Shown piece after piece: positions 1 through 64,000 of a DNA stretch of 64,000 bases. Both the position numbers and the translations under genes were made by a program. The DNA lies in NCBI GenBank assembly GCA_006503475.1, contig RSEH01000194.1, forward strand, positions 27,174 through 91,173. The letters are read 5' to 3'. Position 1 is the stretch's first letter, and every line of letters starts with the position of its first letter. The notes beneath the pieces are model-generated. The model did not search any database and had not been told where the DNA came from. It saw nothing but the letters and a program-made list of their open reading frames with translations. Source of the DNA: Stentor roeselii. Its lineage: Eukaryota > Ciliophora > Heterotrichea > Heterotrichida > Stentoridae.

Positions 1-3000
1 GAAACTGGAGAAGTTCCAAATGAAATTCAAGCTGGAGTCATTCATTTCTTAGCTGGAATTTCACCGGCTTACTCTGGGACTGACCATTTATTACAACCAC
101 TTTCAATGGTCCGACTGGAAAATGCCACTGCTGGGGAAGGCATGGTCTGGACCTTAACTGACGAGACCTGCACTGTTTTTTCATTAGAAAGTGAAAGTTT
201 CCACACTGAAAGCAGGTCTAAAATTTTAGGAGTTGTTAACAAATTCGAGTATTTCAACGAACTCTCTTCAGAACTGATGGAACCTCTTTTAAAGACCTGG
301 AAAAACATTCAAGATTTTAACTTGTCTAACTTTCGAATACCGACTCGAGTCCTTCTCAGCAACCGTCTTATTGTGAAAAGACTTGAAAGTCTCGTTCTTG
401 AGTCCTTAATTTCCTTATCAGACAAAAAGCAATCAATCATCAGGCCGCCTCTTTCAAACCCGATATCCTGGCAGAAGTTGACAGTGATCCAAGAGCTGAT
501 AGCGAATCGACTAGAAACGAAGTTAAAAGCAGAAGTGACGAAAACCCTTTCACCAGAGGAGATATCAACGCGAATATCCTCTCTTGACGAGAAGAACCAG
601 ATAATGGTGACTGAAATCGCGTCATTAGGCTACCCGAACAACTTGATTCTAGCAGCGATGGACTCAGGCTGCAGCACAAGTGACGACATCATCGAACACA
701 TCTTAGGAACTGACGGGCCGAAGCCGATGTTTTCCTTAAAAAAATGGCAGGACAGTGAATTTGACTGCATCGATTTGAGTGAGTCGGCGAATTTTTACCA
801 GAAGAGCAAAGGACACATGGTCATTCAATGCTCTTCAGCAACTCCTGATAGAAAAGTCTTCTCCAGGCCTATTGAGGACCAAGCCTTTCATCTGGCAAAG
901 TGGTTCATCGACTCAGTCACAGTCATGGTCTGCATCAGCGCGGCGCCTTTGCAGCACAAATGCGACTTCGGCTTTAAATTAGGAGATTTTGAAATGCGGT
1001 TTGAAACTGTCTTGGAAAATACGAAAATCGATGTTTCTGGAAAACAACATCTTAAACTTGCTAGTCTTAATCACTACATCTTTCGTATTTTTGCATCGGC
1101 TAATGGAGAAATTGAAGTCCTTGGGGAAAACTTCTCGTTGAGAACTGTTTTGGTTGAGGAAAGTGTTTTTAATGGGATGAGTCTTGGAAGTCTTGCTGTT
1201 TATTTAAAAGAAGGAAGTCGATGTGAGTTAAAAGGATTTTCTGTATATGAAGGACGTGTTGAAAGGCAACTTAAGTTCTTCGAAGAAGACCTGGAAAACA
1301 AAGAAGCCTCTGGCAGTTCTTTAAAGCCTCGAATAGTAGAAAGTTCTTATTTAAAGAACCGTCTTCAGCTTTTAGGACTTCCTTCAACTCAAGCGAAAAC
1401 AGTCGCTGAGCAGTTCTGGGATTTAGACTTGTCAATTCAAGAGCTTTTAAAGCAAGACTCAAGTACCTGGGCAACTCCTGCCATAAAGCTGGTATCTGAA
1501 GGTGTTTTCAATGTCAAGGTGTTCGACGCAGGAAGTATTGAAAAAGGTTATGAAGAAGTCCAGGTCTTTGAAAATGAAGCTGCCCGGTCATCCCTAACAA
1601 ATAGAAAAGTTCTGGCAATTCGCAAGTCACCTGAAGGAACAACTAAGACAGTCTCTGAGTTGTCCTTGGAAGAAATACCTGGATCTACTTGTATCGGAGA
1701 GCTGCTTATTGACTCTTCAAATGAAAGCCAAAAGCTTTACGCGGTTTTTTCTGAAAAGTCCTCAATCAAAGACCTGGCCTTTGTCGTCAGTCGAACTGCT
1801 TTAAAGGTGATGTTGCCTCCAGGGTACCAGCTGCTCAGTAATAAAGAAGGCTGCGCTATTAACTTAGCAAATAAAGCTGAAAAGAACATCTGCGTCTTTT
1901 TAGCTTTTTCAACTTCTGATTACCTGCTCTCCGCACCTGTCAAGTCCTTGGCTTCCATTGAACCGCCTCAGTCGACTTATGGACTTTGGAACCTGGAACA
2001 AGCGAAGAATGAAACAGATGACTCAGGAGTTTTTAAAGAATTTTCTTTACTTGAACTCATCTCAGCTCAGGCAGATCTTGAAGAAAAAAGAATTCAGAGA
2101 CTTGGAAAGGACTTTTTGCTTTCAATGTCAAATAGCAAGCCTGAAGCCCTTGTCTCAACAGCGGAAAACAAGGGAGTCAGTTACTTGTTGAACATGTTTG
2201 CAAATGACTATAAAAATCTTGCACCTTTTTTAATGAAAGTTTTAAATGATGGCAATAAAAATGTCATGCAGAAAATTATTGTTGAATGTATTTCTCAACT
2301 TGTCACTGCTGCTGCTAAAGGAGAAGCTGATGATATGCCGAAAGTTTATGAGTCGCCTCATAGTTACAGCAATAATATGGATAGTGAAACTGAGATTTAC
2401 TTTCCTGGAGCTTTGAAATTGGTTTTTAGCTTTGATCCTCAGTGTTATACGGAAAGTAGCTATGATTTTGTTGCGTTTTATAGGAAACCGAATAAGGAAG
2501 AGGAAATTAAGAAGTATTCTGGAAGTGGAAGTAGCATTTGGCTACCTTTTGAACATGTTGGAGATAAGATTTATATGGTTTTTCATTCAGATGGGTCGAC
2601 TACTTATTGGGGGTATAAGTTTACTGTTAAGCCTGTCATGCCTGAAAGAAGGAAACAGACTAGGCAGGTTAATATTGAATCTGTACTGCATATCATTGAA
2701 TTCTTCGTATCTCAAGGCTATTCAGTTCTAACCGAGAAATTCTTCAAACGAGAAGTAATCCTCCCTATTTTCGTATTAATCTTCAACACAAAAAGCTTAA
2801 AAATCATAGAAAAATCATTAGAACTTCTTCCACTTCTCTTAAAATCAAGCGAAAACTACCAAAAAGGAATATTTGAAATTCTAGTCCAACAAGGCAACCT
2901 TCTAAAAGAGCAGCTTAAAAACGGTCCAAACCCAATATTCACGTCAATCCTAACAGTCCTAAGTAAATTCCACGAGTCAGGAAAATTCCAAGTAAAAGAA

Positions 3001-6000
3001 AAGTGGTTCTGTGAATTTTTCAACTGTTACTACGACATAAAAGACTTCAAAAAGCCTTCAGGTGGTCTCGAGCAGTTCCTATTCGAGAATTTCGAGAGCA
3101 GTCTTTCAAAGCCAATAGAAAAATGTTTCGAAAGCCAACATCCATACATCCGAGAAAGCAAATCCGAGTTAATTTCATTTCCAGGAGCGACTTATCTTCA
3201 AGTTCAATTCGACCCAGCATCCGCTTTAGAAGAAGGCGACGAAATCTTCTGTTCTTTAGACGCTTCAGGTTCCGAAGCCCTTTCAAGTCTATCCCAGCCT
3301 GACAGCGGTTTCTGTTTTTCAACAACAATAAAAGGCCCTGATATTTCGTTGAGTAACAACAACATGACGATAACAAGGACGAATTCTTCAGGTTGGGGAA
3401 TGGGTATAAGTGAGAAGCTTCTTCAACAAAGCACTTCAACGATAACGATTTCAATTGATAATGTTGGAGATGGTGAATATTGGTATATTGGTTTGATGGA
3501 CCCGAGTAATACAAACTACACTATTCCTCTCAACAATGACCAGAGCTTCAAGCTCTGGTCCTGGAAGAAAAACGGAGACTTCTTCCGAACAGGTGAACCA
3601 ATCTCAAAAGGCTCAGCTTACAGCTTTACAACTGGAGACATCTTGTCAATCACTGTAAATTTTTCAGAAACAACTGTATTTTTCTATAAAAACGGAGAAC
3701 TCATGCATTCCTTCAATGATCTTATAGATAAAGTCACTTTCGGTATGAGTTTCGGAGGAAATAATCAAGTAGCTTCATTAATTTCTTGTGTTTCAAATGA
3801 TAGCTCAGTTTCTAACATAAAAAAAAGGAAATTCCGAGTAGACAACGATAGATTTTACCTTCATTTTCCAGTAAACTCTGGAATTTACGATTCTTTCAGC
3901 TGGGAAAACAACAACGAAAGTTCAGTCTCAGTCAGTCCGCTGCTGTTAAGCCGGGTTTCAGGAGAAGGTCCTTCCGTTCACCTGACTTCAACAGCGATTA
4001 TAACCGGGCGACACTTCTGCGAGTTCGAAATCCTTGGAATGCCTGACAAGACAGTCCTGGTGGTCTTTTTAGCAAAGGAAAGCATCGACCGAACCCAAGC
4101 AGTTTACGGGAACTGCGCATGTTACAAGAGCACTGGAAACGTTTTAGTCGGTCCTAACACGATTTCATGTAAAGGGTTCAAAACAGGTGAAGCAGTTGGA
4201 GTTTTTGTGGACTATCTCAAGTCAGAAGTTAAATTTTACAAGAATAAAATGCTTGTTTCTTCTGCACGAATGGACCTTGCTGGTGAACCTCATCGTTTTG
4301 GAGTCATGCTCACTGCTCAGGGCCAGTCAGTTAAAATCTCAAAATCTGGAGGGTACCCAGAAGATATTGACATGATCGGAATTAAACAACAAATGCGCTT
4401 TAATCAAGCGAACTGCTGGGGATATAAGTTAAAAGTCACTCCAGTCTTTTCTAATCGCTCAAGTGACTCTTTAGAACAGGTTCTCAAGTACGCCTGTGAA
4501 GATGACAGGAAGAGGTGGAAGGATTATTATACGAAATTTCAAAAACTTATGCATTGCGGAGCTGCTGAAGAACTTGTAAGTCTCACTGATGAAATCGTCT
4601 CTAGTCTCGGGAAAAGCTCTGAACAACTCACTGCTGCTGATATAAACCCAACTCCTGGTAATTTGATTTATTATAAAGAACTGGAAAAACTTGAATTAAA
4701 AGATATTCAAGAACTTTTCACTATTTTAAGTCGGTTTAATAAGCAGATCAGTGCAAAATTACAGATGTTTGATTTGAACCTTGGAGAAAAACCGACTGAA
4801 TTTCAAAAAGCTTTCTTAACTGCAAGGAACTTCGTGTTTTTTGATATTAAAAAGGGAATGTTTAATGCGCAGATGGAAAAAACTAAAAATGATTCAAGGC
4901 CTGAGATTACTGTTGATCGCACTAAGGCTAATAGATGTCGAAATTTAGGTAGAAAGGACTTGAAGGCACAGTTTTCGGTTTTTGGACAGGTTTTAAGGGC
5001 TATGAGTGGGAAGAATAACACGGATTTCAGGAATGGGGAAAGGATTTTTAAGGTTACTTATAGGGGAGAAGGAGCTATTGATGCTGGAGGACCGTATAAT
5101 GAAGTTATTAGTAATATTTGTGATGAGCTACAGTCTGATTACTTGCCTTTGCTTACGCCGACACAAAACCACCTAAACAACACAGGCGAATACCGCGACG
5201 CATGGGTTCTAAACAGTCAAAAGCTCGAAAGTTCAGAAGACCTATATCTCTTCCTAGGCAAACTCTTCGGAGTAGCGATCCGTACTCAAAACAATCTAAA
5301 CCTCTCACTTCCTCCTTACGCCTGGAAAAAGATAGTTTCAGACCACGTAGACCTTTTAGACCTGAAGTCAATCGACGAGATCTGCTTCCAAATGATAGAA
5401 ATAATCCGAAACCTAGAAGCAAAAGGAATAAACCGCGAAAACTTCCAAACCGCTTTCAGCGACGAGGTCTTCACAACGCGATTATCAAACAACGACCTTG
5501 TAGAACTAGTGCCAAATGGAAGTTCTCAACATGTGACATTTGAAAACTGCTTAGAATACGCAAAGTTGACACTTTCAGCAAGGTTAAACGAAGCTTCTTC
5601 TTATTACCACCTGATCCGCAAAGGGATGAGCGCCGTCATTCCTATGGACTTGTTAAATCTCTTCAGTTGGAAGCAGGTAGAAACGTTAGTCTGTGGCGCA
5701 GTTGACATAAAAATCGACATATTACGAGCGAATACAGAATATTCAAACGGTGCCAATGAAAGCGACCCACATATCGGGTATTTCTGGGAAGTTTTAACAG
5801 AAATGACTGCAAAAGAACGGCAACTTTTCTTGAAGTTCGTCTGGGGTCGGAGTCGTCTTCCAGCTTCAAAGACCTTCACACATATGAAGATCACGAAACT
5901 CATTCCAAGAGGTCCAGTCGACAGTTATTTACCCGTCACTCACACTTGTTTCTTCACGATTGACCTGCCGCCTTATAATAGCAAAGCAGTGATGAAGGAC

Positions 6001-6081
6001 AAGCTGCTCTACGCGATTACTCATTGCACGGCTATTGACTTGGACACCACTCCTACTGGCGGATGGGAGGAAAACGACTAA
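1..6081 (+). CDS. HECT-type E3 ubiquitin ligase with UBA-like, CUB-like and SPRY modules (5' partial)
   Basis: The frame is open from base 1, so the true start lies left of the window; the first Met is at 106. Residues below are counted from that Met. A UBA-like stretch lies at about 160-202. A beta-rich module ending in YWGYKFTV sits near 765-850. Two SPRY-like modules lie at about 1080-1225 and 1245-1425. The HECT domain fills about 1610-1991. The HECT signatures GEGAIDAGGPYNE, the SVIPMDLLNLFSW-type segment and a C-lobe HTCFFTIDLPPY are visible; the catalytic cysteine is C1948 (5947-5949). The protein would accept ubiquitin from an E2 as a thioester and pass it to substrates. The architecture is closest to HERC1/HECTD4-like giant ligases, but no RCC1 repeats are visible. 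Its stop is 1 nt from the stop of the convergent gene. The strand composition switches twice inside it (about 2690 and 5155). Confidence 0.93.
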   Translation, partial: ETGEVPNEIQAGVIHFLAGISPAYSGTDHLLQPLSMVRLENATAGEGMVWTLTDETCTVFSLESESFHTESRSKILGVVNKFEYFNELSSELMEPLLKTWKNIQDFNLSNFRIPTRVLLSNRLIVKRLESLVLESLISLSDKKQSIIRPPLSNPISWQKLTVIQELIANRLETKLKAEVTKTLSPEEISTRISSLDEKNQIMVTEIASLGYPNNLILAAMDSGCSTSDDIIEHILGTDGPKPMFSLKKWQDSEFDCIDLSESANFYQKSKGHMVIQCSSATPDRKVFSRPIEDQAFHLAKWFIDSVTVMVCISAAPLQHKCDFGFKLGDFEMRFETVLENTKIDVSGKQHLKLASLNHYIFRIFASANGEIEVLGENFSLRTVLVEESVFNGMSLGSLAVYLKEGSRCELKGFSVYEGRVERQLKFFEEDLENKEASGSSLKPRIVESSYLKNRLQLLGLPSTQAKTVAEQFWDLDLSIQELLKQDSSTWATPAIKLVSEGVFNVKVFDAGSIEKGYEEVQVFENEAARSSLTNRKVLAIRKSPEGTTKTVSELSLEEIPGSTCIGELLIDSSNESQKLYAVFSEKSSIKDLAFVVSRTALKVMLPPGYQLLSNKEGCAINLANKAEKNICVFLAFSTSDYLLSAPVKSLASIEPPQSTYGLWNLEQAKNETDDSGVFKEFSLLELISAQADLEEKRIQRLGKDFLLSMSNSKPEALVSTAENKGVSYLLNMFANDYKNLAPFLMKVLNDGNKNVMQKIIVECISQLVTAAAKGEADDMPKVYESPHSYSNNMDSETEIYFPGALKLVFSFDPQCYTESSYDFVAFYRKPNKEEEIKKYSGSGSSIWLPFEHVGDKIYMVFHSDGSTTYWGYKFTVKPVMPERRKQTRQVNIESVLHIIEFFVSQGYSVLTEKFFKREVILPIFVLIFNTKSLKIIEKSLELLPLLLKSSENYQKGIFEILVQQGNLLKEQLKNGPNPIFTSILTVLSKFHESGKFQVKEKWFCEFFNCYYDIKDFKKPSGGLEQFLFENFESSLSKPIEKCFESQHPYIRESKSELISFPGATYLQVQFDPASALEEGDEIFCSLDASGSEALSSLSQPDSGFCFSTTIKGPDISLSNNNMTITRTNSSGWGMGISEKLLQQSTSTITISIDNVGDGEYWYIGLMDPSNTNYTIPLNNDQSFKLWSWKKNGDFFRTGEPISKGSAYSFTTGDILSITVNFSETTVFFYKNGELMHSFNDLIDKVTFGMSFGGNNQVASLISCVSNDSSVSNIKKRKFRVDNDRFYLHFPVNSGIYDSFSWENNNESSVSVSPLLLSRVSGEGPSVHLTSTAIITGRHFCEFEILGMPDKTVLVVFLAKESIDRTQAVYGNCACYKSTGNVLVGPNTISCKGFKTGEAVGVFVDYLKSEVKFYKNKMLVSSARMDLAGEPHRFGVMLTAQGQSVKISKSGGYPEDIDMIGIKQQMRFNQANCWGYKLKVTPVFSNRSSDSLEQVLKYACEDDRKRWKDYYTKFQKLMHCGAAEELVSLTDEIVSSLGKSSEQLTAADINPTPGNLIYYKELEKLELKDIQELFTILSRFNKQISAKLQMFDLNLGEKPTEFQKAFLTARNFVFFDIKKGMFNAQMEKTKNDSRPEITVDRTKANRCRNLGRKDLKAQFSVFGQVLRAMSGKNNTDFRNGERIFKVTYRGEGAIDAGGPYNEVISNICDELQSDYLPLLTPTQNHLNNTGEYRDAWVLNSQKLESSEDLYLFLGKLFGVAIRTQNNLNLSLPPYAWKKIVSDHVDLLDLKSIDEICFQMIEIIRNLEAKGINRENFQTAFSDEVFTTRLSNNDLVELVPNGSSQHVTFENCLEYAKLTLSARLNEASSYYHLIRKGMSAVIPMDLLNLFSWKQVETLVCGAVDIKIDILRANTEYSNGANESDPHIGYFWEVLTEMTAKERQLFLKFVWGRSRLPASKTFTHMKITKLIPRGPVDSYLPVTHTCFFTIDLPPYNSKAVMKDKLLYAITHCTAIDLDTTPTGGWEEND

Positions 6082-6082
6082 T

Positions 6083-8620
6083 CTAATCATTCTTTATTTT
6101 ATACATCAGGTTAAAATAGGTCTCTTCTGAAGGGGGTGAATAAGTTTGAAGGAAATTGTGGCTGCAGGCTGTTAAAAGCTTTGGAGTTATTGATTCAAGC
6201 TTTAAACGAAGTGATAATCCTGATAACTCGTCTGCTGCTCGGCCTAGTGCTTCCAGGAACTCCGGAAAGGACATTTCTAAATGACGGCTGTGGGAAAGGT
6301 TGTCTACTTGAAGCATCATTGAACGGCTAAAACAACGGTCGATTTCTCTTGAAGTGAATTCTTCGTTTATTAGGTTTGCTTGTTGGCAGAAACTTCTGAA
6401 CTCGCTTAGGTTCATTGATTGCTTTTGACCGATTTGACCTTCTTGTCCTGAGAATTTTTTGTAGAGATGCTCAAAAAGTGTCCGATGTGCCCTAAAGTAA
6501 TAATCAACCTGTTCAGTCATATAAACCTCAGTCCTCCACTTATTCGTATCATATTTTTCCTGCAATCCTTGCAAATGTTCAAAAAACATTTTTTCAATAG
6601 CATCCGAAATATTACTACAAATCCGATTCCTGACATACTTATCATGTGCAATTCTAGCTAAAATCTCTAAAAATTCAAAGCGACAAAGTCCATTTCCCGA
6701 GTTATTAGCTTGAGAAGTTCTAATATTCGTAGTATTCCAAGTGATTCCCAAATCACTGAGTGTAAAGTTATTATCAAATACCTTATACTGACTTAAAAAG
6801 TCATTCAAAACATTAGACCCAATTGCAAAAACTTCACTTCCAGACATAGCAGAAAGAGTTTTAAAAGTTTCAAGAATAGGATCGTACTTGCCTCTTAACA
6901 GGACCTTTGCCTGTTCCCGAACCACTTCATCTTTGATGAGTCCTGCGAGTTTCGTGTTAGACCAGTCGAATTCAAAGCACTGGGTCTTGATTTCTTCATT
7001 TTCCAATAAATAGTTCTGAAAGATGCTGATTGAAACACTCCAGGGAATCTTTTCGTACTCGACAGTGACTTGAGAAGGGTCAGTGAAATTTACTCGAGGC
7101 CTGGAGTCAAATAAGTCTTTTAATTTACATTCTTCTCCTTTGGCCTTGGCCTTATTAACCTGAGACACTTCTTTGACAGTCCCTGGTAAAGGCGTTTTAA
7201 GTGTCAAGGTCTCAAAGGCTTTACTAGTAAAACAAGCGAATTGATTGGAAAAGTAAAACAAAACCTCACCAACAGGAACAACTCTGGTCACAGTCATCTT
7301 ATCTCCCTTTTTCTTCATCGGAGTCCCTGAAAAATTATCAATTTCCAGATGAATCGATTTCGGCTCTTGTGAACTATCTCCATTTTTCCATTCAAAAACC
7401 ATTTCCACCCACTTTTCACAGATCCAACAGTTGACCTTGGTTGAGTGATGTTTAGAAAACTTCGACTTATCTAAAATCCTGTTAAAAAAGTGTCCTTGTT
7501 GAAGAGATGACTGATTTTGATGTGTTGGGATGATGAAACCTTGAGAGTCTACAAAGCATTCATTTCCCAACATATGAAGACCTATCAATTCGTGGTTGTC
7601 TTTTAAAAGAGAGCTGAGAACTTCACAGTCGGAGAAGGTCAGATTGTTGTAAGAGATGTCGAGATGTCTTAAAGTTGTATTTGTTTTTAAACATTTGCCG
7701 AGAGATTTTATTGAATCTTGAGTGGCTTCTCGGCCCAGAGAGTTCCAAGACAAGTCGAGAACTGAGAGGGAATCGTTTTGAGAAAGGCCTTCGAATAGAA
7801 GCTTTGCTCCTTCTGTCCTTATACAGTTCCAGTGAAGGTCTAGGTGGGTTAGGGAGGAGTTGTATTTTAACATCTCTTTTAAGGACTCGCAACTCATGTG
7901 TCCTAAACTGTTTTTGGATAGGTTTAGGGATTTTAGTATTTTGTTGTCTGAGAGTGACTTTAGAAGATCGGATAAAATTCGCTCGCTTATTGATACGCTT
8001 TCTAGTTCTAGGGTTTTTAAACGGGTTTCGTGGTCGCAGACGAGATCTATGATCTTTAAAATCGATTTCTTTCCTAATTTATTCTCAGAAACATTAATAC
8101 TTTTAACCTTCTTCGAATGAACCTGATCAAGAATCTTTTCACATCCAAAATCAGTAAGTCTATTCGCCTTTAAATTAAGATTCGTGACTTCCTTATACTG
8201 TTTAACTCCTTTAGAAAAAGCGCCAGCATAAGTATCTCCCATGCTAAACATATGAATATCAATAAAAGTGCTAGGTCCTTTCCTTCTAACAATGCCAAAA
8301 GGCTGAGGTTTCACATGAATTTTCTCAATTTCTTCCAAATACGCCACATGAGGAGTGTCTTCAATATTTTCAATTTTATTCCTTTCTGAGATGAGAGGAA
8401 GATGAAAATAAGTATCAAGAAATTCGAGTTTCGCTTCATTCCCGACACATAAAGAAGTGCTCAGACCTCTGTCGCCTTGAGACGAGTCAAGGATTTTTAA
8501 CACCCTGGCTTGGGACTGCTTTTCGGAGAAGTCTGTTATATACGTGGTTTTGTTCATGGGCTCTAAACTACTTCGGCGGTTGTGTGACTTGATTGATGGC
8601 AGGTTGAAAGAAAGCTTCAT
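6083..8620 (-). CDS. Leucine-rich-repeat protein with EF-hand-like C-terminus
   Basis: This is an 845-residue protein that starts at an ATG preceded by TTATAATA. Residues of about 140-360 hold ribonuclease-inhibitor-type leucine-rich repeats, with pattern pieces such as LKSLNLSKNSLG, LTHLDLHWNCI and LRHLDISYNNL. The middle is not recognised. The last 150 residues contain a helical region with a NLSEFRSFCQQ...EIDRCFSRSMM...MSFPEFLEAL pattern, like a degenerate EF-hand pair; Asp and Glu ligands are poorly conserved, so calcium binding is uncertain. Similar LRR plus EF-hand proteins are common in ciliates, but I assign no function. It is convergent with the HECT gene, with stops 1 nt apart. Confidence 0.8.
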   Translation of the reverse strand: MKLSFNLPSIKSHNRRSSLEPMNKTTYITDFSEKQSQARVLKILDSSQGDRGLSTSLCVGNEAKLEFLDTYFHLPLISERNKIENIEDTPHVAYLEEIEKIHVKPQPFGIVRRKGPSTFIDIHMFSMGDTYAGAFSKGVKQYKEVTNLNLKANRLTDFGCEKILDQVHSKKVKSINVSENKLGKKSILKIIDLVCDHETRLKTLELESVSISERILSDLLKSLSDNKILKSLNLSKNSLGHMSCESLKEMLKYNSSLTHLDLHWNCIRTEGAKLLFEGLSQNDSLSVLDLSWNSLGREATQDSIKSLGKCLKTNTTLRHLDISYNNLTFSDCEVLSSLLKDNHELIGLHMLGNECFVDSQGFIIPTHQNQSSLQQGHFFNRILDKSKFSKHHSTKVNCWICEKWVEMVFEWKNGDSSQEPKSIHLEIDNFSGTPMKKKGDKMTVTRVVPVGEVLFYFSNQFACFTSKAFETLTLKTPLPGTVKEVSQVNKAKAKGEECKLKDLFDSRPRVNFTDPSQVTVEYEKIPWSVSISIFQNYLLENEEIKTQCFEFDWSNTKLAGLIKDEVVREQAKVLLRGKYDPILETFKTLSAMSGSEVFAIGSNVLNDFLSQYKVFDNNFTLSDLGITWNTTNIRTSQANNSGNGLCRFEFLEILARIAHDKYVRNRICSNISDAIEKMFFEHLQGLQEKYDTNKWRTEVYMTEQVDYYFRAHRTLFEHLYKKFSGQEGQIGQKQSMNLSEFRSFCQQANLINEEFTSREIDRCFSRSMMLQVDNLSHSRHLEMSFPEFLEALGRAADELSGLSLRLKLESITPKLLTACSHNFLQTYSPPSEETYFNLMYKIKND

Positions 8621-8692
8621 TATTATAACGATTTTAATGGGAAGAGGTGAAAGTAGTCCTTTGGGTTATTTACAGTTATTATTTTAATGATT

Positions 8693-9256
8693 TTAGATGT
8701 TTGAAACATTGTTGGGGATAATGGTTTTATTTGAATTTCGGAAGATTTGGAAGGATTTTTTCGGTCGATGATTGAATTCATTTAAGGATTTTTGGGGTAG
8801 TTGATTGATTTTTAGGTCTGCTGTGTCATGGGAGTCTTGAAATCGGTGATTTTGATGTTTTTGGATTTTTATGTTGTTGTTGATTTTTGGCTTGAATGTA
8901 CAGTTTTTTAGTTCCTGCAGATCTTGAATTTGTTTTAAGAAATAAATTTTATTAATCCTTATCTGGTTCTGAAAAAAAAGTCGATCTGCTGTTTTAGTAG
9001 AAGGGGTGTTTGAGGATTTAGGTTTTAATTGACTCAAAAGTGCTTCATAGTCAAAGGTTTCTAAATTGAATTTAAGGTTTTTCATCCAAAGAGAAAGATT
9101 CTTGTATTTTCCAAAGTCGTTTCGTTTATAACTAATATCTTTTTTGAGTTTTTTTATTGTGCAGGTGCTGTTCTTATTAAATTCGTAGTTTGATTTGTTG
9201 CTTTCAGTTGATCTATCATCCAGACTGATCTCTTCAAAGCTAGTCTCCAAAAACAT
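8693..9256 (-). CDS. Hypothetical basic Asn/Lys-rich protein with a CTFKP motif
   Basis: The protein is about 187 residues, using the ATG at 9254-9256. The open frame extends further upstream, but only to a TTG. It is rich in Asn, Lys and Ser, with no membrane segment or signal peptide. A short motif, ELKNCTFKPKIN, sits near residue 115; a similar ELANCTFRPVTN motif occurs in the tail of the IQ/myosin-like gene at 40621-43542. CTFKP-type motifs recur in protist coiled-coil and cytoskeletal proteins, but I cannot assign a function. Its start lies 45 bp from the divergent PKA-like kinase, so the two share a very short upstream region. Confidence 0.6.
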   Translation of the reverse strand: MFLETSFEEISLDDRSTESNKSNYEFNKNSTCTIKKLKKDISYKRNDFGKYKNLSLWMKNLKFNLETFDYEALLSQLKPKSSNTPSTKTADRLFFQNQIRINKIYFLKQIQDLQELKNCTFKPKINNNIKIQKHQNHRFQDSHDTADLKINQLPQKSLNEFNHRPKKSFQIFRNSNKTIIPNNVSNI

Positions 9257-9301
9257 AAAATTAAATCCCAAAACGACCTTAAAAAATGATGAAAATAAAT
9301 C

Positions 9302-10270
9302 ATGGCTAAGAAACTTCAGCTATCCGAGCTGGACATACTACAAACTCTGGGAACAGGTAACATCTAATCAGGATCATTCGGTCGAGTTCGCCTCGCACGG
9401 ATAAAGCAGACAGGTGCTTACGTAGCCCTAAAGATCTTAAAAAAGTCAGAAATCCTAAAACTAAAGCAAGTGGACCACGTGATATCCGAGTTTTCAATTC
9501 TGCGAATAATAAACCACCCATTTCTAGTAAACCTTCTAGGATACACTCAAGACGACCGGTATCTTTACTTTTTACTAGAGTTCGTTCAAGGCGGTGAGCT
9601 ATTCACTTATCTTCGAAACATCGGAAAACTCGAGACAAGCCATTCAAAGCTCTACGCTGGTCAAATCGTTACAATGTTCGAGTATCTTCATTCTCTAAAC
9701 ATCGTCTACCGCGACTTAAAGCCAGAAAATCTCCTGATCGGCTCTGACGGGTACTTGAAACTGACTGACTTCGGCTTCGCCAAGGTAATCGAAGGCCGGA
9801 CTTACACCCTTTGTGGCACTCCGGAGTACCTGGCACCTGAAATTCTTCTCAACAAAGGACATGGCAAGCCTGTTGACTGGTGGACTTTAGGCATCATTAT
9901 CTATGAGATGCTTGCAGGCATCGACCCTTTCAGCGACGAGGACCCGATGGCTATTTATCAAAAAATTCTTAAAGGAAAAGTGAAATTTCCTAGAAGCTTC
10001 GATGATCACGGGAAAAGTCTTGTTAAACATTTACTTGTCGCTGACTTGACAAAGCGATTTGGAAATATGAAGGGCGGGGTGAACGATATAAAAAATCACA
10101 GATTTTTCAATGGTTTTGACTGGACTAGAATGTTGCAGAAGGCTGTTCATATGCCTTATATTCCTAGCATCCGAGCGGCGAATGACATTTCGAACTTCTC
10201 ACAGTACCCTGATTCTGCAACCCTTTCCCCACCTATCAAGCGCAGCGAAGATCCTTTTATTGATTGGTAG
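9302..10270 (+). CDS. AGC-family protein kinase, PKA catalytic-subunit-like
   Basis: The 317-residue product appears only after removing the 15-nt intron at 9357-9371, which splits the glycine-loop codon. The spliced protein has the loop GTGSFG (17-22), catalytic Lys in VALK (K39), the catalytic loop YRDLKPEN (D133), DFG (151-153) and an activation segment TLCGTPEYLAPE with a phosphorylatable Thr (T164). The C-terminus SEDPFIDW resembles the hydrophobic tail of AGC kinases, without long extensions. These features fit a PKA/PKG catalytic subunit, a cytosolic Ser/Thr kinase released by cyclic-nucleotide-binding partners; no regulatory domain is fused. It ends 10 bp from the convergent coiled-coil gene. 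Confidence 0.93.
9357..9371 (+). other. 15-nt spliceosomal intron (GTAACATCTAATCAG)
   Basis: Unspliced, the frame hits TAA inside the kinase glycine loop. Removal restores GTGSFG. A occupies position 10, the presumed branch point. Confidence 0.95.
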
Positions 10271-10280
10271 CTTTATTAGT

Positions 10281-11699
10281 TTAATTATACTGAGAATCCA
10301 ATAAGGCAAGAGAGGATTCTAATAACTTTCGATTCAACCCTGCTTCACTTGGGGATAAAAGTAGTTCTTTTCTTTTCTTTTCAAGTTTCATCGCGATTTT
10401 AGAAGAGTATTCGTCACGCAGCTCTCGCTGCGTGTGTTTTCTTTGGAGTTGCTTAGAAAATTCATCTGCTAAGGTCTTGATGTCTTGTTCTGCCCAGATC
10501 TGGCCTTGTTCTCTTTGGACTTTGAGGTAATTTTGATCCCTTTTCTTTTTTTCTTCGATTTGTTCTTTAAGTTCGGAGAGGTATCGAAAGTTTTTTACTT
10601 TTGGAGACTCGGAGTCTTGAAGACGTGATAAAAAACTTGAAGTCTGCTGGTCTGAAGATGTTAAACGACTTGGAGAAGGAAGCTAAGTGATTTTTACAAG
10701 TTTTTTTAATCTTTCGTCGTCGTGAACGAATTGAAGACGCTGGTTGATGAACTCGATTTTTTTTTGCTCGTTTTCTTTGAGTTTTTGAAGGTTTTCCTCG
10801 ATTAGTGAACGGCTGTGAGACTTTTCGTATTCTTTTAAAAGGTATTTGCATCTTTTACGTGCTGTTGCTTGGATTTGCTGCTCTTTTGCGACACTTTCTC
10901 GAAGTTTTCGAAGGGTTTTTTGACGGTTGTGCTCTTCTGCTTCTTGCTTTGCCCAGAGCTCTTTTAGTTCTTTTTGTTCTTTTAGTTTTGATTGGAGTTT
11001 TGAGTCGTTTTCTTCTTTTCGTCGTTGGATTATCTCGTCGAGCCATTCTTTTTCCTTGGATTGCTTTTTTGGGAAGTTTGAAAGAATTTCAGGGTTTTTT
11101 AGAGAAGCCCCGAGGGATTCTCTTTTTTCGTTTTGGTCCTTTTTAGGGGATTTTTCGGCGATTTGACTTAGGAGGTAGTTTCGATACAAAACCTGCTTAT
11201 TTTTCTTTTCAGTTTTCTGAAACTTTTCTTCCTACCTTTAAAATACGCTTAAAAATCTCAGATGATCAGCATGAATGATTTTTCCCCAGTCATCATTTTC
11301 CCTAATCTTTCTTTTATCATTAGAAAAACTAGAAGAGTCTTGTGTAAAAGAGTCACTTGGAAACAACGGCCGATCTTTGGCACGCTCAACAATTCTAATT
11401 CCCGACTTTTTCAGCGGAGATACCAGATAAGGACTATGAGAAATTTTGCTTTTATCTTCAGGTTTATCAGAAGAAAATTCAATACTCTTCTCAAGATTCT
11501 CCAAAACAGGTCGAGTTTCTTTTCTTTTCCAGCAAATTTTCTTGATATTCTCTTCCAACAGGTCAAGATCCTTAACAGTTAATCGACTCCTAGCAGCTAA
11601 AAATTCGTTAACTTCTTTTTCTATAACTTTAATAGAATCCGGGTATTTCAGACTAAAAATCTGCAAAAGTTCTTCTTTAACCAGCAGCTTTTTATTCAT
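10281..11699 (-). CDS. Coiled-coil protein, two introns
   Basis: Three open fragments join into one 462-residue frame when the 15-nt introns at 11232-11246 and 10683-10697 are removed. The start is ATG at 11697-11699 (MNKKLLVKEELLQIF) and the stop is TAA at 10281-10283. Residues from about 155 to the end are charged and mostly helical, rich in Lys, Glu, Gln and Arg, with repeating YxxxLxxQIxEK elements typical of axonemal or basal-body coiled-coil proteins. I do not recognise the family. A ciliary or cortical structural role is a guess from composition only. Its start is 18 bp downstream of the MAP kinase stop on the same strand. Confidence 0.85.
10415..10434. repeat. Short perfect inverted repeat in coding sequence
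   Basis: Arms CACGCAGC / GCTGCGTG with loop TCTC, inside the coiled-coil gene. Confidence 0.8.
10683..10697 (-). other. 15-nt intron (GTAAAAATCACTTAG)
   Basis: The intron ends in the in-frame TAG that truncates the upstream fragment. Removal joins KKL to LPSPS and opens 134 more codons of coiled coil. Confidence 0.9.
11232..11246 (-). other. 15-nt intron (GTATTTTAAAGGTAG)
   Basis: The intron holds an in-frame TAA. Removal links an ATG-initiated 151-codon exon to the downstream coiled-coil fragment, which otherwise lacks an ATG. Confidence 0.88.
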
Positions 11700-11717
11700 T
11701 TCTTATAATGTGAAAAT

Positions 11718-12971
11718 CTATTTACACCCTAAAGTTTTCGAGGGCTTTAAAAGCCGGTCATTTCCTGATTTTTCTATTTCTTGCGAATATTTCCTGACAG
11801 GTGCTGCAATCATTTCTTCGAATTTCTCTTTACACCTGAGGTACTCTTCTTTTTTATCAGTAAAATGATAAAGTTGTATTTCTTGGAATATAAGACTTTT
11901 TAGTTCTTCCATGCTGAGATGCATTCTCTCGAATTCAAAGTCAAAAAGACTGACAGGTGCTCCAAGTGGTTCATCATCATTAAAGTGCATTGAAGCCATA
12001 TAAGGATGTGCAAGAGCCTGTTCAGCGGAAAACCTTTTCCCAGGGTTAAAAACGAGTAATTTTTTAAGTAAATCAACAGCGAGAGGATTTGCATTATTGA
12101 ATGTGACTTCGAAATTTTTCGCTCTTTTCTTAGCAAGTTTCAGTGCTTTTTCCTTTGACTTTTTATTAGGAATACATGCAATGTCCTCATCAGAAGGACT
12201 TCCAAGAAGAGAAGTGATCAAGTCAAGCTGATGATTGACGTCAGTCCCCGGCATAAGAGGCTTTCTGAGCAGCAGTTCAGCAAAAATGCATCCAACGGAC
12301 CACATGTCCATCGCCGAGGTGTAATGCTTGAAGGTCAGCAGGACCTCAGGCGCGCGGTACCATCGGGTGGCGACGTAGTCAGTCATCGGGGTGCACTTCA
12401 TACTCAATTCAGGAATATTTGCCCTGGCAAGGCCAAAGTCGCAGATTTTCAAGTCACAATTGGAATTTACTAAAATATTTCTTGGTTTCAAGTCACGATG
12501 CAAAATTCCGCAACTGTGGATGTACTTGATACCTCGCAATAGTTGGTATAAAAAGAACTGGCAGTGGTCGTCTGATAATACTTGGGGAGACTTTATTATA
12601 CTGCTTAGGTCTGTCTCCATCAACTCACTTACCATGTATATCTCTTCGAAGTCTTCGAGAGATGTTGGTTGTTGGATCGTTATTATTTTCATCACGTTTT
12701 CGTTGTTTAGAAGACGAAGAATTTTTAACTCTCTTAAGGTTCTTTTAGTGAATGTCGCGTGTTCGAAGGCTTTTTCTATCTTTTTTATCGCGACTTGCTG
12801 TCCTGTGACCTGGTCTCGAGCAGCGACGACTACTCCATAAGCTCCACTGCCGATTGTTTCAAGTATTGTAAAGCGTCTGTCAAGGTAAAAAGATGAGCCT
12901 TGAACTTGGTTGTAAACAGCTGACTGGGTAGTGGGACCCCCTAATTGTGAAGGATTTTTAAAAGTTGACAT
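11718..12971 (-). CDS. MAP kinase (TDY activation loop)
   Basis: This 417-residue Ser/Thr kinase has a glycine loop GSGAYG (41-46), catalytic Lys in AIKK (K63), catalytic Asp in HRDLKPRN (D160), DFG (178-180) and the activation segment MTDYVATRWYRAPEV. The T-x-Y dual-phosphorylation site is T197-D198-Y199, and ATRWYRAPE is diagnostic for MAP kinases. TDY rather than TEY is the form of plant group-D and several protist MAP kinases. The loop reads DLKPRN where DLKPSN is usual. A MAPK insert precedes residue 300, and the last 70 residues are a variable tail. It would act at the end of an ERK-type cascade. Confidence 0.95.
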   Translation of the reverse strand: MSTFKNPSQLGGPTTQSAVYNQVQGSSFYLDRRFTILETIGSGAYGVVVAARDQVTGQQVAIKKIEKAFEHATFTKRTLRELKILRLLNNENVMKIITIQQPTSLEDFEEIYMVSELMETDLSSIIKSPQVLSDDHCQFFLYQLLRGIKYIHSCGILHRDLKPRNILVNSNCDLKICDFGLARANIPELSMKCTPMTDYVATRWYRAPEVLLTFKHYTSAMDMWSVGCIFAELLLRKPLMPGTDVNHQLDLITSLLGSPSDEDIACIPNKKSKEKALKLAKKRAKNFEVTFNNANPLAVDLLKKLLVFNPGKRFSAEQALAHPYMASMHFNDDEPLGAPVSLFDFEFERMHLSMEELKSLIFQEIQLYHFTDKKEEYLRCKEKFEEMIAAPVRKYSQEIEKSGNDRLLKPSKTLGCK

Positions 12972-13094
12972 TTATGTTGATCAGAAAACATTCAAGATAA
13001 AATAAACGTGTTGGTTATTTCAGAATTAGTTTTAATTGATTTTAGAATTTTGTGAAAGACTGTTTCATTGGTCCTGGTAAGATAAAAGATTATA

Positions 13095-13436
13095 ATGAAT
13101 AAATTGTTGGAAAACTTGCAGCCTTATAATCAAGAAAAACTTGAAATCAAGCAGCTGGTCTTCAGGAATTATGTTCCTCGCTCTGAAGAACTGAAGGAAT
13201 TCGTTGTTAGGGCCCCGACTACCGTGGCTGAAGTCGAGCTAAACATTGAACGAGAAATACGAAATGCTTTGAAAGAATTTGAAAGACAGCAAAAAGAACC
13301 TTTGACTTTAGTTCCGAAAAAGGCAAACTGGGACTTAAAACGGAAGCTGAATGAAAAACTTGACCCGCTTCAACGAATCACTGAAAAGTCTATTCGTGAA
13401 ATAAAAAAACAAATAAAATCATCTAAATTAAAGTAG
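13095..13436 (+). CDS. CCDC12: CCDC12/Cwf18-family pre-mRNA splicing factor
   Basis: The product is 113 residues. The family hallmark is the C-terminal NWDLKRKLNEKLDPLQRITEKSIREI, matching the NWDLKR...KLxxLxxRTxxAI block of Cwf18/CCDC12. Upstream are a short FRNYVPRSEEL segment and a charged helix. Cwf18 proteins are components of the activated spliceosome. The size is close to other compact family members. The stop directly abuts the stop of the convergent ACT-domain gene, with no base between. Confidence 0.85.
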   Translation: MNKLLENLQPYNQEKLEIKQLVFRNYVPRSEELKEFVVRAPTTVAEVELNIEREIRNALKEFERQQKEPLTLVPKKANWDLKRKLNEKLDPLQRITEKSIREIKKQIKSSKLK

Positions 13437-14066
13437 TTAACTTTCTGAAGAACTATCAGAAGCCTCTCCTTCTTTGTAGACGTTGATGGAGACTACCAGA
13501 GAGCTTTCGAGGGATTTCAAAGAGTTTTTAAATTTCTCGAAATCTATGATTTTGTTTACTGTCACTTTAGACTTCACTTTGAATAGAGTAGTCCCACCCA
13601 TGGGCGCAGAGTAGCTAAAAGTATCAATATTATCAATATTCACCCCTTGACTAACCAAATGTTGCGTAAGGGTGTAAACAATTCCAGGTTGGTCATCTCC
13701 AACAAGTTCAATAAAAACCTTATAATCATCAATTTCTAAAGTTTTTTCCGGAGTTTCATAAACATCATTAGCATCCAAGTGGATTCCAAAATATTCCCTA
13801 GACCTTTTAATCCTTTCCTTAAACGATTCAACATTTCTGTCAGGGATCTCAACAAGAACCATCAAAGCAAAGTTTTGTTCAAGTTTGGTCATGCGAGAGT
13901 CAGCAATATTCCCGTCCTCATCAAAAATGAGTCCAGTAATATCCTTAACAATTCCAATTCTATCACGTCCAGCTCCAGTAACAAGAAGTTTCCGAGTATT
14001 GGCGGACAAAAGTCTTTTTAAAAACATTTTTAATCGAAACTTACTAACACCCAAATCATTATTCAT
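13437..14066 (-). CDS. Tandem ACT-domain protein (GcvR-like)
   Basis: The 209-residue product contains two ACT-type domains. The first, at about 28-95, begins LLVTGAGRDRIGIVKDIT; the second, at about 110-190, includes VFIELVGDDQPGIVYTLTQHLVSQGVNI. DRxGIV and DxPGIV loops are where ACT domains bind amino acids. This two-ACT layout is that of GcvR-like regulators, which are common in bacteria and algae; in eukaryotes the role is poorly defined. The basic N-terminus (MNNDLGVSKFRLKMFLKRLL) could be an organellar targeting peptide, but this is not certain. Its ATG lies 15 bp from the ATG of the divergent ELMO-domain gene. Confidence 0.85.
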   Translation of the reverse strand: MNNDLGVSKFRLKMFLKRLLSANTRKLLVTGAGRDRIGIVKDITGLIFDEDGNIADSRMTKLEQNFALMVLVEIPDRNVESFKERIKRSREYFGIHLDANDVYETPEKTLEIDDYKVFIELVGDDQPGIVYTLTQHLVSQGVNIDNIDTFSYSAPMGGTTLFKVKSKVTVNKIIDFEKFKNSLKSLESSLVVSINVYKEGEASDSSSES

Positions 14067-14081
14067 CCTAAATAAGTCCTA

Positions 14082-15734
14082 ATGGAGCCAAAGTCATCAA
14101 ACCCTTCAAGACCAACTCGTATTTTAATTCGTCCACCTTCAGAAGACCTATCAGAAGAAAAAGGAATTGAAATATTTAAATCTCTGAAAATTCCTCATCT
14201 TCAGCAGATTATCTTATCCTCTCAAAGTATTTACTCTGACCTGGTCAACTTCGCAGGTGAACTTTGGAATAACTCAGGGGAGCCTAGAAGGTCTTTTGAA
14301 AATCATGGAAATTCTGCATCTTCTTCAATATCGGACAGACGTCCTTCAGACATTATCATTCTTCATAAAAATTCAGTAATTCAGGGCTCGATTTCGAGCC
14401 CTGCACATCCCAAAAGGCTCAGAGGGTCCAAGTCTTTAGCCCCTGTTAATGCAAGAGACCCTCACCTGATGATAGAAGAAGATGTTCAGCCTCAGGTCGC
14501 CAGCATTGCTGGCGAAAGTTTTGATGATAAGTTCAAATATGGCTCTGTTGAAATTCAAGCCTGTCAATTAAGCTCTATTGTGAACATGCAGTCTCTTGAG
14601 TATAATGGAAAAAATAGCCTTGTTCATAAAGAAATCTCGATTTTACCTGGACTTTTTGATTCTGCCTTTGAAGGGGATAGTAAGGTTTTAGAGAAAAGTA
14701 TGGAGAATGAACCTAGGTCTCAACAGATATTTGTGAATAATTCAAATCTTTTGTTTAAACCTGCTGATGATACCTGTGAAGACGGTGAAAAATTAGCGAA
14801 TAGTCAGAGATTTTACAAAGGGATTCCAGATGTGTTCGAAGTAGAGAAAAAAAAGAAAAAGAAGAAAAAAAATAAAGAAAATCTTGGAAATGCCCTGGAA
14901 ACAGCTCCTGATTTCTCAGATAGCGATAAAAGTTTGAACCTGGAAGAAAAAAAGGAAAACTCTGATAAAAACCCTCCAAAAAGTTCAGACTCTTCATTTG
15001 ACCAGCTTTACCAGTTAATCCCAGAGTCAATCGCTTGTCAAATTCCAGTTCTGACCTTTGAAGAGTTCATAAATTCTCTAATGAACGATGATAGCAAAAC
15101 TGACAAGAAAAAGTTATGGACGATTAGTATTTTCCATCAATGTTTCAATAAATGTTGCTGTAAACGACTATCAAGCCAAGATTTCGAGATCTGTGAAAAA
15201 ATCATCAGTTTTCATTTGACTTCTTTTCACTTTCAAAATTCTTTGCATTTAATTTTACTCTTCAGCTGCTTCAGAAGTGTGACAAAGTCCGAAAGATGGC
15301 CACATAAAGATAAGGACTGGTACGACATGGGCTTTGAAACTGGAGACATTTCAAAGTTCTTGAAGAAAAATGGAACAATTGCCTTACTCAACATTTTCTT
15401 CTTGTCTTCTTATTTTCCTCGTTTTTATTCTGAGTTGCTGAGAGTTCGCAGTTATTATTCTTTTGATTTGTATGAAATTATTGCCTCGGTCTCTGAAATC
15501 GCGATGGCGATTTTAAGGAAAAATAGACTGAGAAGGTTAATTAAAGCCAACGGCCGTGCACTTGAAGTGATTTTTTTCTTCTTTGCTGGAGTTATGCATT
15601 ATTGGTTCCACAAACTAGTAAAAAATCAGGACTATTTGAAGATTTATGAAAAAACTCAAAAAAAAGCATCAAGGTGTATGAATGATTTACTCAAAGAAGC
15701 TTGGAGGGTTTATTTGGAAAACCAAGGTTTGTAA
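14082..15734 (+). CDS. ELMO-domain-like protein with long disordered N-terminus
   Basis: The 550-residue protein has a low-complexity, Ser- and acidic-rich first 300 residues, including a run of Lys near 258-268. Residues of about 385-500 include WPHKDKDWYDMGFETGDIS and NGTIALLNIFFLSSYFP, matching the W-x-DIGFQG...DPxxDFRGxGxLGLxNL signature of ELMO/CED-12 domains. ELMO proteins are GEF or GAP partners for small GTPases (Rac, Arf/Arl). The canonical Arg finger region is diverged, so activity cannot be inferred. Two short perfect inverted repeats lie within the disordered part (14382-14403 and 14498-14514). Confidence 0.65.
   Translation: MEPKSSNPSRPTRILIRPPSEDLSEEKGIEIFKSLKIPHLQQIILSSQSIYSDLVNFAGELWNNSGEPRRSFENHGNSASSSISDRRPSDIIILHKNSVIQGSISSPAHPKRLRGSKSLAPVNARDPHLMIEEDVQPQVASIAGESFDDKFKYGSVEIQACQLSSIVNMQSLEYNGKNSLVHKEISILPGLFDSAFEGDSKVLEKSMENEPRSQQIFVNNSNLLFKPADDTCEDGEKLANSQRFYKGIPDVFEVEKKKKKKKKNKENLGNALETAPDFSDSDKSLNLEEKKENSDKNPPKSSDSSFDQLYQLIPESIACQIPVLTFEEFINSLMNDDSKTDKKKLWTISIFHQCFNKCCCKRLSSQDFEICEKIISFHLTSFHFQNSLHLILLFSCFRSVTKSERWPHKDKDWYDMGFETGDISKFLKKNGTIALLNIFFLSSYFPRFYSELLRVRSYYSFDLYEIIASVSEIAMAILRKNRLRRLIKANGRALEVIFFFFAGVMHYWFHKLVKNQDYLKIYEKTQKKASRCMNDLLKEAWRVYLENQGL
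14382..14403. repeat. Short perfect inverted repeat in coding sequence
   Basis: Arms CAGGGCTCGA / TCGAGCCCTG with loop TT, in the disordered part of the ELMO-like gene. Confidence 0.85.
14498..14514. repeat. Short perfect inverted repeat in coding sequence
   Basis: Arms CGCCAGCA / TGCTGGCG around one T, 95 bp from the previous one, same gene. Confidence 0.85.
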
Positions 15735-15758
15735 TTTAAGTATTCAATATTGATTAAT

Positions 15759-16004
15759 ATGGAAGTCAATACTGCCAAAGTGGTCGTCAAGGCCAATTTA
15801 GAAAATCTGAAAAAGTGAGACTTAAACAGACTTACTCGTCTTTGTGAAAGAAAATGCATTGGACAATTCGATAATCTTGAAATCAACCAGGTTGAAGCTA
15901 CTTGTTTAGATGTTTGTGTAAAAAAGTACTTCGTTTTTCAAGAGATTCCCAAAAAAGTGTACCAAGACGATACTATTAAAAGAAATGCGATTATCATGAA
16001 ATAG
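15759..16004 (+). CDS. Small TIM chaperone (twin CX3C), one intron
   Basis: Removing the 15-nt intron at 15815-15829 gives a 76-residue protein. It carries C24-x3-C28 and C44-x3-C48 separated by 15 residues, the twin CX3C signature of the Tim8/9/10/13 family, with the typical ETKC-like second motif (EATCLDVCVKKYF). These proteins form hexameric chaperones in the mitochondrial intermembrane space, held by two intramolecular disulfides, and escort hydrophobic carriers. Which member it is cannot be told from sequence alone. The gene is short and split, so it is easily missed. Confidence 0.9.
15815..15829 (+). other. 15-nt intron (GTGAGACTTAAACAG)
   Basis: One of two introns here with GTG rather than GTA. 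Unspliced it gives TGA. Removal restores the first CX3C of the small TIM. Confidence 0.92.
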
Positions 16005-16026
16005 TATAAGACGCATTTACTTTAAG

Positions 16027-17310
16027 TTAGAAAATTATTAACCTACTCACTACTCGACTTAATATTCTTGGAGCTTGACGATTTTTTATAGTTTCACATG
16101 TTTGACTCACTGGTTTTTTTTGTTTTTGTTTTGAGATCCAATTGTCTCGCTTTGCTAATCCTGCTGTCGGGCGGATTATTGAGTCTGGGCAAAGAATTTT
16201 TCGCATGAAATTTATGCAGGAGTCGGAAAGGTGCTTTAAGAGTTTACTTTCGAAATTTATCTGGCAGAGGGTGTTTTGTTCTAATGTTTTCTCAGGAGTA
16301 TGACTTAAAAATGGACAGCCACCTGATAGAAGAGTGTAAATTATCACCCCTGCGCTGAAGATGTCGATTTTGGTACTGTATGGTTGGCCTCTTAGGATTT
16401 CAGGAGCCATGTATCCAGGTGATCCAGATTTCATTTTTTTTGACTTATCAATAAAACAAGACAACCCAAAATCAGCAATTTTAAATTTATAACATTTTTT
16501 TGAATGACTCATTAGAATATTTTCAAGTTTCAAATCCCGATGCAAAATTCCGAATCCATGAATATATTCCAAGGTTTTAAAAAGCTTCCTAGCAAACATT
16601 GCAACTTCACTTTCGGATAACTTTTTCCTTGAAATGATTCTTTTCAATAAATTTCCATGAGGAACATATTCAAGTACAAGATAAACATTATCAAAGTCTT
16701 CATAAACCCGATAAAGTTTGATGATATTTTTATGTTTAAATTTCTTCAAAAACGATATTTCATTAAACAGATGTTGAAGAATTTTCAAGTCTTCAAGTTG
16801 ATCTTTTTTTACTTCTTTCAATGCATATTTTTTTTGTTTTTCGTTCGAAGTACTTTGACACAGTTTTACTGAGCCGAACTTCCCTGAGTCGATATTCTTG
16901 ATAATTAAGTAATCCTGTTCAATTGACGTTAAAATAACGAGTTTTGAAAGTACTTTAAACCAGGTTTTGAGACAGTCTTCAGAATTTACGTAAAAGTCTT
17001 GTTTAACTTCAGAGTTCACCCTGATAGAAAAACCGAAAACTGAAGGCTCTGAGGATTCTTCGAAGAAGGTGTTAAATGTCGCTGTTTTAAGCTTGCAGTA
17101 AACCAAGTTACCGTCCTTATCTTGAAAATATAAAAATTTTGAGTTTAGCTTTACTAATTGTTCTGTTAAAAATTCTGACTTGTACAAAAAACTCAGTTTT
17201 GACTGGAATTTAGGTGGAAGAGGAAAGATTGAGAGCTGATACTTTTCACTAGATGACCAGAAGTCTTTTTGTAAGAGTCGTGATGGATATAGACGCGTGA
17301 AAAATGACAT
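16027..17310 (-). CDS. Ser/Thr protein kinase with N-terminal PH-like domain
   Basis: The 427-residue product starts with a region of about 130 residues whose pattern fits a PH domain: beta strands, then the helix CLKTWFKVLSKLVIL. A complete kinase domain follows: glycine loop DSGKFGSV, ALKEVKK lysine, HRDLKLEN catalytic loop, DFG in ADFGLS, and GSPGYMAPEIL. The subgroup looks CAMK/ULK-like, with no typical calmodulin-binding tail. A PH domain before a kinase suggests recruitment to phosphoinositides, though lipid-binding residues cannot be judged by eye. The start is preceded by AATAA. Confidence 0.85.
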   Translation of the reverse strand: MSFFTRLYPSRLLQKDFWSSSEKYQLSIFPLPPKFQSKLSFLYKSEFLTEQLVKLNSKFLYFQDKDGNLVYCKLKTATFNTFFEESSEPSVFGFSIRVNSEVKQDFYVNSEDCLKTWFKVLSKLVILTSIEQDYLIIKNIDSGKFGSVKLCQSTSNEKQKKYALKEVKKDQLEDLKILQHLFNEISFLKKFKHKNIIKLYRVYEDFDNVYLVLEYVPHGNLLKRIISRKKLSESEVAMFARKLFKTLEYIHGFGILHRDLKLENILMSHSKKCYKFKIADFGLSCFIDKSKKMKSGSPGYMAPEILRGQPYSTKIDIFSAGVIIYTLLSGGCPFLSHTPEKTLEQNTLCQINFESKLLKHLSDSCINFMRKILCPDSIIRPTAGLAKRDNWISKQKQKKPVSQTCETIKNRQAPRILSRVVSRLIIF

Positions 17311-17811
17311 TTATTAAGTATAGGGCTTATTTTTTTTTAATTCTCGAGGTGACTCTATTTTTATTATAGTTTAGTGAGTTGGAAAATATTTTTATGGATC
17401 GAAAGAAAACTAACGGAAATTATATTTTTGTTTGAGGTTTTAAGGAAAGTTAAAAAAATTTGATGTCTCATATTTACTTAACTGAAGATTTCAAGATTTA
17501 GTTTTAACGATTAAAAAAGGGTTATCTTTTGAAAAAGTGTAACAACTTAATAAAATACCTACTCTGAACAATCTCTAATAGTAAAATAAACCCAGAATCA
17601 ATCTAAAAAAATTTCAAAAAATTGACTATTCTCAAAGCATAGAATTGTGTAAAAAACTGAGCACCTTTTCAAACCGTATACGTCTAAAACTTTAAGATTC
17701 CTTTAACTATTAACTTATCCTTATTTCAACAATTCTCAAAAAATCTCAATATCCCTCTTCGAAGTAATTTCCCTTTTCTTAATCAATTCGAGATAAAATT
17801 CAAAAATTAAA
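17311..17811. other. Intergenic spacer, about 500 bp
   Basis: AT-rich, with no open frame of note on either strand and no RNA gene seen. The + strand turns from G/T-rich to A/C-rich near 17480. Confidence 0.7.
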
Positions 17812-19053
17812 TTACTGCGAATAAGTAAATCCAGTAGATCGAAAAACACTTTTCGAAGGAGAAACACTATTTTTTTTATTCATCCTCTCAGTAATAAACG
17901 ATTTAGGAGTTTTAATATTCCTGCTTTTCTTCCTAATCTCAGGAGTGGTACTTTTCGTCAAGGTCCTTTCCTCGACCTCCTCACTTTTCTTAATAAAATT
18001 ATAATGATACCCAGTCCACCGTGAGTTGCGACAGTGTTCTTTACTCACCTGGTTATCCCAAAATCCAATTTCATTAGGTTTTTCAAATTTCTCTACTTTT
18101 TTGACAAGAAATCCTTTTCGAGTGCTCTCATTTTGTTCTTGTTTAACAATAGTAAGCTTATGACAAGAAGAATTACTTGACTTAGTCTCGTTATTTTTCC
18201 AATATTCCTGCAAATTCTCTGAAAACTTTGGAAGTTCCGCTCCATGAAGGCCTACAGGTCTTTTCGAGTAGGTATCAGAAAAATGTTGCATGTTCTGCAT
18301 TCGAATCTTTTCATGAAGAGGAGTTTTTGCCCTTTCTAATGACGATGAAGGGAGTTTTTCTCTGAGGAGAAGTCTTTCATAAGGACTTTTATGTGCAAAG
18401 TTGCAAGACGCGGTGAGATCTTCAAGCTGTTTAAATTTTACCAGTTGTTTTTTCTTGACTTCTATCATTTCAGCGCGAGTTTTAAAAGGAGGGTGTTCAC
18501 GATATTGAATACTGCTTTTCTCAGTCCTTTGCTGAGGAGACTTATCATCAGTGACACGCTTCCAGTAGTCTTTTTTCATTTTCTCTTCAAAGTACCTGCC
18601 ACTGACCTTGACCTCTTCTTTTCTTCTCGCTTCAAGTTCAGTCTTCGATTTCGCTGAAGACTCTTTATTCTGCCGAGCCTGTAGAGGAAAAGCTGGATAA
18701 GACTTGCCGACATCTCTGAAATCTTCATCTAAAATAACGTTTCCTCTTTTCTGCACAATTCGAAACAATTTGTTATTCCCTGAACTATCACAACCCCAGG
18801 TCAATGTGCCGTCGACTTGGTCCATCATATTTCTGGCATGTTTCAATTGCTCTGGACTGAGTTTTCCATTCTGTTCTACGTCAAATCGTTTTCCTATCAA
18901 ATAGTCTCTTCCTCCAACGACACCGTCACCGTCTAAGTCAAATGAAATGTCGGGTTTTTGCTCGATTTTCCTTACTTCTAATAGTTCTGAACGTGTAGAA
19001 ACCTTTGGGACTTTAGTCCAGTCAGGAGGAAGTTTTGCGGAATGACTTTGCAT
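17812..19053 (-). CDS. EF-hand protein with long basic tail
   Basis: The 413-residue product has one clear EF-hand loop, DLDGDGVVGGRDY (residues about 40-52), followed by a second degenerate one (DVEQNGKLSPEQL, about 59-71). The rest is a polar, Lys/Arg/Ser-rich region with short recurrent elements such as KTRAEMIEVKKKQL and RSELLEVRKIE, and no membrane segment. The pattern of N-terminal EF-hands plus a long charged tail recurs in ciliate cytoskeletal proteins; no specific function is assigned. Its ATG is only 8 bp from the ATG of the divergent AT-hook gene. Confidence 0.75.
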   Translation of the reverse strand: MQSHSAKLPPDWTKVPKVSTRSELLEVRKIEQKPDISFDLDGDGVVGGRDYLIGKRFDVEQNGKLSPEQLKHARNMMDQVDGTLTWGCDSSGNNKLFRIVQKRGNVILDEDFRDVGKSYPAFPLQARQNKESSAKSKTELEARRKEEVKVSGRYFEEKMKKDYWKRVTDDKSPQQRTEKSSIQYREHPPFKTRAEMIEVKKKQLVKFKQLEDLTASCNFAHKSPYERLLLREKLPSSSLERAKTPLHEKIRMQNMQHFSDTYSKRPVGLHGAELPKFSENLQEYWKNNETKSSNSSCHKLTIVKQEQNESTRKGFLVKKVEKFEKPNEIGFWDNQVSKEHCRNSRWTGYHYNFIKKSEEVEERTLTKSTTPEIRKKSRNIKTPKSFITERMNKKNSVSPSKSVFRSTGFTYSQ

Positions 19054-19061
19054 GTATATAA

Positions 19062-19985
19062 ATGTCTGACGAAGCTAAAAAAAGACCGAAACGTGGACGT
19101 CCTGCGAAAAACCCTGAAAAAAAACAAAGGAAAAGGTCAGATTCTTTGAGTAGTGCACAGGATCAGGAGTATAAAAAGGAAACGAGTAAGTTTCATAATA
19201 GAAATCTGGAAAATTATTATGAACTACACTCGAATTTTGTGAGAGATGGCATCTCGCAACAGTGCCAACATCTCATAAGAAAAATCGTCCAAGGACATGA
19301 AGTCCCTGAAGCAGCTCGAGTCCAGCCCTTGCTAATGTATTTCAACGTGGTGACCCAAGAGTTCTTGTTGAATGAACTAGAAATCGTCGTTCTCGGTATA
19401 TATCTGGAAAAATTCGCTTGGAGTGACTCAAACTCTTCAGCAGAATGCATCGTAAGGTTCACATCCTACGCAGCAAAAGAGTACCTTGCTGAAGATATGG
19501 GCCCTTTAAACGCTTTTCTCTCTTACAAGTACCCAGGTTTCATCGAGAACTACGAAAGCTGGAAAGTCAATTTCAGTAATTTATTCATGGTCAACCCAAA
19601 AGACTTAAACGACAAGTTCAAAGAGCTTAGTAAAGCCGTCAGTCTTCCCGACGAAGGAAAAATCATGGACTATAATTACTACGTTGATGAAATCTTACAA
19701 TGCAATCCCAACTTGACTTATGAAAAAAACAAAACACAGGAAGTCGCTGAAGATCCAGAAATACTTGAACTAATCACTGCAATAAGACAAAAAAAGAAAA
19801 TAATCAGCAGTGACAACTACGAGCTTCCAAAAGATATTTTAGAAAAAGTCCAAAACTGCTTCGGCCACTGTGGAAGTGAAGAAGTTCTGAACAATGACAA
19901 GGTCTTCATTGTCAGTCCTGTTGTTTTAAAAAAACTGGAGTCGATTCATTCTGACCTGGAAGTCATCGAAGATGAAGATAGTTAA
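19062..19985 (+). CDS. AT-hook protein with a conserved helical domain shared with the gene at 27255
   Basis: The 307-residue product begins with KRPKRGRPAKNPEKK, a canonical AT-hook core (RGRP) that binds the AT minor groove; this points to a nuclear protein. Residues of about 45-225 form a helical domain that shares a spaced pattern with the 261-residue protein encoded at 27255-28040: LNELxI, then ExFxW, AxxAKEYL, LKDLN, LSK, NYxxxVDxIL. I do not recognise the domain. The C-terminus is acidic. The start has the ATAAATG context. Confidence 0.8.
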   Translation: MSDEAKKRPKRGRPAKNPEKKQRKRSDSLSSAQDQEYKKETSKFHNRNLENYYELHSNFVRDGISQQCQHLIRKIVQGHEVPEAARVQPLLMYFNVVTQEFLLNELEIVVLGIYLEKFAWSDSNSSAECIVRFTSYAAKEYLAEDMGPLNAFLSYKYPGFIENYESWKVNFSNLFMVNPKDLNDKFKELSKAVSLPDEGKIMDYNYYVDEILQCNPNLTYEKNKTQEVAEDPEILELITAIRQKKKIISSDNYELPKDILEKVQNCFGHCGSEEVLNNDKVFIVSPVVLKKLESIHSDLEVIEDEDS

Positions 19986-20063
19986 TAAGTATGTTATTTT
20001 ACCTTGATTGACAAGTCTTTTAAAATAATTACTTGTGATAAGAAAAGTTCAAACATCATAAAA

Positions 20064-20495
20064 ATGAAAAACGAGCAAAAAGCACTTAAAGCGGACTTCG
20101 TCCTCGACGCCTTGTGCAAGTCAAACCGCCGAACAGACTACAACGGCCTCCTCGACCCGAACTTGTCTAGTTTTTTCGCTTCTCCTCGCAGAAGAAAACT
20201 GCTGGTAGTACAAAAACTGGTAATCTCTTCTTAGATCCTTCCAAATGGCCAAATAAACGAAAAAATCTGTAATAAAAGAATCACTGAGCTTTATCAAACT
20301 TCAAATCCTTTCAAGAAGTCAAACTTGACTGAAGTTCAAGAAATTTCTAGAAAAACCAAGTCAAACACTCCGAATGTTTCCAGAAACTTGAAAATTTCAA
20401 TGAGAAGTGAAGATAAGTCTAAAGTTCAGCCAGTGACAGCAGCGGAGTTTCGGGAAATGTTAAGTAAAAGACGAGATCTTGTAAAAAACTCTTAA
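20064..20495 (+). CDS. Hypothetical basic protein, one intron
   Basis: An ATG at 20064-20066 opens a frame that hits TAG at the end of a 15-nt GT...AG segment (20220-20234). Removing it gives 138 residues with 19% or so Lys plus Arg, rich in Ser and Asn. The downstream part ends ...TAAEFREMLSKRRDLVKNS. No known domain was recognised. The intron has T rather than A at position 10, unlike all others in the window, so the gene model is less secure. It lies between the AT-hook gene and the convergent dynein light intermediate chain. Confidence 0.6.
20220..20234 (+). other. Probable 15-nt intron (GTAATCTCTTCTTAG), atypical
   Basis: Removal extends the frame by 87 codons. Position 10 is T, so the usual branch-point A is missing. 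Confidence 0.6.
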
Positions 20496-20566
20496 TAATA
20501 AGGTAATTTTTAGAAAATTTCCATTTAATGGACTTTTAATATTCAAGATCTTTATATCATTTATTT

Positions 20567-21769
20567 CTATACCTTATCTTTCGTGTTCTTATCTAAAAGC
20601 ATCTGGTAAAACATCTGAAGCTTCGCTTGAGGCTTCGGCTCAGACCCATCAGCAGTCGCGTTGATCGAGTCCCGACTTTCCCCAGGTTCATTTTTTTTAT
20701 TATGAACCATGCTGGAGACCGAGTCCATTTTACTTTTTCTTCCACTTTCAAGTTTCTCCTTAATAAGCAATAAATGTTCCTGATCACTCACAACAGTAAG
20801 TTCTTCTTTATTGCAAACTCGGTTCTTGGGTCTTTGAATCATCTCATGAAACTGTTTATCTCCAGTTAAAAAATTCATCTCGTTGATTAAACTAGGCGAG
20901 TCAAGCCCAGAAGGCACGAAAATCATGTCTCGAGAAACCAGGTCCGGCTTATGTCCGAAGTTGAAGCCATAAAGCCGATGCATCAGGTAATCATACAAAA
21001 CTCCTAAGTTAGTCTTCGTTGAAGTCGACACGTAAAACAAAGAAGCTGCATAAGTAACACAAAATTCTCTCAAAGTCTTCAAAGCGACATCAAGCATTTT
21101 TTCATTTTGCTCTGGATTCTTGTCTAATGTCCAGACTAATTCACTTTTATTGCAAATGACGAGAATAGGGATTCCCAGGTTTACTGTTAATACTCCTTCT
21201 GTTAGAGGAGGAAGGTCTTGTAAAATCGAAGCAGTTGTGCCAGGAGGTCGATAGGACTTGACGTAGTCTTCAACGTTTTTAACTAACTTGTCCTGCTCTT
21301 CTAATGGCAGAGATGACAGAACTTTTCCAAGAGTTTCATGCCAAATGTCAGTCCAAGTTTCCAAGTCCTGAGTAAATCGCCAGGGTTGTTCCCAGTCAAG
21401 AACAATGCCGAAGAGAGTCTTGTCAAGTGACTTGCTGTTCAGGGCGAAGCTTAGAAGGCTTTTTAGTTCAGGTTGTTCTAAAGAGTAAACATTCACTTTT
21501 GACAACTTTTCTTTTGAATTGTCGGCCGGGTCTTTAGAGTTTATGTAAGAGTACTCGAGAGGGGAGGTAGACGGCAGCTGGTCTTTAGGGGAAAGAAGGT
21601 TCGTAAAGTGTGGACTTGTCCCTAAACTCCCTGGACCTAACTGCAATTCGCTTATTAAGGACTTGATTCCTGAACCTGGACGGCCTACAAGGATCAGGTT
21701 TCCTTCGCTGTACCGCTTTGATTGACTTGAGTCACGTAATATTTTATCCCAGAGCTTCTGACCAGACAT
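20567..21769 (-). CDS. Dynein light intermediate chain (DLIC-like)
   Basis: The 400-residue product matches the DLIC layout. It has an N-terminal LWDKIL segment, a Ras-like G domain starting NLILVGRPGSGIKSL, a strand-loop FGIVLDWEQPWRF resembling the VLDWSRPW block of DLICs, IPILVICNKSE in the NKxD position, and a polar tail. DLIC links dynein heavy chain to cargo adaptors through its C-terminal helix. The P-loop is altered: GRPGSGIKS has an extra residue before Lys compared with GxxxxGKS/T, so nucleotide binding may be lost. Both cytoplasmic dynein-1 and dynein-2 (IFT) versions are possible. Confidence 0.85.
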   Translation of the reverse strand: MSGQKLWDKILRDSSQSKRYSEGNLILVGRPGSGIKSLISELQLGPGSLGTSPHFTNLLSPKDQLPSTSPLEYSYINSKDPADNSKEKLSKVNVYSLEQPELKSLLSFALNSKSLDKTLFGIVLDWEQPWRFTQDLETWTDIWHETLGKVLSSLPLEEQDKLVKNVEDYVKSYRPPGTTASILQDLPPLTEGVLTVNLGIPILVICNKSELVWTLDKNPEQNEKMLDVALKTLREFCVTYAASLFYVSTSTKTNLGVLYDYLMHRLYGFNFGHKPDLVSRDMIFVPSGLDSPSLINEMNFLTGDKQFHEMIQRPKNRVCNKEELTVVSDQEHLLLIKEKLESGRKSKMDSVSSMVHNKKNEPGESRDSINATADGSEPKPQAKLQMFYQMLLDKNTKDKV

Positions 21770-22189
21770 TTATATGGCTCTGATTTAATTTTGATTGAGG
21801 GGGTCTTTAAAATCAAGGACTTGAAGGAAAGTTTTGAATTTTCTGGAGGTTTTTTTGATCGGAGAATTGGGAAAATCGTATTCGGGAAATTTTGGGATGA
21901 TTTGATGAGGTTTTGAAGGAGTAGGGTTGGAGGATAGTTTAGAGGTTGAATGAAAATGGAGGTTTTTAAATTTGGCTTATTTGGATGAGATTTTAGAGGA
22001 TTTTGCGGGTAGTTGGTTTCAGTTGAAGAATTTTTGGATTAAAGATGTAGGTTAGGATATTGGACTTTTAAATTTATGAGATGGGTTCTTGATTATATTA
22101 TTAGATCTTGATTAAGTTGGCTGAGTCGTGGGGTTTAAGATTTTTTATATTACGGGTAGATTATTTTTTACTAAATCTATTCGTATATT
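21770..22189. other. Intergenic spacer, about 420 bp, strongly G/T-rich on +
   Basis: Located between two divergent genes. No open frame is supported on either strand. C is scarce on the + strand until about 22180. Confidence 0.7.
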
Positions 22190-22699
22190 ATGTCTCTTTA
22201 CAGTATCGGTACAGAGATTAAAGTGGAGATGACTAATTCTGAGCTCCACATTGGAAGGATCTACTCATACGATGAGGATTCGAAGCTTTTAGTTTTATTC
22301 AAAGGTAGTGAAATCGTTCGTGATTTCTTAATCTTGAATGTGAACTTTATCAAAAACATCTCAGTGACTGACTCAGATGCGAGAGGGATAGACCACGATA
22401 TTCAGGACATTGACTTAGAAAAGTACATCAAAGAAGTTGAAAAACGCATTCAAAGAGAAATTCGATCAGGCACAGTCAACAAAAAAGTCACGAACAAAGT
22501 GCAAGGAATCTTCAATGAGCTCTGTAAGACCTACCAATGTGATTGGGACTCAGTTAATATCACTTTTCCGAAGTTTGGAGTGACCATTAATCCGCCTTAC
22601 ACACCTGAAAGTGTTGTCGGACCTGAACAACCTCGGGCCAGAATCTCGACTGTATTGGCTAAGATTAGAGAAAAGTTAGAAAAGTTAGAAATTGATTAA
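22190..22699 (+). CDS. LSM12: LSM12 homologue
   Basis: The 169-residue product has an N-terminal Lsm-like fold (IGTEIKVEMTNSELHIGRIYSYDEDSKLLVL) and a C-terminal anticodon-binding-like (AD) domain ending FPKFGVTINPPYTPESVVG followed by a charged helix. This is the two-domain layout of LSM12, a cytoplasmic RNA-regulating partner of ataxin-2 in animals. The helix joining them (YIKEVEKRIQREI) is also typical. Length is near the family norm of about 190. It is convergent with the dipeptidase gene, 20 bp between stops. Confidence 0.88.
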   Translation: MSLYSIGTEIKVEMTNSELHIGRIYSYDEDSKLLVLFKGSEIVRDFLILNVNFIKNISVTDSDARGIDHDIQDIDLEKYIKEVEKRIQREIRSGTVNKKVTNKVQGIFNELCKTYQCDWDSVNITFPKFGVTINPPYTPESVVGPEQPRARISTVLAKIREKLEKLEID

Positions 22700-22719
22700 T
22701 AGTGAATAACTGAGAAGTC

Positions 22720-24147
22720 TTAATTACTAGGTACTCGTTTTCCGTGCTCTGCTAAGAGAACTCCTAAACAACACATCATTTTCTTCATAAATGGAATGTG
22801 AAGGAACTCGTTGGCTGAGTGAGCGTTGCTGTTTGGACCAAGAACTCCTGTAACGACGAACTTAGCTCGAGGGAACATGTCTGCCAGCGCTCCCATGAAT
22901 GGGATGCTTCCACCTTCACCCATATACAAAGCCTCAGCACCAAAATACCTTAAACTAGCCTCTTGAATAACCTCACTCATCCACTGATCCAAAGGTTTCG
23001 GTGCGAATCCATTTCCCGCTCCAACTTTCCTAACATCAACAGTCGCATTATACGGTGGATTGCTAACCAAAGCCTCTTTAACTTTTTCAAAAGCCTGATT
23101 TGCATTAACAGCAGGAGGTACTCGAATAGACAACTTGAAACTACTCTTCGGCCTAAGAACATTTCCAGCAACAGCAAGAGGAGGAAAGCCATCAGCTCCA
23201 GTGACTGAAAGTGTAGGTCTTAAAGTTTTATTTAAAATTCCTTGCACAACATCATGAGTCATAGGCTGGGTGTTGCCGTCCCATTCAACTTTCGTGAAAA
23301 TGCTATCACCAAGCACCTTCGCAACAGATTCAACTTTTGCAAGTTCATCAGGAGTGATTTCTTGAAAAAGTTCTGGAACTTTAATCTCTCCAGTTGCAGA
23401 GTCTTCAATCCGGTCAAGCAGATGTCGAATGATTCGAAAGCTGGAAGGAACTATTCCTGAAGCTTCTCCTGAATGAAGGCCGTTTTGAATTACGCTTACA
23501 GTGAGTTCTGCAGCGATGACACCTCTTAGACTTGATGTAAGCCAGAGGTGGTCATAGTCACCAGCGCCTGAGTCGAGACAAATGATCAGCTCCGGGTCGC
23601 CGATGTCGCTTTTGAGTTGATTGATCAAGTACATTAGGTTGGGTGAACCTGACTCTTCTTCAGTCTCACCGATGATCACGATGCGACCGTGGGGAAGGTT
23701 CATGTCTTGCAAGGTCTTGATGAGAAGGGCAGCTGAAGGCATCGAGTACCCGTCGTCAGCACCGCCTCGGCCGTATAACTTTCCGTCGATTATCGCAGGT
23801 TCAGTGTTGTTTGTACCTGGAATCCAGTTGGGGAAGTGGGGCTGCTTGTCCATGTGGCCGTAAATCAAAATAGTCCCCAAAGCAGGGTTACTTGCAGGTA
23901 CTTCTCCATAAAACATCCAAGGCTTGCCGTCCTCTTTGAGAATTCTCGTCTTCAAACCATTGATTCCAATATTTTTGACATAGTTCAAGAGTAGATCCTG
24001 CGCCTGTTCCATCAAGCCATTCTTCTCCCAGTCAGGGTCATACAGAGGTGAGAGACTAGGAACTCGAATATATTCCATCAACAGAGGAATGACTTCCTTA
24101 TCAATTCCTGTTTCAAGTTTAATCCTCAGCTGTTCGTAGTCGACCAT
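22720..24147 (-). CDS. CNDP2: Cytosolic non-specific dipeptidase-like M20 metallopeptidase
   Basis: The 475-residue product is a full-length M20A/M20F peptidase of the carnosinase (CNDP) type. Metal ligands are visible in order: YGHMDKQP (His), RGGADDGYS (bridging Asp), ETEEESGS (catalytic and ligand Glu), CLDSGAGD (Asp) and NSNAHSANE (His). The dimerisation lid spans about residues 210-380. No signal peptide is present, so it would act in the cytosol, cleaving Xaa-Xaa dipeptides with two Zn or Mn ions. The start has AATAAATG. Confidence 0.95.
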   Translation of the reverse strand: MVDYEQLRIKLETGIDKEVIPLLMEYIRVPSLSPLYDPDWEKNGLMEQAQDLLLNYVKNIGINGLKTRILKEDGKPWMFYGEVPASNPALGTILIYGHMDKQPHFPNWIPGTNNTEPAIIDGKLYGRGGADDGYSMPSAALLIKTLQDMNLPHGRIVIIGETEEESGSPNLMYLINQLKSDIGDPELIICLDSGAGDYDHLWLTSSLRGVIAAELTVSVIQNGLHSGEASGIVPSSFRIIRHLLDRIEDSATGEIKVPELFQEITPDELAKVESVAKVLGDSIFTKVEWDGNTQPMTHDVVQGILNKTLRPTLSVTGADGFPPLAVAGNVLRPKSSFKLSIRVPPAVNANQAFEKVKEALVSNPPYNATVDVRKVGAGNGFAPKPLDQWMSEVIQEASLRYFGAEALYMGEGGSIPFMGALADMFPRAKFVVTGVLGPNSNAHSANEFLHIPFMKKMMCCLGVLLAEHGKRVPSN

Positions 24148-24240
24148 TTATTTCACCTTCTTTCAAATCAGACAATAAAGTATCAAATTTCACAATCAAC
24201 ACCCAGAACTGAAGGTTTTCAAAATCACTTAGGTTATTAA

Positions 24241-25506
24241 ATGGAATACATCGAGTTCAACCCAATCCCTGAAGTCGAAAGTTCTGATGAAGAAGCCCAC
24301 GACCTTCAAATGAAACTAGCTCCAATCAACCTCGCAGTTGAAGACTCTTCAGAAAATCAAGAAACTCCTCTTTCAGCTCTTCTTCGACAAGAAAGCAAGT
24401 CAAAGTTCGACTTCTCCCTGCAAGACAGCTACAAGCCAAAGCAACAAGTTCTCGACACTTTCCCAAACATCAGAGGTCTTGAATTCGAGTCACAAAAGTC
24501 TCCAGGAGGCGAGTCTCCTAAAGTTTTCACAAGACGTGCTTCAAGTATTCTAAAAACAAGCAGTGATCCTTTTAAGTTCGATTCAGATAAAGAACTTTTA
24601 GGAGATGAGCTCAAGTCACAGTCTTCTGAAGCAGATAAGGCCTTTTCCCGCACGACTTCAAAGAGAAGTAAGACTTTTAATGCACTGGATAACATTGATT
24701 TGTTGAGAGGCGTTTTAAATGGAAAAATTAGTTCACCGGAGACGATGTTGTTGACTGCGATTGGAACTTTTTATGATGTTGACCTTGCTTCGAGGAAAAA
24801 AGAACCGAAACTGCTTGATTTGGCTTTGACGGTTTTAGATCAGATTTTGTTGAAGCATCAGAGAATTATTTGTTATCAGGATGATTTGAATGAAGATTTT
24901 AAAAAGTTGCAGATTTTTTCTGCGGAGACACTTGATGAAAGCTATCGGATTGAGGATGAAATGAATATTTGTAAAAGTCTTTTTCAGGAAAATAGAAGCA
25001 ACTTTGAAGCTAAGTTGAAACTCACGCATCATAAGATTTATTTGGCGAAAAATAGTTTGGAAAAATATAGCTATACTTTGAAGGAAAGTGTTGAAGATTT
25101 GGAGAGGATTAGGGGTGAATGTGCTGAGGCTGAGGAGAGATGGAAAATGAATATTGAAGATTTAAATACTCAGCTGTACTGGGTACATCAAGAAAAAATC
25201 CAAAAACAAGCAGAATCCGAGTCACTTCTCAATCTCTTCAACAAGATCTCCAAACAAAAAACCAAAAACAAGACCCTAAAAAAAAAAGTCGAAATCAGTA
25301 CCCAAAGTTTCGTTGAAGTCCTCAACTACCTAAACGAAAGCAAGTTAAAAAAAGACTTCGCTCAAGAATTCACCGAGCTTCTTCAAGACCTAGAGTCAGA
25401 AATAAGTGCAGCAGCATTAGCAGAGCAAGAATTTAAAGAAAATGCATTAACAGACCCTAAGTCTAAAGTATCGAATCACTTATTCCCAGAGTCTTTGACA
25501 AGTTAA
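24241..25506 (+). CDS. Hypothetical coiled-coil protein
   Basis: The 421-residue product has an acidic, Ser-rich N-terminal 150 residues and a helical remainder with heptad-like coiled coil from about 225 to 400 (for example LEKYSYTLKESVEDLERIRGE). No catalytic motif, membrane segment or known domain is recognised. The last third differs in synonymous codon choice from the middle: a sharp G/T-rich to A/C-rich change falls at about 25180. Its ATG lies 93 bp from the divergent dipeptidase gene and its stop 20 bp from the NAA20 stop. Confidence 0.75.
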   Translation: MEYIEFNPIPEVESSDEEAHDLQMKLAPINLAVEDSSENQETPLSALLRQESKSKFDFSLQDSYKPKQQVLDTFPNIRGLEFESQKSPGGESPKVFTRRASSILKTSSDPFKFDSDKELLGDELKSQSSEADKAFSRTTSKRSKTFNALDNIDLLRGVLNGKISSPETMLLTAIGTFYDVDLASRKKEPKLLDLALTVLDQILLKHQRIICYQDDLNEDFKKLQIFSAETLDESYRIEDEMNICKSLFQENRSNFEAKLKLTHHKIYLAKNSLEKYSYTLKESVEDLERIRGECAEAEERWKMNIEDLNTQLYWVHQEKIQKQAESESLLNLFNKISKQKTKNKTLKKKVEISTQSFVEVLNYLNESKLKKDFAQEFTELLQDLESEISAAALAEQEFKENALTDPKSKVSNHLFPESLTS

Positions 25507-25526
25507 GAAGATTTGAATATTGTTAA

Positions 25527-26066
25527 CTAATGAAATTCAAGTTCTGAAGGACTTATGCTTCTTTTTTCAGTTTGAAGCGTTAGACCCTTAGGGTCCCTGG
25601 GCATTGCTTTTCGCATGTCGAAAGCGTCTTCTTCAGGTCCTGAGTAGTAGTTAACGACTGTGCGGTAGATGTGGTAGTCCATCCCTTCGTACATACCGAT
25701 AGCCACTTCGTTGCTTTTCCTTACGAAGAGGTCTACGAAGTAACCATTGTGCATGATTGTCACGTCTTCTAAGTACTTCATTAATGCTTTTGCTAGACCT
25801 TGTCTTCTGTAGGAGGGGGCTACCGTCACTGCTGTCACATGACCATGCCAGTTCATCTTCTCTTCATTGTCCTTATCTCCTTCCACTTTACCTAAGATAT
25901 ACCCTTGAATGTCTCCTGATGGAGACTCCGCTACTTTGCAGTACTCAGGCCAACGAGCCAGGTATTTTCCGTAAAACGACACGTTGTAGGTCTCTGTTAG
26001 GATATCCAAGTTCACTTTGTTAAATTTCAGAAGATCTAGCATCGAGAAGTTTCGAAGAGTCGTCAT
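25527..26066 (-). CDS. NAA20: N-alpha-acetyltransferase NAA20 (NatB catalytic subunit)
   Basis: The 179-residue product is a GNAT-fold enzyme of the standard NAA20 length. It opens with a FSMLDLLKFNKVNLD-type segment, continues with ETYNVSFYGKYLARWPEYC, and carries the acetyl-CoA-binding loop RRQGLA and VDLFVRKSNEVAIGMYEGMDY. These are close to the NatB consensus. NatB acetylates protein N-termini starting Met-Asp, Met-Glu, Met-Asn and Met-Gln on the ribosome, together with NAA25. It lies 25 bp upstream of the stop of the next gene on the same strand. Confidence 0.95.
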   Translation of the reverse strand: MTTLRNFSMLDLLKFNKVNLDILTETYNVSFYGKYLARWPEYCKVAESPSGDIQGYILGKVEGDKDNEEKMNWHGHVTAVTVAPSYRRQGLAKALMKYLEDVTIMHNGYFVDLFVRKSNEVAIGMYEGMDYHIYRTVVNYYSGPEEDAFDMRKAMPRDPKGLTLQTEKRSISPSELEFH

Positions 26067-26091
26067 TATAAGGATAAGAGTTAAGAGTTTA

Positions 26092-26889
26092 TTATTTAGA
26101 AGCTTTTGAAAATAATTCTGGATTTGTTACTGCAAACATAATAAACATTCTAAGTTCCTTAATTCCAAATCCAAGTTTCGAGCTAGTGGCAAAAATAGTT
26201 CCAAAAGTTCGTGGATACCCAGCAGCTAGATGTGCAACTTTCATCATAACATCATTAAGTTCCTTCAACTTCAAACAGTCACACTTAGTCAAAACAATAG
26301 TATTATGCCTTCGATGTTCATTTAAAAACTCCAGAAGAATTTCATCACTTTTAATAATCCCCCTTCGACAGTCAATTAAAACAACAGTATTTTTAAGAAA
26401 AGTGGCATGAGTGAAGTACTGATCAGCGAGGACCTTCCACTTTTCCATTTCTTTCTCAGGTGCTTCTGCATATCCATATCCCGGCGCATCCACCAGGCTG
26501 ATATTAAAAGGCGGAGGACTATTCAAAGTATGAAAAATCAACTGCTGTGTTTTTCCCGGCATCTTTGAAGGAATCGCTACTTTTTCATTGAGTAAAGAAT
26601 TAATCAATGAAGACTTTCCAACATTACTTCTTCCAACAATTGCAACTTCATATGAAGAGCTGAGTTGTTTCGATTGACTAGACATCACTTGTTTTACATT
26701 TGAAGCTGATAATACAGCAGTCACTGAAGAGCCAAGACTGAAAATATGAGAATGTTTTTCCTATTTAAGCAGTACTGAGTCAGTATTGTAAAATGGGTAA
26801 ACTTTCATGTCTCCAGGTGAGGACCGAACAGTGTCAGCAGTCATAGCATTGAGAAAAGGATAAATTGAAAAAATCCTATCTTTTCCCAT
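26092..26889 (-). CDS. GTPBP8: EngB/YihA-family GTPase (GTPBP8), one intron
   Basis: Removing the 15-nt intron at 26761-26775 gives 260 residues from an ATG at 26887-26889 (context TATAAATG). Without it the frame has no ATG. The G domain shows G1 GRSNVGKSS, the G2 region KTQQLIF, G3 DAPGYGYA and G4 TKCD, all in EngB spacing. EngB/GTPBP8 proteins assist large-subunit assembly of bacterial-type ribosomes. The extra 55 N-terminal residues may be a mitochondrial presequence, consistent with mitoribosome biogenesis, although acidic residues make that prediction weak. Confidence 0.92.
26761..26775 (-). other. 15-nt intron (GTACTGCTTAAATAG)
   Basis: Ends in the in-frame TAG. Removal supplies the missing start exon of the EngB-like GTPase. 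Confidence 0.9.
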
Positions 26890-26998
26890 TTATAGTTAAG
26901 TTAATCAAAAAATAAACATTATCATCTTCAATGATATTTTACAAAATCATTACCTTCAATAGTAAAAATCATCTCTTTTTAAATGTAAATATCGTTAA

Positions 26999-27241
26999 AT
27001 GGGATGCTGCCAGTCAAGTCGTTTAGACTCCGAGGTCCAGTCACAGTTAAACACTCTTGAAGAAGGAGACACTTCTGACAAGTTCAAAGAAGTTCCTCTG
27101 AGTTCATCTCAAAGTCCATTGAAATTTTCTCTGTTCCAAGAAGAACACAACTTAACAATAAGAACAAGCTACGAAACAATGAGTTCTTGTAACAATCCTC
27201 GAGTTAGTTTAGAGTTAGCCTTTGTATGTTCTAAGCCTTGA
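26999..27241 (+). CDS. Small N-myristoyl/palmitoyl-type protein
   Basis: This is an 80-residue protein starting MGCCQSSR. Gly2 followed by Cys-Cys and Ser at position 6 fits an N-myristoylation site with adjacent palmitoylation cysteines, so membrane attachment is likely. The rest is polar and Ser-rich with no known domain. It ends in TGA, and only 13 bp separate it from the next start on the same strand. The coding call rests on the good start, the acylation motif and tight packing. Confidence 0.65.
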   Translation: MGCCQSSRLDSEVQSQLNTLEEGDTSDKFKEVPLSSSQSPLKFSLFQEEHNLTIRTSYETMSSCNNPRVSLELAFVCSKP

Positions 27242-27254
27242 TTAATAAAGTAAC

Positions 27255-28040
27255 ATGGAACCTATTCCTTCAGGTCTCTCTCTTAGAAAATGTAGTTCTG
27301 CTTTTTTTGAATCTGAAGAATTTTACAGGGAAAACTCGCAGTTCTTCTCATTTGGACCAAGCCAAACTGCAGTCAGGATGATTGTAAACATTGTGAATAA
27401 TGAGAAAATTCCGCCTGAGTTATTAAATCTACAGCTACAACAAATCGCTCTTCAGATCATGCAAGAAACTGCTTTAAATGAACTGCAAATCACTATATGG
27501 AGTATTTTTATTGAAAATTTCGTGTGGAATGAAAAGCAGAAGCCGATAAGAACAGTTTTAATTTATGCAGCTTTGAGAGCGAAAGAGTATTTAGGTGAAA
27601 AAGTAGAGTTTTTCATCATTAAGTACTCAGAAAAAGACACTTATTTCAGGATTCATTATCAAAGATGGATTGCCGACAAGTTATTTGAAGTGAGTTTAAA
27701 AGATCTGAATATACAATACCAGAAACTATCAAAAGGAAAAGGAATTAAAGTTAACTACAGCTTTGTAGTAGATGACATCTTGCTTCACTATCAGCCTTAC
27801 AACCGTCCAGTCCTTGCACCAATCCAAGAAGCAGAAGCTTTAACAGAAACACATGAAAATGAAATCTTTCCAGCGAATTTAATGCCTTTAGACAGTGAAA
27901 CTCCTGACATTTTAGATTATTCTGAATTGATTCCTCCTCTTTTAGTCCACAACACCTCGAAATCGTTGACTTCAAACGATTTCACAGTTTCTATCTTCCT
28001 TGCTACCAACAGTTGGGCGCCTGACCGGCCTAATAATTAA
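27255..28040 (+). CDS. Paralogue of the AT-hook protein at 19062 (no AT-hook)
   Basis: The 261-residue product shares with the protein at 19062-19985 the ordered elements LNELQI, ENFVW, AALRAKEYLGE, LKDLNIQYQKLSK and NYSFVVDDIL, across about 125 residues. The N-terminal basic AT-hook is absent; instead there is a Ser/Phe-rich leader. The C-terminal 80 residues are acidic and unrelated. I do not recognise the domain from known families. The gene is second in a same-strand run with gaps of 13, 21 and 23 bp. Confidence 0.78.
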   Translation: MEPIPSGLSLRKCSSAFFESEEFYRENSQFFSFGPSQTAVRMIVNIVNNEKIPPELLNLQLQQIALQIMQETALNELQITIWSIFIENFVWNEKQKPIRTVLIYAALRAKEYLGEKVEFFIIKYSEKDTYFRIHYQRWIADKLFEVSLKDLNIQYQKLSKGKGIKVNYSFVVDDILLHYQPYNRPVLAPIQEAEALTETHENEIFPANLMPLDSETPDILDYSELIPPLLVHNTSKSLTSNDFTVSIFLATNSWAPDRPNN

Positions 28041-28061
28041 CCATATCTAAGTATCTTATAA

Positions 28062-29114
28062 ATGGCTCAGCTCCTCAAAGTCCTTCTGCTTCTCATCGCA
28101 CTGGTCTTTAGTCAAACAGACAAAACGAAACTTGAGCAACTTCTAGAAATCCAAGGCGAAAAAGATTATGTGAGACTTACTCCAGCTCTTTTTAAGAAAT
28201 TCGTGCAAAATCAATCAAGGAATTACTTGATTGTTGTTTATTTCACTACTTTTATTTATGAGTCTCAATGTGAAGGTTGTGTGAAGTTGAACCCGATATT
28301 TAAAAGACTTGCTTATTCTTATAAAGAGTCTAATGCATTTGAACCAGCGATGACAGAAGATGAAAAGCTGAAGCCTGTTATTTTCGCTGCTTTGGAGTAC
28401 AGCCAGGAAAGTGTTGAAATTTTACAAAAGTTTCAATTTCAAGGACTTCCTAATCTTTTTATTTCGTCGAAGCCTTTCACAGAAGAAGGATTTTTTTACA
28501 ATGTTGACCGGTCGAAAATTCTTTCTTATAAGGAAGGAAAGGAATATAATGAGGAAAAAGTATTGAAATACCTGAATGAAAAAACAGGAAGAAAAGTTGA
28601 AATAAAAGTGCCGATGAGTGAATATTTAAAAATCTTTGTGTTTTACTCAACAATAATCACATTGACTATCTTGTTCATCAGGTCTCTTATTTATCACTTG
28701 TTTAACCCGAAGTTCTGGTGGGTGTTATCGATGATGGTTTATATTGTTTGTCTTGGAGGTGTTGTTTATGATATCATTCATGGAGCCCCACTTGGGGAAA
28801 GCGACCCTGAAACTGGAGATCTTAGTCTCTTTGCGCAAGGACCACGGGAACAATACGTTGTTGAAGGGTTTCTGATGGCTGGAGTTATTTCGTTGTCAGG
28901 GGTCGGCCTTATCATAGTGAACCTTGCTGGGTATATCGAGGGGAAGTGGATTATTAGGCTGGTTTCTTTGATTGGCATCGCTATTTGGGTGGCCTGCGGG
29001 TACTACTCCGACTTGATCTATAGAAAAAAGGCGGAATGGTATAACCCAACCTTCCAACCACCTGAAGGTTACTTAAAGGGAAGCCTAATGTCAGACCAGG
29101 GCAATAGTTTATAA
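28062..29114 (+). CDS. OST3: OST3/OST6 (MagT1/TUSC3) subunit of oligosaccharyltransferase
   Basis: The 350-residue product has a cleavable signal (MAQLLKVLLLLIALVFSQ), a luminal thioredoxin-like domain with C70-E-G-C73, and four membrane segments at about 192-212, 220-240, 268-290 and 298-315. This is the OST3/OST6 layout. The subunit forms transient mixed disulfides with nascent chains in the ER so that oligosaccharyltransferase can modify nearby Asn sites. Length matches yeast and human members (about 330-350). The start is TTATAAATG. Confidence 0.93.
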   Translation: MAQLLKVLLLLIALVFSQTDKTKLEQLLEIQGEKDYVRLTPALFKKFVQNQSRNYLIVVYFTTFIYESQCEGCVKLNPIFKRLAYSYKESNAFEPAMTEDEKLKPVIFAALEYSQESVEILQKFQFQGLPNLFISSKPFTEEGFFYNVDRSKILSYKEGKEYNEEKVLKYLNEKTGRKVEIKVPMSEYLKIFVFYSTIITLTILFIRSLIYHLFNPKFWWVLSMMVYIVCLGGVVYDIIHGAPLGESDPETGDLSLFAQGPREQYVVEGFLMAGVISLSGVGLIIVNLAGYIEGKWIIRLVSLIGIAIWVACGYYSDLIYRKKAEWYNPTFQPPEGYLKGSLMSDQGNSL

Positions 29115-29137
29115 TTAACTCCCAGTATTCTCCATAA

Positions 29138-30919
29138 ATGAATAGAGAATATGTCCTTCCTCATATCGACCCGGCCAATCATCATCTGACTGAAAAGGCC
29201 TGCAAAGACGAAACTCTCATCAACTACAAAAACTGGCTCATTAACAACGGCTGCATTTTTCCCAGCGTAAGTCTCAATCAGCTTGAATTCCCCGTCGCCT
29301 TCGGCGAATACGGAGTCATCGGGACCAGAGCCTTAGAAGACATTCCTTCTCTCAAGGTACAAAAAACTTAGGCTTTTTTATTCGTTCCGCTCGAAATCGT
29401 CATATCTCCTGAAAAAGTCAGAAAAAGCGAAATCTGTGAAATTCTCAGCATTTTTCCGAAACTCTTCAAAAGTCACTCAAGATGGGCGGATTACATGTTG
29501 TGGGTGTATGTTTTATATGAAAAGTTAAAAGGCCCTGAGAGTTTTTACCATCCTTACTTTGCCGCCATTGGGGAAAGTGAGATGTTGATGGACTGGACTT
29601 TGAGTGAAAAGGCGGAGTTGCAAGATAAATTTTTAGTTTTTGAAAGTAAGAAGCAAGAAAAAACAGCACTTTTTTACTATGAAAGCTTAGTTGAGGTCTT
29701 TCAGGCATTTCCTAACTTTTTCCCTCCTGATGATCTGCAAAGGGAGTTTTTTTGGTCTTATAAACTTGTAACGACTCGGTCCTTTTCTCATGGAGAAGGC
29801 ATGGTCATTCCTTTGGCGGATAACTTGAATCATGAAGATGTTTATGTTGATTACTTGACCTTATCGCGAGAGTTTTTGAATCGAAAAGCTCTGGGAATAG
29901 ATGAAAGCAAAGATTATAAAGACTTTTTAGGATATATTTCGAGATTTGATGGAAGGAAAAAGTTCAGAAGTCACTTGAACCGATTTGAGAAGTTAATTGA
30001 TAGGATCCCTGATGCGAACTTCAACGTTTTAAGGCATATTTGGGAAGTCGATGATTTACTTTCTGGACTGCAAAGCAGCAGTGATGAGGAAGAATTTGTT
30101 GAGGAAGATGAAAGTGAATCTAATGCAGAGGAGGATGAGGATGAGGAAGACGAGGATGAAGAAAGTTCACAGGAAGAACCTCCTAGTCTTGTTATTGAAG
30201 GAAAGTATTTTGTGATGAGGACTGGCTCTGAAGGAAGCTTTTTGAAAGGATCACAGGTTTTTAACTGCTATGGAAGACTGAATAACACTGATTTGCTTAA
30301 TGAATACGGATTTTGTCTACTGCCTAATCGATATGATAGCTTGTATGTCAGGGTATAATTCAATTAGATGATCAAGTCGAAAAAAAATGATGGCATTGTT
30401 GAAGTTCCTAAAATTGAATTTAATTCTGGAAGTCGGTTGAAGGATATGATTAAAATTTATTATTTGAAGTACTACAAACTTAATGAAAACTTTTTGGAGT
30501 ATTTTAGGAAAATCTTGGTGCAAAAACCTAGTGAAAGGTTTACTGTAAGTGAAGAACTTAAAGTTGTTACTCAAGCTTCACAAGTCCTTCTCCAAATCGA
30601 ATCATGTTACCCGACATCACTTGAAGAAGATGAAGAATTATTTAAGCAAGTAGAAAAACTTCCAATACGCAAATACTTCGCTTTACGTAATAATCACACA
30701 GGGTATCGAATCTCTCAAAAGCGCATTTTAAAAAGTCACTTAGAAATGATGAACTCTCTCAGAGACATTTTCTTTAACCTTCTCTTAGGTAAATCACTAG
30801 AAGAATCACATCTTCACAATAAATCACAAGATACAATCAGAAAAATGTATCCATTTCGAAAATACCTGCAAAATCTTAGACTCAATCAAGTAAAAACAAT
30901 TAAACTTAATGATTATTAG
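29138..30919 (+). CDS. SET-domain methyltransferase (SETD3/SETD6/RuBisCO-LSMT type), two introns
   Basis: Three open fragments join into 583 residues after removing the introns at 29357-29371 and 30353-30367. The N-terminal part has the split SET signatures of the LSMT class: FGEYGVIGTRALEDI, then SHGEGMVIPLADNLNHED and QVFNCYGRLNNTDLLNEYGF. A very acidic insert (about residues 300-335) interrupts the SET domain. The last 180 residues fit the RuBisCO-LSMT substrate-binding domain position. Class members methylate Lys or His on non-histone substrates; the substrate here is unknown. The last 14 nt overlap the coding end of the convergent channel gene. Confidence 0.87.
29357..29371 (+). other. 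15-nt intron (GTACAAAAAACTTAG)
   Basis: Ends with in-frame TAG. Removal joins IPSLK to AFLFVPLE and opens the SET gene. Confidence 0.93.
30353..30367 (+). other. 15-nt intron (GTATAATTCAATTAG)
   Basis: Contains in-frame TAA. Removal joins LYVR to MIKSKK and supplies the C-terminal domain. Confidence 0.92.
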
Positions 30920-32516
30920 TTTCATAATCCACTTCACTAGGATACTTTTTAATTTCCACTTCTCTGGCACGATCATAAATTTTTTTCTTATTTGCAATTT
31001 TTTCGATTCTTTTCTGCAAGTAGTTCCACTTTTCAACTGCGATAGAAATCACTTGCAGCTTGATATCCTCGAAGTTTTCCATGCACTTCATCAGGTTGAC
31101 CTGGTCAAGTATCAGAAACTCGCATTTAGCAACAGCCTTGACATTGAAATCCCTATATTCCCTATGAAAAATCTCAGCATCTCCAAAATAATCCCCTTTA
31201 TCCACCACTTCAAAAGTTCCATTTTCATTGAAATACTCGACTTTCCCTAATATAATAAAATAAATTTCACAAGCAACATCTCCAACCCAAAAAATAGGTT
31301 CATTCATATCAAACTTGATGGGCATGAGATGCAAAATGACAGTCCTGATTAAAACTTCAGGTTTATCTTGAAAGAAAAGATTTTCATCAACTAATTTTTT
31401 GTGCATTATAAAAATAAGCTGCTGTGAAAGACGCGTCGTCAAAGAAAGGGCGAAGGACTTGTGATCCTTTCGGGTATTTTCGAGGTTGTACTTGATGTGT
31501 TTCTCTATTCTTGAGTAGAGATTGTTGGGAAGTTTGTATTTTCGGTTTAAGAGCTGAAGGTTTCGCAAGTTGTACTCGAGATGGTAATTTCGCTTTGCTT
31601 GAAGGTTTAGACTTAGACTTATTGAACTGATTATGTAGGAAAAAAAAAATACACCGATGCCCATTGTGCAGATTGCGAAGATTTTCTCGGTATCTGTCAC
31701 GGGAATTATGTCTCCGAAGCCGACTGTGAAGATTGTAGTGCTTACCCAGTAGATGCTTGCTAAGTATTTGTAACTGTCATCTTCGTCTTGGATTTTGTAA
31801 TATGTGATCCATGTTTTGAAGTTCGTTTCATCCTCACCGACTGATGACCACAAACAAGCAGTAAAATGTAAAAACAAGCACAAAACCAAAAACCATAAAA
31901 TTAGATTTTCCGACAAATAAGAAATACTTGTGATCTTATTCAAAAGTTCAAAAATTTGATGAAATTTATTCGAAATCTTATGAATTCTCAACGTTTTCAA
32001 AAACCTAAAGTACCTCATCCTATGAATCTGATATTGAAACTCAACAATCTGATAAGGAAAATTCGAAATTAAATCAACAATCATCCAAGACTTCAAATAC
32101 TTAACAAAGATCTGAAATCCAGCAGTAACGTTGCTATTATTATCATAAACTCCAGTAAAGCAAAAAATTAACATATCAACAAAAAACACAAAATCGACAG
32201 TCGAATCAAAAGCAACCCAAATCAGTTCTTTTTCTTGATCAGACTGAAAAGTCACATTATAAGGCAAAACAATCACACTATACAAAATCAACAAAAATAT
32301 GAAACTGTCCCAAATGGCCTTAGGTGTATAATTAGGACTAATAAAGCACTTCTTCTCTCGAACAGGTGTAAGTTTTTTCAAGCCATTTTCAATCATATTG
32401 CATTCCTCTTCAATCTCCTGCACAATCGAGCTTCTTCTAAAAAGCTGAGGCGACAATTTAAGTGAAAGAGACCTTTTCGCCAATTGTTTGTTTTTCATAT
32501 GTCCAAAGCTGCTCAT
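30906..32516 (-). CDS. Voltage-gated-type K+ channel with cyclic-nucleotide-binding domain
   Basis: The 536-residue product has a six-transmembrane core. S1 is near 70-88 and S2 near 105-120. S4 carries basic residues every third position (R168, R171, K174, R177, K180). The pore helix has filter TVGFGD (264-269), and S6 follows at about 280-302. A C-linker and a cyclic-nucleotide-binding fold follow (about 390-500; GDYFGDAEIF...YRDFNVKAVAKCEFLIL). The GFGD filter suggests K+ selectivity. The R/E pattern in the cNBD phosphate cassette is not canonical, so ligand binding is uncertain. Ciliates use families of such channels in membrane excitability and ciliary control. Confidence 0.93.
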   Translation of the reverse strand: MSSFGHMKNKQLAKRSLSLKLSPQLFRRSSIVQEIEEECNMIENGLKKLTPVREKKCFISPNYTPKAIWDSFIFLLILYSVIVLPYNVTFQSDQEKELIWVAFDSTVDFVFFVDMLIFCFTGVYDNNSNVTAGFQIFVKYLKSWMIVDLISNFPYQIVEFQYQIHRMRYFRFLKTLRIHKISNKFHQIFELLNKITSISYLSENLILWFLVLCLFLHFTACLWSSVGEDETNFKTWITYYKIQDEDDSYKYLASIYWVSTTIFTVGFGDIIPVTDTEKIFAICTMGIGVFFFSYIISSISLSLNLQAKRNYHLEYNLRNLQLLNRKYKLPNNLYSRIEKHIKYNLENTRKDHKSFALSLTTRLSQQLIFIMHKKLVDENLFFQDKPEVLIRTVILHLMPIKFDMNEPIFWVGDVACEIYFIILGKVEYFNENGTFEVVDKGDYFGDAEIFHREYRDFNVKAVAKCEFLILDQVNLMKCMENFEDIKLQVISIAVEKWNYLQKRIEKIANKKKIYDRAREVEIKKYPSEVDYETNNH

Positions 32517-32585
32517 TTTTATATAATCAAAGAATTGAATAATCTAAATTCAAACATCTTCTATTTTTCTATATCTCTATAATTC

Positions 32586-33914
32586 ATGTCTTTTCTTCCC
32601 ACCTACGGCAAAAAATCAGCTTTCAAAAGAAACGTGTTTCAAGCCGTGATATCAAAAAGTGCAAACAAGTCACAAAGTGAGCAGTTCTCATCAGAGTTAA
32701 AAAATCTTGACGTGAAATGTATTTGGGTGTGCATTGTTGCAAGGACTCCTGATTACGAGTACTCTTATGAAGAAGAAGAAGGAGCCAGTAGTAAATTGTC
32801 AGGACTATTGAAAAGAATGGCGATTTCTGGAGTCATTGTCGGTGTAAGGCTCTGGCCTGACGGGTCTTTGCCTCAACATGACGTTTTTCGAATGATGATC
32901 AGCTGCAGCAAAGACCTGCTCATCGATTTCGTCACTCCCGTTCAGACTGTGAAAGAAGAAGTGACTTCAAGAAGACCTCATGTTATTGAGTTGGAAACCG
33001 TCAGTCATGAAGGCCGAAGAACAGTTTCTTTTGACAGTTTAGGAAAAAACAGCTCAGTTAAAATTCCGATGATCAAGGCAAAGACTCGACAAAACAGAAT
33101 TATTGAAAAAATTCAAGAAAGTGATATAAAAGCTTTACAGGATTTTATTAATCATTCGATTATTGGAAAACTTTTAATTGTGTTACTTGTTTTGCTTCAG
33201 AAGCAGAAACCGACTACGACTCTTGCAAGACAGTTTTTCGCTTCTAATAATATTCAAGGGTTAATGAAAAATCTTGACTTGGCCACCTTGTCCAAGGTGC
33301 AACTTGCAAGAGCTTCAAAGTTATTTAAAACTCTTTCAGACTACCCAAGTAGTTACTTCGAAAAGATATCAAAACCTGCTGCATTGATTTTTGAATTTGT
33401 GAAAAGTGTTTTGAGTTCTGATAATTCTCTGATTTCCTTGCCTTCAGTGCAGAAAAGAATTGACTGTAAAGGAGAGTATCTTAAGTCGAAATATGTGAGA
33501 AGTATTTAGGTTGTTTTTAATGTCGGAAAAGAAATTTTCCCTGAAGCGATTCCTGAAATTAAAGAATCGACTCCAACACCTGAACCTGATCCAGTTGATC
33601 AGCTTAAAAACTTGTCGATCAGGAAAAATCGACTTGATGAAGGAGTTGAAGAGGAAGAAATGGATCAGGTGTTTGTTGATGAGAAGTTTAAGATGGCTAG
33701 GAAGAATAGGCTTGAGGAAGAAGCTATTATTAGTCGATTAATCAACTTGAATCCCGATGATATTGACCCTGAGGTCAAAATTGACTTCGTTTTAACTGAT
33801 GACGATGTTATTAAGTTCTTGGCTAATGAGGAACTTGAAAATCAACCTACTGATTTGTTGTTAAAACTTGCTGCTAGGTTGAAAGAAAGAAGAGAAAGGC
33901 ACTCTTTAGGTTGA
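32586..33914 (+). CDS. Hypothetical conserved-looking protein, one intron
   Basis: Removing the 15-nt intron at 33495-33509 gives 437 residues ending in TGA. The N-terminal half contains compact strands and helices (for example KCIWVCIVARTPDYEY and GVIVGVRLWPDGSLPQHD), then a helical region. The C-terminal 130 residues are acidic with KNRLDE/KNRLEE repeats and end in a short helical segment. No known domain is recognised. A small perfect inverted repeat lies at 33284-33299 in the coding sequence. Confidence 0.75.
33284..33299. repeat. Short perfect inverted repeat in coding sequence
   Basis: Arms CACCTTG / CAAGGTG with loop TC, in the hypothetical gene at 32586-33914. Confidence 0.75.
33495..33509 (+). 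other. 15-nt intron (GTGAGAAGTATTTAG)
   Basis: Begins GTG and ends in in-frame TAG. Removal joins SKY to VVFNVG and extends the frame by 135 codons. Confidence 0.9.
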
Positions 33915-33931
33915 ATGTAAATAAGCTAAAA

Positions 33932-34738
33932 ATGTTCTTCTTTATGCTAGAAATCATTCAAGTTCTATCACTATCCAAGCCAGTACCCTCTATTCAGGAA
34001 GTAATTCTAATCGACCCAGTGCCTCGAGAAGGAACATCAAGTTGGAAGATCGACTCATCTCCATGTGGAGGAGCTTCAAAAGGTTTATCTCACAGTTTGA
34101 TCGACCCTGACTCTTACCACCCAATAACCTGGACGACTTTGACGCCATCACAAGGAGCAAACTGCACAGTGCGACTTCTTTACTCCGACACATCATTTCA
34201 AGTACTTCCTCTTCACAATGAAAAAAGTGAAAACGGTTGGTTCGCTTGCGGGCGCCGGGCAAGTCAATACGAAACAGTTTCAATCATAATTCCAAAACAA
34301 GTAAAATGCTCAGACTGTACCTTTCAATTCATTTTCAAGACCTTTCAAGGCGCTTCTTATCAATGCGCCGATGTGAGCATCAACCCTTCCGCACATCAGA
34401 GCTGTAAAGGAAAATGCAAGAATAAAGGAAGCTGTGAAGACAATCTTTGCATCTGTGCAAAAGGATTCGTTGGCACTTTTTGTGAAATTTCTAATGAAAG
34501 TGAAGAAGGTTCGAGTAATCTTGGAACTTTTTTTGTTTTTTTAGTGCTTTTAATTGTTGCTTCGGTTTTACTCGCTTTGATTTTTTATTGGAAGTACCCG
34601 GAAAGGGTCTCTGAAGCTGCGAAGTCGATTATGAGCAGAATTAGCATTGGATCTGTTGGGGATTATCAGAGAGGTAGACATGAGCATATTGCTGTTGATA
34701 TTAACAGAGAATCTTCGAGTTCTAGTGATCGGGGTTAA
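33932..34738 (+). CDS. Type I membrane protein with Cys-rich ectodomain and EGF-like module
   Basis: The ATG at 33932 gives 268 residues; the frame extends upstream only to a TTG. A short hydrophobic leader (MFFFMLEIIQVLSLS) is a likely signal peptide. The ectodomain has paired cysteines (PCGGAS, ANCTV, FACGRR, CSDCTF, YQCAD). An EGF-like module with CKNKGSCEDNLCICAKGFVGTFCE follows, then one transmembrane helix near residues 200-222 and a basic cytoplasmic tail. The ectodomain could be related to Bim1/X325-type copper-binding folds, but the evidence is weak. It is probably a cell-surface or endomembrane protein. Confidence 0.78.
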   Translation: MFFFMLEIIQVLSLSKPVPSIQEVILIDPVPREGTSSWKIDSSPCGGASKGLSHSLIDPDSYHPITWTTLTPSQGANCTVRLLYSDTSFQVLPLHNEKSENGWFACGRRASQYETVSIIIPKQVKCSDCTFQFIFKTFQGASYQCADVSINPSAHQSCKGKCKNKGSCEDNLCICAKGFVGTFCEISNESEEGSSNLGTFFVFLVLLIVASVLLALIFYWKYPERVSEAAKSIMSRISIGSVGDYQRGRHEHIAVDINRESSSSSDRG

Positions 34739-34749
34739 TGGATTACTAA

Positions 34750-37077
34750 TTAGGATTGGTTTAAGAGAAGGTCTTCGTTTAAGGGTATTGTGAAACTGTT
34801 TTCTTTTGATTTGCTTGTTGTTTTGTGGACTTTTGAACTTACATGCTTTTCGTGCATTGTCTTCGGCTTTCGATTTAGATCTTCGTCTTTGGAGTCTGAT
34901 GAAGGAATTTCTTTGATTTTTTCAGGGGTTGATGGGATTTCAATGGATTTATTTGACTCTTTTCTGGGATTTTTTTTATGGTTTGAGATTTTTTGGCTTG
35001 TGGAATCGTTTTCTTCAAGAGATTCTGATGGAGCTTTTGAAGGTCTGTCTTTTTTTTTTTTTGGTTCTTTTTTGATGATGTCACTGTCGTCTAGTAATTT
35101 TTTTTCTGGTTTTTCAGGACTTTTTGTTTTATTTTTTGATTCCTTTCTGATAAAATCACTGTCGTCAAGCAGGTTTCCCCCAGATTTCACAGGACTTTCT
35201 TTTTTTGATTCTTTTTTAACGAAATCACTATCATCTAATAAATTGACTACAGGTTTCGCAGGACTTTCTCTTTTATTTTTCGATTCTTTTCTAACATTTT
35301 CAGTATCATCTAAAAGTTTTCCAGATTTTTCAGGACTTTTATTTTTCGAGGCTTTTTTACTTGCTTGGCTGTCATCAAGCAAAAGATTTTCATTTTTTTT
35401 CGGACTTCTGTTCTTAATTCTAGGTTTTTCTATTTCTTCATTTTTTAAGTCTTCCTTTACTATTTTCTTAGGACTGATTTGCTTTCTTTCTTCTATAAGC
35501 TCTTTCTCGATTTTTTCCTTATGTTTGACTTTTTTCGGTGAAGAACTTTTTCTTTCTTCTTTTTTTTCACTCTTCCCAGTTTTTTTCGGCGAAGTTTTTC
35601 TTTCAAAATTTTCCATGACCTCATTTTTTTCCTTAAAATCTTCAGGATTTTCATCCGGATCATCGAAAATCCTTTGATTTTCTTTAAATTCTTTCGTTTT
35701 TTTGCTTTTTACCGAATCTTTCTTCTCAAGATCCTTTGTGCCAAATCGATTCCACTTGACTTCAACAGGTTCCGTTCCTTCATCCAAAAAGATGATATTC
35801 TCATTTTGACCTTTGATGATTTTTTTACTTTCCATAAAATCCTTCAGTTTTTCAGTCTTCAGATTTTTTCCCCAAGAAAAATAAGCTGCAAGAAGAGGAA
35901 CAATTTTAAATTCCTTTGAATTAAAAATTTCGATGACCTTCTGAGTGCTTTCAATGATTCTAAGTAAACTAAACCAACTTCCTTTATAGTTGCTGAAGTT
36001 GACCCAATCATCAACAACAGGCCAGACGAGTTGTGGAGGTCTTTGTTTGAAGAGAGCGATATAAAGATCTATAGTTTTTTGATACCCTTTAACCAGATTG
36101 ACTTTAAGCTTGTACCTGTCTTCAACAGTGACATATTCGATTTCCTTTCCAAAGACCTTCTGAGAAAACTTGTGATATTCGAGACTTATCGACCGGTGAA
36201 CCCTCCAAATCATTTCCACAGAATAACTCGGAGTGACAAGACTAGGCTGAAAGTAGGCCATTGTCAAGAACCTGGCATATTCTTCAAAGAAAACCAAAGC
36301 CATGTCTCCTAAGCAAAGTTTCGTATCAATAAATTCTTTAACATCTTTTTCAAGACTTTCCAGGATTTTTTCATACTTTTCTTCAGCAATGACTGAAACA
36401 TCGAGTCCATAAAAATAGTTGTCTTGTGCAGGTTCACAGTAAAATCTTTTACAAGTTTCTGAATTTTTCTTCTTGTTAAGCATCTCACGTACCATGTTTA
36501 AATGAAAGTAAATCTTGAAGACTTCTTGATGATGCTTTAAGGATGTTCGAAGAAATACGTATTCGTGGATTTGTTTAAGAAATGCTTCAAGTTCACTGTC
36601 AAGAATCCAAATCGTGTATTTTCGGTCAAGTTGCCAGAAGTCTTTTGAATAACTTGGCCAGAAATGAAGGAAAAGACTCTCGAATCCTTCTAAACTGCCG
36701 ATTAGGGACTTTTCTAGTTTTTGACTGAAGAGATTGTTGCAAAGGTCGGAGTAGAGGTCTGGGTGTTGCAGGGATTCCATCCAGACTTCTTCTACTAGTG
36801 GAGGAGGGAAAAGTGATGGTGTGCAAGGATCATTACTTGTTGATTCTTGATGTTTTAAAGAAATTGAAACTTCGATCATGAACTTCCTGAAGCATTTGAA
36901 TAAGCTTTGGGTAAAACTTGTGCAGATGTAGTTCCCTGTGAATAAGAAACAGGTTTCTGACCAAAATGAAGACTTTTCGTTGAATTTTGTTGAGTTGAAA
37001 AGTCTTTTTAGCTCTATTCGCTGACGTTTTTCTTGTGAAGAAGTTTTGACTGTTTTTTTAGATGAAGCACTTCCCAT
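34750..37077 (-). CDS. Lys-rich repeat protein with N-terminal helical domain (GRDP/DUF1399-like region)
   Basis: The 775-residue product begins MGSASSKK, a plausible myristoylation site. Residues of about 20-430 are helical; the stretch VEMIWRVHRSISLEYHKFSQKVFG recalls the WHxH-type helix of GRDP/DUF1399 proteins, although His placement differs. Residues of about 560-690 carry about five diverged tandem repeats of about 27-29 residues built on S-P-x-K...LLDDSD...KKESK. The rest of the tail is Lys/Glu/Ser-rich and disordered. Function is unknown; such repeats often bind nucleic acid or microtubules. Its stop is 11 bp from the EGF gene's. Confidence 0.75.
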   Translation of the reverse strand: MGSASSKKTVKTSSQEKRQRIELKRLFNSTKFNEKSSFWSETCFLFTGNYICTSFTQSLFKCFRKFMIEVSISLKHQESTSNDPCTPSLFPPPLVEEVWMESLQHPDLYSDLCNNLFSQKLEKSLIGSLEGFESLFLHFWPSYSKDFWQLDRKYTIWILDSELEAFLKQIHEYVFLRTSLKHHQEVFKIYFHLNMVREMLNKKKNSETCKRFYCEPAQDNYFYGLDVSVIAEEKYEKILESLEKDVKEFIDTKLCLGDMALVFFEEYARFLTMAYFQPSLVTPSYSVEMIWRVHRSISLEYHKFSQKVFGKEIEYVTVEDRYKLKVNLVKGYQKTIDLYIALFKQRPPQLVWPVVDDWVNFSNYKGSWFSLLRIIESTQKVIEIFNSKEFKIVPLLAAYFSWGKNLKTEKLKDFMESKKIIKGQNENIIFLDEGTEPVEVKWNRFGTKDLEKKDSVKSKKTKEFKENQRIFDDPDENPEDFKEKNEVMENFERKTSPKKTGKSEKKEERKSSSPKKVKHKEKIEKELIEERKQISPKKIVKEDLKNEEIEKPRIKNRSPKKNENLLLDDSQASKKASKNKSPEKSGKLLDDTENVRKESKNKRESPAKPVVNLLDDSDFVKKESKKESPVKSGGNLLDDSDFIRKESKNKTKSPEKPEKKLLDDSDIIKKEPKKKKDRPSKAPSESLEENDSTSQKISNHKKNPRKESNKSIEIPSTPEKIKEIPSSDSKDEDLNRKPKTMHEKHVSSKVHKTTSKSKENSFTIPLNEDLLLNQS

Positions 37078-37124
37078 TTATTTGATAACTGATTTAGTGA
37101 AATTAAAGACTTAGTCACTTTTCG

Positions 37125-37349
37125 TTAATTATCATCACATAGATCGAGGATGCTGTTGACTTTATCCACATTTTCTAGCAAGGTAGTCCATTGTTGCAAA
37201 GACAAACTGATACCTTTTTTACTGTGCTTAAGTCTCCCTCTTCCGTCCTCGTAGTACTCTCTAATACTGATCAGAGTTTTTCCTTTAAAACGAGCAACTT
37301 CGATGAATCTGGTTTTAGAAAGTTGGACTTTGAGTTCTTCTTTTTCCAT
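37125..37349 (-). CDS. SUB1: PC4/Sub1 transcriptional coactivator
   Basis: The 74-residue product is essentially one PC4 domain: FIEVARFKGKTLISIREYYEDGRGRLKHSKKGISLSLQQWTTLL matches the PC4 core, including FKGK, DIREY-like SIREY and KKGISL...QW. It lacks the Ser-rich N-terminal arm of metazoan PC4. PC4 binds melted or single-stranded DNA at promoters and sites of replication stress, as a dimer. It sits 34 bp from the HYOU1 stop on the same strand and starts with CATAAATG. Confidence 0.95.
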   Translation of the reverse strand: MEKEELKVQLSKTRFIEVARFKGKTLISIREYYEDGRGRLKHSKKGISLSLQQWTTLLENVDKVNSILDLCDDN

Positions 37350-37383
37350 TTATGAACCCCCATGATAAAATCTTATTATCTAT

Positions 37384-39882
37384 CTAAAGGTCATCAGTTT
37401 TCGGTTCTTCAGAATCATTTTTCTTTTCTTCTTGATTGTGTTTTTCTTCACTTTCAGCAGGTTGATCATCAGTATCATCTTTCTTTTCCTTTTCAGCTTG
37501 TTCCTTAGCATATTTTTCTTTAAACTTTTCCCAATCAAAATTTTCATCAAATTTCATGAATTCCGGGAAATAAGGTTTTTTTTCTTTCGGTTTAGCCATT
37601 CTTTTAAGTTTTTCAACAAGTCCTTCAACAGTTTTCACTTTTTTTTCAACCTGTTTAGAAGTAAAGGCCAAAGGTTGCCAAGGTTGCATGATTTTTTGTT
37701 CAATGACTTTATTTTCAATCCATTCTAAAGTTTCATTAAGAGTCTTCCAAGTTAAGTTAACCTCTTCAGCAGGTAGCCAAGGTTTAGTTTTATTAGCCAA
37801 GATTAAATCATCTTCAAATTTTTTTAGTTCTTTTCTGGCTTTATCAACAGCCGGGTCTCTTAAACTAAATTCCTTTTCTCTTTCAACAGCCTCTTTAAAG
37901 CTGCTAACAAGTTCTTTTTTCTTATCAGTCACGTTTTGTAAACTTGCAGAGATAAATTCTTCAGACTCCATCCAATCCTTTACTTCTTGAACTTTACTCC
38001 TGAGTTCATCACGTTCTTCAGAGGTGGTCACAGTTTCAAAGAGTGACTCATCAAGTTTATCACTAAGTGAATAAATATAAGACTCGATATCGTTTTTCGC
38101 TTCAGACAACTCACGAGCGGCGATTTCAGCGTCTTTAAACTCCTGAAGACTTGTTTTGATCCTTTTAAGTTCTGTGTTGTTCAGAAGTCTAGGAATGCCA
38201 GTATGGAAAAACTGGTGTTTTAAAGGAATCAAGCGAGTTTCATTACTCGGAACAGCTTTCGTTTTAAGTTTTTTCTCAGTTTTCAAGTCAGGCTGGTCAT
38301 TTGTAAGGTTTTCTTCAAAGAAGCTTAAATTTTTTTCAATGGTTTCAACGAAAACCGCGTCGACTTTATAAAGAAAAGCAAGTGACGAGTAGTCAATAGC
38401 GAAGGTAAAAACAGTTTTAAATTCAGTAACAGTAATATTTTCAAATCCAGTCACTTCATAATACCCTAAAGGTCTCTGTTCATCCCCTTCAAAGAGTTCA
38501 ACAAAGACATTCTGGGTGTAGTTCGTAGAATGATAGTACAAAATACCAGCTTGTGAATACCTTTCAAACACGACTAGTTCTTCCAAGACATTCTTCTCCG
38601 AGTCAAGAAACTTTGCAGTGATTTTTTTCTGAGAGACATCTTTGAGCCATAAAGGCTTCACCTGCACAATAGAGCTGAAGTTCGCTGCTAACAAGGCCGA
38701 ACCATGCGCCATGGACTCGTCTCCATTAAGATGAGTGCTGCAGTCAAACCCGGTGGACTCTTTAATAATCTCCTGAACACGAGGAATACGGCTAACGCCT
38801 CCTAAAATCTCTAAAAACAAGACCTGTTCTTTGCTAACGCCTGCTATTTCAAGAGCATCTTTTATAGGCTTCACAAGTCGCTCAGAATAAGAATTGATGA
38901 GACTTTCAAGTTCTTCTCTTTTCAGGTTGTAGCTGAAGTCGATACCTTTGTAGATGTTGTTCACGATTACTAAACTCACTCGACTTGCACTTAAAACCTT
39001 TTTCGCGATATTCGCCTGGACAACGAGCCTTGTCATTACTTTTTTATTATCTTTCACAGAGACCTTATGAGAAGCTTCAAATTTATCAGCCAAGTACTCC
39101 GCAAGTAAAGCGTCAAAAGTGCTTCCTCCGAGATGTTCATCGAAAGTTTGTGCAAGAATCTCTACAAATTCAATAGTTTTCGACGAGTTTAAACTCGTGG
39201 TATTGACAGTCGAGTACCTTACAAGAGTAGTCTGGAGATAAGAAGCTCCAAGATTATAAAAAATAACAAAAACGTCTTTTTCAACATCAAGTCGATCAAG
39301 TCCATAATAAAAAGCAGCAGCTGTGTTTTCATTCACTAATGTCAAGACGTTTAAACCAGCGGCAGTTGCCGAGTTGAGCATTCGAATACGAGTATCTCGA
39401 TTCCAGAAGTTAGGAACAGTGATTGCGCAATCTTTTACTGAAGTTTCTCCGAATTTTTCAGACATTTCTCGAACGTGTTCAAGCATCATCGCTGTGACTT
39501 CTTCAAGTTCAAGGTGGTTTTCTTTTACGTTTATGAGAAGAGAGGAACGTTCAGAGTTCTCAGAAAGTGGAACTGGCGAGTAAATTCTTTCGAAGTGGGA
39601 CAAGGACAGGTTTGAGAAAAGGTTGTGAGTGAAGGTCAAGGCTCGCTCTGGACGTTTGCCTTGCTCTTTTAAAGCGTTGAAGCCGTATTCTCGCCCGTTG
39701 TCGGTGAAGGCGATTGAAAATGGAGTTGATCTTTTTGACTGCTCGTTTTCGACTATTACAAGTTTTTTACCTGGACGGATTATTGAAGTCTATTTGGGTT
39801 ATACTTTTATTAGCTCTGAACCGAAGTCGACTCCTATCAGGGCTGAATAAGATGTTGAAAGTAATAAAAAGAAATTCAACAT
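37384..39882 (-). CDS. HYOU1: ER-lumenal HSP110-type chaperone HYOU1/GRP170, one intron
   Basis: Removing the intron at 39790-39804 gives 827 residues starting MLNFFLLLSTSYSA (signal peptide). The HSP70-type ATPase follows: IGVDFGSELIK phosphate loop 1, ITVPNFW, LVNENTAAAFYYG and LGGVSRIPRVQE. The beta domain and a long acidic, Lys/Glu-rich loop with helical bundle follow, as in GRP170. It acts as nucleotide exchange factor for BiP and holds unfolded proteins in the ER. The C-terminus ends TDDL; this could be a variant of the KDEL-type retrieval signal. The ATPase region around IFYNLGASYLQTTLVRY has lost some canonical Gly/Thr of phosphate loop 2. Confidence 0.93.
39790..39804 (-). other. 15-nt intron (GTATAACCCAAATAG)
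   Basis: Removal joins GSELIK to TSIIRPG and restores the ATPase N-terminus. Unspliced it gives TAA and TAG. Confidence 0.94.
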
Positions 39883-40099
39883 ACGTGTTTTATTATTAGG
39901 GATTTATGGAATTTACACGTGTTTATATGGAAATGTTTGATTTTTTATGGGATTTGGGTTTAAATGAGTGTTTTTTATGAAAATTTTAGGAGGGCTTTAA
40001 TGATTGATGATTATTTAGGGTTATTATAAAATTTTGATAGTTTTAAAAGATGTTTTTTAGCAGAATGTTTAATCTTTATAAGCTAGCAATAATTATTCC

Positions 40100-40591
40100 T
40101 TATATGTCCTTTATCGCGATTCTTGAAATGACTAATTCATTCACCCTTTCATCAGCAGGTATTTTAAACTCATTTTGAATTTTCTTCAAATCCGTGTACC
40201 TTGAAAGTCCTTGAAAGCCGACTAAATCTCCTTCAACAAGTCTTTTCACCCTTTCAAACTCATCCCTATCAAAAGTGACTAAAACGATTTCTTTACTTTC
40301 TTCTTGAATCCCGAACCTGATCAAACTTTCCCTGATATTCGAACTTCCAGACAAATAATAAACCATGTCAAGAAAAACATTATTAGTCTTCGAATTTCCA
40401 TTATTCCTCGCCTGTAAAGCTCTACAACAAGCCAACAAAAGATGATCCAAATTAAGCAAAAGTGCAGGATTTACAAAGCCACATCGAAGTTCTTTCACTT
40501 GTCCTTTCAACACATTTGAATTTGAAACATTTTCAAAAAGACCGAAACAAATTTGCTGTTCAGGAAAGATCTCAAGAATGAAAGTTTCCAT
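40100..40591 (-). CDS. TPRKB: TPRKB/Cgi121 subunit of the KEOPS complex
   Basis: The 163-residue product is of standard Cgi121 length. The pattern LKGQVKELRCGFVNPALLLNLDHLLLACCRALQARNNGNSKTNNVFLDMVYYLSGSSNIRESLIRFGI reproduces the N-KTxxxxxExxYxLSxxxNIxExxxxFGI core of the family. KEOPS makes the universal t6A37 modification of ANN-decoding tRNAs; Cgi121 binds tRNA 3' ends and PRPK/Bud32. It is divergent from the IQ/myosin-like gene, with 29 bp between start codons. Confidence 0.92.
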   Translation of the reverse strand: METFILEIFPEQQICFGLFENVSNSNVLKGQVKELRCGFVNPALLLNLDHLLLACCRALQARNNGNSKTNNVFLDMVYYLSGSSNIRESLIRFGIQEESKEIVLVTFDRDEFERVKRLVEGDLVGFQGLSRYTDLKKIQNEFKIPADERVNELVISRIAIKDI

Positions 40592-40620
40592 GTTCTTCTT
40601 ATTAACCCATTTTCTTTTTC

Positions 40621-43542
40621 ATGATTCGAAAAAATTCTGAAAAGTTTGAAAAAGTTGTTTTGAGGAAGGACAAAGAAGACCATTGCTTGATTGATGATCT
40701 TGAAGACTTGCAGGACAAGTCTTCTGAAAATATTCAAAAAGTTCTTCGTGAACGACTCGCTATTGGAGAAGACTTCACTTTTGCTGGAAAGAATTTGATT
40801 CATGTGGACTCAGGGTCTAATAAAATCAACCTTTTGAAGAGGTTTACTGGGAAAGTCTTTCAAGAGATGAAGAAAAATAAAGTAAATCAAGTTGTTTCTT
40901 TCGCTGGATCTTCTTTAAGGGCCAAGGAAATCAATAAAAATACGATTTTAACTGAAATTGCTTTGATGTCGAATAGCAAGTTGGAATTTGTCGAAGCTGT
41001 TCAAAGTGCTGTGGAACTTGTGAATATATTTGGAAGTGATGGGGAAAATATTTGTTATGCTGAATGCTTGGATATTGGATTTGATTATAGGTTTTATATT
41101 TGTGATTGCAGGGTCAATGCGAAAATTGTGGACTTTGAAATGGAAAGAAACTCTGGAATTTTTAGGATTTTGATGTCGTTGTCGGACCCTACTCGACAGC
41201 ATCTTGGGTTGATCAATTGGCCAGTCGACAACAAAAACATAGAACTTCATCAAAAATTCAAATCAAACCTTGAAATCCTCGGAATCAGCTGGTTCGAGAT
41301 CCTAGACCTAATGGAGCTTCTTTCAGTAAGTCTCCTCTGCGACAGTCTCACCTTTGAAACCTCCAGTTTCACCCTGGCAGGTCAAAAGCCGAGCAACACA
41401 TTCACTCCAGTCCTTTGCAAGTCCTTCCAAAAGATCTGCAAACTTTTAGGCCTTGTCCCAGGGCGCTTCAGCGAATTTCTCACTTCTTCCAACAAATACC
41501 AAGGACTTGAAATGTTGAAATCCTTAAAAAAACTTCTTCTTTTCCTGGCATTCGAAGGACTTTTAACGAAAATCAATTCAGGTTTAAAGAAAAAGGCTTC
41601 AGAGTTACGACTTGGGAAAAAAAGTTTTACTTTAAAGCTGTTGACAAGTCCTCTTGCGAAGACTAAAGCGACAATTGAAGGTTTTTTAAGCAACTTGATG
41701 ACAGAGTGTTTTGAATTTGTGAGTTATGAGGAATACTTATCACTGTTGACGACGATTTATGAGGAAAAAATGCCAGCTTCTAAGATTTCAGTACCGCGAT
41801 GCAGGTATATCCTTGAATTATTCCTTGATAAGTCCTTCGGACTATTAGCCAACTTTTCTAATGAGAACTTCTGGAAGAAGCTTTTTAAAGAAATCGCAGA
41901 AGACTCGGTTTACAATAAAATCCTGGGAATTGAAGATGAGACTTTAACGATAAACTTCTCCTGGGGAAGCAACTCTTATCATTTGCCTTCACTTTTAACG
42001 CAATTTCAACAGTTCCCTGGAAAATCAGTGACTGATCTACTTAAAAAATGCAGTCATCGGCTGGTACTGGCTTCAGTTGATTCTTTTTTTAACTTTGACT
42101 ACAAAAATTACTTGAATTTTTTGATTTCTGAACTTTTAGAAGATGCTTCTGGGCTCAACATGCATGTTTTATTTAACTTCAAAGATGTGAAAGATGTGGT
42201 CTTTGAAAGTTCTGTTGTTTCAATGGTTAGTTTGCCTTGCAGGGTGTTAATCAGCAGGAAGGTCTTGAATTCTGAACTGCTTAAAAGAAACGGCCTCAAA
42301 TTCCAAATGACTGAAAATTTTTACTTCCTTGGAAAAGATTCGCAAGATTTAATTTCTAAAGTCATTAACGCGAAAATCCCGAATTTTAACTGCTCTGGGA
42401 TTCAAGTCGTTTCAGATTCACGTTTAAACGGCCCGAAAATCCCGGAATACGTCGACCCAGTCGTAAAACCAATGAAAAAGCCTCCCAGATCTTCAAGTTC
42501 AAAATTAAGAGTTTTTTCAGTCCAGTCCTCAAAAACATCTTCGAAATTTCTAAACAGTTCTTTAAAAAACTTCAAAAATTACTCATTTACTGACTCGATT
42601 CAGGAAGTTACCAAAATTCAAGCGTTTTGGAGAGGGTTTAAAGCAAGAAGATACTTTAGATCATTGAAAAGACTTACTCAAGCAGCAGTAAAAATCCAGA
42701 AAGTTTGGAAAGGTTTTCAATCACGTAAAAAATTTAACTTTTTCCACTTTTTAACCTGCATCAAGTTCATCCAAAGGCTTTACAAGAAGTGGCATTATCG
42801 AAAAACACAAGCAGCTAAAAAGATCCAATATTTTTTTATTAAAAAAAGGTACCGACTTTCCTTTTACTCAAGAAGAAACTCGAAACAACTGACAAATTCC
42901 GGAAATTTCACGTTTAAAACAGCGCAGAGGTCAATTGAAAGAAGTAAAAAGTTTGATAAACTTAAAAACCAGTTCAAATTCAAACCAGCCCTAGGGAAGA
43001 AAAGCAATGAACTGGCAAATTCTATGAAAATAAAGAACAACTCACAGATGAAAGTTGAGGACAGGCTCTTGTTGAAAGGTCGAGAACTGAGTGAAAAGAA
43101 AGACTTGGCGATTATCAATAAAAAAAGGGCAGAATTGCCTTTAAGGCCTTCAGGTTCAGTGAAAACATTTAATAAGCGCTTTTACGAAGACAACTTGAAG
43201 TTCATGAATGACAAGAAAAGATCTTTGAAGGACTTGAGGGTCTTAAAGAACCAAAAAGAACTGGCAAACTGCACTTTTCGCCCAGTGACCAACAATAAGA
43301 ACAGGTCAAGGTCAGCGATGGAAACCGTTGACGAGCTTTACAGATGGAAGATGAAAAAAGACAAAAGACTTGAAAACGAAAGAAAAGAAATCGAAAATGA
43401 AGCCAGCTCAAAATTAAGCAATTTCAAGGCTTGTTCTAAATCATCATTAATTGTAAAAGGGAAGAAACAGGAAGAACAAAACAAGCAGGTCTTTCTTCAA
43501 GAACTTCAAAAATCGGTGACTCCTTATTGGCCGAATAAATAA
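40621..43542 (+). CDS. Myosin-like protein with degenerate motor domain and IQ motifs
   Basis: The 973-residue product looks like a highly diverged myosin. Residues 70-200 follow the myosin motor order: KVFQEMKKNKVNQVVSFAGSSLRAKE where myosins have ...NQSIIISGESGAGKTE, and ERNSGIFRILMSL...LGL where myosins have ERNYHIFYQLL...LGL. P-loop Gly/Lys/Thr are replaced (residues 94-103), and switch I NxxSSR is GENICYA. Motor ATPase activity is therefore probably lost. Four IQ-type motifs follow at about 662-752 (for example IQAFWRGFKARRYF, IQKVWKGFQSRKKF), which bind calmodulin-like chains. The tail is basic with ELANCTFRPVTN. The myosin assignment is by pattern, not alignment. Confidence 0.65.
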   Translation: MIRKNSEKFEKVVLRKDKEDHCLIDDLEDLQDKSSENIQKVLRERLAIGEDFTFAGKNLIHVDSGSNKINLLKRFTGKVFQEMKKNKVNQVVSFAGSSLRAKEINKNTILTEIALMSNSKLEFVEAVQSAVELVNIFGSDGENICYAECLDIGFDYRFYICDCRVNAKIVDFEMERNSGIFRILMSLSDPTRQHLGLINWPVDNKNIELHQKFKSNLEILGISWFEILDLMELLSVSLLCDSLTFETSSFTLAGQKPSNTFTPVLCKSFQKICKLLGLVPGRFSEFLTSSNKYQGLEMLKSLKKLLLFLAFEGLLTKINSGLKKKASELRLGKKSFTLKLLTSPLAKTKATIEGFLSNLMTECFEFVSYEEYLSLLTTIYEEKMPASKISVPRCRYILELFLDKSFGLLANFSNENFWKKLFKEIAEDSVYNKILGIEDETLTINFSWGSNSYHLPSLLTQFQQFPGKSVTDLLKKCSHRLVLASVDSFFNFDYKNYLNFLISELLEDASGLNMHVLFNFKDVKDVVFESSVVSMVSLPCRVLISRKVLNSELLKRNGLKFQMTENFYFLGKDSQDLISKVINAKIPNFNCSGIQVVSDSRLNGPKIPEYVDPVVKPMKKPPRSSSSKLRVFSVQSSKTSSKFLNSSLKNFKNYSFTDSIQEVTKIQAFWRGFKARRYFRSLKRLTQAAVKIQKVWKGFQSRKKFNFFHFLTCIKFIQRLYKKWHYRKTQAAKKIQYFFIKKRYRLSFYSRRNSKQLTNSGNFTFKTAQRSIERSKKFDKLKNQFKFKPALGKKSNELANSMKIKNNSQMKVEDRLLLKGRELSEKKDLAIINKKRAELPLRPSGSVKTFNKRFYEDNLKFMNDKKRSLKDLRVLKNQKELANCTFRPVTNNKNRSRSAMETVDELYRWKMKKDKRLENERKEIENEASSKLSNFKACSKSSLIVKGKKQEEQNKQVFLQELQKSVTPYWPNK

Positions 43543-43553
43543 TGTAGTTATAA

Positions 43554-43904
43554 ATGCAAAAAAACCCCAGGGTGGTCTATGTCGGCAACTTGGATGAGGA
43601 GGTCACTGAGGCCTTGATTTATGAAAATTTTGTGCCTTTTGGAGATATCAGGAATATTGAGATACCTAAAGACCCCATCAGTCAACAAAGTCGTGGATTC
43701 GCTTTTGTTGAGTTTGATGAGGAAAATGACGCCGCTCATGCTATTTTTAATAAACATAACGCGATTATTCGTGATAGAGCTATTGTTGTTGAACCTTCTC
43801 GACCTACTAGACCCAAAGAACTCCTGAATAAACCTATTTGGGCTGATGAAGATTATTATCAAAAGTATTATAATTCTGAACAACCCAGTAAACATTTAGC
43901 TTAA
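43554..43904 (+). CDS. RRM protein resembling the N-terminal half of cyclophilin E (CYP33)
   Basis: The 116-residue product is one RRM: RNP2 VYVGNL and RNP1 RGFAFVEF, with GDIRNIEIP between. After the RRM, PIWADEDYYQKYY resembles the PVWSDDDWLKKF linker of cyclophilin E. In animals this RRM is fused to a peptidyl-prolyl isomerase; here the frame ends with TAA at once, and no isomerase domain follows within the next 280 bp. In other species the RRM binds RNA and MLL-type PHD fingers. The gene begins TTATAAATG, 11 bp after the previous stop. Confidence 0.85.
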   Translation: MQKNPRVVYVGNLDEEVTEALIYENFVPFGDIRNIEIPKDPISQQSRGFAFVEFDEENDAAHAIFNKHNAIIRDRAIVVEPSRPTRPKELLNKPIWADEDYYQKYYNSEQPSKHLA

Positions 43905-44185
43905 GGAATTTTTAGATTATTGGAATGATGATTTTTTTAGATGAAAATTGATTGTTTTTTATTTTTCGGTGATTATGATTAAGACGTGTGTTTATTTTGA
44001 ATAAGAAAATTAATCTAGGGCTAAGAATTTGAAGATGAGTGAAATAAAAATTAACTTTGAGTGATATTCTGCGCTTTCACTCTAAATATAGAGGATTGCG
44101 AATTATTCTTATTATTAAAAAAATTTTTACAATTTTTCAAATATTTTCACTATTCTTATTTATTCTAATCTCTTCTTGACTCATA
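43905..44185. other. Intergenic spacer
   Basis: About 280 bp, AT-rich and without genes. The + strand is G/T-rich to about 44060, then A/C-rich. Confidence 0.6.
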
Positions 44186-45265
44186 TCAAAATAGTTTCTT
44201 GACATAGTCTATATCTGGGATACTTCTAAGCCTTCGACTGACATATAAAAGTATGTCACTATATCGAACATTAACTTCATTGAAAATTTCACTGAAGGTA
44301 ATGGTATCATCAATAATCTCAGTCATCATCTCATTTCCAGTGCTGACTTTCACTTTATCTCTGAAATATGTCTCAAATTCTAAAATTTCCTTATTATATA
44401 GATTATCTGTGATAACATAAATGCAGATTCCAAGACAAACATTTATCGATACTGAATTTTTATCGTTTTTCATGTCATTGAAGACATTTCCAAGTGTTTC
44501 ATACAAGTTATTCAAGAAATTCTGAATAAAAGACGTATTTATTAATCTTTGTAAATCAGCTCTCTCATCAGGATTGGTTTTCAGTGCCAAGTTAATAAAT
44601 TCAGCCTGACAAGGTTCTAACCCCTGGAAATTAACAGGTTTTCCATGTAATTCATGCAAATCGTTATAATTTTTAGCAAAAAAAGGGTGAAAACCATTCA
44701 AGATTTCATAAATCATGCATCCAAGGGCCCAAATGTCTACTTTCGAGGTATAGTGATTTGAAAGAAACATCTCAGGAGCCATATTCAAAGGTGTTCCACA
44801 ACAGGTGAGAAGTAAATCATTGTCAACATCTCTTGCCAGTCCAAAGTCAGCCACCTTGCATATTCCTCGAGTTATCAAGAAATTTTCTAGTTTTAGGTCT
44901 CGATGAACCAGGTTATGTGAGTGGATTTGTTTGATAGATCGTAAAATGTCACAAATTATGGTCATTTTACCTGGCGTTTTTAATTTTTTCGATGATAAAT
45001 ACATCTTTAAACTACCTTCTTTGCAATACTCAAGAACTATGTGAATGAATCTTTCCTCTTGTATTTCTTCTATCAATCTCACCACATTTGGAGTGTTAAA
45101 CAAAATTCCAAAAGCTTTAGATTCCCGAGTTATTGATTTTTTGTTTGAGTTATTGATTTGAATTGATTTAATAGCTACTAGTGTCCTTTTTGATTTATGT
45201 TTATACAGGTTTACTGTTCCAGATGATCCATCTCCTAGATTTCTAATGAACTTATAATGATTCAT
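44186..45265 (-). CDS. Ser/Thr protein kinase with short C-terminal extension
   Basis: The 359-residue product has a full kinase domain: glycine loop LGDGSSGTV, AIKSI lysine, HRDLKLEN catalytic loop, DFG in ADFGLA, CGTPLNMAPEM and DIWALG. It ends in TGA. The final 100 residues after the kinase domain are not recognised. The subgroup is uncertain: ULK/NEK/CAMK-like, with no regulatory domain. Base composition is clearly more AT-rich than the housekeeping genes to its left, and it borders 2.4 kb of noncoding DNA, as expected for one member of the large kinase expansions of ciliates. Confidence 0.9.
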   Translation of the reverse strand: MNHYKFIRNLGDGSSGTVNLYKHKSKRTLVAIKSIQINNSNKKSITRESKAFGILFNTPNVVRLIEEIQEERFIHIVLEYCKEGSLKMYLSSKKLKTPGKMTIICDILRSIKQIHSHNLVHRDLKLENFLITRGICKVADFGLARDVDNDLLLTCCGTPLNMAPEMFLSNHYTSKVDIWALGCMIYEILNGFHPFFAKNYNDLHELHGKPVNFQGLEPCQAEFINLALKTNPDERADLQRLINTSFIQNFLNNLYETLGNVFNDMKNDKNSVSINVCLGICIYVITDNLYNKEILEFETYFRDKVKVSTGNEMMTEIIDDTITFSEIFNEVNVRYSDILLYVSRRLRSIPDIDYVKKLF

Positions 45266-47706
45266 AATAATTATATAATTGTTTGAAAAATGAAGAATAA
45301 GCTTGAGTAAATGAGAGAATCATATTAATTTCAAAGATTTTTGATTGAGCATTTATATAACTTTTGATTTGACACACTGATGTTAGAAAATCTTAGATAA
45401 ATCTTTATTTTTATAAATTTTCAAGATTATAGTAAAAGTTTTAGCAGTTTTTTGACTCTTTGTTTAAATTTTGGATCAAATATTTATTTTATTTAATTTA
45501 CATAACTTATGTTTCTTAGATTTTAGAATGTATTTGAGATAGTGACTCTTTCAGTTAAAAACTTAGATAAAAAATCTCTTATTTTTGAATTGATTTAAGT
45601 AATCTTGATCAAATGATTCATTTGAAACACAGATAAAAATATGATTGATTCAAAATTTCATCTCTAATCTTCTTAGATTTTCAAGAAATCTACAAAATTT
45701 TCAATATAGTTTAAAAGATGATTGAATTTTTTTAAGTAAGGATTAGCTAATAATATATTCTACAAAATTGAATAAAATATTGAACTGAAAAAAAATTACT
45801 TAAGTTTAAGATTTGATAGATTTTTATCAAATTTAGGAATTATCGATCGATTTCTATATTTATCTTTCAAAAGAACTTAGGAATGTTGAATGTTAGAAAT
45901 TTAAATTTTTATCTTCAATATTGAAAGCAACAAACTTATGAAATTCAAAGGTACTCTTGAGACTTTTTAGATTTATATTAAAACTCAACTGTACTAATTA
46001 TGAATTAGGTAATGAAACAATATTAGATTATTTATTTGTCTAATATGTGCTTAAGCCATTTAATCGAGGAGACATTTACGATACAGAAGATTAAAAATTC
46101 ATTATAACCATAATTTAATTGGTCTTACAATTACAATGATTAATTAATAAAACTAGAGTCTTAGGAGAAGTGGAAAATTCTTTACCTCTTTCGTGTGTTA
46201 CAGACTTTCAAGTTATTTTAAGATTATTCACATCTCTCAAAACTTGAGAGAAATAGACTAATATTATGATTGAATTTATATTGAAGTTTGCGCTTTAAAT
46301 TTTTTGTATTTAGATTTTCTGATGATTTCTCACAGTATTCATTCAGTCATTGATTAAAACCTAGATTTAAAAGGATTGATAATTAGCGTTCGTTTTGGAG
46401 TTAATTTTAGTTTAGCCTTCGAAAATTATTTATTATTTATTAATATTGTAAATTGGGCTATACTACCTTACAATACTCTACTATTTTTTAAATTAATCAA
46501 GCACTTATAATTTAATATTTCTTCCTTTTATTTAAGTTAAAAGACCACTTAAAATTGAACATTAAGTAATTTCGATAATCGACTCGGATAAATATAATAA
46601 AAATTTTAAAAATCGCCATATATTACTAAAAGTTATACTAAATCAAAATATGGTGTTAAACTTAAGATGGGCTTGGGTAATATATTATGGATCCAAGTAG
46701 TACGTAAAGATATTCTTGAAGAAAGTGTATATTAATAAACGATTCCCTATATCCAAAAAACTTATGGGGAGAAAATATTACTTAATACCATGATCAGTTT
46801 ATGAAAAAGATATAAATTTTAGATTTCATTTGCACGGAAACAATTTAAGACTGGTACAAATAGGAAGATTATTGTGGAATACATAGTCAAGCGTCTTCAA
46901 AATCATTTGAAATTCTTGAGTAATCTGTAAAATCTTCACTTCTTAAATAGGAAATAAGACTGTTGATAATAATTAAGAGATAAACGATTTATTGAATATT
47001 TTAAGAGTTTGATTAATTATTTTCGTATATTATCAATCTTTCTTAGGAACTTATCAGTTTTACAATTTTTAGCTTGATTCGTGCAGATGATTGTTGAAAA
47101 AAGATTCATTAGAAAGTGTACCTGAAGTTACTTTTTACATAAATCTTAGTACACTATGATATCTGAATTTTGAATATTACATTTACATAATTATACTATT
47201 TAAAAAAATTACATGCACTTAATTTTCCCCAACTAGCTAATATAAGTTTGTAAAAATAGAGATTTTATACAAGTATATCAGAATAGGTAATAGTTAATTT
47301 AAATCAGTGATTGGATTTATTTTACTTAGTTGTAAACTAAAATACAAAACTTTTATTCGGCTGATCATAAAAGTTAAAAAACTAGAAGTTATGAACTTCC
47401 ACATACAAAACTCAAATATAGTTAATTATAAATACAGATTACAAAATCTTTGGGTAGCTTCTATTAAAAACATTCAATAATTTTAGTTCTGTTGGATAAT
47501 TACTAAGTGCCAAATATTTTCATGTTGAAAATATTACGTAAAAGTTTAACTTATTCAACTCAAAAATAATTATTATTCTAACTATTTATACATATCGATT
47601 TGAATATCTAAAGAATAACTTTTAACTGTGATCAAATCATTCTTGATATAAAATTATCTAAGCCCAATATCCAGAATATTCAAAAAAATTCACAATCATC
47701 GTAAAT
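45266..47706. other. AT-rich noncoding stretch, 2.4 kb
   Basis: No open frame, RNA gene or repeat array could be supported. Stops are frequent in all frames. Around 46600-46960 several frames give protein-like fragments interrupted by stops, possibly decayed coding sequence, but frame choice is ambiguous. Confidence 0.6.
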
Positions 47707-50700
47707 ATGATGATAGTGTGGATAATCAATTTATTCACCACCTGCACAGGAAAAATGTTCTGCACGTCAGCTGAGTGCGACTCATGCATATCTGGTTATA
47801 TAAACTTCGAAGGTGTGAGTTGTTTAAGCTTCTGCCCAACAGGTTACTATCTAGAAGGATCCTCATTCAAACCGGGCCAATCTCAAGAACTTTTTGTTCT
47901 AAATTTTTTTTCTTACAGAAAATTCGAAGGAAACACGATAGAAACTTTTGCCCATCCTCAGCTGTATAGTTTTAGTAGCGCTTCTCATGAGACTCCGATT
48001 CCTTTAGTGGATAGAGGGTTTTATTTCTTTTCAAATTCTCAATTGGTTTCAAATACTTCCTGGGTGTTGGGTCCGAGGTTTTGCATGGGAATTCATGTTA
48101 AAACAATGGGAGCTGGGACTATATTTAAGATTGCTGATGGAAGTAAGATTTACTTTGAATTGGCTTATAATGGGAATTATAAGTTTAGCTTTCTTTATAC
48201 AGATGGAGTGAATGAAAATATGCATGTAAGTGAATGGAGTTATCCTAACTACTGGGCAATGTTTGTATTTTTAGTGTATCAGTATGAGTATGGATTTTAT
48301 TATTATTATTATGGACTGAGTGCTTGGACATATATCGCAAGTATTGAGTTTCGGATGGATTCTCAGAGTGCCAAGTATACCATTGGCTCATCTACAAACC
48401 AAGGATTTCAAGGGTTTATTGGTTACTTGTGTCTAAAAAATAGCTATTTTTGCTTGTGGAAATATCTTCCTGTTAATGACTGCCTATACAACCAATACTA
48501 TGATTATTTAGGTTGCCATGACTGTAACTGTGCTTCAAATGCTTATTGCACTGGTGCATCATGTCAAAGATGCCATCCATCAAGTTGCACAAGTTGTAAA
48601 GGTTACTCATTCGAAAGCTGCGAGCAGTTCTCAAGTACTCCAAACCTCGGTAAAAACTGCATAACCGGTTCAGGTCTGATCTGCACAGTTTGCACTTCCG
48701 GATACACACTAAGCAATGGTCTCTGCGTTTCACCGAGTAACTTTTCAACACTAACTTTGCGATTCGATTTATTTTCACAGTACAAAGGAGAGTTCTTTAA
48801 AAGTGGAGTTAATCCCTTAACCTATTCCCCTTGGAACAACCCGGAGTCAGATGATCCAATCGCCTTAAGCCTTCGAGGTCATTGGTTTTACACCAACCAG
48901 TTTTTCATTTCAAGTGACTTGACACTGAACCATTCCTTTACAATATCAGTTTGGATAACGGCTGGATCGGTATGGGTGATCTATTCTAATAAGCTTTACT
49001 TCACTTATGATGCTTCCTTGATCCTTCCCTTGTCAAATTCAGAGAAGTCTTATATGGAAGTAGCTAACGGGGAATGTTATTCAGAACTCTGGAGATTTTT
49101 CGCAGTGATCGTGAACTACACTGACGGGTCGACTCACTTCACATCAGTCTGTGGACAGTCAATAAAATCAACTTTTTCTGTGAAAGGTTTCGCGTTTTAC
49201 GACATTCCAGGTCCTTTGAAAATTTCTCCTATGGACGGATCTTACAATTTTATTTACAGAATGACTATAAGTCAATTCGCGAATTTTGATTTTAATTCAG
49301 ATCAAATTATTTGTCAAGTTGCTGGATCAGCCTCTTGTCTTGCTTATCCGAACCAACATTTTTTGAGTAGTTCTGGAAGACTTACACTTTGTGACACGTC
49401 CTGCTCCAGTGGGTGTAAAGCTTGGGGCACTTGCAACATGTGCTCCAAGCCTCGATGCAGAACATGCAATGATTTTGTTGAAACTTGTGAAGAAGACCTT
49501 TCTTATGAGCCTTGTTTCAGTGGTTTTCGCTTGGCTGATGACGGTCAGAGGTGTTGTCAGCAGCGATGTTCTTTGTGTTATGGACAAACAGCTTATATGT
49601 GTCTTCAATGTGCCCCAGGATTTGTATTAGTTGGAAGTCTTTGCACTCAGAACTGCCCTTCTCTCTTTGTTCTTAGTAATGGGGTCTGTCAGAGTCCTGC
49701 TAATTTGTTTTTACTTGATGTGACTTTTGATAAGATTGCTGATAGTTTCACTGATTCTTTAAATAATACCTTTTTCACTGGAAGTACTCAAGAGTTTTAC
49801 CCGAATATCACTCAAAGTGACCCGATCCCTGCTAAGTCAAGAGGATTTTACTTTACTGGGATTTCTTTTGTTGATACTTCTGAATTTGCCATTCCGAATA
49901 ATTTTTCTATTTCGTTTTGGGTAAGACAGACTTCTTCAGGGGTGCTAATGACGAAAAATAATCTTGGGTTTACTTCTGGTATATTTTTTGAGTATGGATC
50001 ATTTAATATGATAGTCAGTCGGGTTTATAGTGGGATTTGGGTTGTTGTGAATTTTATTGGGTATAATTATTTTGATTATTACTTCTTTGTGTTTCATGAT
50101 TCACTTGGAGGATATAATTATCAATACCCGGATATACCATTTGATGATGCTCCAAGTTCGATTCGTTTTGGATCAGATAGTGCTGGATTTGTTGGATTTA
50201 TATGGCGAGTCTTCATTTATTCCGGCCTACATTATGCCTCACAGCCAGTTATCTGCACTCAATCAACCCAAAATAACTGCCTTTGGAATTGCGATCTAAA
50301 CTATTTCTTCTCAGGTTCATCTTGCAGCAGTTGTTCAAATTCCTGCCTCAAAGGCTGCATAAGAACCTCAGACTGCAACTTATGCGAAGACCAAAAATGC
50401 TACGAATGCGAAGACTTCACCTCACAATGCAAGACCTGCATTTTAAATTCCTGGAAAAGTGCTGAATGTGAGTGCAACCCATTTTTTTACTGGAATTCCA
50501 CAGAAAGAAAATGTTCTTCCTGCAAAGCCAACTGCTTGAACTGCACATCGGATCAAAACTGTTTCGAATGTCAAGAAAACTTCATCCTAAACGTCTCAGA
50601 GTGTCTCTGCAAAGACGGTTTCTATTTAGAAAGCGAGATATGCAATCCTTGTAATGAAACCTGTGCAACTTGCACAGGTCTTGCTAGAAACAACTGCAGT

Positions 50701-53658
50701 TCATGCTTTGAATATCAAAGTCTTGTCAATGGTTCTTGCATTTGTGATCCAGGCCGCTTTTGGAATGGGTCGAAATGTGAGACTTGCAATGAGAACTGTC
50801 TTGAGTGCTCAGGAGGATCTGAAGTTGAATGCACAGCTTGTGAAGAAAGAGCTTTTTTGAATGGGTCTCAGTGTTTATGTAAGGATGGCTTTTATAAAGA
50901 TCAGAGTCAGTGTCTTCAGTGCTTTTTTAATTGTGAAAGGTGTTTTGGACCTTCGTCGCAGGAATGTCTTTGTGAGTATGATGGAGGGTGGCAAAGATGC
51001 AAGTGTCCTGATGGGCAGTTTTGGGATGGAAGATGTATTGAATGTGATTCTAATTGTTTTACATGCTTTGGATTTGATTACTTTAGGTGTGAGTCTTGTA
51101 AAGGGTATCTACTTGATGGGATCTGTTTTGAAAAGTGCCCAAGAGGATATGCTGCTGAAAAAAATGAATGCAAAGTTAAAGTTAGTCTGGCATTGAGATT
51201 AAGTTTTAAACTTGAGTATCCATTGATTGATGATATTAGCAGGAAAAGTGCAAGTCTTTGTAAAAATAAAAGTGAAAATAATCCTTTTGTTCTTCCCTTG
51301 AGAGGTATTTATTTCCCTGAAAATTCTGACTGTATCAAATTTGAAAGTAAGCCGTATCCACTGATTTCTTGGGTTTTTACAGTTGTGGCATGGTTGAAAC
51401 TAAAACAAGATTCAGTCATATTATTAATAAATTCCTCAGAACTCTTCAACTTAAAATATGAAGAAAATACCAAAATTTCACTTATCTTATCAATCAACGG
51501 TGTTCGTGAAGGGTTCAGCTTAGAGACATCATTCAACATTTCAAACTGGCATCGAGTTTTAATCAGTCTTTCAAACGATTCTTCATATTTCATTTACACT
51601 AAACTCAACAATATAGAATATCCAAAGGTAACCCTTCCTTTCTTCCCATATAAAGACTCATCAAATTCAGTTTTAGTGTTAGGTGATGACGCAGTAGGTT
51701 TTTTCTATTTATTTGAAATTTTCACTTCTTTGACTGAAGATATTCAAGATTCTTTTCCATCTTGTCCAGAGCAAATCTGCCCAATTGAATGTGATGCTCA
51801 AGAGTTCATATTCAATGAAACTTGCCAAAAATGTCCAAATGACTGTAAATACGGCTGCGAAAATGCGACAACTTGCATCATTTGTAGTGAAAAATCATGT
51901 TTATTGTGTAATAATCTTCTTCCAGATATATGTGAAAAGTGCCCGTCTCCTTTTGTGCTTGAGAAAAGTAAATGTGTACCATGTCAAGATGATGAATTTT
52001 ATGAATATGTAAGTGGTGAATGTGTGAAATGTCCTTCACTATGCACCAGGTGTATCGATGATAAAAAATGCGAAGTTTGTGTAGAGAACAGTAGTATTCC
52101 AAGTGAGTTGCTATGTGAATGTGATTTTGGATATAAAGAAAATAAAGGAAAATGCTCTAGACTTTCATTTAATGTCTCAGTTAAAATAGATGATTCAAAT
52201 ATTGTTTCAATCAAATTTGATCAACTCCTTAAAACCGAATTGTTGAAGGATCATGTTAAATTCTACATCAATTCTAAAATCACTGACGCTTCTCTAAAAT
52301 TGGAACGAAAAACATCAATTTACTCTGCAGATGTAGAGGTGCCTACCGAGTTAAAAAACGAAAAAAAAAGGAATCTTAGAATTGAGTTTAATTCAGATAT
52401 TGAATCCATAAAAGGTGCTCTTTTAACTCAAACTATTTTTAACTTTAAAATGTTCGATCAAGAAGATATAGTAATTGCAGAAAGCCTTGCAAATTTACAG
52501 AAATCAGGAACTGTTATAACCACAGCAGCTGCAGCTGCTGCGTTGACATCTGGAGCGTTTTTATTGAATCCTACAATCATTTTTAACTTGCTGAGTCTTG
52601 TTGAAATGTTTTCATATGCACTGCTTTATGATGTTCAGTTTCATAAAAAGTTTATTGATTTTTTGGTAAGTTTGAAAAAGTCCTCTAAATTGCCGATGTT
52701 TAATGTGCCGATAAAGTCAGAAGATACAAGCATGCCCAAAAAGTATTTTATTTATGGAATCGAATCGAGTCTTTTAACAATGAACGCAGGTTATTTGATT
52801 ATTTTCATTGTAGCAATCCTGATTTTAACCTCTATATTATATGTCATGACCTTTTCGACTGGTCAAATAATAAAATCTACTTCGGAAAAATTGTTAAAAT
52901 TTATATTCTATGGGTGGTTTCACCGCAGTTGCATTCAAAGCAGTTTTGACTTGTCACTCTTTAGTCTGCTGAGTTTAAGATATTCAGAATTCGACACAGC
53001 TTATAAAATATTTGATCTGGTTGTTTGCTGTTTATTAATTGTAATTTTTATGCAGGTTTATTTTGGAGTCTGGGTATTCATCAATCTTTATTATTTAATA
53101 AAGTCTAAATTCCCGATGACTAATGTGGATGTGAAAGATGCTTTAAAAAATTATTCAGCTATTTTCGATGAATTTGATTGCACAAACTGGAATTATTGTT
53201 GTTTTTATCTTATCTTTGTTGCAAGGAGATTCTGTTTATCAGTTATGATTATTTTTTCAAATGGAGTATGCCAGTTGATGTTAAGTATTTCTTTTTGCTT
53301 TGCGGTAAGAAAAAAATAGATCATTTTTTATTTGATTTATCTCAAGCCTCTCGCACAAAAGCAGGAAAACTTTTTCATTCTTATTAATGAATGCTTTCTT
53401 TTGGTATTTTATGCTACAATAACACTGAATGAACTCAACTTAATTCAGATTGGAAGTGAAAGGGTTGCTGTTATATCGATAAGGATTATTATTGGAACTC
53501 TGGGTTTTAATGTTATTGCCAATGTTATTAAAATGATCATTCATTTCTATCAGAAACTGAGAAGCAGGTGGCATACTGAGAGAATTAGAGTCGCTCCTCA
53601 AATTTCTATTACTTCCATATATCAGTCAAGTATTTCTAAAGTGAGAACTGATAATTAG
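47707..53658 (+). CDS. Giant Cys-rich modular membrane protein, one intron
   Basis: Removing the intron at 53305-53319 gives 1978 residues. A signal peptide (MMIVWIINLFTTCTG) opens a huge ectodomain. It alternates Cys-rich furin/GFR-like knots (CxxC...CxxC) with four beta-rich modules resembling LamG/concanavalin folds (about residues 65-255, 345-548, 665-855 and 1162-1355). A dense furin-like run with EGF-like spacing lies at about 858-1155. After a further Cys cluster and a beta domain, five to six membrane helices follow in 1598-1960, and a short basic tail ends in TAG. Large Cys-rich receptor-like proteins of this layout form expanded families in ciliates; the ligand is unknown. The strand composition switches at about 48470, 50215 and 51415. 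Confidence 0.88.
53305..53319 (+). other. 15-nt intron (GTAAGAAAAAAATAG)
   Basis: Ends in in-frame TAG. Removal joins SFCFA to IIFYLIYLKP and restores the last membrane helices. Confidence 0.93.
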
Positions 53659-55094
53659 TTAAATTTACAATTATATGGTATCTATAAAATTCATCTCCTC
53701 TTCACTTCCAGTATTATTTTCGGAGTTATAATGCAAATATTTTTATTGCAGCTAAGCATATTTCAAGTTTAATGTTAATTGGACTTGAATTCCTTCATTG
53801 AATAAATTTATATTTTTTTAGATATCTGCATATTACTTCATTTGATGGCCTTAAGTTCACACTTATTTTGCCAATTTTAATTTTGAATAAGGTAGTTATT
53901 TATTTTTAGATTTATATGCAGAAGCTCTTCGTAAATTTTTGTATCATTATTCTGAGAAATAGTAGACCAAAACTTTAAAATTTTAATAAATGTATATTTA
54001 TTGGTATTTTGCCAAATTTATAGTAGATTTAGGAGAAAAATATCCTATGGGTTAATTATAATCGAAAAAAATTAGGATAGATGAGTATAACTTTAAAATA
54101 TAGTCATATTTTGAATAATTAAAACATATTAAAAAAAGGTAAACTTTAACGAATACGGTAAACTTTTGTATCTTGTGAACTCTTCTCATTAAAATAATCT
54201 TTATAAATATTGATTACAATATTAATATATTCAGAATTATATTAGCATTCAATTAAGCCTTCAAAATTCAATAATAACTTTTTAAAACTTGCAGGCTTTC
54301 TGATAATATTTTTAGTCAATTTAGATATTAGGTCTAATTTTAACCGTCAGTAGACTTGGAAGTAAATATCAGTTTCTGATCTTAATGTTGGGTTTGAGCT
54401 AGGTTATTTTTTATATAAACCTTGCTCTTATTAATTCAAGAATAGATTAGGAAGTCGTGCAAAGTAATTCACCTGGTCTATCAAGTTATATTACTAAATT
54501 ATATTTTGAGAATAGTTTGAAATCTTTGTTTTTTAGTAAATAAACATTGCTGATTAAGTGAAATATCAGAATAAAATAGTTCTTTTAAACCTTAAATGCT
54601 CTTTTGGCTTGACTATTTAAAACAAGAAATGCACCATCATTAATAATTTACCTTAATAACTAAAATTAAGTCACCGAAAAAATAAATTGATAGAAGAGGT
54701 TGGTGATTTTGATATTTTTTATAAGCATATATGTCTAAACTTCTCATCCATATAATTCTTTGAACTTTATAGTAAAAGAATAGATCATGTTATTTCGAGG
54801 CTAAACACTGGCTGTTGAATTTTTCATATAGAATGATCCGAATAGTAGTAATTTTTGAGAGTTTTAAGATCAATTACAAAAAATCTCAGGCTTAATGATA
54901 TCTAGCATGTAAAAAATGCTAGATATTTTTAAGTATTATAATTTCATCTCTCTCTGAAATAAAAATAGTCTTTTTGAGGCTTATTTTCCTAATCGATCAA
55001 ATGAAGCTCCAAAAGAAGATTTACTTTTTGGTTTAGCTGAAAATTATATATAATAAACTTAAATATTGGGGGGATTCAATAATTGGCTTTAAAA
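53659..55094. other. AT-rich noncoding stretch, 1.4 kb
   Basis: No gene is supported. A perfect inverted repeat with 11-bp arms lies at 54898-54926. Confidence 0.6.
54898..54926. repeat. Perfect inverted repeat, 11-bp arms, 7-nt loop
   Basis: The arms are ATATCTAGCAT and ATGCTAGATAT around GTAAAAA. It lies about 170 bp upstream of the B-box gene remnant. It could be a terminator-like hairpin or a protein-binding palindrome; no function is shown. Confidence 0.7.
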
Positions 55095-56650
55095 ATGTCT
55101 TGCTATGTGGAAACATGTCAAGATAAAATTATAGCTATCTGCAAAGATCACGAAATTTCTGTTTATTTCTGCTTTTCTCATTATTTTGAGCACAAAAGAC
55201 AAACAAATCATACACTAGATTGCATAAATCAGGAGCAGTCTCAGATAATCATTCAATCAATTTTGAACATTGAGATTCGAAACTGTATGATTCAAATGAT
55301 AAAAGATACTCAAGAAATCACTACAGCATTGAAAAACTCGTGCAATTTATCAATAATGAGTTTAATATCAGCAAACAAAAACCTGAAGAATGTTTCAGAA
55401 TTCAAATCTATGGGGTTTAAAAGAAAATGGATTACTTTCATCATACGCGAAATTGAACAAATTCAATAATCTCAGATTCAAGTCTTGTTTCTGTAGCTCC
55501 GAAAAAAGATGAGTTGGAAATTATTGAATCTGCTGAATACAACAATATAAATCATGAACTAAAGGATACAGATATTGCTTGGTTAAAATGGCGAAACCAG
55601 ATCATGAAAAACATGATAAAGTCTCAAGAAATAATAAAAAAGTATGCAGAACAGAAAATAAATGCTGAAAAAAGCATTGAGGAGCAGTACAAGAATTTAA
55701 TTAAAACAAAAAGAAGAAGGATGAAAAATTTAAGAAAAATTGAAGAATTAACTTTAGAGTTAAAAAATAAGAATAGCGTTCCTATAGAGAAACAAAAGGA
55801 GATTGATCGATTAATTTTTGAACTTGAAAATCAAAAATTGAAGGCCATGAAAAACTTAGAAGATTTTTGGAGATATTCAACTGAAAATAATATTATCATT
55901 AAAAAAGAAATAGAACTTCAAATCAAGAAAGATCGTGCCTGGATTAAGCAACAGAGTAAAAGGATTATTAATCTTAAAGAACTTGATGAGTTGAAAACAA
56001 AATTAAAAGTATTGAAAAAAATTCCTATAGAGAAAAGGTCCAAAATAGAAAATGAATCAATTCAAGTCACTAAAATGACACTAAAATTAAAAAAATCGTC
56101 CGAAAATCGAAGTAAATCCAGAGAAGAAGTCAACATTATTATTCATAAATTTAATGCAAAGCCATTATTAAAAGAACTCAAGACACTTCAAAATGGTTAT
56201 AAATATTCAGCCTCTGAGAATATTCAATTAGAACCAATTAATTACCATGGTTTGAGTTTTGTAAAAAGTTCTGGATTAACTCGTGAAGAAAAAATGAAAT
56301 ATGTTGTTAAAAATTACAATTTTAACAAAATAGAAATTGAGGAAAACTTTGAAGAACTTCTCTTTTCAAATGATGAAAACTATTCTTTTATCTGTAATTG
56401 TTACTAAAGATTGTATCAAACATTCAAGATGGAGGTAATAGTAAAGAAGCCTGTAAAATTAATGAAGGCTGTAAACACTATTAAGGGGACAACATGAATA
56501 TTAGTAAAACCTAGTTAGTGCGTATAAAGCATTCAGTTGATATCTGGAACCGTAAGACTATGATTAAAGAATTCAGTAACTTTCATGATTGTGATGAAGC
56601 AAGAACCTGGAAAGAATCCTACCCTGAATGTGTGCACGCAGTTTGGGGCG
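55095..56650 (+). pseudogene. Broken B-box / coiled-coil / WD-type gene
   Basis: An ATG at 55095 opens a B-box-like zinc finger (CYVETC...CKDH...CFSHYFEH...H) and helix that ends in TAA at 55467-55469. One base lower, the frame (open from about 55457) runs on as NSIISDSS...DELEIIESAEYNN, a coiled-coil region ending FSNDENYSFICNCY, then TAA at 56405-56407. The two parts look like one protein split by a missing base in the A-run at about 55459-55461. The final residues resemble a first WD repeat. WD-like fragments continue beyond the stop (IKHSVDIWNRKTMIKEF, about 56520-56575) with further stops. The alternatives are an assembly error at the first break or a shortened working gene. Confidence 0.55.
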
Positions 56651-57409
56651 GATATTAATAGATAAAAATTATTATTTTAGTTTCTTCTATACAGAGTTAA
56701 CTAGAATTATAGGTCCTGTATTTTACCAGCTATATCAACCAAATCTTCGTCAATAAAAGGAATCATTTGAGAGTCTTTTTCAAAGTGTACACTAGGCTTG
56801 TCAGTTTAATTTATAAATGCAGGCTTGTTTTTTTACAATTGAACTGTTTAAAACATCTTTTGCTATTACTAGCTATCCTTAAGATATTGAGATTTATGTA
56901 ATACCGACTTGAAGATGGAATTTTTAGAAGAAAATAAGGAATTCATAATTTTTTTTGAATATATTTTAAAAAAACCTGAACTATTTTTAATATTCCTGTC
57001 TTAAATATCATTGTAGATATTAAATCTTATCTTTGAACAACTTTGGTATGATAGACTAATCCAAGCAATTTATTAGGCTGTTGTAGTGAATTTTCCAAAT
57101 AGTAAAGATTTTAATCATTAGAATATCACTAGTTTGTCTCAACATTTAATCAATATCCAAAGAGTCTTTCACATAAGAAATGGAATTTAATAATATATAT
57201 TAAGTTCTTTGACCCCCCAAACTTTAGACTACATAACAATTTAATTTTCATACTTTAAGTTTCTTGCCTATAGATCATCCTTATGTGTTAAATTTTGATA
57301 TAGTAAAAAAAGTTTCTAAATTTTAATATCCAACTAAATTAAAAACTATTTCTATCTATTATCAAATTAGTAATTCGGAATAAAATGTAAGTACTTCCAT
57401 TATAATAAT
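56651..57409. other. AT-rich noncoding stretch, 760 bp
   Basis: No gene, RNA or repeat is supported here. Confidence 0.6.
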
Positions 57410-59785
57410 ATGTCTAATCTTAAGTTAGCTAAATCACTTAAACTAGCTTGCCAATCTAGCTCAAAATCATCAGGAACATCATCATCTGGCATTGAAGCTC
57501 AAAACTACTTACATGAAAATATAAGAAAATCTCAAAAGACTCAATCTACTTTAAATCAGACTCTAGTTTTAAAAAATCTACACCAAAGCTCAATAAATAC
57601 AATAGCAATTTCTCCTTGTAACACATTTTTATTAGAAGGAACTTTAGATGGAACCATTTTTATTTATAATATTCCAAAAAATAAATTAGAGGAAGCCATT
57701 GAATGTTCCAGTGGCAATCTCAATTCAATCTCTTTTTCTAATGATGGTCAGCTGATTCTATGCATACATCAAAGTTTTGCTGAAATTTGGAATTTTCATC
57801 AAAGAACTTTAAAATTTAGAATGAAAACTTCACTTGAAATACATACCCCGGCCCTTTTTACAACAGACGGAAAATTTATCATAATCCCTGATAAAAAATG
57901 GTTAGTTTTCAGCAGAATTTCTGATAAAACTGAAGAATTTTGTCTTAATGGGCACAAAATGACTATCACATCAATTGCTTGTTCTGCTGATGGCAAGCAT
58001 TTGATAAGTGGAGCTGTAGACGGGTGCATGATTGTTTGGAATCTTAATTTAAGGAGAAAAGAATTAAAAATGCATGAGTATAAAAAAAAGATATCATTTG
58101 TTGCGATTTCGAATAATAGTAAATATGTTGCATGCATTTTTACAAGTATCTTAAAAGTTTGGAATCTTGAGAAAAGATGTCAGGTTTTTACTGCTAAACA
58201 TTTTTATTTACTACAATCTGTTTTATTTGCACCTGATGATAAGACCCTAGCAGCTTGTTCAGGAGATAATACTATCAGTGTGTGTAACGTCGAAGGGAAA
58301 AAAGTAGAGAGATTTTATATATGGAATTCATCAATTTGTTCTATATGCTTCAGTTCTGACCAAAAAAAAATATTTGGAGGGGATCTTTATGGTAATATAG
58401 TAATTTGGAACACTTTCATCAAACCTAAACAAATAAGCATTCATAGAAATTTAGGAAATGAGGAAGATTCAACTCGTCAAATTTTGATCTCTATTAATAG
58501 CAAAATTGCAGTTTTAAGCAATAAATATGAAGGTTGTACAATTTTCGATATAAGAAAAGGTCGAATCTTTTATGAGAATAAAATTGAGGCAGTTTTTTAC
58601 AGTATTATTTCAAATGATGGATCTTTTTTACTACAGGTTAAAACAAAAAAGATTACTATTTTGGATTTAAAAACTACAATTACTATTTTTGAGGTTCCAT
58701 ACAGACATATTTTTAAATTTTATCAATTTCCAGCTTCAAAAGATTTATCTCTTGTTGTTACAACAAACAATAATAATTCTTTAGGTGTTTGGAATACGAT
58801 AAATAAATTCAAGATATTTGATGTTCATAAAGAATATTTTGAGTATTCAACTGCAAAATTTTCAAATGATTGTAAATTTATTGCGTTTGGATCTACAGAA
58901 GGGAATATTTCAATCTGGAGTATTGAGGATATGGCAGAAATTTATACTTTAACTGGACACTTATCTTGCATTAAAGCTATTTTTTTCACTGATGACGAAA
59001 AATTGATTAGTGTATCCTTTCATGAATATATAAGAGTTTGGAATATGAAAAAACAAGCTCTAAAATTTCAATTGAATATTAGCCCACTTACATATCAATA
59101 TATCTACTGTTTTGGATACTACTTAATATTAATCAGCTCTATTGATGGCTTTCTTTTTTGGAACCTAAAAGAAAACTTTGCAGAATTCAAATTTGATTAT
59201 AAGTTTTCTTATAATTTTGTAAATTTTTCAAATAATGGCAAACACTTATGTTTTCTTTACGAGTATCATTCTGACATTTGGAAGTTGAAGGATTTCCTTG
59301 AAATAAACACAATTGATCAATACAAAAGTTTCTTTCCTCTCAAATTTTCATATAATAAAAAATTTGCTGTCAGTGGACATGAAAAGATGATAAAAGTTTG
59401 GAATGTTGATGATAAGAAAGAAATTTTAAGGTTCAAAGCACATAAATATTGGATTAGAGCAGTTTCCATTTCCTTTGATAATAAATTTATTGTTAGTGGG
59501 GGTGATGATGGTTCTGTAAAGATTTGGGACTTGAATGGATTTGAAGTTAAACGCTTTGATGGGCATCTGAGTTGGGTTCTCAGTGTGGCTATTTCAAGAG
59601 ATGGGAAGTTTGTGATAAGTGCTTCCAATGATAGAGTTCTTATATTGTGGGAAGTTGAAAAAAATGATATACTTAAATCGTTTAGAGGATTTGGAAAGAT
59701 GATTCACTCTATTTCTTTTTCATTTCAAGGAAGATATATAGCGGTTGATTTGAATGAAGGGGTAGTACATGTTTTAAAAGTGTAG
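57410..59785 (+). CDS. WD40-repeat protein
   Basis: The 791-residue product has a Ser-rich leader of about 50 residues, then WD repeats to the end, about twelve to fourteen by eye. The clearest are GHKMTITSIACSADGKHLISG...MIVWNL, SVLFAPDDKTLAACSGDNTISVCNV, GHLSCIKAIFFTDDEKLISV...IRVWNM and AVSISFDNKFIVSGGDDGSVKIWDL. This number would make two beta-propellers. No other domain is seen. Such proteins are scaffolds; in this genome type they form large families, and the broken gene to the left appears to have belonged to a related B-box version. Intact, without introns. Confidence 0.88.
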   Translation: MSNLKLAKSLKLACQSSSKSSGTSSSGIEAQNYLHENIRKSQKTQSTLNQTLVLKNLHQSSINTIAISPCNTFLLEGTLDGTIFIYNIPKNKLEEAIECSSGNLNSISFSNDGQLILCIHQSFAEIWNFHQRTLKFRMKTSLEIHTPALFTTDGKFIIIPDKKWLVFSRISDKTEEFCLNGHKMTITSIACSADGKHLISGAVDGCMIVWNLNLRRKELKMHEYKKKISFVAISNNSKYVACIFTSILKVWNLEKRCQVFTAKHFYLLQSVLFAPDDKTLAACSGDNTISVCNVEGKKVERFYIWNSSICSICFSSDQKKIFGGDLYGNIVIWNTFIKPKQISIHRNLGNEEDSTRQILISINSKIAVLSNKYEGCTIFDIRKGRIFYENKIEAVFYSIISNDGSFLLQVKTKKITILDLKTTITIFEVPYRHIFKFYQFPASKDLSLVVTTNNNNSLGVWNTINKFKIFDVHKEYFEYSTAKFSNDCKFIAFGSTEGNISIWSIEDMAEIYTLTGHLSCIKAIFFTDDEKLISVSFHEYIRVWNMKKQALKFQLNISPLTYQYIYCFGYYLILISSIDGFLFWNLKENFAEFKFDYKFSYNFVNFSNNGKHLCFLYEYHSDIWKLKDFLEINTIDQYKSFFPLKFSYNKKFAVSGHEKMIKVWNVDDKKEILRFKAHKYWIRAVSISFDNKFIVSGGDDGSVKIWDLNGFEVKRFDGHLSWVLSVAISRDGKFVISASNDRVLILWEVEKNDILKSFRGFGKMIHSISFSFQGRYIAVDLNEGVVHVLKV

Positions 59786-60156
59786 AATTAGATTAAATTT
59801 TTATATTTTTATTTATTGCTTCATTCTAGTTCAGTATCACTTCTGCTAATTCTTAATAATTAAGATTGTTTCATTATGGATATATATTGGATGAATCTAT
59901 GGATAGAAGTAATGATTTTAGTTATAAACTAATTGCAACAGTCTAAAAGGGTTCTTTAAATGATAGAAAATTAATTATGAGTCTATCATGATTCTTCCTA
60001 AGTGAAGTTTTAATTTATAATTATTTGGTGTTATCGTGTTTATCATCTAAATTTTAAGTATCAGAATCTATTTGATCTTATCGAAGGGTCGAAATATTAA
60101 ATTTATTTGCTTCACTATCAATTGTATTATATATATTGACTATTATTTCATTTTAT
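59786..60156. other. AT-rich spacer before the repeat array
   Basis: About 370 bp with no gene and no clear copy of the downstream repeat. Confidence 0.5.
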
Positions 60157-60660
60157 CCCAAGTCTCTTCTCAAAAAATATCCGATATCCGAAATTATTGG
60201 ATCACCCTACATCAAGATTGTGGTACTTATATTCAACTAATTAATTAAAAGTAAAAACTCTTATGTTGGATTTGATATCTCTAAAATCTTATAAGAACCT
60301 ATTAAACTCCGAGTGCAAATTTTTTTGGCTATGCAATTCTCAATAAATATATTAATCTAAGACCTAAAAACTTTCCCATCATCTTGAAATTCCTTGAACA
60401 ATTTTTTTTAAGGTTAAAATGCATATAGACAAGAAAGTTTGTTTTTTAAAATGGATTGATTATGTTTCCAATCTTTATAACTATAAATAAACCATCTTTA
60501 AATTCCTTATAACTAAGCAGTTTTTTCAAAACAATTGAATCTTTATGCTTGAATATCTATAATTGCTTGTTTAATTAAATTAAAATTTATAAGTTAAAAA
60601 ACCCTAAATCGCTCGGCTGGCCGCCTGTTAAAAAGTTCCATTTTGGATTGAAGTTTACCG

Positions 60661-60687
60661 TCTCGCTGGTCAGAATGATCAGCGAGA
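60661..60687. repeat. GC-rich hairpin, array unit 1
   Basis: Arms TCTCGCTGGTCA and TGATCAGCGAGA with loop GAA; one G/T wobble. It is followed by a conserved block beginning GTCCATCGAT and ending GCTATACAAAAATT. Confidence 0.9.
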
Positions 60688-61837
60688 GTCCATCGATACA
60701 TCATTAATGTGCTATACAAAAATTTGAATATAATTTATTAAATTATTTTCTTTAATACTATGTAGCCTATTTGGAAAGCGGCCAACCAGGACAAAAAGCA
60801 AAAAATTATCCATAGGTAAACATTGAAATTGTTTAAATTTATAAAATATCCTTCCCATTTAAATAAAAGACATGTATTCTAATAATGAAATTCAGGAATC
60901 ACGTTAGAGTAGTTATTATAGTTCAAACCTAAATTCTTTTCATAAAAATTCATGTTTTTTAGCTAAAAGTGACTAAAATTTATAAAGGTTTTTCAACCAT
61001 TTTTCCTTTAAAATAACCCATTTTCCCAAGTACAAAAATATTAAGAACTCAAAAGTCAAATTTGAGAATCTTGACTTGAGGGAAAAGTAACTGATTGCGC
61101 TTCATATTAGAACAATATTGTGAAAGTTTTTCTTCTCGGTTTTCAATAAAATAGAAGAAAATCAGTTTTTATGTGCTAGATTGATGCTCATATTTCTAGA
61201 ATTTCGCCTCATCTAGATTGAATCAGCTACACATGAGTTGGAATTTTAACTTTATCAAGCAATCAGATGAGAAGTCATGATCAAGTTATTCCATAACTCT
61301 TTTATAGAGAAAATCCTGAGTCCAAAATTTTTGGGTGCTCTTACATCAAGACTGGGAACAAACTTACGCAAGGATTTGAATTCATCTAAATTATTATAAG
61401 TAAAAACTCTTAAATCTAATCCTATTCCTTTCCAATCATATTAGAAACTATTAAAACTTCGAATCCCTATTTTTTCGGCAATGTACTTTTCATAAACCCT
61501 TTATTTCTAAGACCTAAAATCTAATCCAGCTTTCCTATCATCTCGAATTTTCTAGGACAGCTGTTTTTTTAGGCTAAAATACATATACATGAAAAAGTTT
61601 CTTTTTTTGTTCAAAATGGGTTGAAGCATGTTTCCCATCTTGACAAAAATAATAAAAAACCATCTTTAAATATCTTTATAACATAATTAGTTTTTATTTC
61701 AAAACGATAAGACCTGCTTATTTGAACACCTAGAAGTGCTTTTCGGAAGGTAAATTACAAAATTTTAACTTTAGGAACTCGAAATCGTTCGGCCGGGTCG
61801 CCTGCAAAAATTTTCCATTTTGATTTGAATTTTACCT

Positions 61838-61864
61838 TCTCGCTGGTCATTCTGACCAGCGAGA
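61838..61864. repeat. GC-rich hairpin, array unit 2
   Basis: Perfect 12-bp arms TCTCGCTGGTCA / TGACCAGCGAGA with loop TTC, 1177 bp from the unit 1 hairpin. The same GTCCATCGAT...TATACAAAAATT block follows. Confidence 0.95.
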
Positions 61865-63007
61865 GTCCATCGATCCATGATTAATGTGCTATACAAAAAT
61901 TTAAATCTATTTTATTATAACCTAGTAAAAAACTTATATAACGCATTGAGAAAAAGTCCTAGCAAAGCACTAAATGAACAAACATCCACATTTAAAATCA
62001 AAATAGATTTAGATAAATATATTAATCTTTCTCATTTCAAGAAAATAATCTAAACTAATCAATAAATTATGGAATCGCTTTAGAGTGCTTATTATCGTTT
62101 ATTATCTATTTTTTTCAAGTAAAATCATTTTTTCAGCCAAAAAACACTTAAATTTAGATAGTTTTACTTACCATTTTTACCTTTATAATAACCCATTCTT
62201 CTAAGTACTAAAAAGTTCAAGAAATCAGAAAAAAAAATAAGGAATCTCAACTCAAGGAAAAAGGTAATCATTGCATTTTGAAATTGAAGCAAGACCGTAA
62301 AGTTTCACTTCTTGAAAATGAGTCTAATAGGAGAAAATCAGTTTTTTTATACTAGATTGAGGCTCATATTTCTAAAATTTCTTCTCTCCTAGATTGAATC
62401 AGACGCCCGTGAGTTAGATCTTTAACTTTCTTAAGGAATTCTATCAGAAATCGTTACCAAATTGTCCAAAGTCTTTTGTCCAGAGAAAATTCGAAGAGCG
62501 AAATTTTCGGGTCATTCTACATCGAGACTGAGAATAAACATTAACTAGATCTTAAATAAAACTAAATCATTATGACTAAAAACTCTTAAATCTAATCCAA
62601 TTCCTTTCCAATCCTACCATAACCCATTCAAACTCCGAATCCTTAGTTTTTCGACCATTCACTTCTCAGAAACTATTTATATCTAGGACTTAAAATCTAA
62701 TCCAGCTTTCCTATCATCATGAAGTTCCTAGGGTAGCTTTTTCGGCAGGCTAAAATACATATACATGAAAAAGTTCTAATTTTTTTTTCAAAATGGATTA
62801 ACATATGTTTCCCATCTTGATTAATATATGTAAAAACCATCTTTAATTATTTATACCTTAGCAATTTTTTCTTTAAAACAATCGAATCTACTGTTTCATC
62901 ATATGAAATTACTTCTTTTAAACAAATTATAATTCTATACATAAAAAACTCGAAATTGTTCGGCCTGGCCGCCTGCAAAATTTTCCATTTGGATTTGAAT
63001 TTTACCG

Positions 63008-63034
63008 TCTCGCTGGTCATTCTGACCTGCGAGA
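63008..63034. repeat. GC-rich hairpin, array unit 3
   Basis: Arms TCTCGCTGGTCA / TGACCTGCGAGA (one T/T mismatch), loop TTC, 1170 bp from unit 2. Confidence 0.92.
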
Positions 63035-63962
63035 GTCCATCGATCCATCATTAATGTGCTATACAAAAATTTGAATCTAATAAATATAAAATACAGTTAA
63101 AAACATATGTTAACCTATTGAGAAAAGTACCTAAATTACCACCAAAACAAAAAATATTCTCATATAATTATCAAACTAACTTTGAATATAAACTAATCCT
63201 ACCTAATTCAAATAAAATACATAATATTAATATTATGGAATCAATTTAGAGCACTGATTGTTGTTCTAAACTAACTTTTTTAATTTAAAAATCATATTTT
63301 CATCCAAAAAACACTTAAATATACTTAGGTTTTTCAACCATTTTTCCCTTTATAATAACCCATTTTCCTAAGTACTAAAAAGCTCAAGAACTAAGAAAAA
63401 AATTTCAAGGATCTCATTTCAAGAAAAATGCTACATATTGCACTTTGAATTTGAAGCAGAACTGTAAAGTTTTACTTCTTGAAAATAATTCCAATAAAAG
63501 AAATTCAGTTTTTACATGTAAGAATGAGGCTCATATTTCGAGTATTTCTTCTCTCGTAGATTGAATCTGAAGCACATGAGCTGGATCTCTAAGTTTTTCT
63601 AGGAATCCTATGGGAAAGCATTACCCAATAGTCCAAAGTCTCATTTCCAGAGAAAATCCGGAGTCCGAAATTTTCGGGTCACCCTATATCGAGTCTGAGA
63701 ATAAACTTTAACTAGCACTTAAATTCAACTAAATTATCACGAGTAAAAACTCTTAAATCTAATCCAATTCCTTCAAATTCCTATCAGAACCCATTCAAAC
63801 TCCGAATCCCTTTTTTTTTGGCCATGTACTTCTCAGAAACTATTAATATATAAGACCTAAAATTTAATCCAGCTTTCCTATGACCCTGAATTTCCTAGGA
63901 CAGCTTTTTCGGCAGGCTAAAACACTCAATCCTCTAAAAGTAAAAAAAAATTTTTTTTCAAA

Positions 63963-64000
63963 ATGTCTAAATCCAAAAATATGGAAGAAGATGATTTCGT
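63963..64000 (+). CDS. Start of a gene cut by the window edge
   Basis: An ATG directly after the fourth repeat copy opens MSKSKNMEEDDF and remains open to the edge. Thirteen residues are too few to identify. The local change from repeat sequence to codon-like sequence at the ATG supports a real start. Confidence 0.5.
   Translation, partial: MSKSKNMEEDDF

What the first reader, a model, noticed from the sequence alone, without database searches (positions are those of the whole stretch)
2690..51415. Recurrent one-way strand-composition jumps (G+T to A+C) that ignore gene boundaries and strand
Read on the + strand, sequence rich in G and T changes within a few tens of bases to sequence rich in A and C. 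Clear cases lie near 2690, 5155, 8050, 9245, 11225, 16435, 25180, 30570, 31850, 33935, 40085, 41225, 48470, 50215 and 51415; weaker ones lie near 13610, 17480, 22180, 22920, 26100 and 44060. The change is always in this direction; the return is gradual. Many jumps fall inside single exons of genes on either strand, where synonymous codon choice flips while the protein continues, so neither transcription nor protein constraint explains them. Such a jump is symmetric under reverse complement, as a bidirectional point source would be. From memory of the yeast literature, leading strands there carry an excess of C over G and A over T, which would make each jump an origin-like site spaced about 1-6 kb. 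Mutation must accumulate in the germline, so germline replication or break repair sites are the candidates. No motif shared by the jump points was found by eye.
Basis: partly seen in the sequence, partly recalled or inferred. Interest (0 to 1): 0.78.

Follow-up and report, generated by a model that had tools for sequence, protein, structure and literature searches.

The report
DNA strand-bias flips marking fixed sites
A ciliate's chromosomes carry many fixed points where the base make-up of the two DNA strands flips sharply and fades within about 500 bases, most likely scars of repeated DNA breaks in the germline, which would make germline break sites readable from an ordinary genome sequence.

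Summary
The window is the right end of a 91-kb contig of a heterotrich-type ciliate genome (44.4 Mb). I tested 314 kb: the window, 200 kb of contig C40 and 50 kb of C339. At synonymous third positions, with amino acid and codon-box effects removed, sharp G+T to A+C drops outnumber sharp rises 35 to 3 at z>5 and 17 to 0 at z>6; codon-shuffle nulls average 1.8 and 0.2 at z>5. The best 5-state HMM expects 91 strong-to-strong drops and 0.0 strong-to-strong rises. Each drop is a largely isolated antisymmetric dipole: it flips within about 10-20 bp, and its lobes reach about 450-500 bp. Spacing is irregular (median 1.6-1.8 kb), no motif was found, and genes and gene strand are largely ignored. The outer ~13-22 kb of the three contig ends seen lack clear jumps. 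Fork-run (origin-to-origin) models fit worse, so the plain replication-origin reading is weakened, not excluded. Sign and spectrum (C to T and A to G on the strand whose 3' end points at the site) match human meiotic-break footprints. Best reading: fixed sites of recurrent germline breakage with about 500-nt 5' resection, perhaps at germline-limited inserts (IESs), which is untested.

The parts
2683..2713 (.). drop (point source), inside + gene 106-6081
   Evidence: HMM with step refinement 2698, left/right LLR 39/37, sd 10 bp; synonymous z 6.9
5146..5176 (.). drop, inside + gene 106-6081
   Evidence: 5161, LLR 40/37, sd 5; z 6.7
   Evidence: 6465, LLR 31/35
8037..8067 (.). drop, inside - gene 6083-8620
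   Evidence: 8052, LLR 43/32; z 6.6
9198..9228 (.). drop near the 5' end of - ORF 8693-9271
   Evidence: 9213, LLR 21/17; raw w=100 z 5.5; synonymous z 3.6
11167..11197 (.). drop, - ORF 10683-11189
   Evidence: 11182, LLR 37/23; z 5.3
13546..13576 (.). weaker drop, - ORF 13437-14066
   Evidence: 13561, LLR 10/23
16427..16457 (.). drop, - ORF 16027-17310
   Evidence: 16442, LLR 24/23
17516..17546 (.). weak drop, intergenic
   Evidence: 17531, LLR 13/15, sd 31; raw w=200 z 4.4
19233..19263 (.). drop, + ORF 19062-19985
   Evidence: 19248, LLR 19/18
22895..22925 (.). drop, - ORF 22720-24147
   Evidence: 22910, LLR 18/31; z 4.7
23846..23876 (.). drop, - ORF 22720-24147
   Evidence: 23861, LLR 17/16
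25162..25192 (.). drop, + ORF 24241-25506
   Evidence: 25177, LLR 34/37; raw w=100 z 5.7
25819..25849 (.). one-sided drop (strong left, weak right)
   Evidence: 25834, LLR 39/3
28977..29007 (.). drop, + ORF 28062-29114
   Evidence: 28992, LLR 18/13
30563..30593 (.). drop, + ORF 30368-30919
   Evidence: 30578, LLR 25/18
31807..31837 (.). drop, - ORF 30906-32516
   Evidence: 31822, LLR 40/29; z 6.5
33911..33941 (.). drop, start of + ORF 33911-34738
   Evidence: 33926, LLR 20/19
35207..35237 (.). one-sided drop inside a tandem-repeat stretch of - ORF 34750-37077, doubtful
   Evidence: 35222, LLR 33/4, sd 34; tandem repeat 35052-35359
37339..37369 (.). weak drop, intergenic
   Evidence: 37354, LLR 8/16
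40122..40152 (.). drop near the 3' end of - ORF 40100-40591
   Evidence: 40137, LLR 22/13, sd 25; raw w=200 z 4.6 at 40084; synonymous z only 2.3
41197..41227 (.). drop, + ORF 40621-43542
   Evidence: 41212, LLR 30/34; z 5.8
48463..48493 (.). drop, + ORF 47707-53319
   Evidence: 48478, LLR 24/17, sd 40
50185..50215 (.). drop, + ORF 47707-53319, with paralogue evidence
   Evidence: 50200, LLR 28/29; paralogue substitutions
51366..51426 (.). weaker drop, + ORF 47707-53319, not called by the HMM
   Evidence: raw w=100 z 3.5 at 51397; synonymous z 4.3 at 51378
51700..64000 (.). stretch without HMM drops at the contig end, A+T rich from about 53 kb
   Evidence: skew autocovariance 0.020 and GC3 0.19 in the last 8 kb against 0.038-0.070 and 0.32-0.37 in the first 40 kb; contig ends at window 64000; no telomere repeat in the last 2 kb
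47707..53319 (+). cysteine-rich, furin-like gene (name recalled) with an 85% identical paralogue on C136 near a contig end, used to polarise substitutions

Best explanation
Each drop marks a fixed germline site where DNA is opened again and again, leaving on both sides the strand whose 3' end points at the site single-stranded for about 450-500 nt. Most likely this is a recurrent double-strand break followed by 5'-to-3' resection. The exposed strand gains C to T and A to G changes through deamination or error-prone refilling, so top-strand DNA left of the site becomes G+T rich and right of it A+C rich. SHOWN: dipole shape, reach, sharpness, direction, transition-dominated spectrum, and a response of synonymous, non-synonymous and (in the larger of two tests) intergenic sites; scarcity near the three contig ends seen. 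SUGGESTED: in one gene pair the copy nearer a contig end is losing the skew. INFERRED: that exposure is by breaks, that it is germline and meiotic, and what fixes the sites. As no motif marks them, the determinant may be DNA absent from the somatic sequence, such as an IES.
For: Antisymmetric cross-validated profile: at 4-fold sites 40-200 bp from the jump the left (+ strand) averages about A .25 C .07 G .21 T .47, the right is close to the mirror image, and sites over 1.5 kb away are A .35 C .15 G .15 T .35; bias is near zero by 500-600 bp. Best-fitting lobe a 450-500 bp sigmoid or box with isolated random placement. R/Y skew shows no such asymmetry (4-fold sites near jumps have a slight pyrimidine excess on the exposed strand, R .45-.48), so transitions dominate. 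Intergenic DNA follows the local synonymous skew (slope 0.32-0.39; intergenic C .21 to .10 and G .12 to .20 from M lobes to K lobes), as do codon positions 1 and 2 (slopes 0.18, 0.14), so the cause is mutational. Same sign and substitution types as human meiotic hotspots: C>N and A>N on the forward strand, mirrored on the reverse, with ssDNA left of the break on the forward strand, and C>T raised in CpG in the off-centre peaks (PMC7615360, passages and section 4); here C to T is strongest before G (lnOR 1.43). A Spo11-type domain (TP6A_N) and Mnd1 are encoded in the genome. No clear jumps in the outer ~13-22 kb of three contig ends. Paralogue test with uniform 450-bp lobes at three jumps: changes toward and away from the skew 46 and 30 on the window branch, 42 and 57 on the C136 branch, Fisher p=0.022.
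Against: No break, meiosis or micronuclear data were available, so nothing shows breaks directly. Human footprints have no asymmetry in the central 100 bp and reach 2 kb; here the flip is within 10-20 bp and the reach about 500 bp. Motif-less sites scattered through coding sequence are unlike promoter hotspots or PRDM9 sites (recalled). The paralogue result is modest: my first lobe limits, chosen after seeing the table and unequal in length, gave p=1.7e-4 on the left and 0.18 on the right; uniform 450-bp lobes give 0.010 and 0.42, the C136 branch has an overall K>M excess (59 M>K, 90 K>M over 48000-52000), and it is one gene pair with a 74% identical outgroup. Only one of the three contig ends carries telomere repeats (C40; not C339, nor C110's right end), and scarcity there may reflect rapid turnover of subtelomeric sequence. 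GCT and AAC contexts shift the wrong way (lnOR -0.32 and -0.52), which simple deamination does not predict. Next to the 50 strongest jumps intergenic bases had the opposite sign on the right out to 200 bp and mixed signs on the left, against the larger regression.
Confidence: 0.43

Rival explanations
1. Replication origins with the yeast sign: forks leave the jump in both directions, and the lagging strand, made with more G.T mispairs or retained polymerase-alpha DNA, becomes G+T rich.
For: Sign equals that of S. cerevisiae and K. lactis, whose leading strands are A+C enriched (PMC3459929). Sharp jump with gradual return. Source width of 10-20 bp sd is compatible with an origin footprint.
Against: Lobes mostly end at about 500 bp, also where the next called jump is more than 2.3 kb away. 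Sawtooth models fit worse. No motif. Density of about 0.46 per kb in C40 would need origins about every 2 kb.
Confidence: 0.16
2. Fixed replication barriers or termination points: forks arriving from either side stall and leave lagging-strand template single-stranded next to the barrier, for example at an inverted-repeat element in the germline.
For: With the classical rule (lagging template deaminates; recalled) the observed sign is that of converging forks. Limited reach would be set by the stalled gap. Sharp, isolated, motif-less sites fit inserts not seen in the somatic genome.
Against: Sharp termini with diffuse origins are unusual. No independent evidence for stalling was obtainable.
Confidence: 0.13
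3. A germline mutational source of another kind, such as local DNA modification, unusual transcription or a strand-biased filling polymerase acting toward fixed nicks.
For: Strong neighbour dependence, including sign reversal in GCT and AAC, suggests an enzyme-specific or polymerase-specific signature.
Against: Ordinary transcription-coupled bias follows genes, which these do not.
Confidence: 0.2
4. Gene structure, codon choice for translation or chance: drops reflect gene ends, strand or protein composition.
For: Coding-strand skew is mildly negative at gene starts (-0.12) and positive at ends (+0.08 to +0.10), and shuffled controls keep a slight drop excess (1.8 against 0.2 at z>5).
Against: 22 of 24 window drops lie within coding sequence, on both gene strands. 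Synonymous residuals exceed within-gene shuffles about 20-fold. Non-synonymous and intergenic bases follow too.
Confidence: 0.02

Closest known systems
Strand-asymmetric mutation footprint of human meiotic break hotspots (PMC7615360; passages and section 4 read)
   Same: C>N and A>N on the forward strand on one side of the break, mirror image on the other, in DNA interpreted as resected and single-stranded; C>T favoured in CpG.
   Different: There it was found by pooling rare variants over about 25,000 hotspots, with a 2-kb reach and a symmetric centre. Here single sites can be read in one sequence, reach is about 500 bp, the flip is within 10-20 bp, and no motif was found.
Replication-linked skew jumps (human total-skew jumps; yeast origins; PMC3459929: abstract, introduction and one results section read)
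   Same: One-way sharp jumps in G-C plus T-A skew with a gradual return; yeast has the same sign.
   Different: Human jumps go upward. Here the domains look isolated, about 500 bp per side, not linear between sites.
IES junctions of heterotrich ciliates (Blepharisma: about 40,000 IESs; PMC9942856: abstract, one section and a term search of the text)
   Same: Density of order one per kb (with a somatic genome of about 41 Mb, recalled); would leave no motif in the somatic sequence.
   Different: That text holds the word 'skew' 0 times. No germline sequence was available here; TA excess at jumps is not significant.

Membership tests
Meiotic break-hotspot mutation footprint | C>T and A>G on the forward strand left of the site, mirrored right | tested here: met
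   4-fold and context tables; inferred from composition, and only in one gene pair from substitutions
Meiotic break-hotspot mutation footprint | C>T raised in CpG | tested here: met
   lnOR 1.43 before G, 0.38-1.15 before other bases
Meiotic break-hotspot mutation footprint | No strand asymmetry in the central 100 bp | tested here: not met
   flip width about 10-20 bp sd over 66 jumps
Meiotic break-hotspot mutation footprint | Break machinery encoded (Spo11-type, Mnd1) | tested here: met
   TP6A_N E 3.9e-18, Mnd1 E 2.3e-19; domain matches only
Meiotic break-hotspot mutation footprint | Breaks or DMC1-bound ssDNA at the sites | not testable with these tools
   no such data held
Replication-origin skew jump | One-way sharp jump of total skew | tested here: met
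Replication-origin skew jump | Roughly linear return across the inter-origin interval | tested here: not met
   reach about 500 bp also in long gaps, small tail to 1 kb; sawtooth fits worse; undetected weak jumps in long gaps could blur this
Replication-origin skew jump | Shared origin motif (as in S. cerevisiae) | tested here: not met
   EM motif LLR not above controls on 88 sites; at width 12, implants in 50% or 80% of sites were detected, in 30% only with low error
Replication-origin skew jump | Initiation mapped at the site | not testable with these tools
   no nascent-strand or ORC data
IES junction | Germline-only insert at the site | not testable with these tools
   no germline sequence held
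IES junction | TA dinucleotide at the junction | tested here: inconclusive
   TA within 3 bp .375 against .308 (sd .056) over 88 sites; localisation too coarse
IES junction | PiggyBac-type excisase encoded | tested here: inconclusive
   PF13843 gave no match, but no control genome rang either

The most novel reading that the evidence does not exclude
The jumps mark germline-limited inserts (IESs) that are cut or nicked in the germline and repaired with resection over evolutionary time. If so, the positions of sequences deleted from the somatic genome, and how often each site is broken in the germline, can be read from the somatic genome alone, site by site, with about 15-bp precision.
Probability: 0.27. 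Interest if true: 0.92.

Novelty: new variant of a known kind. Interest (0 to 1): 0.8.

Why it matters
Strand-asymmetric mutation around breaks or origins is normally seen by averaging many sites. Here single sites are visible in one sequence, about one per 2 kb, at about 15-bp resolution. That would allow germline break or replication sites of a hard-to-culture ciliate to be mapped from its assembly, would explain otherwise puzzling within-gene codon flips, and gives a direct test of whether DNA elimination sites leave marks in the germline. It also warns that codon-usage and skew-based annotation in such genomes can be shaped by local mutation.

Tried and rejected
Gene-boundary and codon-bias causes were rejected as the main cause by synonymous residuals, shuffles and intergenic bases (one search is the contrary small test). 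Two-state HMMs and exponential-decay lobes fit worse. Motif searches (k-mers, EM, spaced dyads) gave nothing clear above controls; among 64 sites CTGTA/TACAG (10 against 2.0 expected) and CAAATC (15 against 4.6) lead the k-mer lists but are marginal after counting all k-mers. Tiny introns at jumps: 1 of 21, 2 of 68 and 0 of 8 jumps lie within 30 bp of a GTA..TAG candidate, but the candidate scan was not specific (antisense outnumbered sense). GpC enrichment at the jump is probably a junction effect, because controls were cut from each flank separately. Rfam and tRNA scans of the window were empty (ARAGORN was run with the bacterial code). Literature: listings (titles and starts of abstracts) showed no report of such skews in ciliates; only open-licence PMC papers are held and few were opened. 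Passages of PMC7706706 treat the 20 kb next to yeast telomeres as a separate break domain; that breaks are suppressed there I only recall, and I do not count it. Ten 800-base contig starts held no telomere repeats and were not informative. The PiggyBac search was negative with silent controls. On re-check I replaced my first, unequal paralogue lobes by uniform ones; this weakened that evidence, and together with the missing telomeres at two of three ends led me to lower the best explanation from 0.45 to 0.43.

Full report
WHAT THE WINDOW IS. The window is bases 27174-91173, the right end, of a 91,173-base contig of a 44.39-Mb, 522-contig genome. Genes are dense (79% of the window by my simple caller), long ORFs read under the standard code, a 15-base GT..AG intron is visible at 9357-9371 (read by eye), and contig C40 begins with CCCTAACA repeats, the Blepharisma telomere repeat (PMC9942806, passages).

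THE OBSERVATION. K = G or T, M = A or C. On raw sequence the window shows a modest excess of sharp K-to-M drops (w=200, z>4: 12 drops, 4 rises; block-reversal p 0.000 to 0.19 for the third moment by scale, up to 0.74 for extreme values). R/Y skew showed no such asymmetry.

SYNONYMOUS SITES. For each degenerate third position I subtracted the mean of its codon box and put the residual on the + strand (314 kb: window 64, C40 200, C339 50). At w=200: 35 drops and 3 rises at z>5, 17 and 0 at z>6. Thirty within-gene synonymous shuffles average 1.8 and 0.2 at z>5 (maxima 3 and 1). Sixty block reversals give a difference of sd 7.1 and maximum 20 against 32 observed. Per part at z>5: window 9 and 0, C40 25 and 3, C339 1 and 0; the fetched part of C339 lies near a contig end. 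At w=800 there is no excess. The best of four 5-state HMMs expects 91.1 strong-K to strong-M changes and 0.0 of the reverse (the four range from 20 to 91, all against 0.0); a 3-state model at its two best settings expects 214 and 141 direct K to M, 5.3 and 0.1 direct M to K. Sign changes as such are balanced (24 down, 25 up in the window), as they must be; the asymmetry lies in sharpness. Eight kinase loci not used in the fits give 14 drops and 5 rises at z>4.

ANATOMY. Jumps found with half the codons and profiled with the other half (97 drop and 39 rise detections summed over the two halves, so a jump may count twice) show an antisymmetric dipole. At 4-fold sites between 20 and 120 bp, C is about .05-.07 on the left and G about .05 on the right, against .15 far away; the bias is near zero by 500-600 bp, with a weak opposite bias at 600-1000 bp from neighbouring dipoles. 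The rises are less sharp. Maximum-likelihood transition width over 66 jumps is about 10-20 bp sd, with best values of single jumps spread from 0 to 80 bp. The autocorrelation is positive to 300 bp, most negative at 500-700 bp, and small (at most 0.005) beyond 900 bp. Isolated dipoles with 450-500 bp sigmoid or box lobes fit best (rms 0.0029-0.0030); sawtooth models, in which the bias runs from jump to jump, fit worse (best near-regular one 0.0053, best with exponential intervals 0.0093). Where the next called jump is over 2.3 kb away, the bias is .40 at the site.12-.14 at 450-550 bp.06-.10 to 1 kb and zero by 1.2 kb (46 flanks). Spacing medians are 1.7 kb (window), 1.6 kb (C40) and 1.8 kb (C339), minimum 633 bp, which is partly a detection limit.

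MUTATION, NOT SELECTION ON CODONS. Intergenic bases follow the local synonymous skew (slope 0.32 after removing gene-end trends, 0.39 raw; n=11,711), as do codon positions 1 (0.18) and 2 (0.14), against 0.92 for third positions. Against this, intergenic bases next to the 50 strongest jumps had the opposite sign on the right side out to 200 bp and mixed signs on the left; I give more weight to the larger regression. The changes are mainly transitions, C to T and A to G on the strand whose 3' end points at the jump. They depend on neighbours: C to T is strong before G and reversed in GCT (lnOR -0.32), A to G is strongest in CAG and reversed in AAC (-0.52). I cannot explain the reversal.

WHERE THE SITES ARE NOT. 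Clear jumps are missing from the three contig ends seen: the first HMM drop is at 19.8 kb in C40 and 21.9 kb in C339, the last 13.8 kb from the right end of C110, with a weaker uncalled one 12.6 kb from it. Only C40's end carries telomere repeats. Skew autocovariance there is 0.002-0.022, against mostly 0.03-0.10 further in (0.024-0.026 at 24-40 kb of C339), and GC3 is mostly lower. Three ends are few.

PARALOGUES. The window gene 47707-53319, itself 10.7-16.3 kb from its contig end, has an 85% identical copy 2.8-8.7 kb from the end of C136 and a 74% identical one on C313. With C313 as outgroup and hand-set lobes, left lobes show 26 M>K and 16 K>M on the window branch, 13 and 42 on the C136 branch (p=1.7e-4), right lobes 12:23 and 23:23 (p=0.18). 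Those lobes were chosen after seeing the table. With uniform 450-bp lobes at the three jumps the left gives 20:13 and 12:28 (p=0.010), the right 17:26 and 29:30 (p=0.42), and changes toward against away from the skew 46:30 and 42:57 (p=0.022); C136 also has an overall K>M excess, 59:90. This suggests, but does not establish, that the C136 copy is losing the skew.

NO MOTIF. Among 88 sites (within 40 bp) EM motif scores are not above shifted controls at widths 8, 12 and 18. At width 12, motifs implanted in 50% or 80% of sites were detected; in 30%, only with the lower error.

MECHANISM. The geometry, exposure of the 3'-ended strand on both sides of a point over a limited length, is that of a double-strand break with 5' resection. 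Human meiotic hotspots show this strand pattern (PMC7615360, passages and section 4). The genome encodes a Spo11-type domain and Mnd1. Deamination of lagging-strand template at origins would give the opposite sign; the yeast sign would match origins (PMC3459929), but reach and shape argue against long fork-run domains. Fixed fork barriers remain possible. A search for PiggyBac-type transposase domains was negative with silent controls.

VERDICT. Shown: the dipoles and their properties. Inferred: breaks, germline, meiosis, IES.

Noticed in passing
exposed-strand lobes in win, C40, C339: Context reversal: GCT keeps C and AAC keeps A on the exposed strand, against the trend of most other contexts. 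Possibly a second process of opposite polarity at AGC/GCT.
   Followed up: partly
window 53000-64000; C40:1-20000; C339:1-24000: Contig-end regions are A+T rich with mostly low GC3 (.19-.32 against about .35) and few or no skew jumps.
   Followed up: partly
genome G000: 135 protein-kinase domain matches were scored in this 44-Mb assembly, a lower bound (1346 first-look candidates).
   Followed up: no
window 47707-53319; C136:74711-80392; C313:23123-27056: Cysteine-rich multi-copy gene family, with further partial matches on other contigs, some near contig starts (C49, C489, C1, C14).
   Followed up: partly
window, C40, C339 gene ends: TGA is rarely the first stop after high-scoring segments: 8 of 85, against TAA 43 and TAG 34.
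   Followed up: no
window 35052-35359: 144-base tandem repeat inside the lysine/serine-rich - ORF 34750-37077; the one-sided jump at 35222 lies in it and may be a repeat effect.
   Followed up: no
gene starts and ends in 314 kb: Coding-strand synonymous skew is -0.12 in the first 150 bp and +0.08 to +0.10 in the last 300 bp of genes over 900 bp, suggesting some enrichment of point sources between genes.
   Followed up: partly
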